Under the pieces are notes generated by a model that was not told the origin of the DNA, did no database searches, and worked only from the letters and a program-made list of their open reading frames with translations. 64,000 nucleotides of DNA from Loxodes magnus. Its lineage: Eukaryota; Ciliophora; Karyorelictea; Loxodida; Loxodidae. Positions 1 through 64,000 of the stretch are shown in pieces. Position 1 is the stretch's first letter. Each line of letters starts with the position of its first letter. The translations under genes and the position numbers were made by a program. Location of the stretch: the NCBI GenBank assembly GCA_946699065.1, contig CAMPDV010002087.1, positions 20,280-84,279 of the forward strand, given 5' to 3'.

Positions 1-103
1 ACTTCAAAACATATCAAAAACAATGCTTTTTTTTACTTTAAAAATTACTCAACTATTTTTCATACATTGTTAACTCACTCTGGTATTAAAATTTTAATTT
101 CTC
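1..103 (+). repeat. Representative consensus (type A) monomer and its anatomy
   Basis: This unit matches the majority form. It contains A-tracts at 6-9 and 16-20, a T8 tract at 27-34, A5 at 40-44, T5 at 56-60, and a perfect 14-bp dyad 'attaaaattttaat' at 85-98. A GTTAAC (HpaI) site at 69-74 and a TTTAAA (DraI) site at 37-42 recur in essentially every unit, so either enzyme should release a 103-bp ladder. Bases 16-64 are almost invariant across the array. Variation falls at 12 (T/C), 65 (C/T), 76 and 81-87 (left linker half), 94-98 (right linker half) and 103 (C/A). The phase chosen here is arbitrary: it is simply the window start. No CENP-B-like box is present, and such a box would need CG. 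Confidence 0.95.
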
Positions 104-3100
104 ACTTCAAAACATATCAAAAACAATGCTTTTTTTTACTTTAAAAATTACTCAACTATTTTTCATACATTGTTAACTCACTCTGGTATTAAAATTTTAA
201 TTTCTCACTTCAAAACATATCAAAAACAATGCTTTTTTTTACTTTAAAAATTACTCAACTATTTTTCATACATTGTTAACTCACTCTGGTATAAAAATTT
301 TAATTTCTCACTTCAAAACATATCAAAAACAATGCTTTTTTTTACTTTAAAAATTACTCAACTATTTTTCATACATTGTTAACTCACTCTGGTATTAAAA
401 TTTTAATTTCTCACTTCAAAACATATCAAAAACAATGCTTTTTTTTACTTTAAAAATTACTCAACTATTTTTCATACATTGTTAACTCACTCTGGTATAA
501 AAATTTTAATTTCTCACTTCAAAACACATCAAAAACAATGCTTTTTTTTACTTTAAAAATTACTCAACTATTTTTCATACATTGTTAACTCACTCTGGTA
601 TTAAAATTTTAATTTCTCACTTCAAAACATATCAAAAACAATGCTTTTTTTTACTTTAAAAATTACTCAACTATTTTTCATACATTGTTAACTCACTCTG
701 GTATTAAAATTTTAATTTCTCACTTCAAAACATATCAAAAACAATGCATTTTTATACTTTAAAAATTACTCAACTATTTTTCATACATTGTTAACTCACT
801 CTGGTATTAAAATTTTAATTTCTCACTTCAAAACATATCAAAAACAATGCTTTTTTTTACTTTAAAAATTACTCAACTATTTTTCATACATTGTTAACTC
901 ACTCTGGTATTAAAATTTTAATTTCTCACTTCAAAACATATCAAAAACAATGCTTTTTTTTACTTTAAAAATTACTCAACTATTTTTCATACATTGTTAA
1001 CTCACTCTGGTATTAAAATTTTAATTTCTCACTTCAAAACACATCAAAAACAATGCTTTTTTTTACTTTAAAAATTACTCAACTATTTTTCATACATTGT
1101 TAACTCACTCTGATATTAAAATTAAATATTCTCACTTCAAAACATATCAAAAACAATGCTTTTTTTTACTTTAAAAATTACTCAACTATTTTTCATACAT
1201 TGTTAACTCACTCTGGTATTAAAATTTTAATTTCTCACTTCAAAACATATCAAAAACAATGCTTTTTTTTACTTTAAAAATTACTCAACTATTTTTCATA
1301 CATTGTTAACTCACTCTGGTATTAAAATTTTAATTTCTCACTTCAAAACATATCAAAAACAATGCTTTTTTTTACTTTAAAAATTACTCAACTATTTTTC
1401 ATACATTGTTAACTCACTCTGGTATTAAAATTTTAATTTCTCACTTCAAAACATATCAAAAACAATGCTTTTTTTTACTTTAAAAATTACTCAACTATTT
1501 TTCATACATTGTTAACTCACTCTGGTATTAAAATTTTAATTTCTCACTTCAAAACATATCAAAAACAATGCTTTTTTTTACTTTAAAAATTACTCAACTA
1601 TTTTTCATACATTGTTAACTTACTCCAATATTAAAATTAAATATTCTCACTTCAAAACATATCAAAAACAATGCTTTTTTTTACTTTAAAAATTACTCAA
1701 CTATTTTTCATACATTGTTAACTCACTCTGGTATTAAAATTTTAATTTCTCACTTCAAAACATATCAAAAACAATGCTTTTTTTTACTTTAAAAATTACT
1801 CAACTATTTTTCATACATTGTTAACTCACTCTGGTATTAAAATTTTAATTTCTCACTTCAAAACATATCAAAAACAATGCTTTTTTTTACTTTAAAAATT
1901 ACTCAACTATTTTTCATACATTGTTAACTCACTCTGGTATTAAAATTAAATATTCTCACTTCAAAACATATCAAAAACAATGCTTTTTTTTACTTTAAAA
2001 ATTACTCAACTATTTTTCATACATTGTTAACTCACTCTGGTATTAAAATTTTAATTTCTCACTTCAAAACATATCAAAAACAATGCTTTTTTTTACTTTA
2101 AAAATTACTCAACTATTTTTCATACATTGTTAACTCACTCTGGTATTAAAATTAAATATTCTCACTTCAAAACATATCAAAAACAATGCTTTTTTTTACT
2201 TTAAAAATTACTCAACTATTTTTCATACATTGTTAACTCACTCTGGTATTAAAATTTTAATTTCTCACTTCAAAACATATCAAAAACAATGCTTTTTTTT
2301 ACTTTAAAAATTACTCAACTATTTTTCATACATTGTTAACTCACTCTGGTATTAAAATTTTAATTTCTCACTTCAAAACATATCAAAAACAATGCTTTTT
2401 TTTACTTTAAAAATTACTCAACTATTTTTCATACATTGTTAACTCACTCTGGTATTAAAATTTTAATTTCTCACTTCAAAACATATCAAAAACAATGCTT
2501 TTTTTTACTTTAAAAATTACTCAACTATTTTTCATACATTGTTAACTCACTCTGGTATTAAAATTTTAATTTCTCACTTCAAAACATATCAAAAACAATG
2601 CTTTTTTTTACTTTAAAAATTACTCAACTATTTTTCATACATTGTTAACTCACTCTGGTATTAAAATTTTAATTTCTCACTTCAAAACATATCAAAAACA
2701 ATGCTTTTTTTTACTTTAAAAATTACTCAACTATTTTTCATATATTGTTAACTTACTCCAATATTAAAATTAAATATTCTCACTTCAAAACATATCAAAA
2801 ACAATGCTTTTTTTTACTTTAAAAATTACTCAACTATTTTTCATACATTGTTAACTCACTCTGGTATTAAAATTTTAATTTCTCACTTCAAAACATATCA
2901 AAAACAATGCTTTTTTTTACTTTAAAAATTACTCAACTATTTTTCATACATTGTTAACTCACTCTGGTATTAAAATTTTAATTTCTCACTTCAAAACATA
3001 TCAAAAACAATGCTTTTTTTTACTTTAAAAATTACTCAACTATTTTTCATACATTGTTAACTCACTCTGGTATTAAAATTTTAATTTCTCACTTCAAAAC

Positions 3101-4838
3101 ACATCAAAAACAATGCTTTTTTTTACTTTAAAAATTACTCAACTATTTTTCATACATTGTTAACTCACTCTGATATTAAAATTAAATATTCTCACTTCAA
3201 AACATATCAAAAACAATGCTTTTTTTTACTTTAAAAATTACTCAACTATTTTTCATACATTGTTAACTCACTCTGGTATTAAAATTTTAATTTCTCACTT
3301 CAAAACATATCAAAAACAATGCTTTTTTTTACTTTAAAAATTACTCAACTATTTTTCATACATTGTTAACTCACTCTGGTATAAAAATTTTAATTTCTCA
3401 CTTCAAAACATATCAAAAACAATGCTTTTTTTTACTTTAAAAATTACTCAACTATTTTTCATACATTGTTAACTCACTCTGATATTAAAATTAAATATTC
3501 TCACTTCAAAACATATCAAAAACAATGCTTTTTTTTACTTTAAAAATTACTCAACTATTTTTCATACATTGTTAACTCACTCTGGTATTAAAATTTTAAT
3601 TTCTCACTTCAAAACATATCAAAAACAATGCTTTTTTTTACTTTAAAAATTACTCAACTATTTTTCATACATTGTTAACTCACTCTGGTATTAAAATTTT
3701 AATTTCTCACTTCAAAACATATCAAAAACAATGCTTTTTTTTACTTTAAAAATTACTCAACTATTTTTCATACATTGTTAACTCACTCTGGTATTAAAAT
3801 TTTAATTTCTCACTTCAAAACATATCAAAAACAATGCTTTTTTTTACTTTAAAAATTACTCAACTATTTTTCATACATTGTTAACTCACTCTGGTATTAA
3901 AATTTTAATTTCTCACTTCAAAACATATCAAAAACAATGCTTTTTTTTACTTTAAAAATTACTCAACTATTTTTCATACATTGTTAACTCACTCTGGTAT
4001 TAAAATTTTAATTTCTCACTTCAAAACATATCAAAAACAATGCTTTTTTTTACTTTAAAAATTACTCAACTATTTTTCATACATTGTTAACTCACTCTGG
4101 TATTAAAATTTTAATTTCTCACTTCAAAACACATCAAAAACAATGCTTTTTTTTACTTTAAAAATTACTCAACTATTTTTCATACATTGTTAACTCACTC
4201 TGGTATTAAAATTTTAATTTCTCACTTCAAAACATATCAAAAACAATGCTTTTTTTTACTTTAAAAATTACTCAACTATTTTTCATACATTGTTAACTCA
4301 CTCTGGTATTAAAATTTTAATTTCTCACTTCAAAACATATCAAAAACAATGCTTTTTTTTACTTTAAAAATTACTCAACTATTTTTCATACATTGTTAAC
4401 TCACTCTGGTATTAAAATTTTAATTTCTCACTTCAAAACATATCAAAAACAATGCTTTTTTTTACTTTAAAAATTACTCAACTATTTTTCATACATTGTT
4501 AACTCACTCTGGTATTAAAATTTTAATTTCTCACTTCAAAACATATCAAAAACAATGCTTTTTTTTACTTTAAAAATTACTCAACTATTTTTCATACATT
4601 GTTAACTCACTCTGGTATTAAAATTTTAATTTCTCACTTCAAAACATATCAAAAACAATGCTTTTTTTTACTTTAAAAATTACTCAACTATTTTTCATAC
4701 ATTGTTAACTCACTCTGGTATTAAAATTTTAATTTCTCACTTCAAAACATATCAAAAACAATGCTTTTTTTTACTTTAAAAATTACTCAACTATTTTTCA
4801 TACATTGTTAACTCACTCTGGTATTAAAATTTTAATTT

Positions 4839-7800
4839 CTAACTTCAAAACACATCAAAAACAATGCTTTTTTTTACTTTAAAAATTACTCAACTATTTT
4901 TCATACATTGTTAACTCACTCTGATATTAAAATTAAATATTCTCACTTCAAAACATATCAAAAACAATGCTTTTTTTTACTTTAAAAATTACTCAACTAT
5001 TTTTCATACATTGTTAACTCACTCTGGTATTAAAATTTTAATTTCTCACTTCAAAACATATCAAAAACAATGCTTTTTTTTACTTTAAAAATTACTCAAC
5101 TATTTTTCATACATTGTTAACTCACTCTGGTATTAAAATTTTAATTTCTCACTTCAAAACATATCAAAAACAATGCTTTTTTTTACTTTAAAAATTACTC
5201 AACTATTTTTCATACATTGTTAACTCACTCTGGTATTAAAATTTTAATTTCTCACTTCAAAACATATCAAAAACAATGCTTTTTTTTACTTTAAAAATTA
5301 CTCAACTATTTTTCATACATTGTTAACTCACTCTGGTATTAAAATTTTAATTTCTCACTTCAAAACATATCAAAAACAATGCTTTTTTTTACTTTAAAAA
5401 TTACTCAACTATTTTTCATACATTGTTAACTCACTCTGGTATAAAAATTTTAATTTCTCACTTCAAAACATATCAAAAACAATGCTTTTTTTTACTTTAA
5501 AAATTACTCAACTATTTTTCATACATTGTTAACTCACTCTGGTATTAAAATTTTAATTTCTCACTTCAAAACATATCAAAAACAATGCTTTTTTTTACTT
5601 TAAAAATTACTCAACTATTTTTCATACATTGTTAACTCACTCTGGTATTAAAATTTTAATTTCTCACTTCAAAACATATCAAAAACAATGCTTTTTTTTA
5701 CTTTAAAAATTACTCAACTATTTTTCATACATTGTTAACTCACTCTGGTATTAAAATTTTAATTTCTCACTTCAAAACATATCAAAAACAATGCTTTTTT
5801 TTACTTTAAAAATTACTCAACTATTTTTCATACATTGTTAACTCACTCTGGTATTAAAATTTTAATTTCTCACTTCAAAACATATCAAAAACAATGCTTT
5901 TTTTTACTTTAAAAATTACTCAACTATTTTTCATACATTGTTAACTCACTCTGGTATTAAAATTAAATATTCTCACTTCAAAACATATCAAAAACAATGC
6001 TTTTTTTTACTTTAAAAATTACTCAACTATTTTTCATACATTGTTAACTCACTCTGGTATTAAAATTTTAATTTCTAACTTCAAAACACATCAAAAACAA
6101 TGCTTTTTTTTACTTTAAAAATTACTCAACTATTTTTCATACATTGTTAACTCACTCTGATATTAAAATTAAATATTCTCACTTCAAAACATATCAAAAA
6201 CAATGCTTTTTTTTACTTTAAAAATTACTCAACTATTTTTCATACATTGTTAACTCACTCTGGTATTAAAATTTTAATTTCTCACTTCAAAACATATCAA
6301 AAACAATGCTTTTTTTTACTTTAAAAATTACTCAACTATTTTTCATACATTGTTAACTCACTCTGGTATTAAAATTTTAATTTCTCACTTCAAAACATAT
6401 CAAAAACAATGCTTTTTTTTACTTTAAAAATTACTCAACTATTTTTCATACATTGTTAACTCACTCTGGTATTAAAATTTTAATTTCTCACTTCAAAACA
6501 TATCAAAAACAATGCTTTTTTTTACTTTAAAAATTACTCAACTATTTTTCATACATTGTTAACTCACTCTGGTATTAAAATTTTAATTTCTCACTTCAAA
6601 ACATATCAAAAACAATGCTTTTTTTTACTTTAAAAATTACTCAACTATTTTTCATACATTGTTAACTCACTCTGGTATAAAAATTTTAATTTCTCACTTC
6701 AAAACATATCAAAAACAATGCTTTTTTTTACTTTAAAAATTACTCAACTATTTTTCATACATTGTTAACTCACTCTGGTATTAAAATTTTAATTTCTCAC
6801 TTCAAAACATATCAAAAACAATGCTTTTTTTTACTTTAAAAATTACTCAACTATTTTTCATACATTGTTAACTCACTCTGGTATAAAAATTTTAATTTCT
6901 CACTTCAAAACACATCAAAAACAATGCTTTTTTTTACTTTAAAAATTACTCAACTATTTTTCATACATTGTTAACTCACTCTGGTATTAAAATTTTAATT
7001 TCTCACTTCAAAACATATCAAAAACAATGCTTTTTTTTACTTTAAAAATTACTCAACTATTTTTCATACATTGTTAACTCACTCTGGTATTAAAATTTTA
7101 AGTTCTCACTTCAAAACATATCAAAAACAATGCTTTTTTTTACTTTAAAAATTACTCAACTATTTTTCATACATTGTTAACTCACTCTGGTATTAAAATT
7201 TTAATTTCTCACTTCAAAACATATCAAAAACAATGCTTTTTTTTACTTTAAAAATTACTCAACTATTTTTCATACATTGTTAACTCACTCTGGTATTAAA
7301 ATTTTAATTTCTCACTTCAAAACATATCAAAAACAATGCTTTTTTTTACTTTAAAAATTACTCAACTATTTTTCATACATTGTTAACTCACTCTGGTATT
7401 AAAATTTTAATTTCTCACTTCAAAACATATCAAAAACAATGCTTTTTTTTACTTTAAAAATTACTCAACTATTTTTCATACATTGTTAACTCACTCTGGT
7501 ATTAAAATTTTAATTTCTCACTTCAAAACATATCAAAAACAATGCTTTTTTTTACTTTAAAAATTACTCAACTATTTTTCATACATTGTTAACTCACTCT
7601 GGTATTAAAATTTTAATTTCTAACTTCAAAACACATCAAAAACAATGCTTTTTTTTACTTTAAAAATTACTCAACTATTTTTCATACATTGTTAACTCAC
7701 TCTGGTATTAAAATTTTAATTTCTCACTTCAAAACATATCAAAAACAATGCTTTTTTTTACTTTAAAAATTACTCAACTATTTTTCATACATTGTTAACT

Positions 7801-10800
7801 CACTCTGGTATTAAAATTTTAATTTCTCACTTCAAAACACATCAAAAACAATGCTTTTTTTTACTTTAAAAATTACTCAACTATTTTTCATACATTGTTA
7901 ACTCACTCTGGTATTAAAATTTTAATTTCTCACTTCAAAACATATCAAAAACAATGCTTTTTTTTACTTTAAAAATTACTCAACTATTTTTCATACATTG
8001 TTAACTCACTCTGGTATTAAAATTTTAATTTCTCACTTCAAAACATATCAAAAACAATGCTTTTTTTTACTTTAAAAATTACTCAACTATTTTTCATATA
8101 TTGTTAACTTACTCCAATATTAAAATTAAATATTCTCACTTCAAAACATATCAAAAACAATGCTTTTTTTTACTTTAAAAATTACTCAACTATTTTTCAT
8201 ACATTGTTAACTCACTCTGGTATTAAAATTTTAATTTCTCACTTCAAAACATATCAAAAACAATGCTTTTTTTTACTTTAAAAATTACTCAACTATTTTT
8301 CATACATTGTTAACTCACTCTGGTATTAAAATTTTAATTTCTCACTTCAAAACATATCAAAAACAATGCTTTTTTTTACTTTAAAAATTACTCAACTATT
8401 TTTCATACATTGTTAACTCACTCTGGTATTAAAATTTTAATTTCTCACTTCAAAACACATCAAAAACAATGCTTTTTTTTACTTTAAAAATTACTCAACT
8501 ATTTTTCATACATTGTTAACTCACTCTGATATTAAAATTAAATATTCTCACTTCAAAACATATCAAAAACAATGCTTTTTTTTACTTTAAAAATTACTCA
8601 ACTATTTTTCATACATTGTTAACTCACTCTGGTATAAAAATTTTAATTTCTCACTTCAAAACATATCAAAAACAATGCTTTTTTTTACTTTAAAAATTAC
8701 TCAACTATTTTTCATACATTGTTAACTCACTCTGGTATTAAAATTTTAATTTCTCACTTCAAAACATATCAAAAACAATGCTTTTTTTTACTTTAAAAAT
8801 TACTCAACTATTTTTCATACATTGTTAACTCACTCTGGTATTAAAATTTTAATTTCTCACTTCAAAACATATCAAAAACAATGCTTTTTTTTACTTTAAA
8901 AATTACTCAACTATTTTTCATACATTGTTAACTCACTCTGGTATTAAAATTTTAATTTCTCACTTCAAAACATATCAAAAACAATGCTTTTTTTTACTTT
9001 AAAAATTACTCAACTATTTTTCATACATTGTTAACTCACTCTGGTATTAAAATTTTAATTTCTCACTTCAAAACATATCAAAAACAATGCTTTTTTTTAC
9101 TTTAAAAATTACTCAACTATTTTTCATACATTGTTAACTCACTCTGGTATTAAAATTTTAATTTCTAACTTCAAAACACATCAAAAACAATGCTTTTTTT
9201 TACTTTAAAAATTACTCAACTATTTTTCATACATTGTTAACTCACTCTGATATTAAAATTAAATATTCTCACTTCAAAACATATCAAAAACAATGCTTTT
9301 TTTTACTTTAAAAATTACTCAACTATTTTTCATACATTGTTAACTCACTCTGGTATTAAAATTTTAATTTCTCACTTCAAAACATATCAAAAACAATGCT
9401 TTTTTTTACTTTAAAAATTACTCAACTATTTTTCATACATTGTTAACTCACTCTGGTATTAAAATTTTAATTTCTCACTTCAAAACACATCAAAAACAAT
9501 GCTTTTTTTTACTTTAAAAATTACTCAACTATTTTTCATACATTGTTAACTCACTCTGGTATTAAAATTTTAATTTCTCACTTCAAAACATATCAAAAAC
9601 AATGCTTTTTTTTACTTTAAAAATTACTCAACTATTTTTCATACATTGTTAACTCACTCTGGTATTAAAATTTTAATTTCTCACTTCAAAACATATCAAA
9701 AACAATGCTTTTTTTTACTTTAAAAATTACTCAACTATTTTTCATATATTGTTAACTTACTCCAATATTAAAATTAAATATTCTCACTTCAAAACATATC
9801 AAAAACAATGCTTTTTTTTACTTTAAAAATTACTCAACTATTTTTCATACATTGTTAACTCACTCTGGTATTAAAATTTTAATTTCTCACTTCAAAACAT
9901 ATCAAAAACAATGCTTTTTTTTACTTTAAAAATTACTCAACTATTTTTCATACATTGTTAACTCACTCTGGTATTAAAATTTTAATTTCTCACTTCAAAA
10001 CATATCAAAAACAATGCTTTTTTTTACTTTAAAAATTACTCAACTATTTTTCATACATTGTTAACTCACTCTGGTATTAAAATTTTAATTTCTCACTTCA
10101 AAACATATCAAAAACAATGCTTTTTTTTACTTTAAAAATTACTCAACTATTTTTCATACATTGTTAACTCACTCTGGTATTAAAATTAAATATTCTCACT
10201 TCAAAACATATCAAAAACAATGCTTTTTTTTACTTTAAAAATTACTCAACTATTTTTCATACATTGTTAACTCACTCTGGTATAAAAATTTTAATTTCTC
10301 ACTTCAAAACATATCAAAAACAATGCTTTTTTTTACTTTAAAAATTACTCAACTATTTTTCATACATTGTTAACTCACTCTGGTATTAAAATTTTAATTT
10401 CTCACTTCAAAACATATCAAAAACAATGCTTTTTTTTACTTTAAAAATTACTCAACTATTTTTCATACATTGTTAACTCACTCTGGTATTAAAATTTTAA
10501 TTTCTCACTTCAAAACATATCAAAAACAATGCTTTTTTTTACTTTAAAAATTACTCAACTATTTTTCATACATTGTTAACTCACTCTGGTATTAAAATTT
10601 TAATTTCTCACTTCAAAACATATCAAAAACAATGCTTTTTTTTACTTTAAAAATTACTCAACTATTTTTCATACATTGTTAACTCACTCTGGTATTAAAA
10701 TTTTAATTTCTCACTTCAAAACATATCAAAAACAATGCTTTTTTTTACTTTAAAAATTACTCAACTATTTTTCATACATTGTTAACTCACTCTGGTATTA

Positions 10801-10935
10801 AAATTTTAATTTCTCACTTCAAAACATATCAAAAACAATGCTTTTTTTTACTTTAAAAATTACTCAACTATTTTTCATACATTGTTAACTCACTCTGGTA
10901 TTAAAATTTTAATTTCTAACTTCAAAACACATCAA
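4839..10935 (+). repeat. Higher-order repeats marked by the L-K double variant
   Basis: The joined variants 'ctaactt' (C103A) and 'acacatc' (T12C) begin at 4839, 6075, 7620, 9165 and 10916. The gaps are 1236, 1545, 1545 and 1751 bp, which are exactly 12, 15, 15 and 17 units. L is never seen without K here. An F-type linker follows in copies 1, 2 and 4, an F-like linker without the C ending follows copy 5, and an A linker follows copy 3. This is the signature of multi-unit segments copied by unequal exchange and then changed in unit number. It is not a rigid higher-order repeat of alpha-satellite type, because the step varies. Confidence 0.8.
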
Positions 10936-12683
10936 AAACAATGCTTTTTTTTACTTTAAAAATTACTCAACTATTTTTCATACATTGTTAACTCACTCTG
11001 ATATTAAAATTTTAATTTCTCACTTCAAAACATATCAAAAACAATGCTTTTTTTTACTTTAAAAATTACTCAACTATTTTTCATACATTGTTAACTCACT
11101 CTGGTATTAAAATTTTAATTTCTCACTTCAAAACATATCAAAAACAATGCTTTTTTTTACTTTAAAAATTACTCAACTATTTTTCATACATTGTTAACTC
11201 ACTCTGGTATTAAAATTTTAATTTCTCACTTCAAAACACATCAAAAACAATGCTTTTTTTTACTTTAAAAATTACTCAACTATTTTTCATACATTGTTAA
11301 CTCACTCTGATATTAAAATTTTAATTTCTCACTTCAAAACATATCAAAAACAATGCTTTTTTTTACTTTAAAAATTACTCAACTATTTTTCATACATTGT
11401 TAACTCACTCTGGTATTAAAATTTTAATTTCTCACTTCAAAACATATCAAAAACAATGCTTTTTTTTACTTTAAAAATTACTCAACTATTTTTCATACAT
11501 TGTTAACTCACTCTGGTATTAAAATTTTAATTTCTCACTTCAAAACATATCAAAAACAATGCTTTTTTTTACTTTAAAAATTACTCAACTATTTTTCATA
11601 CATTGTTAACTCACTCTGGTATTAAAATTTTAATTTCTCACTTCAAAACATATCAAAAACAATGCTTTTTTTTACTTTAAAAATTACTCAACTATTTTTC
11701 ATACATTGTTAACTCACTCTGATATTAAAATTTTAATTTCTCACTTCAAAACATATCAAAAACAATGCTTTTTTTTACTTTAAAAATTACTCAACTATTT
11801 TTCATACATTGTTAACTCACTCTGGTATTAAAATTTTAATTTCTCACTTCAAAACATATCAAAAACAATGCTTTTTTTTACTTTAAAAATTACTCAACTA
11901 TTTTTCATACATTGTTAACTTACTCCAATATTAAAATTAAATATTCTCACTTCAAAACATATCAAAAACAATGCTTTTTTTTACTTTAAAAATTACTCAA
12001 CTATTTTTCATATATTGTTAACTTACTCCAATATTAAAATTTTAATTTCTCACTTCAAAACATATCAAAAACAATGCTTTTTTTTACTTTAAAAATTACT
12101 CAACTATTTTTCATACATTGTTAACTCACTCTGGTATTAAAATTTTAATTTCTCACTTCAAAACACATCAAAAACAATGCTTTTTTTTACTTTAAAAATT
12201 ACTCAACTATTTTTCATACATTGTTAACTCACTCTGATATTAAAATTAAATATTCTCACTTCAAAACATATCAAAAACAATGCTTTTTTTTACTTTAAAA
12301 ATTACTCAACTATTTTTCATACATTGTTAACTCACTCTGGTATTAAAATTTTAATTTCTCACTTCAAAACATATCAAAAACAATGCTTTTTTTTACTTTA
12401 AAAATTACTCAACTATTTTTCATACATTGTTAACTCACTCTGGTATTAAAATTTTAATTTCTCACTTCAAAACATATCAAAAACAATGCTTTTTTTTACT
12501 TTAAAAATTACTCAACTATTTTTCATACATTGTTAACTCACTCTGGTATTAAAATTTTAATTTCTCACTTCAAAACATATCAAAAACAATGCTTTTTTTT
12601 ACTTTAAAAATTACTCAACTATTTTTCATACATTGTTAACTCACTCTGGTATTAAAATTTTAATTTCTCACTTCAAAACATAT

Positions 12684-15600
12684 CCAAAAACAATGCTTTT
12701 TTTTACTTTAAAAATTACTCAACTATTTTTCATACATTGTTAACTCACTCTGGTATTAAAATTTTAATTTCTCACTTCAAAACATATCAAAAACAATGCT
12801 TTTTTTTACTTTAAAAATTACTCAACTATTTTTCATACATTGTTAACTCACTCTGGTATTAAAATTTTAATTTCTCACTTCAAAACATATCAAAAACAAT
12901 GCTTTTTTTTACTTTAAAAATTACTCAACTATTTTTCATACATTGTTAACTCACTCTAGTATTAAAATTTTAATTTCTCACTTCAAAACATATCAAAAAC
13001 AATGCTTTTTTTTACTTTAAAAATTACTCAACTATTTTTCATACATTGTTAACTCACTCTGGTATTAAAATTTTAATTTCTCACTTCAAAACATATCAAA
13101 AACAATGCTTTTTTTTACTTTAAAAATTACTCAACTATTTTTCATACATTGTTAACTCACTCTGGTATTAAAATTTTAATTTCTCACTTCAAAACATATC
13201 AAAAACAATGCTTTTTTTTACTTTAAAAATTACTCAACTATTTTTCATACATTGTTAACTCACTCTGGTATTAAAATTTTAATTTCTCACTTCAAAACAT
13301 ATCAAAAACAATGCTTTTTTTTACTTTAAAAATTACTCAACTATTTTTCATACATTGTTAACTCACTCTGGTATTAAAATTTTAATTTCTCACTTCAAAA
13401 CATATCAAAAACAATGCTTTTTTTTACTTTAAAAATTACTCAACTATTTTTCATACATTGTTAACTCACTCTGGTATTAAAATTTTAATTTCTCACTTCA
13501 AAACATATCAAAAACAATGCTTTTTTTTACTTTAAAAATTACTCAACTATTTTTCATACATTGTTAACTCACTCTGGTATTAAAATTAAATATTCTCACT
13601 TCAAAACATATCAAAAACAATGCTTTTTTTTACTTTAAAAATTACTCAACTATTTTTCATACATTGTTAACTCACTCTGGTATTAAAATTTTAATTTCTC
13701 ACTTCAAAACATATCAAAAACAATGCTTTTTTTTACTTTAAAAATTACTCAACTATTTTTCATACATTGTTAACTCACTCTGGTATAAAAATTTTAATTT
13801 CTCACTTCAAAACACATCAAAAACAATGCTTTTTTTTACTTTAAAAATTACTCAACTATTTTTCATACATTGTTAACTCACTCTGGTATTAAAATTTTAA
13901 TTTCTCACTTCAAAACATATCAAAAACAATGCTTTTTTTTACTTTAAAAATTACTCAACTATTTTTCATACATTGTTAACTCACTCTGGTATTAAAATTT
14001 TAATTTCTCACTTCAAAACATATCAAAAACAATGCTTTTTTTTACTTTAAAAATTACTCAACTATTTTTCATACATTGTTAACTCACTCTGGTATTAAAA
14101 TTTTAATTTCTCACTTCAAAACATATCAAAAACAATGCTTTTTTTTACTTTAAAAATTACTCAACTATTTTTCATACATTGTTAACTCACTCTGGTATTA
14201 AAATTTTAATTTCTCACTTCAAAACATATCAAAAACAATGCTTTTTTTTACTTTAAAAATTACTCAACTATTTTTCATACATTGTTAACTTACTCCAATA
14301 TTAAAATTAAATATTCTCACTTCAAAACATATCAAAAACAATGCTTTTTTTTACTTTAAAAATTACTCAACTATTTTTCATACATTGTTAACTCACTCTG
14401 GTATTAAAATTTTAATTTCTCACTTCAAAACATATCAAAAACAATGCTTTTTTTTACTTTAAAAATTACTCAACTATTTTTCATACATTGTTAACTCACT
14501 CTGGTATTAAAATTTTAATTTCTCACTTCAAAACATATCAAAAACAATGCTTTTTTTTACTTTAAAAATTACTCAACTATTTTTCATACATTGTTAACTC
14601 ACTCTGGTATTAAAATTAAATATTCTCACTTCAAAACATATCAAAAACAATGCTTTTTTTTACTTTAAAAATTACTCAACTATTTTTCATACATTGTTAA
14701 CTCACTCTGGTATTAAAATTTTAATTTCTCACTTCAAAACATATCAAAAACAATGCTTTTTTTTACTTTAAAAATTACTCAACTATTTTTCATACATTGT
14801 TAACTCACTCTGGTATAAAAATTTTAATTTCTCACTTCAAAACACATCAAAAACAATGCTTTTTTTTACTTTAAAAATTACTCAACTATTTTTCATACAT
14901 TGTTAACTTACTCCAATATTAAAATTAAATATTCTCACTTCAAAACATATCAAAAACAATGCTTTTTTTTACTTTAAAAATTACTCAACTATTTTTCATA
15001 CATTGTTAACTCACTCTGGTATTAAAATTTTAATTTCTCACTTCAAAACATATCAAAAACAATGCTTTTTTTTACTTTAAAAATTACTCAACTATTTTTC
15101 ATACATTGTTAACTCACTCTGGTATTAAAATTTTAATTTCTCACTTCAAAACATATCAAAAACAATGCTTTTTTTTACTTTAAAAATTACTCAACTATTT
15201 TTCATACATTGTTAACTCACTCTGGTATTAAAATTTTAATTTCTCACTTCAAAACATATCAAAAACAATGCTTTTTTTTACTTTAAAAATTACTCAACTA
15301 TTTTTCATACATTGTTAACTCACTCTGGTATTAAAATTTTAATTTCTCACTTCAAAACATATCAAAAACAATGCTTTTTTTTACTTTAAAAATTACTCAA
15401 CTATTTTTCATACATTGTTAACTCACTCTGGTATTAAAATTTTAATTTCTCACTTCAAAACATATCAAAAACAATGCTTTTTTTTACTTTAAAAATTACT
15501 CAACTATTTTTCATACATTGTTAACTCACTCTGGTATTAAAATTTTAATTTCTCACTTCAAAACATATCAAAAACAATGCTTTTTTTTACTTTAAAAATT

Positions 15601-18600
15601 ACTCAACTATTTTTCATACATTGTTAACTCACTCTGGTATTAAAATTTTAATTTCTCACTTCAAAACATATCAAAAACAATGCTTTTTTTTACTTTAAAA
15701 ATTACTCAACTATTTTTCATACATTGTTAACTCACTCTGGTATTAAAATTTTAATTTCTCACTTCAAAACATATCAAAAACAATGCTTTTTTTTACTTTA
15801 AAAATTACTCAACTATTTTTCATACATTGTTAACTCACTCTGGTATTAAAATTTTAATTTCTCACTTCAAAACATATCAAAAACAATGCTTTTTTTTACT
15901 TTAAAAATTACTCAACTATTTTTCATACATTGTTAACTCACTCTGGTATTAAAATTTTAATTTCTCACTTCAAAACATATCCAAAAACAATGCTTTTTTT
16001 TACTTTAAAAATTACTCAACTATTTTTCATACATTGTTAACTCACTCTGGTATTAAAATTTTAATTTCTCACTTCAAAACATATCAAAAACAATGCTTTT
16101 TTTTACTTTAAAAATTACTCAACTATTTTTCATACATTGTTAACTCACTCTGGTATTAAAATTTTAATTTCTCACTTCAAAACATATCAAAAACAATGCT
16201 TTTTTTTACTTTAAAAATTACTCAACTATTTTTCATACATTGTTAACTCACTCTAGTATTAAAATTTTAATTTCTCACTTCAAAACATATCAAAAACAAT
16301 GTTTTTTTTTACTTTAAAAATTACTCAACTATTTTTCATACATTGTTAACTCACTCTGGTATTAAAATTTTAATTTCTCACTTCAAAACATATCAAAAAC
16401 AATGCTTTTTTTTACTTTAAAAATTACTCAACTATTTTTCATACATTGTTAACTCACTCTGGTATTAAAATTTTAATTTCTCACTTCAAAACATATCAAA
16501 AACAATGCTTTTTTTTACTTTAAAAATTACTCAACTATTTTTCATACATTGTTAACTCACTCTGGTATTAAAATTTTAATTTCTCACTTCAAAACATATC
16601 AAAAACAATGCTTTTTTTTACTTTAAAAATTACTCAACTATTTTTCATACATTGTTAACTTACTCCAATATTAAAATTAAATATTCTCACTTCAAAACAT
16701 ATCAAAAACAATGCTTTTTTTTACTTTAAAAATTACTCAACTATTTTTCATACATTGTTAACTCACTCTGGTATAAAAATTTTAATTTCTCACTTCAAAA
16801 CATATCAAAAACAATGCTTTTTTTTACTTTAAAAATTACTCAACTATTTTTCATACATTGTTAACTCACTCTGGTATTAAAATTTTAATTTCTCACTTCA
16901 AAACATATCAAAAACAATGCTTTTTTTTACTTTAAAAATTACTCAACTATTTTTCATACATTGTTAACTCACTCTAGTATTAAAATTTTAAGTTCTCACT
17001 TCAAAACATATCAAAAACAATGCTTTTTTTTACTTTAAAAATTACTCAACTATTTTTCATACATTGTTAACTCACTCTGGTATTAAAATTAAATATTCTC
17101 ACTTCAAAACATATCAAAAACAATGCTTTTTTTTACTTTAAAAATTACTCAACTATTTTTCATACATTGTTAACTTACTCCAATATTAAAATTTTAATTT
17201 CTCACTTCAAAACATATCAAAAACAATGCTTTTTTTTACTTTAAAAATTACTCAACTATTTTTCATACATTGTTAACTCACTCTGGTATTAAAATTAAAT
17301 ATTCTCACTTCAAAACATATCAAAAACAATGCTTTTTTTTACTTTAAAAATTACTCAACTATTTTTCATACATTGTTAACTTACTCCAATATTAAAATTA
17401 AATATTCTCACTTCAAAACATATCAAAAACAATGCTTTTTTTTACTTTAAAAATTACTCAACTATTTTTCATACATTGTTAACTCACTCTGGTATTAAAA
17501 TTTTAATTTCTCACTTCAAAACATATCAAAAACAATGCTTTTTTTTACTTTAAAAATTACTCAACTATTTTTCATACATTGTTAACTTACTCCAATATTA
17601 AAATTTTAATTTCTCACTTCAAAACATATCAAAAACAATGCTTTTTTTTACTTTAAAAATTACTCAACTATTTTTCATACATTGTTAACTCACTCTGGTA
17701 TTAAAATTTTAATTTCTCACTTCAAAACATATCAAAAACAATGCTTTTTTTTACTTTAAAAATTACTCAACTATTTTTCATACATTGTTAACTCACTCTG
17801 GTATTAAAATTTTAATTTCTCACTTCAAAACATATCAAAAACAATGCTTTTTTTTACTTTAAAAATTACTCAACTATTTTTCATACATTGTTAACTCACT
17901 CTGGTATTAAAATTTTAATTTCTCACTTCAAAACATATCAAAAACAATGCTTTTTTTTACTTTAAAAATTACTCAACTATTTTTCATACATTGTTAACTC
18001 ACTCTGGTATTAAAATTTTAATTTCTCACTTCAAAACATATCAAAAACAATGCTTTTTTTTACTTTAAAAATTACTCAACTATTTTTCATACATTGTTAA
18101 CTCACTCTGGTATTAAAATTTTAATTTCTCACTTCAAAACATATCAAAAACAATGCTTTTTTTTACTTTAAAAATTACTCAACTATTTTTCATACATTGT
18201 TAACTCACTCTGGTATTAAAATTTTAATTTCTCACTTCAAAACATATCAAAAACAATGCTTTTTTTTACTTTAAAAATTACTCAACTATTTTTCATACAT
18301 TGTTAACTCACTCTGGTATTAAAATTTTAATTTCTCACTTCAAAACATATCAAAAACAATGCTTTTTTTTACTTTAAAAATTACTCAACTATTTTTCATA
18401 CATTGTTAACTCACTCTGGTATTAAAATTTTAATTTCTCACTTCAAAACATATCAAAAACAATGCTTTTTTTTACTTTAAAAATTACTCAACTATTTTTC
18501 ATACATTGTTAACTCACTCTAGTATTAAAATTTTAAGTTCTCACTTCAAAACATATCAAAAACAATGCTTTTTTTTACTTTAAAAATTACTCAACTATTT

Positions 18601-19746
18601 TTCATACATTGTTAACTCACTCTGGTATTAAAATTAAATATTCTCACTTCAAAACATATCAAAAACAATGCTTTTTTTTACTTTAAAAATTACTCAACTA
18701 TTTTTCATACATTGTTAACTCACTCTGGTATTAAAATTTTAATTTCTCACTTCAAAACATATCAAAAACAATGCTTTTTTTTACTTTAAAAATTACTCAA
18801 CTATTTTTCATACATTGTTAACTCACTCTGATATTAAAATTAAATATTCTCACTTCAAAACATATCAAAAACAATGCTTTTTTTTACTTTAAAAATTACT
18901 CAACTATTTTTCATACATTGTTAACTCACTCTGGTATTAAAATTTTAATTTCTCACTTCAAAACATATCAAAAACAATGCTTTTTTTTACTTTAAAAATT
19001 ACTCAACTATTTTTCATACATTGTTAACTCACTCTGGTATTAAAATTTTAATTTCTCACTTCAAAACATATCAAAAACAATGCTTTTTTTTACTTTAAAA
19101 ATTACTCAACTATTTTTCATACATTGTTAACTCACTCTGGTATTAAAATTTTAATTTCTCACTTCAAAACATATCAAAAACAATGCTTTTTTTTACTTTA
19201 AAAATTACTCAACTATTTTTCATACATTGTTAACTCACTCTGGTATTAAAATTTTAATTTCTCACTTCAAAACATATCAAAAACAATGCTTTTTTTTACT
19301 TTAAAAATTACTCAACTATTTTTCATACATTGTTAACTCACTCTGGTATTAAAATTTTAATTTCTCACTTCAAAACATATCAAAAACAATGCTTTTTTTT
19401 ACTTTAAAAATTACTCAACTATTTTTCATACATTGTTAACTCACTCTGGTATTAAAATTTTAATTTCTCACTTCAAAACATATCAAAAACAATGCTTTTT
19501 TTTACTTTAAAAATTACTCAACTATTTTTCATACATTGTTAACTCACTCTGGTATTAAAATTTTAATTTCTCACTTCAAAACATATCAAAAACAATGCTT
19601 TTTTTTACTTTAAAAATTACTCAACTATTTTTCATACATTGTTAACTCACTCTGGTATTAAAATTTTAATTTCTCACTTCAAAACATATCAAAAACAATG
19701 CTTTTTTTTACTTTAAAAATTACTCAACTATTTTTCATACATTGTT
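12684..19746 (+). repeat. Satellite sub-block 2: 'ccaaaaac' haplotype and first HG cassette
   Basis: An extra C ('atatccaaaaac') at 12684 and again at 15981 is followed exactly 270 bp later by an H linker ('ctctagt', at 12954 and 16251). The two copies lie 3297 bp apart (32 units plus the inserted base). A C-A-BK run near 13571 recurs near 14601 at a 10-unit (1030 bp) step. HG units begin at 16972 and 18517. The first is followed by C-E-C-D-A-E linkers. The rest is type A. No non-satellite sequence is seen. Confidence 0.85.
15957..17690 (+). repeat. Segmental duplication within the array, copy 1
   Basis: This stretch carries the 'ccaaaaac' insertion (15981), H (16251), a private 'aatgttttttttt' core (C26T, near 16302), then A-A-A-D-B-A, HG (16972), C-E-C-D-A-E. 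The same landmarks occur at 25686-27520 with H, HG and D each displaced by 9832 bp. That is 95 units plus 47 extra bases, explained by the broken unit (+45), the 104-bp unit near 21150 and one inserted base. Two differences are visible: copy 2 has one additional B unit before H, and an E in place of the first C after HG. Confidence 0.85.
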
Positions 19747-19823
19747 AACTCAAAACTCAATGCTTTTTTTTACTTTAAAAATTACTCAATATTTTTCATA
19801 AAACTCTGGTTAAAAATATTCTC
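19747..19823 (+). repeat. Broken satellite unit (deleted, rearranged)
   Basis: Between the normal 'acttc' starts at 19676 and 19824 there are 148 bp in place of 103. After a normal 'gttaactca' the sequence jumps into 'aaactcaatgc', so most of a linker and the start of the next core are missing. The following core lacks a C ('actcaatattt'), then runs 'cataaaactctggttaaaaatattctc'-like, losing the GTTAAC segment and part of the linker dyad. It is the only unit in the forward array with several deletions at once, and the only place where the unit register shifts by more than one base. It looks like a degenerate or repaired unit, not an insertion of foreign DNA, because every piece is recognisably satellite. 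I saw no second copy in the window. Confidence 0.85.
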
Positions 19824-22800
19824 ACTTCAAAACATATCAAAAACAATGCTTTTTTTTACTTTAAAAATTACTCAACTATTTTTCATACATTGTTAACTCA
19901 CTCTGGTATTAAAATTTTAATTTCTCACTTCAAAACATATCAAAAACAATGCTTTTTTTTACTTTAAAAATTACTCAACTATTTTTCATACATTGTTAAC
20001 TCACTCTAGTATTAAAATTTTAATTTCTCACTTCAAAACATATCAAAAACAATGCTTTTTTTTACTTTAAAAATTACTCAACTATTTTTCATACATTGTT
20101 AACTCACTCCAGTATTAAAATTTTAATTTCTCACTTCAAAACATATCAAAAACAATGCTTTTTTTTACTTTAAAAATTACTCAACTATTTTTCATACATT
20201 GTTAACTCACTCTGGTATTAAAATTTTAATTTCTCACTTCAAAACATATCAAAAACAATGCTTTTTTTTACTTTAAAAATTACTCAACTATTTTTCATAC
20301 ATTGTTAACTCACTCTGGTATTAAAATTTTAATTTCTCACTTCAAAACATATCAAAAACAATGCTTTTTTTTACTTTAAAAATTACTCAACTATTTTTCA
20401 TACATTGTTAACTCACTCTGGTATTAAAATTTTAATTTCTCACTTCAAAACATATCAAAAACAATGCTTTTTTTTACTTTAAAAATTACTCAACTATTTT
20501 TCATACATTGTTAACTCACTCTGGTATTAAAATTTTAATTTCTCACTTCAAAACATATCAAAAACAATGCTTTTTTTTACTTTAAAAATTACTCAACTAT
20601 TTTTCATACATTGTTAACTCACTCTGGTATTAAAATTTTAATTTCTCACTTCAAAACATATCAAAAACAATGCTTTTTTTTACTTTAAAAATTACTCAAC
20701 TATTTTTCATACATTGTTAACTCACTCTGGTATTAAAATTTTAATTTCTCACTTCAAAACATATCAAAAACAATGCTTTTTTTTACTTTAAAAATTACTC
20801 AACTATTTTTCATACATTGTTAACTCACTCTGGTATTAAAATTTTAATTTCTCACTTCAAAACATATCAAAAACAATGCTTTTTTTTACTTTAAAAATTA
20901 CTCAACTATTTTTCATACATTGTTAACTCACTCTGGTATTAAAATTTTAATTTCTCACTTCAAAACATATCAAAAACAATGCTTTTTTTTACTTTAAAAA
21001 TTACTCAACTATTTTTCATACATTGTTAACTCACTCTGGTATTAAAATTTTAAGTTCTCACTTCAAAACATATCAAAAACAATGCTTTTTTTTACTTTAA
21101 AAATTACTCAACTATTTTTCATACATTGTTAACTCACTCTGGTATTAAAATTTTAATATTCTCACTTCAAAACATATCAAAAACAATGCTTTTTTTTACT
21201 TTAAAAATTACTCAACTATTTTTCATACATTGTTAACTTACTCTGGTATTAAAATTTTAATTTCTCACTTCAAAACATATCAAAAACAATGCTTTTTTTT
21301 ACTTTAAAAATTACTCAACTATTTTTCATACATTGTTAACTCACTCTGGTATTAAAATTTTAATTTCTCACTTCAAAACATATCAAAAACAATGCTTTTT
21401 TTTACTTTAAAAATTACTCAACTATTTTTCATACATTGTTAACTCACTCTGGTATTAAAATTTTAATTTCTCACTTCAAAACATATCAAAAACAATGCTT
21501 TTTTTTACTTTAAAAATTACTCAACTATTTTTCATACATTGTTAACTCACTCTAGTATTAAAATTTTAATTTCTCACTTCAAAACATATCAAAAACAATG
21601 CTTTTTTTTACTTTAAAAATTACTCAACTATTTTTCATACATTGTTAACTCACTCTGGTATTAAAATTTTAATTTCTCACTTCAAAACATATCAAAAACA
21701 ATGCTTTTTTTTACTTTAAAAATTACTCAACTATTTTTCATACATTGTTAACTCACTCTGGTATTAAAATTTTAATTTCTCACTTCAAAACATATCAAAA
21801 ACAATGCTTTTTTTTACTTTAAAAATTACTCAACTATTTTTCATACATTGTTAACTCACTCTGGTATTAAAATTTTAATTTCTCACTTCAAAACATATCA
21901 AAAACAATGCTTTTTTTTACTTTAAAAATTACTCAACTATTTTTCATACATTGTTAACTTACTCCAATATTAAAATTAAATATTCTCACTTCAAAACATA
22001 TCAAAAACAATGCTTTTTTTTACTTTAAAAATTACTCAACTATTTTTCATACATTGTTAACTCACTCTGGTATAAAAATTTTAATTTCTCACTTCAAAAC
22101 ATATCAAAAACAATGCTTTTTTTTACTTTAAAAATTACTCAACTATTTTTCATACATTGTTAACTCACTCTGGTATTAAAATTTTAATTTCTCACTTCAA
22201 AACATATCAAAAACAATGCTTTTTTTTACTTTAAAAATTACTCAACTATTTTTCATACATTGTTAACTCACTCTAGTATTAAAATTTTAAGTTCTCACTT
22301 CAAAACATATCAAAAACAATGCTTTTTTTTACTTTAAAAATTACTCAACTATTTTTCATACATTGTTAACTTACTCCAATATTAAAATTTTAATTTCTCA
22401 CTTCAAAACATATCAAAAACAATGCTTTTTTTTACTTTAAAAATTACTCAACTATTTTTCATACATTGTTAACTTACTCCAATATTAAAATTTTAATTTC
22501 TCACTTCAAAACATATCAAAAACAATGCTTTTTTTTACTTTAAAAATTACTCAACTATTTTTCATACATTGTTAACTCACTCTGGTATTAAAATTAAATA
22601 TTCTCACTTCAAAACATATCAAAAACAATGCTTTTTTTTACTTTAAAAATTACTCAACTATTTTTCATACATTGTTAACTTACTCCAATATTAAAATTAA
22701 ATATTCTCACTTCAAAACATATCAAAAACAATGCTTTTTTTTACTTTAAAAATTACTCAACTATTTTTCATACATTGTTAACTCACTCTGGTATTAAAAT

Positions 22801-25800
22801 TTTAATTTCTCACTTCAAAACATATCAAAAACAATGCTTTTTTTTACTTTAAAAATTACTCAACTATTTTTCATACATTGTTAACTTACTCCAATATTAA
22901 AATTTTAATTTCTCACTTCAAAACATATCAAAAACAATGCTTTTTTTTACTTTAAAAATTACTCAACTATTTTTCATACATTGTTAACTCACTCTGGTAT
23001 TAAAATTTTAATTTCTCACTTCAAAACATATCAAAAACAATGCTTTTTTTTACTTTAAAAATTACTCAACTATTTTTCATACATTGTTAACTCACTCTGG
23101 TATTAAAATTTTAATTTCTCACTTCAAAACATATCAAAAACAATGCTTTTTTTTACTTTAAAAATTACTCAACTATTTTTCATACATTGTTAACTCACTC
23201 TGGTATTAAAATTTTAATTTCTCACTTCAAAACATATCAAAAACAATGCTTTTTTTTACTTTAAAAATTACTCAACTATTTTTCATACATTGTTAACTCA
23301 CTCTGGTATTAAAATTTTAATTTCTCACTTCAAAACATATCAAAAACAATGCTTTTTTTTACTTTAAAAATTACTCAACTATTTTTCATACATTGTTAAC
23401 TCACTCTGGTATTAAAATTTTAATTTCTCACTTCAAAACATATCAAAAACAATGCTTTTTTTTACTTTAAAAATTACTCAACTATTTTTCATACATTGTT
23501 AACTCACTCTAGTATTAAAATTTTAAGTTCTCACTTCAAAACATATCAAAAACAATGCTTTTTTTTACTTTAAAAATTACTCAACTATTTTTCATACATT
23601 GTTAACTTACTCCAATATTAAAATTTTAATTTCTCACTTCAAAACATATCAAAAACAATGCTTTTTTTTACTTTAAAAATTACTCAACTATTTTTCATAC
23701 ATTGTTAACTTACTCCAATATTAAAATTTTAATTTCTCACTTCAAAACATATCAAAAACAATGCTTTTTTTTACTTTAAAAATTACTCAACTATTTTTCA
23801 TACATTGTTAACTCACTCTGGTATTAAAATTAAATATTCTCACTTCAAAACATATCAAAAACAATGCTTTTTTTTACTTTAAAAATTACTCAACTATTTT
23901 TCATACATTGTTAACTTACTCCAATATTAAAATTAAATATTCTCACTTCAAAACATATCAAAAACAATGCTTTTTTTTACTTTAAAAATTACTCAACTAT
24001 TTTTCATACATTGTTAACTCACTCTGGTATTAAAATTTTAATTTCTCACTTCAAAACATATCAAAAACAATGCTTTTTTTTACTTTAAAAATTACTCAAC
24101 TATTTTTCATACATTGTTAACTTACTCCAATATTAAAATTTTAATTTCTCACTTCAAAACATATCAAAAACAATGCTTTTTTTTACTTTAAAAATTACTC
24201 AACTATTTTTCATACATTGTTAACTCACTCTGGTATTAAAATTTTAATTTCTCACTTCAAAACATATCAAAAACAATGCTTTTTTTTACTTTAAAAATTA
24301 CTCAACTATTTTTCATACATTGTTAACTCACTCTGGTATTAAAATTTTAATTTCTCACTTCAAAACATATCAAAAACAATGCTTTTTTTTACTTTAAAAA
24401 TTACTCAACTATTTTTCATACATTGTTAACTCACTCTGGTATTAAAATTTTAATTTCTCACTTCAAAACATATCAAAAACAATGCTTTTTTTTACTTTAA
24501 AAATTACTCAACTATTTTTCATACATTGTTAACTCACTCTAGTATTAAAATTTTAAGTTCTCACTTCAAAACATATCAAAAACAATGCTTTTTTTTACTT
24601 TAAAAATTACTCAACTATTTTTCATACATTGTTAACTCACTCTGGTATTAAAATTTTAATTTCTCACTTCAAAACATATCAAAAACAATGCTTTTTTTTA
24701 CTTTAAAAATTACTCAACTATTTTTCATACATTGTTAACTCACTCTGGTATTAAAATTTTAATTTCTCACTTCAAAACATATCAAAAACAATGCTTTTTT
24801 TTACTTTAAAAATTACTCAACTATTTTTCATACATTGTTAACTCACTCTAGTATTAAAATTTTAAGTTCTCACTTCAAAACATATCAAAAACAATGCTTT
24901 TTTTTACTTTAAAAATTACTCAACTATTTTTCATACATTGTTAACTCACTCTGGTATTAAAATTTTAATTTCTCACTTCAAAACATATCAAAAACAATGC
25001 TTTTTTTTACTTTAAAAATTACTCAACTATTTTTCATACATTGTTAACTCACTCTAGTATTAAAATTTTAAGTTCTCACTTCAAAACATATCAAAAACAA
25101 TGCTTTTTTTTACTTTAAAAATTACTCAACTATTTTTCATACATTGTTAACTCACTCTGGTATTAAAATTAAATATTCTCACTTCAAAACATATCAAAAA
25201 CAATGCTTTTTTTTACTTTAAAAATTACTCAACTATTTTTCATACATTGTTAACTCACTCTGGTATAAAAATTTTAATTTCTCACTTCAAAACATATCAA
25301 AAACAATGCTTTTTTTTACTTTAAAAATTACTCAACTATTTTTCATACATTGTTAACTCACTCTGGTATAAAAATTTTAATTTCTCACTTCAAAACATAT
25401 CAAAAACAATGCTTTTTTTTACTTTAAAAATTACTCAACTATTTTTCATACATTGTTAACTCACTCTGGTATTAAAATTTTAATTTCTCACTTCAAAACA
25501 TATCAAAAACAATGCTTTTTTTTACTTTAAAAATTACTCAACTATTTTTCATACATTGTTAACTCACTCTGGTATTAAAATTTTAATTTCTCACTTCAAA
25601 ACATATCAAAAACAATGCTTTTTTTTACTTTAAAAATTACTCAACTATTTTTCATACATTGTTAACTCACTCTGGTATTAAAATTTTAATTTCTCACTTC
25701 AAAACATATCCAAAAACAATGCTTTTTTTTACTTTAAAAATTACTCAACTATTTTTCATACATTGTTAACTCACTCTGGTATAAAAATTTTAATTTCTCA

Positions 25801-28800
25801 CTTCAAAACATATCAAAAACAATGCTTTTTTTTACTTTAAAAATTACTCAACTATTTTTCATACATTGTTAACTCACTCTGGTATTAAAATTTTAATTTC
25901 TCACTTCAAAACATATCAAAAACAATGCTTTTTTTTACTTTAAAAATTACTCAACTATTTTTCATACATTGTTAACTCACTCTGGTATTAAAATTTTAAT
26001 TTCTCACTTCAAAACATATCAAAAACAATGCTTTTTTTTACTTTAAAAATTACTCAACTATTTTTCATACATTGTTAACTCACTCTAGTATTAAAATTTT
26101 AATTTCTCACTTCAAAACATATCAAAAACAATGTTTTTTTTTACTTTAAAAATTACTCAACTATTTTTCATACATTGTTAACTCACTCTGGTATTAAAAT
26201 TTTAATTTCTCACTTCAAAACATATCAAAAACAATGCTTTTTTTTACTTTAAAAATTACTCAACTATTTTTCATACATTGTTAACTCACTCTGGTATTAA
26301 AATTTTAATTTCTCACTTCAAAACATATCAAAAACAATGCTTTTTTTTACTTTAAAAATTACTCAACTATTTTTCATACATTGTTAACTCACTCTGGTAT
26401 TAAAATTTTAATTTCTCACTTCAAAACATATCAAAAACAATGCTTTTTTTTACTTTAAAAATTACTCAACTATTTTTCATACATTGTTAACTTACTCCAA
26501 TATTAAAATTAAATATTCTCACTTCAAAACATATCAAAAACAATGCTTTTTTTTACTTTAAAAATTACTCAACTATTTTTCATACATTGTTAACTCACTC
26601 TGGTATAAAAATTTTAATTTCTCACTTCAAAACATATCAAAAACAATGCTTTTTTTTACTTTAAAAATTACTCAACTATTTTTCATACATTGTTAACTCA
26701 CTCTGGTATTAAAATTTTAATTTCTCACTTCAAAACATATCAAAAACAATGCTTTTTTTTACTTTAAAAATTACTCAACTATTTTTCATACATTGTTAAC
26801 TCACTCTAGTATTAAAATTTTAAGTTCTCACTTCAAAACATATCAAAAACAATGCTTTTTTTTACTTTAAAAATTACTCAACTATTTTTCATACATTGTT
26901 AACTTACTCCAATATTAAAATTTTAATTTCTCACTTCAAAACATATCAAAAACAATGCTTTTTTTTACTTTAAAAATTACTCAACTATTTTTCATACATT
27001 GTTAACTTACTCCAATATTAAAATTTTAATTTCTCACTTCAAAACATATCAAAAACAATGCTTTTTTTTACTTTAAAAATTACTCAACTATTTTTCATAC
27101 ATTGTTAACTCACTCTGGTATTAAAATTAAATATTCTCACTTCAAAACATATCAAAAACAATGCTTTTTTTTACTTTAAAAATTACTCAACTATTTTTCA
27201 TACATTGTTAACTTACTCCAATATTAAAATTAAATATTCTCACTTCAAAACATATCAAAAACAATGCTTTTTTTTACTTTAAAAATTACTCAACTATTTT
27301 TCATACATTGTTAACTCACTCTGGTATTAAAATTTTAATTTCTCACTTCAAAACATATCAAAAACAATGCTTTTTTTTACTTTAAAAATTACTCAACTAT
27401 TTTTCATACATTGTTAACTTACTCCAATATTAAAATTTTAATTTCTCACTTCAAAACATATCAAAAACAATGCTTTTTTTTACTTTAAAAATTACTCAAC
27501 TATTTTTCATACATTGTTAACTCACTCTGGTATTAAAATTTTAATTTCTCACTTCAAAACATATCAAAAACAATGCTTTTTTTTACTTTAAAAATTACTC
27601 AACTATTTTTCATACATTGTTAACTCACTCTGGTATTAAAATTTTAATTTCTCACTTCAAAACATATCAAAAACAATGCTTTTTTTTACTTTAAAAATTA
27701 CTCAACTATTTTTCATACATTGTTAACTCACTCTGGTATTAAAATTTTAATTTCTCACTTCAAAACATATCAAAAACAATGCTTTTTTTTACTTTAAAAA
27801 TTACTCAACTATTTTTCATACATTGTTAACTTACTCCAATATTAAAATTAAATATTCTCACTTCAAAACATATCAAAAACAATGCTTTTTTTTACTTTAA
27901 AAATTACTCAACTATTTTTCATACATTGTTAACTCACTCTGGTATAAAAATTTTAATTTCTCACTTCAAAACATATCAAAAACAATGCTTTTTTTTACTT
28001 TAAAAATTACTCAACTATTTTTCATACATTGTTAACTCACTCTGGTATAAAAATTTTAATTTCTCACTTCAAAACATATCAAAAACAATGCTTTTTTTTA
28101 CTTTAAAAATTACTCAACTATTTTTCATACATTGTTAACTCACTCTGGTATTAAAATTTTAAGTTCTCACTTCAAAACATATCAAAAACAATGCTTTTTT
28201 TTACTTTAAAAATTACTCAACTATTTTTCATACATTGTTAACTTACTCCAATATTAAAATTTTAATTTCTCACTTCAAAACATATCAAAAACAATGCTTT
28301 TTTTTACTTTAAAAATTACTCAACTATTTTTCATACATTGTTAACTTACTCCAATATTAAAATTTTAATTTCTCACTTCAAAACATATCAAAAACAATGC
28401 TTTTTTTTACTTTAAAAATTACTCAACTATTTTTCATACATTGTTAACTCACTCTGGTATTAAAATTAAATATTCTCACTTCAAAACATATCAAAAACAA
28501 TGCTTTTTTTTACTTTAAAAATTACTCAACTATTTTTCATACATTGTTAACTTACTCCAATATTAAAATTAAATATTCTCACTTCAAAACATATCAAAAA
28601 CAATGCTTTTTTTTACTTTAAAAATTACTCAACTATTTTTCATACATTGTTAACTCACTCTGGTATTAAAATTTTAATTTCTCACTTCAAAACATATCAA
28701 AAACAATGCTTTTTTTTACTTTAAAAATTACTCAACTATTTTTCATACATTGTTAACTTACTCCAATATTAAAATTTTAATTTCTCACTTCAAAACATAT

Positions 28801-29990
28801 CAAAAACAATGCTTTTTTTTACTTTAAAAATTACTCAACTATTTTTCATACATTGTTAACTCACTCTGGTATTAAAATTTTAATTTCTCACTTCAAAACA
28901 TATCAAAAACAATGCTTTTTTTTACTTTAAAAATTACTCAACTATTTTTCATACATTGTTAACTCACTCTGGTATTAAAATTTTAATTTCTCACTTCAAA
29001 ACATATCAAAAACAATGCTTTTTTTTACTTTAAAAATTACTCAACTATTTTTCATACATTGTTAACTCACTCTGGTATTAAAATTTTAATTTCTCACTTC
29101 AAAACATATCAAAAACAATGCTTTTTTTTACTTTAAAAATTACTCAACTATTTTTCATACATTGTTAACTCACTCTGGTATTAAAATTTTAATTTCTCAC
29201 TTCAAAACATATCAAAAACAATGCTTTTTTTTACTTTAAAAATTACTCAACTATTTTTCATACATTGTTAACTCACTCTGGTATAAAAATTTTAATTTCT
29301 CACTTCAAAACATATCAAAAACAATGCTTTTTTTTACTTTAAAAATTACTCAACTATTTTTCATACATTGTTAACTCACTCTGGTATTAAAATTTTAATT
29401 TCTCACTTCAAAACATATCAAAAACAATGCTTTTTTTTACTTTAAAAATTACTCAACTATTTTTCATACATTGTTAACTCACTCTGGTATTAAAATTTTA
29501 ATTTCTCACTTCAAAACATATCAAAAACAATGCTTTTTTTTACTTTAAAAATTACTCAACTATTTTTCATACATTGTTAACTCACTCTGGTATTAAAATT
29601 TTAATTTCTCACTTCAAAACATATCAAAAACAATGCTTTTTTTTACTTTAAAAATTACTCAACTATTTTTCATACATTGTTAACTCACTCTAGTATTAAA
29701 ATTTTAAGTTCTCACTTCAAAACATATCAAAAACAATGCTTTTTTTTACTTTAAAAATTACTCAACTATTTTTCATACATTGTTAACTCACTCTGGTATT
29801 AAAATTAAATATTCTCACTTCAAAACATATCAAAAACAATGCTTTTTTTTACTTTAAAAATTACTCAACTATTTTTCATACATTGTTAACTCACTCTGGT
29901 ATTAAAATTTTAATTTCTCACTTCAAAACATATCAAAAACAATGCTTTTTTTTACTTTAAAAATTACTCAACTATTTTTCATACATTGTT
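19824..29990 (+). repeat. Satellite sub-block 3: recurring HG-E-E-C-D-A-E cassettes
   Basis: HG linkers begin at 22271, 23507, 24537, about 24847, about 25053, 26804 and about 29692; a G linker with the consensus left half begins at 28143. After 22271, 23507, 26804 and 28143 the following units read E-E-C-D-A-E and then three or more A. Steps are 1236 bp (12 units) between the first two and 1339 bp (13 units) between the last two. A unique 'ctccagtatt' linker lies near 20107 and a 104-bp unit ('ttttaatattctc') near 21150. All of the stretch is satellite with no gene. Confidence 0.85.
25686..27520 (+). repeat. Segmental duplication within the array, copy 2
   Basis: This is the counterpart of 15957-17690. 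It has 'ccaaaaac' at 25710, H at 26083, the C26T core near 26133, D at 26493 (410 bp after H, as in copy 1), HG at 26804, then E-E-C-D-A-E. Because three rare variants are shared in the same order and at the same spacing, independent mutation is implausible. The copying event must be younger than those mutations. The extra B unit and the C/E difference show later exchange. Confidence 0.85.
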
Positions 29991-32900
29991 AACTCACTCT
30001 GATATTAAAATTAAATATTCTCACTTCAAAACATATCAAAAACAATGCTTTTTTTTACTTTAAAAATTACTCAACTATTTTTCATACATTGTTAACTCAC
30101 TCTGGTATAAAAATTTTAATTTCTCACTTCAAAACATATCAAAAACAATGCTTTTTTTTACTTTAAAAATTACTCAACTATTTTTCATACATTGTTAACT
30201 CACTCTGGTATTAAAATTTTAATTTCTCACTTCAAAACATATCAAAAACAATGCTTTTTTTTACTTTAAAAATTACTCAACTATTTTTCATACATTGTTA
30301 ACTCACTCTGGTATTAAAATTTTAATTTCTCACTTCAAAACATATCAAAAACAATGCTTTTTTTTACTTTAAAAATTACTCAACTATTTTTCATACATTG
30401 TTAACTCACTCTGGTATAAAAATTTTAATTTCTCACTTCAAAACATATCAAAAACAATGCTTTTTTTTACTTTAAAAATTACTCAACTATTTTTCATACA
30501 TTGTTAACTCACTCTGGTATTAAAATTTTAATTTCTCACTTCAAAACATATCAAAAACAATGCTTTTTTTTACTTTAAAAATTACTCAACTATTTTTCAT
30601 ACATTGTTAACTCACTCTGGTATAAAAATTTTAATTTCTCACTTCAAAACATATCAAAAACAATGCTTTTTTTTACTTTAAAAATTACTCAACTATTTTT
30701 CATACATTGTTAACTCACTCTGGTATTAAAATTAAATATTCTCACTTCAAAACATATCAAAAACAATGCTTTTTTTTACTTTAAAAATTACTCAACTATT
30801 TTTCATACATTGTTAACTCACTCTGGTATAAAAATTTTAATTTCTCACTTCAAAACATATCAAAAACAATGCTTTTTTTTACTTTAAAAATTACTCAACT
30901 ATTTTTCATACATTGTTAACTCACTCTGGTATTAAAATTTTAAGTTCTCACTTCAAAACATATCAAAAACAATGCTTTTTTTTACTTTAAAAATTACTCA
31001 ACTATTTTTCATACATTGTTAACTCACTCTGGTATAAAAATTTTAATTTCTCACTTCAAAACATATCAAAAACAATGCTTTTTTTTACTTTAAAAATTAC
31101 TCAACTATTTTTCATACATTGTTAACTCACTCTGGTATTAAAATTAAATATTCTCACTTCAAAACATATCAAAAACAATGCTTTTTTTTACTTTAAAAAT
31201 TACTCAACTATTTTTCATACATTGTTAACTTACTCCAATATTAAAATTAAATATTCTCACTTCAAAACATATCAAAAACAATGCTTTTTTTTACTTTAAA
31301 AATTACTCAACTATTTTTCATACATTGTTAACTCACTCTAGTATTAAAATTTTAAGTTCTCACTTCAAAACATATCAAAAACAATGCTTTTTTTTACTTT
31401 AAAAATTACTCAACTATTTTTCATACATTGTTAACTCACTCTAGTATTAAAATTTTAAGTTCTCACTTCAAAACATATCAAAAACAATGCTTTTTTTTAC
31501 TTTAAAAATTACTCAACTATTTTTCATACATTGTTAACTCACTCTGGTATTAAAATTAAATATTCTCACTTCAAAACATATCAAAAACAATGCTTTTTTT
31601 TACTTTAAAAATTACTCAACTATTTTTCATACATTGTTAACTCACTCTGGTATTAAAATTTTAATTTCTCACTTCAAAACACATCAAAAACAATGCTTTT
31701 TTTTACTTTAAAAATTACTCAACTATTTTTCATACATTGTTAACTCACTCTGATATTAAAATTAAATATTCTCACTTCAAAACATATCAAAAACAATGCT
31801 TTTTTTTACTTTAAAAATTACTCAACTATTTTTCATACATTGTTAACTCACTCTGGTATAAAAATTTTAATTTCTCACTTCAAAACATATCAAAAACAAT
31901 GCTTTTTTTTACTTTAAAAATTACTCAACTATTTTTCATACATTGTTAACTCACTCTGGTATTAAAATTTTAATTTCTCACTTCAAAACATATCAAAAAC
32001 AATGCTTTTTTTTACTTTAAAAATTACTCAACTATTTTTCATACATTGTTAACTCACTCTGGTATAAAAATTTTAATTTCTCACTTCAAAACATATCAAA
32101 AACAATGCTTTTTTTTACTTTAAAAATTACTCAACTATTTTTCATACATTGTTAACTCACTCTGGTATAAAAATTTTAATTTCTCACTTCAAAACATATC
32201 AAAAACAATGCTTTTTTTTACTTTAAAAATTACTCAACTATTTTTCATACATTGTTAACTCACTCTGGTATTAAAATTTTAATTTCTCACTTCAAAACAT
32301 ATCAAAAACAATGCTTTTTTTTACTTTAAAAATTACTCAACTATTTTTCATACATTGTTAACTCACTCTGGTATAAAAATTTTAATTTCTCACTTCAAAA
32401 CATATCAAAAACAATGCTTTTTTTTACTTTAAAAATTACTCAACTATTTTTCATACATTGTTAACTCACTCTGGTATTAAAATTAAATATTCTCACTTCA
32501 AAACATATCAAAAACAATGCTTTTTTTTACTTTAAAAATTACTCAACTATTTTTCATACATTGTTAACTCACTCTGGTATAAAAATTTTAATTTCTCACT
32601 TCAAAACATATCAAAAACAATGCTTTTTTTTACTTTAAAAATTACTCAACTATTTTTCATACATTGTTAACTCACTCTGGTATTAAAATTTTAAGTTCTC
32701 ACTTCAAAACATATCAAAAACAATGCTTTTTTTTACTTTAAAAATTACTCAACTATTTTTCATACATTGTTAACTCACTCTGGTATAAAAATTTTAATTT
32801 CTCACTTCAAAACATATCAAAAACAATGCTTTTTTTTACTTTAAAAATTACTCAACTATTTTTCATACATTGTTAACTCACTCTGGTATTAAAATTTTAA

Positions 32901-35811
32901 TTTCTCACTTCAAAACATATCAAAAACAATGCTTTTTTTTACTTTAAAAATTACTCAACTATTTTTCATACATTGTTAACTCACTCTGGTATTAAAATTT
33001 TAATTTCTCACTTCAAAACATATCAAAAACAATGCTTTTTTTTACTTTAAAAATTACTCAACTATTTTTCATACATTGTTAACTCACTCTGGTATTAAAA
33101 TTTTAATTTCTCACTTCAAAACATATCAAAAACAATGCTTTTTTTTACTTTAAAAATTACTCAACTATTTTTCATACATTGTTAACTCACTCTGGTATTA
33201 AAATTTTAATTTCTCACTTCAAAACATATCAAAAACAATGCTTTTTTTTACTTTAAAAATTACTCAACTATTTTTCATACATTGTTAACTCACTCTGGTA
33301 TTAAAATTTTAATTTCTCACTTCAAAACATATCAAAAACAATGCTTTTTTTTACTTTAAAAATTACTCAACTATTTTTCATACATTGTTAACTTACTCCA
33401 ATATTAAAATTAAATATTCTCACTTCAAAACATATCAAAAACAATGCTTTTTTTTACTTTAAAAATTACTCAACTATTTTTCATACATTGTTAACTCACT
33501 CTGGTATTAAAATTTTAATTTCTCACTTCAAAACATATCAAAAACAATGCTTTTTTTTACTTTAAAAATTACTCAACTATTTTTCATACATTGTTAACTC
33601 ACTCTGGTATAAAAATTTTAATTTCTCACTTCAAAACATATCAAAAACAATGCTTTTTTTTACTTTAAAAATTACTCAACTATTTTTCATACATTGTTAA
33701 CTCACTCTGGTATTAAAATTTTAATTTCTCACTTCAAAACATATCAAAAACAATGCTTTTTTTTACTTTAAAAATTACTCAACTATTTTTCATACATTGT
33801 TAACTCACTCTGGTATAAAAATTTTAATTTCTCACTTCAAAACATATCAAAAACAATGCTTTTTTTTACTTTAAAAATTACTCAACTATTTTTCATACAT
33901 TGTTAACTCACTCTGGTATAAAAATTTTAATTTCTCACTTCAAAACATATCAAAAACAATGCTTTTTTTTACTTTAAAAATTACTCAACTATTTTTCATA
34001 CATTGTTAACTCACTCTGGTATAAAAATTTTAATTTCTCACTTCAAAACATATCAAAAACAATGCTTTTTTTTACTTTAAAAATTACTCAACTATTTTTC
34101 ATACATTGTTAACTCACTCTGGTATAAAAATTTAATTTCTCACTTCAAAACATATCAAAAACAATGCTTTTTTTTACTTTAAAAATTACTCAACTATTTT
34201 TCATACATTGTTAACTCACTCTGGTATTAAAATTTTAATTTCTCACTTCAAAACATATCAAAAACAATGCTTTTTTTTACTTTAAAAATTACTCAACTAT
34301 TTTTCATACATTGTTAACTCACTCTGGTATTAAAATTAAATATTCTCACTTCAAAACATATCAAAAACAATGCTTTTTTTTACTTTAAAAATTACTCAAC
34401 TATTTTTCATACATTGTTAACTCACTCTGGTATTAAAATTTTAATTTCTCACTTCAAAACATATCAAAAACAATGCTTTTTTTTACTTTAAAAATTACTC
34501 AACTATTTTTCATACATTGTTAACTCACTCTGGTATAAAAATTTTAATTTCTCACTTCAAAACATATCAAAAACAATGCTTTTTTTTACTTTAAAAATTA
34601 CTCAACTATTTTTCATACATTGTTAACTCACTCTGGTATTAAAATTAAATATTCTCACTTCAAAACATATCAAAAACAATGCTTTTTTTTACTTTAAAAA
34701 TTACTCAACTATTTTTCATACATTGTTAACTCACTCTGGTATAAAAATTTTAATTTCTCACTTCAAAACATATCAAAAACAATGCTTTTTTTTACTTTAA
34801 AAATTACTCAACTATTTTTCATACATTGTTAACTCACTCTGGTATTAAAATTTTAATTTCTCACTTCAAAACATATCAAAAACAATGCTTTTTTTTACTT
34901 TAAAAATTACTCAACTATTTTTCATACATTGTTAACTCACTCTGGTATAAAAATTTTAATTTCTCACTTCAAAACATATCAAAAACAATGCTTTTTTTTA
35001 CTTTAAAAATTACTCAACTATTTTTCATACATTGTTAACTCACTCTGGTATTAAAATTAAATATTCTCACTTCAAAACATATCAAAAACAATGCTTTTTT
35101 TTACTTTAAAAATTACTCAACTATTTTTCATACATTGTTAACTCACTCTGGTATAAAAATTTTAATTTCTCACTTCAAAACATATCAAAAACAATGCTTT
35201 TTTTTACTTTAAAAATTACTCAACTATTTTTCATACATTGTTAACTCACTCTGGTATTAAAATTTTAAGTTCTCACTTCAAAACATATCAAAAACAATGC
35301 TTTTTTTTACTTTAAAAATTACTCAACTATTTTTCATACATTGTTAACTCACTCTGGTATAAAAATTTTAATTTCTCACTTCAAAACATATCAAAAACAA
35401 TGCTTTTTTTTACTTTAAAAATTACTCAACTATTTTTCATACATTGTTAACTCACTCTGGTATTAAAATTTTAATTTCTCACTTCAAAACATATCAAAAA
35501 CAATGCTTTTTTTTACTTTAAAAATTACTCAACTATTTTTCATACATTGTTAACTCACTCTGGTATTAAAATTTTAATTTCTCACTTCAAAACATATCAA
35601 AAACAATGCTTTTTTTTACTTTAAAAATTACTCAACTATTTTTCATACATTGTTAACTCACTCTGGTATTAAAATTTTAATTTCTCACTTCAAAACATAT
35701 CAAAAACAATGCTTTTTTTTACTTTAAAAATTACTCAACTATTTTTCATACATTGTTAACTCACTCTGGTATAAAAATTTTAATTTCTCACTTCAAAACA
35801 TATCAAAAACA
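29991..35811 (+). repeat. Satellite sub-block 4: B-rich with an A-B-C-B-G-B cassette
   Basis: The 'ggtata' allele (B) becomes frequent. The linker order A-B-C-B-G-B is found starting near 30520, 32270 and 34840; the first two copies are 17 units apart. A K-F pair like those of sub-block 1 reappears near 31681-31755, and two HG units sit next to each other near 31340 and 31443. The first B- unit (102 bp) is near 34130. No other content is seen. Confidence 0.8.
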
Positions 35812-38800
35812 ATGCTTTTTTTTACTTTAAAAATTACTCAACTATTTTTCATACATTGTTAACTCACTCTGGTATTAAAATTTTAATTTCTCACTTCAAA
35901 ACATATCAAAAACAATGCTTTTTTTTACTTTAAAAATTACTCAACTATTTTTCATACATTGTTAACTTACTCCAATATTAAAATTAAATATTCTCACTTC
36001 AAAACATATCAAAAACAATGCTTTTTTTTACTTTAAAAATTACTCAACTATTTTTCATACATTGTTAACTCACTCTGGTATTAAAATTTTAATTTCTCAC
36101 TTCAAAACATATCAAAAACAATGCTTTTTTTTACTTTAAAAATTACTCAACTATTTTTCATACATTGTTAACTCACTCTGGTATTAAAATTTTAATTTCT
36201 CACTTCAAAACATATCAAAAACAATGCTTTTTTTTACTTTAAAAATTACTCAACTATTTTTCATACATTGTTAACTCACTCTGGTATTAAAATTTTAATT
36301 TCTCACTTCAAAACATATCAAAAACAATGCTTTTTTTTACTTTAAAAATTACTCAACTATTTTTCATACATTGTTAACTCACTCTGGTATAAAAATTTTA
36401 ATTTCTCACTTCAAAACATATCAAAAACAATGCTTTTTTTTACTTTAAAAATTACTCAACTATTTTTCATACATTGTTAACTCACTCTGGTATTAAAATT
36501 TTAATTTCTCACTTCAAAACATATCAAAAACAATGCTTTTTTTTACTTTAAAAATTACTCAACTATTTTTCATACATTGTTAACTCACTCTGGTATTAAA
36601 ATTTTAATTTCTCACTTCAAAACATATCAAAAACAATGCTTTTTTTTACTTTAAAAATTACTCAACTATTTTTCATACATTGTTAACTCACTCTGGTATA
36701 AAAATTTTAATTTCTCACTTCAAAACATATCAAAAACAATGCTTTTTTTTACTTTAAAAATTACTCAACTATTTTTCATACATTGTTAACTCACTCTGGT
36801 ATTAAAATTTTAATTTCTCACTTCAAAACATATCAAAAACAATGCTTTTTTTTACTTTAAAAATTACTCAACTATTTTTCATACATTGTTAACTCACTCT
36901 GGTATTAAAATTTTAATTTCTCACTTCAAAACATATCAAAAACAATGCTTTTTTTTACTTTAAAAATTACTCAACTATTTTTCATATATTGTTAACTTAC
37001 TCCAATATTAAAATTAAATATTCTCACTTCAAAACATATCAAAAACAATGCTTTTTTTTACTTTAAAAATTACTCAACTATTTTTCATACATTGTTAACT
37101 CACTCTGGTATAAAAATTTTAATTTCTCACTTCAAAACATATCAAAAACAATGCTTTTTTTTACTTTAAAAATTACTCAACTATTTTTCATACATTGTTA
37201 ACTCACTCTGGTATAAAAATTTTAATTTCTCACTTCAAAACATATCAAAAACAATGCTTTTTTTTACTTTAAAAATTACTCAACTATTTTTCATACATTG
37301 TTAACTCACTCTGGTATAAAAATTTAATTTCTCACTTCAAAACATATCAAAAACAATGCTTTTTTTTACTTTAAAAATTACTCAACTATTTTTCATACAT
37401 TGTTAACTCACTCTGGTATTAAAATTTTAATTTCTCACTTCAAAACATATCAAAAACAATGCTTTTTTTTACTTTAAAAATTACTCAACTATTTTTCATA
37501 CATTGTTAACTCACTCTGGTATTAAAATTAAATATTCTCACTTCAAAACATATCAAAAACAATGCTTTTTTTTACTTTAAAAATTACTCAACTATTTTTC
37601 ATACATTGTTAACTCACTCTGGTATTAAAATTTTAATTTCTCACTTCAAAACATATCAAAAACAATGCTTTTTTTTACTTTAAAAATTACTCAACTATTT
37701 TTCATACATTGTTAACTCACTCTGGTATTAAAATTTTAATTTCTCACTTCAAAACATATCAAAAACAATGCTTTTTTTTACTTTAAAAATTACTCAACTA
37801 TTTTTCATACATTGTTAACTCACTCTGGTATTAAAATTTTAATTTCTCACTTCAAAACATATCAAAAACAATGCTTTTTTTTACTTTAAAAATTACTCAA
37901 CTATTTTTCATACATTGTTAACTCACTCTGGTATTAAAATTTTAATTTCTCACTTCAAAACATATCAAAAACAATGCTTTTTTTTACTTTAAAAATTACT
38001 CAACTATTTTTCATACATTGTTAACTCACTCTGGTATTAAAATTTTAATTTCTCACTTCAAAACATATAAAAAACAATGCTTTTTTTTACTTTAAAAATT
38101 ACTCAACTATTTTTCATACATTGTTAACTCACTCTGGTATTAAAATTTTAATTTCTCACTTCAAAACATATCAAAAACAATGCTTTTTTTTACTTTAAAA
38201 ATTACTCAACTATTTTTCATATATTGTTAACTTACTCCAATATTAAAATTAAATATTCTCACTTCAAAACATATCAAAAACAATGCTTTTTTTTACTTTA
38301 AAAATTACTCAACTATTTTTCATACATTGTTAACTCACTCTGGTATTAAAATTTTAATTTCTCACTTCAAAACATATCAAAAACAATGCTTTTTTTTACT
38401 TTAAAAATTACTCAACTATTTTTCATACATTGTTAACTCACTCTGGTATAAAAATTTTAATTTCTCACTTCAAAACACATCAAAAACAATGCTTTTTTTT
38501 ACTTTAAAAATTACTCAACTATTTTTCATACATTGTTAACTCACTCTGGTATTAAAATTTTAATTTCTCACTTCAAAACATATCAAAAACAATGTTTTTT
38601 TTTACTTTAAAAATTACTCAACTATTTTTCATACATTGTTAACTCACTCTGGTATTAAAATTTTAATTTCTCACTTCAAAACATATCAAAAACAATGCTT
38701 TTTTTTACTTTAAAAATTACTCAACTATTTTTCATACATTGTTAACTCACTCTGGTATAAAAATTTAATTTCTCACTTCAAAACATATCAAAAACAATGC

Positions 38801-41800
38801 TTTTTTTTACTTTAAAAATTACTCAACTATTTTTCATACATTGTTAACTCACTCTGGTATTAAAATTTTAATTTCTCACTTCAAAACATATCAAAAACAA
38901 TGCTTTTTTTTACTTTAAAAATTACTCAACTATTTTTCATATATTGTTAACTTACTCCAATATTAAAATTAAATATTCTCACTTCAAAACATATCAAAAA
39001 CAATGCTTTTTTTTACTTTAAAAATTACTCAACTATTTTTCATACATTGTTAACTCACTCTGGTATTAAAATTTTAATTTCTCACTTCAAAACATATCAA
39101 AAACAATGCTTTTTTTTACTTTAAAAATTACTCAACTATTTTTCATACATTGTTAACTCACTCTGGTATAAAAATTTTAATTTCTCACTTCAAAACATAT
39201 CAAAAACAATGCTTTTTTTTACTTTAAAAATTACTCAACTATTTTTCATACATTGTTAACTCACTCTGGTATAAAAATTTTAATTTCTCACTTCAAAACA
39301 TATCAAAAACAATGCTTTTTTTTACTTTAAAAATTACTCAACTATTTTTCATACATTGTTAACTCACTCTGGTATTAAAATTTTAATTTCTCACTTCAAA
39401 ACATATCAAAAACAATGCTTTTTTTTACTTTAAAAATTACTCAACTATTTTTCATACATTGTTAACTCACTCTGGTATTAAAATTTTAATTTCTCACTTC
39501 AAAACATATCAAAAACAATGCTTTTTTTTACTTTAAAAATTACTCAACTATTTTTCATACATTGTTAACTCACTCTGGTATTAAAATTTTAATTTCTCAC
39601 TTCAAAACATATCAAAAACAATGCTTTTTTTTACTTTAAAAATTACTCAACTATTTTTCATATATTGTTAACTTACTCCAATATTAAAATTAAATATTCT
39701 CACTTCAAAACATATCAAAAACAATGCTTTTTTTTACTTTAAAAATTACTCAACTATTTTTCATACATTGTTAACTCACTCTGGTATTAAAATTTTAATT
39801 TCTCACTTCAAAACATATCAAAAACAATGCTTTTTTTTACTTTAAAAATTACTCAACTATTTTTCATACATTGTTAACTCACTCTGGTATTAAAATTAAA
39901 TATTCTCACTTCAAAACATATCAAAAACAATGCTTTTTTTTACTTTAAAAATTACTCAACTATTTTTCATACATTGTTAACTCACTCTGGTATTAAAATT
40001 TTAATTTCTCACTTCAAAACATATCAAAAACAATGCTTTTTTTTACTTTAAAAATTACTCAACTATTTTTCATACATTGTTAACTCACTCTGGTATAAAA
40101 ATTTTAATTTCTCACTTCAAAACACATCAAAAACAATGCTTTTTTTTACTTTAAAAATTACTCAACTATTTTTCATACATTGTTAACTCACTCTGGTATT
40201 AAAATTTTAATTTCTCACTTCAAAACATATCAAAAACAATGCTTTTTTTTACTTTAAAAATTACTCAACTATTTTTCATACATTGTTAACTTACTCCAAT
40301 ATTAAAATTAAATATTCTCACTTCAAAACATATCAAAAACAATGCTTTTTTTTACTTTAAAAATTACTCAACTATTTTTCATACATTGTTAACTCACTCT
40401 GGTATTAAAATTTTAATTTCTCACTTCAAAACATATCAAAAACAATGCTTTTTTTTACTTTAAAAATTACTCAACTATTTTTCATACATTGTTAACTCAC
40501 TCTGGTATAAAAATTTTAATTTCTCACTTCAAAACATATCAAAAACAATGCTTTTTTTTACTTTAAAAATTACTCAACTATTTTTCATACATTGTTAACT
40601 CACTCTGGTATAAAAATTTTAATTTCTCACTTCAAAACATATCAAAAACAATGCTTTTTTTTACTTTAAAAATTACTCAACTATTTTTCATACATTGTTA
40701 ACTCACTCTGGTATTAAAATTTTAATTTCTCACTTCAAAACATATCAAAAACAATGCTTTTTTTTACTTTAAAAATTACTCAACTATTTTTCATACATTG
40801 TTAACTCACTCTGGTATAAAAATTTAATTTCTCACTTCAAAACATATCAAAAACAATGCTTTTTTTTACTTTAAAAATTACTCAACTATTTTTCATACAT
40901 TGTTAACTCACTCTGGTATTAAAATTTTAATTTCTCACTTCAAAACATATCAAAAACAATGCTTTTTTTTACTTTAAAAATTACTCAACTATTTTTCATA
41001 TATTGTTAACTTACTCCAATATTAAAATTAAATATTCTCACTTCAAAACATATCAAAAACAATGCTTTTTTTTACTTTAAAAATTACTCAACTATTTTTC
41101 ATACATTGTTAACTCACTCTGGTATAAAAATTTTAATTTCTCACTTCAAAACACATCAAAAACAATGCTTTTTTTTACTTTAAAAATTACTCAACTATTT
41201 TTCATACATTGTTAACTCACTCTGGTATAAAAATTTTAATTTCTCACTTCAAAACATATCAAAAACAATGCTTTTTTTTACTTTAAAAATTACTCAACTA
41301 TTTTTCATACATTGTTAACTCACTCTGGTATTAAAATTTTAATTTCTCACTTCAAAACATATCAAAAACAATGCTTTTTTTTACTTTAAAAATTACTCAA
41401 CTATTTTTCATACATTGTTAACTCACTCTGGTATAAAAATTTAATTTCTCACTTCAAAACATATCAAAAACAATGCTTTTTTTTACTTTAAAAATTACTC
41501 AACTATTTTTCATACATTGTTAACTCACTCTGGTATTAAAATTTTAATTTCTCACTTCAAAACATATCAAAAACAATGCTTTTTTTTACTTTAAAAATTA
41601 CTCAACTATTTTTCATATATTGTTAACTTACTCCAATATTAAAATTAAATATTCTCACTTCAAAACATATCAAAAACAATGCTTTTTTTTACTTTAAAAA
41701 TTACTCAACTATTTTTCATACATTGTTAACTCACTCTGGTATTAAAATTTTAATTTCTCACTTCAAAACATATCAAAAACAATGCTTTTTTTTACTTTAA

Positions 41801-43839
41801 AAATTACTCAACTATTTTTCATACATTGTTAACTCACTCTGGTATTAAAATTTTAATTTCTCACTTCAAAACATATCAAAAACAATGCTTTTTTTTACTT
41901 TAAAAATTACTCAACTATTTTTCATACATTGTTAACTCACTCTGGTATAAAAATTTAATTTCTCACTTCAAAACATATCAAAAACAATGCTTTTTTTTAC
42001 TTTAAAAATTACTCAACTATTTTTCATACATTGTTAACTCACTCTGGTATTAAAATTTTAATTTCTCACTTCAAAACATATCAAAAACAATGCTTTTTTT
42101 TACTTTAAAAATTACTCAACTATTTTTCATATATTGTTAACTTACTCCAATATTAAAATTAAATATTCTCACTTCAAAACATATCAAAAACAATGCTTTT
42201 TTTTACTTTTAAAAATTACTCAACTATTTTTCATACATTGTTAACTCACTCTGGTATAAAAATTTTAATTTCTCACTTCAAAACATATCAAAAACAATGC
42301 TTTTTTTTACTTTAAAAATTACTCAACTATTTTTCATACATTGTTAACTCACTCTGGTATTAAAATTTTAATTTCTCACTTCAAAACATATCAAAAACAA
42401 TGCTTTTTTTTACTTTAAAAATTACTCAACTATTTTTCATACATTGTTAACTCACTCTGGTATTAAAATTAAATATTCTCACTTCAAAACATATCAAAAA
42501 CAATGCTTTTTTTTACTTTAAAAATTACTCAACTATTTTTCATACATTGTTAACTCACTCTGGTATTAAAATTTTAATTTCTCACTTCAAAACATATCAA
42601 AAACAATGCTTTTTTTTACTTTAAAAATTACTCAACTATTTTTCATACATTGTTAACTCACTCTGGTATTAAAATTTTAATTTCTCACTTCAAAACATAT
42701 CAAAAACAATGCTTTTTTTTACTTTAAAAATTACTCAACTATTTTTCATACATTGTTAACTCACTCTGGTATTAAAATTTTAATTTCTCACTTCAAAACA
42801 TATCAAAAACAATGCTTTTTTTTACTTTAAAAATTACTCAACTATTTTTCATACATTGTTAACTCACTCTGGTATTAAAATTTTAATTTCTCACTTCAAA
42901 ACATATCAAAAACAATGCTTTTTTTTACTTTAAAAATTACTCAACTATTTTTCATACATTGTTAACTTACTCCAATATTAAAATTAAATATTCTCACTTC
43001 AAAACATATCAAAAACAATGCTTTTTTTTACTTTAAAAATTACTCAACTATTTTTCATATATTGTTAACTTACTCCAATATTAAAATTAAATATTCTCAC
43101 TTCAAAACATATCAAAAACAATGCTTTTTTTTACTTTAAAAATTACTCAACTATTTTTCATACATTGTTAACTCACTCTGGTATTAAAATTTTAATTTCT
43201 CACTTCAAAACATATCAAAAACAATGCTTTTTTTTACTTTAAAAATTACTCAACTATTTTTCATACATTGTTAACTCACTCTGGTATTAAAATTTTAATT
43301 TCTCACTTCAAAACATATCAAAAACAATGCTTTTTTTACTTTAAAAATTACTCAACTATTTTTCATACATTGTTAACTCACTCTGGTATTAAAATTAAAT
43401 ATTCTCATTTCAAAACATATCAAAAACAATGCTTTTTTTTACTTTAAAAATTACTCAACTATTTTTCATACATTGTTAACTCACTCTGGTATTAAAATTT
43501 TAATTTCTCACTTCAAAACATATCAAAAACAATGCTTTTTTTTACTTTAAAAATTACTCAACTATTTTTCATACATTGTTAACTCACTCTGGTATTAAAA
43601 TTTTAATTTCTCACTTCAAAACATATCAAAAACAATGCTTTTTTTTACTTTAAAAATTACTCAACTATTTTTCATACATTGTTAACTTACTCCAATATTA
43701 AAATTAAATATTCTCACTTCAAAACATATCAAAAACAATGCTTTTTTTTACTTTAAAAATTACTCAACTATTTTTCATATATTGTTAACTTACTCCAATA
43801 TTAAAATTAAATATTCTCACTTCAAAACATATCAAAAAC
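35812..43839 (+). repeat. Left palindrome arm, outer part (few indels)
   Basis: Alleles include D near 35966, WD near 36991, 38221, 38941, 39661, 41001, 41621 and 42121, and B- near 37317, 38757, 40812, 41429 and 41947. The triplet B-, A, WD occurs as a unit near 38757, 40812, 41429 and 41947 (and again near 47411), so it is a small higher-order cassette. Homopolymer lengths are almost constant: the exceptions I saw are an extra T near 42210 and a 7-T tract near 43331 that is also present in the mirror arm. Only satellite is present. Confidence 0.88.
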
Positions 43840-44403
43840 AATGCTTTTTTTACTTTAAAAATTACTCAACTATTTTTTCATACATTGTTAACTCACTCTG
43901 GTATTAAAATTTTAATTTCTCACTTCAAAAACATATCAAAAACAATGCTTTTTTTTACTTTAAAAATTACTCAACTATTTTTTCATACATTGTTAACTCA
44001 CTCTGGTATTAAAATTTTAATTTCTCACTTCAAAACATATCAAAAACAATGCTTTTTTTACTTTAAAAATTACTCAACTATTTTTCATACATTGTTAACT
44101 CACTCTGGTATTAAAATTAAATATTCTCATTTCAAAACATATCAAAAAACAATGCTTTTTTTTACTTTAAAAATTACTCAACTATTTTTCATACATTGTT
44201 AACTCACTCTGGTATTAAAATTTTAATTTCTCACTTCAAAACATATCAAAAACAATGCTTTTTTTTACTTTAAAAATTACTCAACTATTTTTCATACATT
44301 GTTAACTCACTCTGGTATTAAAATTTTAATTTCTCACTTCAAAACATATCAAAAACAATGCTTTTTTTTACTTTAAAAATTACTCAACTATTTTTCATAC
44401 ATT
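42961..44403 (+). repeat. Tandem duplication of a 7-unit block
   Basis: The linker order D-WD-A-A-C*-A-A at 42961-43680 (720 bp) is repeated immediately at 43681-44403 (723 bp). Each copy carries the C* allele 'ctcattt' preceded by a core whose T8 tract is seven T long. That pairing is rare elsewhere, so the two blocks are sister copies. The mirror arm shows the same doubling around 55.4-56.8 kb, so it was present before the fold-back event or the sequencing chimera. Confidence 0.85.
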
Positions 44404-47400
44404 GTTAACTCACTCTGGTATTAAAATTTTAATTTCTCACTTCAAAACATATCAAAAACAATGCTTTTTTTACTTTAAAAATTACTCAACTATTTTTCAT
44501 ATATTGTTAACTTACTCCAATATTAAAATTAAATATTCTCACTTCAAAACATATCAAAAACAATGCTTTTTTTTACTTTAAAAATTACTCAACTATTTTT
44601 CATACATTGTTAACTCACTCTGGTATTAAAATTTTAATTTCTCACTTCAAAACACATCAAAAACAATGCTTTTTTTTACTTTAAAAATTACTCAACTATT
44701 TTTCATACATTGTTAACTCACTCTGGTATTAAAATTAAATATTCTCACTTCAAAACATATCAAAAACAATGCTTTTTTTTACTTTAAAAATTACTCAACT
44801 ATTTTTCATATATTGTTAACTTACTCCAATATTAAAATTAAATATTCTCACTTCAAAACATATCAAAAACAATGCTTTTTTTTACTTTAAAAATTACTCA
44901 ACTATTTTTCATACATTGTTAACTCACTCTGGTATTAAAATTTTAATTTCTCACTTCAAAACATATCAAAAACAATGCTTTTTTTACTTTAAAAATTACT
45001 CAACTATTTTTCATACATTGTTAACTCACTCTGGTATTAAAATTTTAATTTCTCACTTCAAAACATATCAAAAACAATGCTTTTTTTTACTTTAAAAATT
45101 ACTCAACTATTTTTCATACATTGTTAACTCACTCTGGTATTAAAATTTTAATTTCTCACTTCAAAACATATCAAAAACAATGCTTTTTTTACTTTAAAAA
45201 TTACTCAACTATTTTTCATACATTGTTAACTCACTCTGGTATTAAAATTAAATATTCTCATTTCAAAACATATCAAAAACAATGCTTTTTTTTACTTTAA
45301 AAATTACTCAACTATTTTTCATACATTGTTAACTCACTCTGGTATTAAAATTTTAATTTCTCACTTCAAAACATATCAAAAACAATGCTTTTTTTTACTT
45401 TAAAAATTACTCAACTATTTTTCATACATTGTTAACTCACCTCTGGTATTAAAATTTAATTTCTCACTTCAAAACATATCAAAAACAATGCTTTTTTTTT
45501 ACTTTAAAAATTACTCAACTATTTTTCATACATTGTTAACTCACTCTGGTATTAAAATTTTAATTTCTCACTTCAAAAACATATCAAAAACAATGCTTTT
45601 TTTTACTTTAAAAATTACTCAACTATTTTTCATATATTGTTAACTTACTCCAATATTAAAATTAATATTCTCACTTCAAAACATATCAAAAACAATGCTT
45701 TTTTTTTACTTTAAAAATTACTCAACTATTTTTCATACATTGTTAACTCACTCTGGTATTAAAATTTTAATTTCTCACTTCAAAACACATCAAAAACAAT
45801 GCTTTTTTTTACTTTAAAAAATTACTCAACTATTTTTCATACATTGTTAACTCACTCTGGTATTAAAATTAAATATTCTCACTTCAAAACATATCAAAAA
45901 CAATGCTTTTTTTTACTTTAAAAATTACTCAACTATTTTTCATACATTGTTAACTCACTCTGGTATTAAAATTTTAAGTTCTCACTTCAAAACATATCAA
46001 AAAACAATGCTTTTTTTTACTTTAAAAATTACTCAACTATTTTTCATACATTGTTAACTCACTCTGGTATTAAAATTTTAATTTCTCACTTCAAAACATA
46101 TCAAAAACAATGCTTTTTTTTACTTTAAAAATTACTCAACTATTTTTCATATATTGTTAACTCACTCTGGTATTAAAATTTTAATTTCTCACTTCAAAAA
46201 CATATCAAAAACAATGCTTTTTTTTACTTTAAAAATTACTCAACTATTTTTCATACATTGTTAACTCACTCTGGTATTAAAATTTTAATTTCTCACTTCA
46301 AAACATATCAAAAACAATGCTTTTTTTTACTTTAAAAAATTACTCAACTATTTTTCATACATTGTTAACTCACTCTGGTATTAAAATTAAATATTCTCAC
46401 TTCAAAACATATCAAAAACAATGCTTTTTTTTACTTTAAAAATTACTCAACTATTTTTCATACATTGTTAACTCACTCTGGTATTAAAATTTTAATTTCT
46501 CACTTCAAAAACATATCAAAAACAATGCTTTTTTTTACTTTAAAAATTACTCAACTATTTTTCATACATTGTTAACTCACTCTGGTATAAAATTTTAATT
46601 TCTCACTTCAAAACATATCAAAAACAATGCTTTTTTTTACTTTAAAAATTACTCAACTATTTTTTCATACATTGTTAACTCACTCTGGTATAAAAAATTT
46701 AATTTCTCACTTCAAAACATATCAAAAACAATGCTTTTTTTTACTTTAAAAATTACTCAACTATTTTTCATACATTGTTAACTCACTCTGGTATTAAAAT
46801 TTTAATTTCTCACTTCAAAAACATATCAAAAACAATGCTTTTTTTTACTTTAAAAATTACTCAACTATTTTTCATACATTGTTAACTCACTCTGGTATTA
46901 AAATTAAATATTCTCACTTCAAAACATATCAAAAACAATGCTTTTTTTTACTTTAAAAATTACTCAACTATTTTTCATACATTGTTAACTCACTCTGGTA
47001 TTAAAATTTTAATTTCTCACTTCAAAACATATCAAAAACAATGCTTTTTTTTACTTTAAAAATTACTCAACTATTTTTCATACATTGTTAACTCACTCTG
47101 GTATAAAAATTTTAATTTCTCACTTCAAAACATATCAAAAACAATGCTTTTTTTTTACTTTAAAAATTACTCAACTATTTTTCATACATTGTTAACTCAC
47201 TCTGGTATAAAAATTTTAATTTCTCACTTCAAAAACATATCAAAAACAATGCTTTTTTTTACTTTAAAAATTACTCAACTATTTTTCATACATTGTTAAC
47301 TCACTCTGGTATTAAAATTTTAATTTCTCACTTCAAAACATATCAAAAACAATGCCTTTTTTTTACTTTAAAAATTACTCAACTATTTTTCATACATTGT

Positions 47401-49908
47401 TAACTCACTCTGGTATAAAAATTTAATTTCTCACTTCAAAACATATCAAAAACAATGCTTTTTTTTACTTTAAAAATTACTCAACTATTTTTCATACATT
47501 GTTAACTCACTCTGGTATTAAAATTTTAATTTCTCACTTCAAAACATATCAAAAAACAATGCTTTTTTTTACTTTAAAAAATTACTCAACTATTTTTCAT
47601 ATATTGTTAACTTACTCCAATATTAAAATTAAATATTCTCACTTCAAAACATATCAAAAAACAATGCTTTTTTTTTACTTTAAAAATTACTCAACTATTT
47701 TTCATACATTGTTAACTCACTCTGGTATAAAAATTTTAATTTCTCACTTCAAAACACATCAAAAACAATGCTTTTTTTTACTTTAAAAATTACTCAACTA
47801 TTTTTCATACATTGTTAACTCACTCTGGTATTAAAATTAAATATTCTCACTTCAAAACATATCAAAAACAATGCTTTTTTTTACTTTAAAAATTACTCAA
47901 CTATTTTTCATACATTGTTAACTCACTCTGGTATTAAAATTTTAAGTTCTCACTTCAAAACATATCAAAAACAATGCTTTTTTTTACTTTAAAAAATTAC
48001 TCAACTATTTTTCATACATTGTTAACTCACTCTGGTATTAAAATTTTAATTTCTCACTTCAAAACATATCAAAAACAATGCTTTTTTTTACTTTAAAAAT
48101 TACTCAACTATTTTTTCATATATTGTTAACTTACTCCCAATATTAAAATTAAATATTCTCACTTCAAAACATATCAAAAACAATGCTTTTTTTTACTTTA
48201 AAAATTACTCAACTATTTTTCATACATTGTTAACTCACTCTGGTATTAAAATTTTAATTTCCTCACTTCAAAACATATCAAAAACAATGCTTTTTTTTAC
48301 TTTAAAAATTACTCAACTATTTTTCATACATTGTTAACTCACTCTGGTATTAAAATTTTAAATTTCTCACTTCAAAACATATCAAAAACAATGCTTTTTT
48401 TTTACTTTAAAAATTACTCAACTATTTTTCATATATTGTTAACTCACTCTGGTATTAAAATTTTAATTTCTCACTTCAAAACATATCAAAAACAATGCTT
48501 TTTTTACTTTAAAAATTACTCAACTATTTTTCATACATTGTTAACTCACTCTGGTATTAAAATTAAATATTCTCATTTCAAAAACATATCAAAAACAATG
48601 CTTTTTTTTACTTTAAAAATTACTCAACTATTTTTCATACATTGTTAACTCACTCTGGTATTAAAATTTTAATTTCTCACTTCAAAACATATCAAAAACA
48701 ATGCTTTTTTTTACTTTAAAAATTACTCAACTATTTTTTCATACATTGTTAACTCACTCTGGTATTAAAATTTTAATTTCTCACTTCAAAACATATCAAA
48801 AACAATGCTTTTTTTTACTTTAAAAATTACTCAACTATTTTTCATACATTGTTAACTCACTCTGGTATTAAAATTTAATTTCTCACTTCAAAACATATCA
48901 AAAACAATGCTTTTTTTTACTTTAAAAATTACTCAACTATTTTTCATACATTGTTAACTTACTCCAATATTAAAATTTTAATTTCTCACTTCAAAACATA
49001 TCAAAAACAATGCTTTTTTTTACTTTAAAATTACTCAAACTATTTTTCATACATTGTTAACTTACTCCAATATTAAAATTAAATATTCTCACTTCAAAAA
49101 CATATCAAAAACAATGCTTTTTTTTACTTTAAAAAATTACTCAACTATTTTTTCATACATTGTTAACTTACCTCTGGTATAAAAATTTTAATTTCTCACT
49201 TCAAAACACATCAAAAACAATGCTTTTTTTTACTTTAAAATTACTCAACTATTTTTCATACATTGTTAACTCACTCTGGTATAAAAATTTTAATTTCTCA
49301 CTTCAAAACATATCAAAAACAATGCTTTTTTTTACTTTAAAAATTACTCAAACTATTTTTCATACATTGTTAACTCACTCTGGTATAAAAATTTTAATTT
49401 CTCACTTCAAAACATATCAAAAACAATGCTTTTTTTTACTTTAAAAATTACTCAACTATTTTTCATACATTGTTAACTCACTCTGGTATTAAAATTTTAA
49501 GTTCTCACTTCAAAACATATCAAAAACAATGCTTTTTTTTACTTTAAAAATTACTCAACTATTTTTCATACATTGTTAACTCACTCTGGTATTAAAATTA
49601 AATATTCTCATTTCAAAACATATCAAAAACAATGCTTTTTTTTACTTTAAAAAATTACTCAACTATTTTTCATACATTGTTAACTCACTCTGGTATTAAA
49701 ATTTTAATTTCTCACTTCAAAAACATATCAAAAACAATGCTTTTTTTTACTTTAAAAAATTACTCAACTATTTTTCATACATTGTTAACTCACTCTGGTA
49801 TTAAAATTTTAATTTCTCACTTCAAAACATATCAAAAACAATGCTTTTTTTTACTTTAAAAATTACTCAACTATTTTTCATACATTGTTAACTCACTCTG
49901 GTATTAAA
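43840..49908 (+). repeat. Left palindrome arm, inner part with many homopolymer indels
   Basis: Single-base gains and losses in A and T runs become common from about 43840: six T in 'tattttttca' near 43871, five A in 'caaaaacatatc' near 43926, 'cctctgg' near 45441, 'tgccttt' near 47355, 'actcccaat' near 48135, 'tttcctcac' near 48260. Most have no counterpart at the mirror position. Substitution alleles stay clean and mirrored. This pattern is what uncorrected long-read homopolymer error looks like. True variants remain visible here (C*, the 7-T tracts at about 44051, 45183 and 48500, and K and W units). No gene is present. Confidence 0.85.
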
Positions 49909-49920
49909 ATTTAATACCAG
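49898..49920. other. Palindrome axis (orientation switch point)
   Basis: Eleven bases (49898-49908) are perfectly complementary to eleven (49910-49920) around one central A at 49909, and the complementarity continues outward into the arms. The axis falls inside the monomer's own 14-bp dyad ('attaaaattttaat'), here one T shorter. The last forward unit is cut after about base 94 and passes straight into its own reverse complement with no spacer or foreign base. This geometry fits a strand folding back on the internal dyad. It does not separate in vivo fold-back priming from a library or sequencing chimera. Confidence 0.95.
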
Positions 49921-52900
49921 AGTGAGTTAACAATGTATGAAAAATAGTTGAGTAATTTTTAAAGTAAAAAAAAGCATTGTTTTTGATATGTTTTGAAGTG
50001 AGAAATTAAAATTTTAATACCAGAGTGAGTTAACAATGTATGAAAAATAGTTGAGTAATTTTTAAAGTAAAAAAAAGCATTGTTTTTGATATGTTTTGAA
50101 GTGAGAAATTAAAATTTTAATACCAGAGTGAGTTAACAATGTATGAAAAATAGTTGAGTAATTTTTAAAGTAAAAAAAAGCATTGTTTTTGATATGTTTT
50201 GAAATGGAGAATATTTAATTTTAATACCAGAGTGAGTTAACAATGTATGAAAAATAGTTGAGTAATTTTTAAAGTAAAAAAAAGCATTGTTTTTGATATG
50301 TTTTGAAGTGAGAACTTAAAATTTTAATACCAGAGTGAGTTAACAATGTATGAAAAATAGTTGAGTAATTTTTAAAGTAAAAAAAAGCATTGTTTTTGAT
50401 ATGTTTTGAAGTGAGAAATTAAAATTTTTATACCAGAGTGAGTTAACAATGTATGAAAAATAGTTGAGTAATTTTTAAAGTAAAAAAAAGCATTGTTTTT
50501 GATATGTTTTGAAGTGAGAAATTAAAATTTTTATACCAGAGTGAGTTAACAATGTATGAAAAATAGTTGAGTAATTTTTAAAGTAAAAAAAAGCATTGTT
50601 TTTGATGTGTTTTGAAGTGAGAAATTAAAATTTTTATACCAGAGTAAGTTAACAATGTATGAAAAATAGTTGAGTAATTTTTAAAGTAAAAAAAAGCATT
50701 GTTTTTGATATGTTTTGAAGTGAGAATATTTAATTTTAATATTGGAGTAAGTTAACAATGTATGAAAAATAGTTGAGTAATTTTTAAAGTAAAAAAAAGC
50801 ATTGTTTTTGATATGTTTTGAAGTGAGAAATTAAAATTTTAATATTGGAGTAAGTTAACAATGTATGAAAAATAGTTGAGTAATTTTTAAAGTAAAAAAA
50901 AGCATTGTTTTTGATATGTTTTGAAGTGAGAAATTAAAATTTTAATACCAGAGTGAGTTAACAATGTATGAAAAATAGTTGAGTAATTTTTAAAGTAAAA
51001 AAAAGCATTGTTTTTGATATGTTTTGAAGTGAGAAATTAAAATTTTAATACCAGAGTGAGTTAACAATGTATGAAAAATAGTTGAGTAATTTTTAAAGTA
51101 AAAAAAAGCATTGTTTTTGATATGTTTTGAAGTGAGAAATTAAAATTTTAATACCAGAGTGAGTTAACAATGTATGAAAAATAGTTGAGTAATTTTTAAA
51201 GTAAAAAAAAGCATTGTTTTTGATATGTTTTGAAATGAGAATATTTAATTTTAATACCAGAGTGAGTTAACAATGTATGAAAAATAGTTGAGTAATTTTT
51301 AAAGTAAAAAAAGCATTGTTTTTGATATGTTTTGAAGTGAGAAATTAAAATTTTAATACCAGAGTGAGTTAACAATATATGAAAAATAGTTTGAGTAATT
51401 TTTAAAGTAAAAAAAAGCATTGTTTTTGATATGTTTTGAAGTGAGAAATTAAAATTTTAATACCAGAGTGAGTTAACAATGTATGAAAAATAGTTGAGTA
51501 ATTTTTAAAGTAAAAAAAAGCATTGTTTTTGATATGTTTTGAAGTGAGAAATTAAAATTTTAATACCAGAGTGAGTTAACAATGTATGAAAAATAGTTGA
51601 GTAATTTTTTAAAGTAAAAAAAAGCATTGTTTTTGATATGTTTTGAAGTGAGAATATTTAATTTTAATATTGGAGTAAGTTAACAATATATGAAAAATAG
51701 TTGAGTAATTTTTAAAGTAAAAAAAAGCATTGTTTTTGATATGTTTTGAAGTGAGAAATTAAAATTTTAATACCAGAGTGAGTTAACAATGTATGAAAAA
51801 TAGTTGAGTAATTTTTAAAGTAAAAAAAAGCATTGTTTTTGATATGTTTTGAAGTGAGAACTTAAAATTTTAATACCAGAGTGAGTTAACAATGTATGAA
51901 AAATAGTTGAGTAATTTTTAAAGTAAAAAAAAGCATTGTTTTTGATATGTTTTGAAGTGAGAATATTTAATTTTAATACCAGAGTGAGTTAACAATGTAT
52001 GAAAAATAGTTGAGTAATTTTTAAAGTAAAAAAAAGCATTGTTTTTGATGTGTTTTGAAGTGAGAAATTAAAATTTTTATACCAGAGTGAGTTAACAATG
52101 TATGAAAAATAGTTGAGTAATTTTTAAAGTAAAAAAAAGCATTGTTTTTGATATGTTTTGAAGTGAGAATATTTAATTTTAATATTGGAGTAAGTTAACA
52201 ATATATGAAAAATAGTTGAGTAATTTTTAAAGTAAAAAAAAGCATTGTTTTTGATATGTTTTGAAGTGAGAAATTAAAATTTTAATACCAGAGTGAGTTA
52301 ACAATGTATGAAAAATAGTTGAGTAATTTTTAAAGTAAAAAAAAGCATTGTTTTTGATATGTTTTGAAGTGAGAAATTAAATTTTTATACCAGAGTGAGT
52401 TAACCAATGTATGAAAAATAGTTGAGTAATTTTTAAAGTAAAAAAAAGCATTGTTTTTGATATGTTTTGAAGTGAGAAATTAAAATTTTAATACCAGAGT
52501 GAGTTAACAATGTATGAAAAATAGTTGAGTAATTTTTAAAGTAAAAAAAAGCATTGTTTTTGATATGTTTTGAAGTGAGAAATTAAAATTTTTATACCAG
52601 AGTGAGTTAACAATGTATGAAAAATAGTTGAGTAATTTTTAAAGTAAAAAAAAGCATTGTTTTTGATATGTTTTGAAGTGAGAAATTAAAATTTTTATAC
52701 CAGAGTGAGTTAACAATGTATGAAAAATAGTTGAGTAATTTTTAAAGTAAAAAAAAAGCATTGTTTTTGATATGTTTTGAAGTGAGAAATTAAAATTTTA
52801 ATACCAGAGTGAGTTAACAATGTATGAAAAATAGTTGAGTAATTTTTAAAGTAAAAAAAAGCATTGTTTTTGATATGTTTTGAAGTGAGAATATTTAATT

Positions 52901-55900
52901 TTAATACCAGAGTGAGTTAACAATGTATGAAAAATAGTTGAGTAATTTTTAAAGTAAAAAAAGCATTGTTTTTGATATGTTTTGAAGTGAGAAATTAAAA
53001 TTTTAATACCAGAGTGAGTTAACAATGTATGAAAAATAGTTGAGTAATTTTTAAAGTAAAAAAAAGCATTGTTTTTGATATGTTTTGAAGTGAGAAATTA
53101 AAATTTTTATACCAGAGTGAGTTAACAATGTATGAAAAATAGTTGAGTAATTTTTAAAGTAAAAAAAAGCATTGTTTTTGATATGTTTTGAAGTGAGAAA
53201 TTAAAATTTTTATACCAGAGTGAGTTAACAATGTATGAAAAATAGTTGAGTAATTTTTAAAGTAAAAAAAAGCATTGTTTTTTGATATGTTTTGAAGTGA
53301 GAAATTAAAATTTTAATACCAGAGTGAGTTAACAATGTATGAAAAATAGTTGAGTAATTTTTAAAGTAAAAAAAAGCATTGTTTTTGATATGTTTTGAAG
53401 TGAGAATATTTAATTTTAATACCAGAGTGAGTTAACAATGTATGAAAAATAGTTGAGTAATTTTTAAAGTAAAAAAAAGCATTGTTTTTGATATGTTTTG
53501 AAGTGAGAAATTAAAATTTTAATACCAGAGTGAGTTAACAATGTATGAAAAATAGTTGAGTAATTTTTAAAGTAAAAAAAAGCATTGTTTTTGATATGTT
53601 TTGAAGTGAGAAATTAAAATTTTAATACCAGAGTGAGTTAACAATATATGAAAAATAGTTGAGTAATTTTTAAAGTAAAAAAAAGCATTGTTTTTGATAT
53701 GTTTTGAAGTGAGAAATTAAAATTTTAATACCAGAGTGAGTTAACAATGTATGAAAAATAGTTGAGTAATTTTTAAAGTAAAAAAAGCATTGTTTTTGAT
53801 ATGTTTTGAAGTGAGAACTTAAAATTTTAATACCAGAGTGAGTTAACAATGTATGAAAAATAGTTGAGTAATTTTTAAAGTAAAAAAAAGCATTGTTTTT
53901 GATATGTTTTGAAGTGAGAATATTTAATTTTAATACCAGAGTGAGTTAACAATGTATGAAAAATAGTTGAGTAATTTTTAAAGTAAAAAAAAGCATTGTT
54001 TTTGATGTGTTTTGAAGTGAGAAATTAAAATTTTAATACCAGAGTGAGTTAACAATGTATGAAAAATAGTTGAGTAATTTTTAAAGTAAAAAAAAGCATT
54101 GTTTTTGATATGTTTTGAAGTGAGAATATTTAATTTTAATATTGGAGTAAGTTAACAATATATGAAAAATAGTTGAGTAATTTTTAAAGTAAAAAAAAGC
54201 ATTGTTTTTGATATGTTTTGAAGTGAGAAATTAAAATTTTAATACCAGAGTGAGTTAACAATGTATGAAAAATAGTTGAGTAATTTTTAAAGTAAAAAAA
54301 AGCATTGTTTTTGATATGTTTTTGAAGTGAGAAATTAAAATTTTAATACCAGAGTGAGTTAACAATGTATGAAAAATAGTTGAGTAATTTTTAAAGTAAA
54401 AAAAAGCATTGTTTTTGATATGTTTTGAAGTGAGAAATTAAAATTTTAATACCAGAGTGAGTTAACAATGTATGAAAAATAGTTGAGTAATTTTTAAAGT
54501 AAAAAAAAGCATTGTTTTTGATATGTTTTGAAATGAGAATATTTAATTTTAATACCAGAGTGAGTTAACAATGTATGAAAAATAGTTGAGTAATTTTTAA
54601 AGTAAAAAAAGCATTGTTTTTGATATGTTTTGAAGTGAGAAATTAAAATTTTAATACCAGAGTGAGTTAACAATGTATGAAAAATAGTTGAGTAATTTTT
54701 AAAGTAAAAAAAAGCATTGTTTTTGATATGTTTTGAAGTGAGAAATTAAAATTTTAATACCAGAGTGAGTTAACAATGTATGAAAAATAGTTGAGTAATT
54801 TTTAAGTAAAAAAAAAGCATTGTTTTTGATATGTTTTTGAAGTGAGAAATTAAAATTTTAATACCAGAGTGAGTTAACAATGTATGAAAAATAGTTGAGT
54901 AATTTTTAAAGTAAAAAAAAGCATTGTTTTTGATATGTTTTGAAGTGAGAATATTTAATTTTAATATTGGAGTAAGTTAACAATATATGAAAAATAGTTG
55001 AGTAATTTTTAAAGTAAAAAAAAAGCATTGTTTTTGATATGTTTTGAAGTGAGAATATTTAATTTTAATACCAGAGTGAGTTAACAATGTATGAAAAATA
55101 GTTGAGTAATTTTTAAAGTAAAAAAAAGCATTGTTTTTGATGTGTTTTGAAGTGAGAAATTAAAATTTTAATACCAGAGTGAGTTAACAATGTATGAAAA
55201 ATAGTTGAGTAAATTTTTAAAGTAAAAAAAAGCATTGTTTTTGATATGTTTTGAAGTGAGAATATTTAATTTTAATATTGGAGTAAGTTAACAATATATG
55301 AAAAATAGTTGAGTAATTTTTAAAGTAAAAAAAAAGCATTGTTTTTGATATGTTTTTGAAGTGAGAAATTAAAATTTTAATACCAGAGTGAGTTAACAAT
55401 GTATGAAAAATAGTTGAGTAATTTTTAAAGTAAAAAAAAGCATTGTTTTTGATATGTTTTGAAGTGAGAAATTAAAATTTTAATACCAGAGTGAGTTAAC
55501 AATGTATGAAAAATAGTTGAGTAATTTTTAAAGTAAAAAAAAGCATTGTTTTGATATGTTTTGAAGTGAGAAATTAAAATTTTAATACCAGAGTGAGTTA
55601 ACAATGTATGAAAAATAGTTGAGTAATTTTTAAAGTAAAAAAAAGCATTGTTTTTGATATGTTTTGAAATGAGAATATTTAATTTTAATACCAGAGTGAG
55701 TTAACAATGTATGAAAAATAGTTGAGTAATTTTTAAAGTAAAAAAAGCATTGTTTTTGATATGTTTTGAAGTGAGAAATTAAAATTTTAATACCAGAGTG
55801 AGTTAACAATGTATGAAAAATAGTTGAGTAATTTTTAAAGTAAAAAAAAGCATTGTTTTTTGATATGTTTTGAAGTGAGAAATTAAAATTTTAATACCAG

Positions 55901-58900
55901 AGTGAGTTAACAATGTATGAAAAATAGTTGAGTAATTTTTAAAGTAAAAAAAAGCATTGTTTTTGATATGTTTTGAAGTGAGAATATTTAATTTTAATAT
56001 TGGAGTAAGTTAACAATATATGAAAAATAGTTGAGTAATTTTTAAAGTAAAAAAAAGCATTGTTTTTGATATGTTTTGAAGTGAGAATATTTAATTTTAA
56101 TATTGGAGTAAGTTAACAATGTATGAAAAATAGTTGAGTAATTTTTAAAGTAAAAAAAAGCATTGTTTTTGATATGTTTTGAAGTGAGAAATTAAAATTT
56201 TAATACCAGAGTGAGTTAACAATGTATGAAAAATAGTTGAGTAATTTTTAAAGTAAAAAAAAGCATTGTTTTTGATATGTTTTGAAGTGAGAAATTAAAA
56301 TTTTAATACCAGAGTGAGTTAACAATGTATGAAAAATAGTTGAGTAATTTTTAAAGTAAAAAAAAGCATTGTTTTTGATATGTTTTGAAATGAGAATATT
56401 TAATTTTAATACCAGAGTGAGTTAACAATGTATGAAAAATAGTTGAGTAATTTTTAAAGTAAAAAAAGCATTGTTTTTGATATGTTTTGAAGTGAGAAAT
56501 TAAAATTTTAATACCAGAGTGAGTTAACAATGTATGAAAAATAGTTGAGTAATTTTTAAAGTAAAAAAAAGCATTGTTTTTGATATGTTTTGAAGTGAGA
56601 AATTAAAATTTTAATACCAGAGTGAGTTAACAATGTATGAAAAATAGTTGAGTAATTTTTAAAGTAAAAAAAAGCATTGTTTTTGATATGTTTTGAAGTG
56701 AGAATATTTAATTTTAATATTGGAGTAAGTTAACAATATATGAAAAATAGTTGAGTAATTTTTAAAGTAAAAAAAAGCATTGTTTTTGATATGTTTTGAA
56801 GTGAGAATATTTAATTTTAATATTGGAGTAAGTTAACAATGTATGAAAAATAGTTGAGTAATTTTTAAAGTAAAAAAAAAGCATTGTTTTTGATATGTTT
56901 TGAAGTGAGAAATTAAAATTTTAATACCAGAGTGAGTTAACAATGTATGAAAAATAGTTGAGTAATTTTTAAAGTAAAAAAAAGCATTGTTTTTGATATG
57001 TTTTGAAGTGAGAAATTAAAATTTTAATACCAGAGTGAGTTAACAATGTATGAAAAATAGTTGAGTAATTTTTAAAGTAAAAAAAAGCATTGTTTTTGAT
57101 ATGTTTTGAAGTGAGAAATTAAAATTTTAATACCAGAGTGAGTTAACAATGTATGAAAAATAGTTGAGTAATTTTTAAAGTAAAAAAAAGCATTGTTTTT
57201 GATATGTTTTGAAGTGAGAAATTAAAATTTTAATACCAGAGTGAGTTAACAATGTATGAAAAATAGTTGAGTAATTTTTAAAGTAAAAAAAAGCATTGTT
57301 TTTGATATGTTTTGAAGTGAGAATATTTAATTTTAATACCAGAGTGAGTTAACAATGTATGAAAAATAGTTGAGTAATTTTTAAAGTAAAAAAAAGCATT
57401 GTTTTTGATATGTTTTGAAGTGAGAAATTAAAATTTTAATACCAGAGTGAGTTAACAATGTATGAAAAATAGTTGAGTAATTTTTAAAGTAAAAAAAAAG
57501 CATTGTTTTTGATATGTTTTGAAGTGAGAAATTAAAATTTTTATACCAGAGTGAGTTAACAATGTATGAAAAATAGTTGAGTAATTTTTAAAGTAAAAAA
57601 AAGCATTGTTTTTGATATGTTTTGAAGTGAGAATATTTAATTTTAATATTGGAGTAAGTTAACAATATATGAAAAATAGTTGAGTAATTTTTAAAGTAAA
57701 AAAAAGCATTGTTTTTGATATGTTTTGAAGTGAGAAATTAAAATTTTAATACCAGAGTGAGTTAACAATGTATGAAAAATAGTTGAGTAATTTTTAAAGT
57801 AAAAAAAAGCATTGTTTTTGATATGTTTTTGAAGTGAGAAATTAAATTTTTATACCAGAGTGAGTTAACAATGTATGAAAAATAGTTGAGTAATTTTTAA
57901 AGTAAAAAAAAGCATTGTTTTTGATATGTTTTGAAGTGAGAAATTAAAATTTTAATACCAGAGTGAGTTAACAATGTATGAAAAATAGTTGAGTAATTTT
58001 TAAAGTAAAAAAAAGCATTGTTTTTGATATGTTTTGAAGTGAGAAATTAAAATTTTAATACCAGAGTGAGTTAACAATGTATGAAAAATAGTTGAGTAAT
58101 TTTTAAAGTAAAAAAAAGCATTGTTTTTGATATGTTTTGAAGTGAGAATATTTAATTTTAATATTGGAGTAAGTTAACAATATATGAAAAATAGTTGAGT
58201 AATTTTTAAAGTAAAAAAAAGCATTGTTTTTGATATGTTTTGAAGTGAGAAATTAAAATTTTAATACCAGAGTGAGTTAACAATGTATGAAAAATAGTTG
58301 AGTAATTTTTAAAGTAAAAAAAAGCATTGTTTTTGATATGTTTTGAAGTGAGAAATTAAATTTTTATACCAGAGTGAGTTAACAATGTATGAAAAATAGT
58401 TGAGTAATTTTTAAAGTAAAAAAAAGCATTGTTTTTGATATGTTTTGAAGTGAGAAATTAAAATTTTAATACCAGAGTGAGTTAACAATGTATGAAAAAT
58501 AGTTGAGTAATTTTTAAAGTAAAAAAAAGCATTGTTTTTGATATGTTTTGAAGTGAGAAATTAAAATTTTTTATACCAGAGTGAGTTAACAATGTATGAA
58601 AAATAGTTGAGTAATTTTTAAAGTAAAAAAAAGCATTGTTTTTGATGTGTTTTGAAGTGAGAAATTAAAATTTTTATACCAGAGTGAGTTAACAATGTAT
58701 GAAAAATAGTTGAGTAATTTTTAAAGTAAAAAAAAGCATTGTTTTTGATATGTTTTGAAGTGAGAATATTTAATTTTAATATTGGAGTAAGTTAACAATA
58801 TATGAAAAATAGTTGAGTAATTTTTAAAGTAAAAAAAAGCATTGTTTTTGATATGTTTTGAAGTGAGAAATTAAAATTTTAATACCAGAGTGAGTTAACA

Positions 58901-61900
58901 ATGTATGAAAAATAGTTGAGTAATTTTTAAAGTAAAAAAAAGCATTGTTTTTGATATGTTTTGAAGTGAGAAATTAAATTTTTATACCAGAGTGAGTTAA
59001 CAATGTATGAAAAATAGTTGAGTAATTTTTAAAGTAAAAAAAAGCATTGTTTTTGATATGTTTTGAAGTGAGAAATTAAAATTTTAATACCAGAGTGAGT
59101 TAACAATGTATGAAAAATAGTTGAGTAATTTTTAAAGTAAAAAAAAGCATTGTTTTTGATATGTTTTGAAGTGAGAAATTAAAATTTTTATACCAGAGTG
59201 AGTTAACAATGTATGAAAAATAGTTGAGTAATTTTTAAAGTAAAAAAAAAGCATTGTTTTTGATATGTTTTGAAGTGAGAAATTAAAATTTTTATACCAG
59301 AGTGAGTTAACAATGTATGAAAAATAGTTGAGTAATTTTTAAAGTAAAAAAAAGCATTGTTTTTGATATGTTTTGAAGTGAGAAATTAAAATTTTAATAC
59401 CAGAGTGAGTTAACAATGTATGAAAAATAGTTGAGTAATTTTTAAAGTAAAAAAAAGCATTGTTTTTGATATGTTTTGAAGTGAGAATATTTAATTTTAA
59501 TATTGGAGTAAGTTAACAATGTATGAAAAATAGTTGAGTAATTTTTAAAGTAAAAAAAAGCATTGTTTTTGATATGTTTTGAAGTGAGAAATTAAAATTT
59601 TAATACCAGAGTGAGTTAACAATGTATGAAAAATAGTTGAGTAATTTTTAAAGTAAAAAAAAGCATTGTTTTTGATGTGTTTTGAAGTGAGAAATTAAAA
59701 TTTTTATACCAGAGTGAGTTAACAATGTATGAAAAATAGTTGAGTAATTTTTAAAGTAAAAAAAAGCATTGTTTTTGATATGTTTTGAAGTGAGAAATTA
59801 AAATTTTAATACCAGAGTGAGTTAACAATGTATGAAAAATAGTTGAGTAATTTTTTAAAGTAAAAAAAAGCATTGTTTTTGATATGTTTTGAAGTGAGAA
59901 TATTTAATTTTAATACCAGAGTGAGTTAACAATGTATGAAAAATAGTTGAGTAATTTTTAAAGTAAAAAAAAGCATTGTTTTTGATATGTTTTGAAGTGA
60001 GAAATTAAAATTTTAATACCAGAGTGAGTTAACAATGTATGAAAAATAGTTGAGTAATTTTTAAAGTAAAAAAAAGCATTGTTTTTGATATGTTTTGAAG
60101 TGAGAATATTTAATTTTAATATTGGAGTAAGTTAACAATATATGAAAAATAGTTGAGTAATTTTTAAAGTAAAAAAAAGCATTGTTTTTTGATATGTTTT
60201 GAAGTGAGAAATTAAAATTTTAATACCAGAGTGAGTTAACAATGTATGAAAAATAGTTGAGTAATTTTTAAAGTAAAAAAAAGCATTGTTTTTGATATGT
60301 TTTGAAGTGAGAAATTAAAATTTTAATACCAGAGTGAGTTAACAATGTATGAAAAATAGTTGAGTAATTTTTAAAGTAAAAAAAAGCATTGTTTTTGATA
60401 TGTTTTGAAGTGAGAAATTAAAATTTTAATACCAGAGTGAGTTAACAATGTATGAAAAATAGTTGAGTAATTTTTAAAGTAAAAAAAAGCATTGTTTTTG
60501 ATATGTTTTGAAGTGAGAAATTAAAATTTTTATACCAGAGTGAGTTAACAATGTATGAAAAATAGTTGAGTAATTTTTAAAGTAAAAAAAAGCATTGTTT
60601 TTGATATGTTTTGAAGTGAGAAATTAAAATTTTTATACCAGAGTGAGTTAACAATGTATGAAAAATAGTTGAGTAATTTTTAAAGTAAAAAAAAGCATTG
60701 TTTTTGATATGTTTTGAAGTGAGAAATTAAAATTTTAATACCAGAGTGAGTTAACAATGTATGAAAAATAGTTGAGTAATTTTTAAAGTAAAAAAAAGCA
60801 TTGTTTTTGATATGTTTTGAAGTGAGAATATTTAATTTTAATATTGGAGTAAGTTAACAATATATGAAAAATAGTTGAGTAATTTTTAAAGTAAAAAAAA
60901 GCATTGTTTTTGATATGTTTTGAAGTGAGAAATTAAAATTTTAATACCAGAGTGAGTTAACAATGTATGAAAAATAGTTGAGTAATTTTTAAAGTAAAAA
61001 AAAGCATTGTTTTTGATATGTTTTGAAGTGAGAAATTAAATTTTTATACCAGAGTGAGTTAACAATGTATGAAAAATAGTTGAGTAATTTTTAAAGTAAA
61101 AAAAAGCATTGTTTTTGATATGTTTTGAAGTGAGAAATTAAAATTTTAATACCAGAGTGAGTTAACAATGTATGAAAAATAGTTGAGTAATTTTTAAAGT
61201 AAAAAAAAACATTGTTTTTGATATGTTTTGAAGTGAGAAATTAAAATTTTAATACCAGAGTGAGTTAACAATGTATGAAAAATAGTTGAGTAATTTTTAA
61301 AGTAAAAAAAAGCATTGTTTTTGATGTGTTTTGAAGTGAGAAATTAAAATTTTTATACCAGAGTGAGTTAACAATGTATGAAAAATAGTTGAGTAATTTT
61401 TAAAGTAAAAAAAAAGCATTGTTTTTGATATGTTTTGAAGTGAGAAATTAAAATTTTAATACCAGAGTGAGTTAACAATGTATGAAAAATAGTTGAGTAA
61501 TTTTTAAAGTAAAAAAAAGCATTGTTTTTGATATGTTTTGAAGTGAGAATATTTAATTTTAATATTGGAGTAAGTTAACAATATATGAAAAATAGTTGAG
61601 TAATTTTTAAAGTAAAAAAAAGCATTGTTTTTTGATATGTTTTGAAGTGAGAAATTAAAATTTTAATACCAGAGTGAGTTAACAATGTATGAAAAATAGT
61701 TGAGTAATTTTTAAAGTAAAAAAAAGCATTGTTTTTTATATGTTTTGAAGTGAGAAATTAAAATTTTAATACCAGAGTGAGTTAACAATGTATGAAAAAT
61801 AGTTGAGTAATTTTTAAAGTAAAAAAAAGCATTGTTTTTGATATGTTTTGAAGTGAGAAATTAAAATTTTAATACCAGAGTGAGTTAACAATGTATGAAA

Positions 61901-64000
61901 AATAGTTGAGTAATTTTTAAAGTAAAAAAAAGCATTGTTTTTGATATGTTTTGAAGTGAGAAATTAAAATTTTAATACCAGAGTGAGTTAACAATGTATG
62001 AAAAATAGTTGAGTAATTTTTTAAAGTAAAAAAAAGCATTGTTTTTGATATGTTTTGAAGTGAGAAATTAAAATTTTAATACCAGAGTGAGTTAACAATG
62101 TATGAAAAATAGTTGAGTAATTTTTAAAGTAAAAAAAAGCATTGTTTTTGATATGTTTTGAAGTGAGAAATTAAAATTTTAATACCAGAGTGAGTTAACA
62201 ATGTATGAAAAATAGTTGAGTAATTTTTAAAGTAAAAAAAAGCATTGTTTTTGATATGTTTTGAAGTGAGAATATTTAATTTTAATACCAGAGTGAGTTA
62301 ACAATGTATGAAAAATAGTTGAGTAATTTTTTAAAGTAAAAAAAAGCATTGTTTTTGATATGTTTTGAAGTGAGAAATTAAAATTTTAATACCAGAGTGA
62401 GTTAACAATGTATGAAAAATAGTTGAGTAATTTTTAAAGTAAAAAAAAGCATTGTTTTTGATATGTTTTGAAGTGAGAAATTAAATTTTTATACCAGAGT
62501 GAGTTAACAATGTATGAAAAATAGTTGAGTAATTTTTAAAGTAAAAAAAAGCATTGTTTTTGATATGTTTTGAAGTGAGAAATTAAAATTTTTATACCAG
62601 AGTGAGTTAACAATGTATGAAAAATAGTTGAGTAATTTTTAAAGTAAAAAAAAGCATTGTTTTTGATATGTTTTGAAGTGAGAAATTAAATTTTGTATAC
62701 CAGAGTGAGTTAACAATGTATGAAAAATAGTTGAGTAATTTTTAAAGTAAAAAAAAGCATTGTTTTTGATATGTTTTGAAGTGAGAATATTTAATTTTAA
62801 TATTGGAGTAAGTTAACAATATATGAAAAATAGTTGAGTAATTTTTAAAGTAAAAAAAAGCATTGTTTTTGATATGTTTTGAAGTGAGAAATTAAAATTT
62901 TAATACCAGAGTGAGTTAACAATGTATGAAAAATAGTTGAGTAATTTTTAAAGTAAAAAAAAAGCATTGTTTTTGATATGTTTTGAAGTGAGAAATTAAA
63001 ATTTTAATACCAGAGTGAGTTAACAATGTATGAAAAATAGTTGAGTAATTTTTAAAGTAAAAAAAAGCATTGTTTTTTGATATGTTTTGAAGTGAGAAAT
63101 TAAAATTTTTATACCAGAGTGAGTTAACAATGTATGAAAAATAGTTGAGTAATTTTTAAAGTAAAAAAAAAGCATTGTTTTTGATATGTTTTGAAGTGAG
63201 AAATTAAAATTTTTAATACCAGAGTGAGTTAACAATGTATGAAAAATAGTTGAGTAATTTTTAAAGTAAAAAAAAGCATTGTTTTTGATATGTTTTGAAG
63301 TGAGAAATTAAAATTTTAATACCAGAGTGAGTTAACAATGTATGAAAAATAGTTGAGTAATTTTTAAAGTAAAAAAAAGCATTGTTTTTGATATGTTTTG
63401 AAGTGAGAAATTAAAATTTTTATACCAGAGTGAGTTAACAATGTATGAAAAATAGTTGAGTAATTTTTAAAGTAAAAAAAAGCATTGTTTTTGATATGTT
63501 TTGAAGTGAGAAATTAAAATTTTAATACCAGAGTGAGTTAACAATGTATGAAAAATAGTTGAGTAATTTTTAAAGTAAAAAAAAGCATTGTTTTTGATAT
63601 GTTTTGAAGTGAGAAATTAAAATTTTAATACCAGAGTGAGTTAACAATGTATGAAAAATAGTTGAGTAATTTTTAAAGTAAAAAAAAGCATTGTTTTTGA
63701 TATGTTTTGAAGTGAGAAATTAAAATTTTAATACCAGAGTGAGTTAACAATGTATGAAAAATAGTTGAGTAATTTTTAAAGTAAAAAAAAGCATTGTTTT
63801 TGATATGTTTTGAAGTGAGAATATTTAATTTTAATATTGGAGTAAGTTAACAATGTATGAAAAATAGTTGAGTAATTTTTAAAGTAAAAAAAAAGCATTG
63901 TTTTTGATATGTTTTGAAGTGAGAAATTAAAATTTTAATACCAGAGTGAGTTAACAATGTATGAAAAATAGTTGAGTAATTTTTAAAGTAAAAAAAAGCA
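49910..64000 (-). repeat. Same 103-bp satellite, inverted orientation
   Basis: From the axis onward every unit reads as the reverse complement of the forward monomer ('ccagagtgag', 'gttaac', 'aatgtatg', 'gaagtgag'). About 137 units reach the window end without interruption. The order of unit alleles mirrors that of the left arm. Single-base homopolymer differences are frequent throughout, for example nine A near 56872-56880 and 61209, an extra T near 58566, an extra c near 52404, and a disordered linker near 62690. The equivalent left-arm stretch (about 35.8-43.3 kb) is nearly free of these. No gene or other feature is visible. The array continues beyond 64000. Confidence 0.97.

Follow-up and report, generated by a model that had tools for sequence, protein, structure and literature searches.

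Inverted duplications that arise in a chromosome by fold-back or by breakage-fusion have identical inverted arms with a short spacer between them or none. In satellite DNA, real changes of orientation have been described for Tribolium madens, where the available part of the report recounts conserved inversion sites that were seen on raw HiFi reads (PMC13081366). Sequencing artefacts with mirrored arms have also been described. Fold-back reads make up about 0.55 to 0.6% of ONT genomic reads according to the accessible sections of the Breakinator report (PMC12870357), and the same sections give virtually no fold-back reads for the HiFi set examined, which is one data set and may not be the platform used for the assembly analyzed here. 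Palindromes accounted for 45.8% and 11.8% of two amplified PacBio sets versus 0.5% of an unamplified control in the available text of the Pacasus report (PMC6218980). As far as their accessible text goes, these two reports describe fold-back artefact reads as tangling assembly graphs or harming assemblies (PMC12870357, PMC6218980).

We analyzed a giant mirror palindrome within a satellite array of Loxodes magnus. From its arms, its junction, its position in the contig and a straight version of the same locus, we conclude that the palindrome is probably a fold-back chimera at a contig end and not a feature of the chromosome. Mirror palindromes at contig ends in satellites can pass for macro-dyad symmetries or for breakage-fusion duplications, and three checks bear on them that need no reads: the distance from the axis to the contig end, the density of errors before and after the turn, and the presence of a contig that runs straight through.

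RESULTS

The window, by which we mean the whole stretch of 64,000 nucleotides that was analyzed, is made up of bases 20,280 to 84,279 of contig C2087 (84,279 b), one of 7,843 contigs in an assembly that totals 705.7 Mb, and its right end is the end of C2087. It is a single array of an AT-rich satellite (21% GC) with a 103-bp monomer, and a literature search on this 103-bp AT-rich satellite found no match. The satellite units lie in one direction throughout C2087:1-20,000 and in the window up to 49,908, and they lie in the opposite direction from 49,910 on. The features of the window and the related places in other contigs are collected in Table 1. A single scrambled unit of 148 b at 19741 to 19888 interrupts an otherwise even array, and 23 units in the same order form a direct repeat within the window, in runs that end at 19534 and 30705. 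Overlapping satellite contigs are common in this assembly; the start of C2220 and the end of C6755 share 31 units in order, and the end of C5645 and C5686 share 34.

Table 1. Coordinates of the features of the window and of related sequences in other contigs
Feature	Sequence	Position	Strand	Evidence
Well-supported satellite array, direct units	Window	1..43780	+	Off-modal homopolymer tracts 1/2,111; TRF period 103
Inner left arm, error signature of thin read support	Window	43781..49908	+	Off-modal tracts 39/292; first deviant unit 43,781; 44 events versus C2895 in 44,220-49,883
Stretch common to the window and C2895:1-5666, after which C2895 continues straight	Window	44220..49912	+	54 units in the same order; 0 differences in 3,370 homopolymer-collapsed columns
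Junction (monomer dyad of 14 bp minus one T), axis base 49,909	Window	49898..49920	.	154 perfect bases per side; strongest monomer dyad; same 23 bases in C2375 and C3378
Right arm, mirroring the left arm and reaching the contig end	Window	49910..64000	-	Gapped alignment; off-modal tracts 16/293 and 15/383
Private point variant, mirrored at 61,737	Window	38069..38069	+	Found in both arms
Private point variant, mirrored at 61,209	Window	38595..38595	+	Found in both arms
Same 23-base junction	C2375	64681-64703		Assembly search
Same 23-base junction	C3378	31680-31702		Assembly search
Both-strand match to the C2375 query	C5360	11526-11724		Among the matches listed
Both-strand match to the C2375 query	C5246	18306-18500		Among the matches listed
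Both-strand match to the C2375 query	C1946	71322-71515		Among the matches listed
Both-strand match to the C2375 query	C5464	24100-24274		Among the matches listed

The first-pass annotation had described a palindrome whose right arm repeats the left arm unit by unit in mirror order over at least 14 kb, and we confirmed this observation in the assembled sequence. Base 49,909 is the sole palindrome axis between 49,880 and 49,940 that has more than 4 perfect bases per side. When the left arm was aligned with the reverse complement of the right arm, gaps being allowed, 14,046 of 14,136 columns were identical; the mirror extends over 14.1 kb, and the arms share a run of 98 units with identical alleles, the longest found between them. 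The end of the contig sets the limit of the right arm at 64,000. The alignment held 85 events, namely 84 indels (81 of a single base) and one substitution column that is itself an A/T run shift, and it renders one A-to-C change with a lost T at about 62,690 as a pair of indels. Sixty-five of these 85 events fall within 6.13 kb of the axis. After homopolymers were collapsed, a single event remained in about 8,350 columns, whereas 36 direct-orientation segments of the same array, used as controls and collapsed in the same way, gave 186 edits at best and a median of 227. The two private point variants that had been cited as mirrored are present in both arms. The earlier claim that both arms were copied from a single sequence too recently for divergence was thus upheld, and their stated identity holds once run lengths are set aside; at the level of single bases, the arms do differ by run-length changes. 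An ungapped mirror test returned about 32 to 38% identity at each of 13 axes and was unsuitable, since indels break the register.

Comparisons of unit order place this run among others in the assembly. Between unrelated satellite contigs, the longest runs of identical unit alleles were 4 to 18 units. Longer runs came from shared loci or overlapping contig ends (54 and 29 units with C2895, 31 between C2220 and C6755, and 75 between the arms of C248), and unit order is repeated inside one array for up to 30 units. The run of the right arm with C2895 (23 or 29 units) is shortened, as one error breaks a unit anchor.

The locus is also present in the assembly in a straight version. Contig C2895 (52,491 b) starts at window position 44,220, follows the unit order of the left arm, crosses the window axis with an ordinary monomer, and parts from the window after 49,912. 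All of C2895:1-50,000 is in direct orientation. Compared with C2895 base by base, the left arm showed 44 events and the right arm showed 17, all of them single-base run-length changes except for one A/T shift. The base-level comparison of the left arm used a unit-anchored alignment; plain local alignment took the wrong unit register. Within the stretch shared with C2895, the two arms differ from each other by 59 events. The counts of 44 and 17 nearly sum to 59, and therefore few or no events are common to both arms. On these counts, the two arms look like separate noisy readings of the sequence of C2895. A 2-kb query from C2895 that spans the axis matched only C2895 among the matches listed, with one candidate scored, so that it carries no information on further copies.

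We used homopolymer errors as a signature of read support, scoring five homopolymer tracts of the monomer against their usual length and calling those that deviated off-modal. Errors set in at 43,781, about 6.1 kb ahead of the turn, and their level stays raised to the contig end; the two counts for the right arm in Table 1 refer to 49,910 to 56,038 and 56,039 to 64,000, respectively. Judged by tract scoring rather than by read depth, the support of the axis is unlike that of the rest of the array, with 39/292 off-modal tracts to its left (43,781 to 49,909) and 16/293 to its right versus 1/2,111. Scoring of whole units against an allele list gave the same picture with the same onset, although this list was derived from window 1-43.8 kb and so is biased toward that part. 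Elsewhere, off-modal tracts numbered 4/969 in C2087:1-20,000, 10/1,934 in C2220, 14/971 in C5686, and 0/403 in C6755. The straight contig C2895 had 18/2,403, all of them shorter than usual, and C2895:1-5666 alone had 2/275. In C6764:1-20,000, 38/956 tracts were off-modal (36 lengthened), with no orientation switch in those 20 kb. C6764 is noisy without a switch, and therefore high error density marks thin support, not folding per se. In the folded part of the window, the error pattern is as if one unpolished read closes the contig. A single uniform read does not readily account for the right arm being less noisy than the inner left arm.

The bases at the window axis are those of the monomer's 14-bp dyad, ATTAAAATTTTAAT, minus one T. 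Among the 206 centers of the monomer, this dyad is the strongest, with an arm of 7 bases, and the next best has an arm of 3. We searched the assembly for the fold at this dyad, allowing zero to four free central bases, and found three places, which share an identical 23 bases (Table 1); the full-dyad form, with four T, was absent from the same search. The junctions in C2375 and C3378 are flanked by satellite unit variants different from those in the window. The exact 23-base junction thus recurs amid other unit variants, and therefore folding favors the monomer's 14-bp dyad. A 200-base query from C2375 had both-strand matches of full or nearly full length (85 to 93%), as any palindrome should, in at least four further contigs, and the four given in Table 1 are probably further fold-backs near the same dyad. 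Within C3378:31292-32091, the arms differ by three substitution-like changes and two run-length changes inside 400 b of the axis, in contrast to those of the window. Allele hits in C2375 at 62009 to 62215 and 66969 to 67175 lie about two units off exact mirror positions about its junction, and its arms may therefore be imperfect mirrors. The folds in C2375 and C3378 may be older, real inversions.

The distance from the junction to the contig end was measured in five of the at least nine contigs with a match and was 14,091, 14,230, 13,313, 15,090, and 14,470 b, with a mean of 14.2 kb, a standard deviation of 0.6 kb, and a range of 13.3 to 15.1 kb. Distances like these would result if each contig ran on past its axis for the length of one read or insert. 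The distance to the contig end does not discriminate by itself, because the identical arms of a real palindrome would likewise halt assembly roughly one read length beyond the axis.

Contig-end mirrors were also found in C248 and C5089, both of which fold elsewhere in the monomer than the window does. In C248 (439,355 b), the turn is at about 425,125 and has a spacer of 10 bases; the arms are mirrored over the 14,226 b that remain of the contig, and the 8,550 collapsed columns contain one internal difference. This lone difference lies about 7.6 kb from the axis, where a unit of 103 b in the outer arm is matched by one of 94 b in the inner arm. Off-modal tracts numbered 17/631 in the outer arm versus 3/636 in the inner arm (Fisher p = 0.0013). 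The C248 axis is crossed straight by C4828 and by both arms of C5089. On the side carried by C248, 699/701 columns were identical in C4828 and 1,497/1,503 and 1,495/1,504 in the arms of C5089; in the piece that spans the C248 axis, C4828 matched the two C5089 arms in 1,369/1,372 and 1,366/1,371 columns.

C5089 (38,384 b) turns at about 25,071 with a spacer of 6 bases, which leaves a right arm of 13,311 b before the contig ends. A comparison of its arms over 10 kb gave 6 internal events in 5,976 collapsed columns, and both arms were noisy (17/475 and 40/613 off-modal tracts). A straight contig for the C5089 axis was sought in C4828 and not found there, where the unit order differs. The C248 locus is represented by three assembled versions: folded in C248, straight in C4828, and straight and then folded 7.4 kb further on in C5089. 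The unit order of C4828:22501-26400 parts from that of C5089 about 4.2 kb upstream of the C248 axis, by another haplotype, another copy, or an error.

DISCUSSION

We bring the mirror arms, the contig end, the onset of errors, and the straight contig together because a fold-back read explains all four. The proposed course of events is as follows. A long read from the array, or a very thin set of reads, would have turned in the monomer's 14-bp dyad and continued for about 14 kb as its own reverse complement. In the assembly, the folded read would then have become the last piece of C2087, with the array itself continuing as C2895. A single molecule would be responsible, formed while the library was made or amplified rather than in the organism. 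It could have started by self-priming at a small hairpin with its 3' end at ATTAAAATTT; the last two T of that end would pair with AA across a 3-base loop, AAT, and copying back would leave the A4T3 junction.

The artefact is told from a real palindrome by the weak read support of the folded part, by the contigs that run straight, and by the existence of three versions of the C248 locus. The second part of the palindrome is the reverse complement of the first around a center of one base, and the right arm ends with the contig, nothing unique being assembled beyond it. From the contigs and the tract errors, no independent support for the turn was seen, and the ordinary path exists as C2895. The first-pass annotation had offered either a recent inverted duplication or a fold-back chimera; the premise common to both, that the arms are copies of one sequence, stands, and between the two, the evidence favors the chimera (the straight C2895, the thin-support errors, and a fold that ends with the contig). 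Some observations fit a chimera less well. The same junction, one T short, is found in three contigs, a regularity beyond that of random library noise; C4828 gave no straight path through the C5089 axis; and C6764 is noisy with no fold in its first 20 kb. The virtual absence of fold-back reads from the one HiFi set covered in the available text of PMC12870357 may also count against it.

A real and very recent inverted duplication, present in a single haplotype or a fraction of a pooled sample, with C2895 as the straight haplotype, would account for the identity of the arms through one copying event. The contig would stop one read length past the axis, since identical arms are indistinguishable, in keeping with the contig-end distances of 13.3 to 15.1 kb, and the junction common to three contigs could mark an inversion site that is conserved, like those of Tribolium madens. 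We nevertheless consider this duplication improbable, as a haplotype of normal depth should have been polished, yet the off-modal tracts go from 1/2,111 to 39/292, and a diploid with a single C248 locus would have at most two versions of it, not the three assembled. A pure graph error, in which the assembly path crossed to the reverse strand in the absence of any folded read, is very improbable. The ends of satellite contigs do overlap in this assembly, which points to tangled graphs, but the self-complementary stretch at the turn is only 13 to 14 bases, which is far below a long-read overlap, and the errors start 6.1 kb before the turn.

The folded molecule might instead have been made in cells and caught by a single read, either as somatic or extrachromosomal satellite DNA or as a satellite end that was hairpin-capped after cruciform cutting at the dyad. 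The placement of the axis on the strongest dyad of the monomer (arm of 7 versus 3), the loss of the same one base in three contigs, and the palindromic matches in at least four further contigs would all agree with such an origin. Nothing here tells it from folding in the tube, however, and the turns of C248 and C5089 lie at other points of the monomer and have spacers of 10 and 6 bases, respectively; we regard an origin of this kind as quite unlikely. The wider proposal that the satellite folds back in living cells at the fixed AAAATTTT dyad, losing one tip base and giving rise to real giant palindromes or hairpin-capped molecules in many arrays, is unlikely as well, though it deserves some weight. 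If it were true, the assembler would have followed each palindrome for only one read length, and the 23-base junction of three contigs together with the at least four more palindromic contigs would be the footprint of a sequence-guided inversion. The recurring junction, if real in cells, would be a defined sequence at which satellite palindromes form.

A fold-back chimera, the reading that we prefer, can be set beside the known systems. Like the fold-back artefact reads described in the accessible text of two reports, the palindrome has mirror arms, little or no sequence between them, and no adapter at the turn; it differs in that it lies in a finished contig and that its junction recurs at one satellite dyad (PMC12870357, PMC6218980). 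A chromosomal breakage-fusion duplication differs from the window in that the window locus was also assembled straight and its folded copy is thinly supported. With the macro-dyad symmetries of Tribolium, as the available part of that report presents them, the window shares an orientation switch within a satellite array, arms of many kilobases, and a repeated junction sequence (PMC13081366). In contrast, there are thousands of switch sites in Tribolium, they contain diverged subunits, and they were observed on raw HiFi reads (PMC13081366, from the same portion of its text). The window has arms with mirrored unit order and a straight counterpart, and its junction consists of ordinary monomers minus one T. 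The 23 bases common to three contigs resemble a switch site, but they are the ordinary dyad minus one T, and no diverged unit lies at the window axis. With support judged from the contigs, the window appears to have the features of a fold-back read that can be tested in assembled sequence, together with an orientation switch of the macro-dyad kind.
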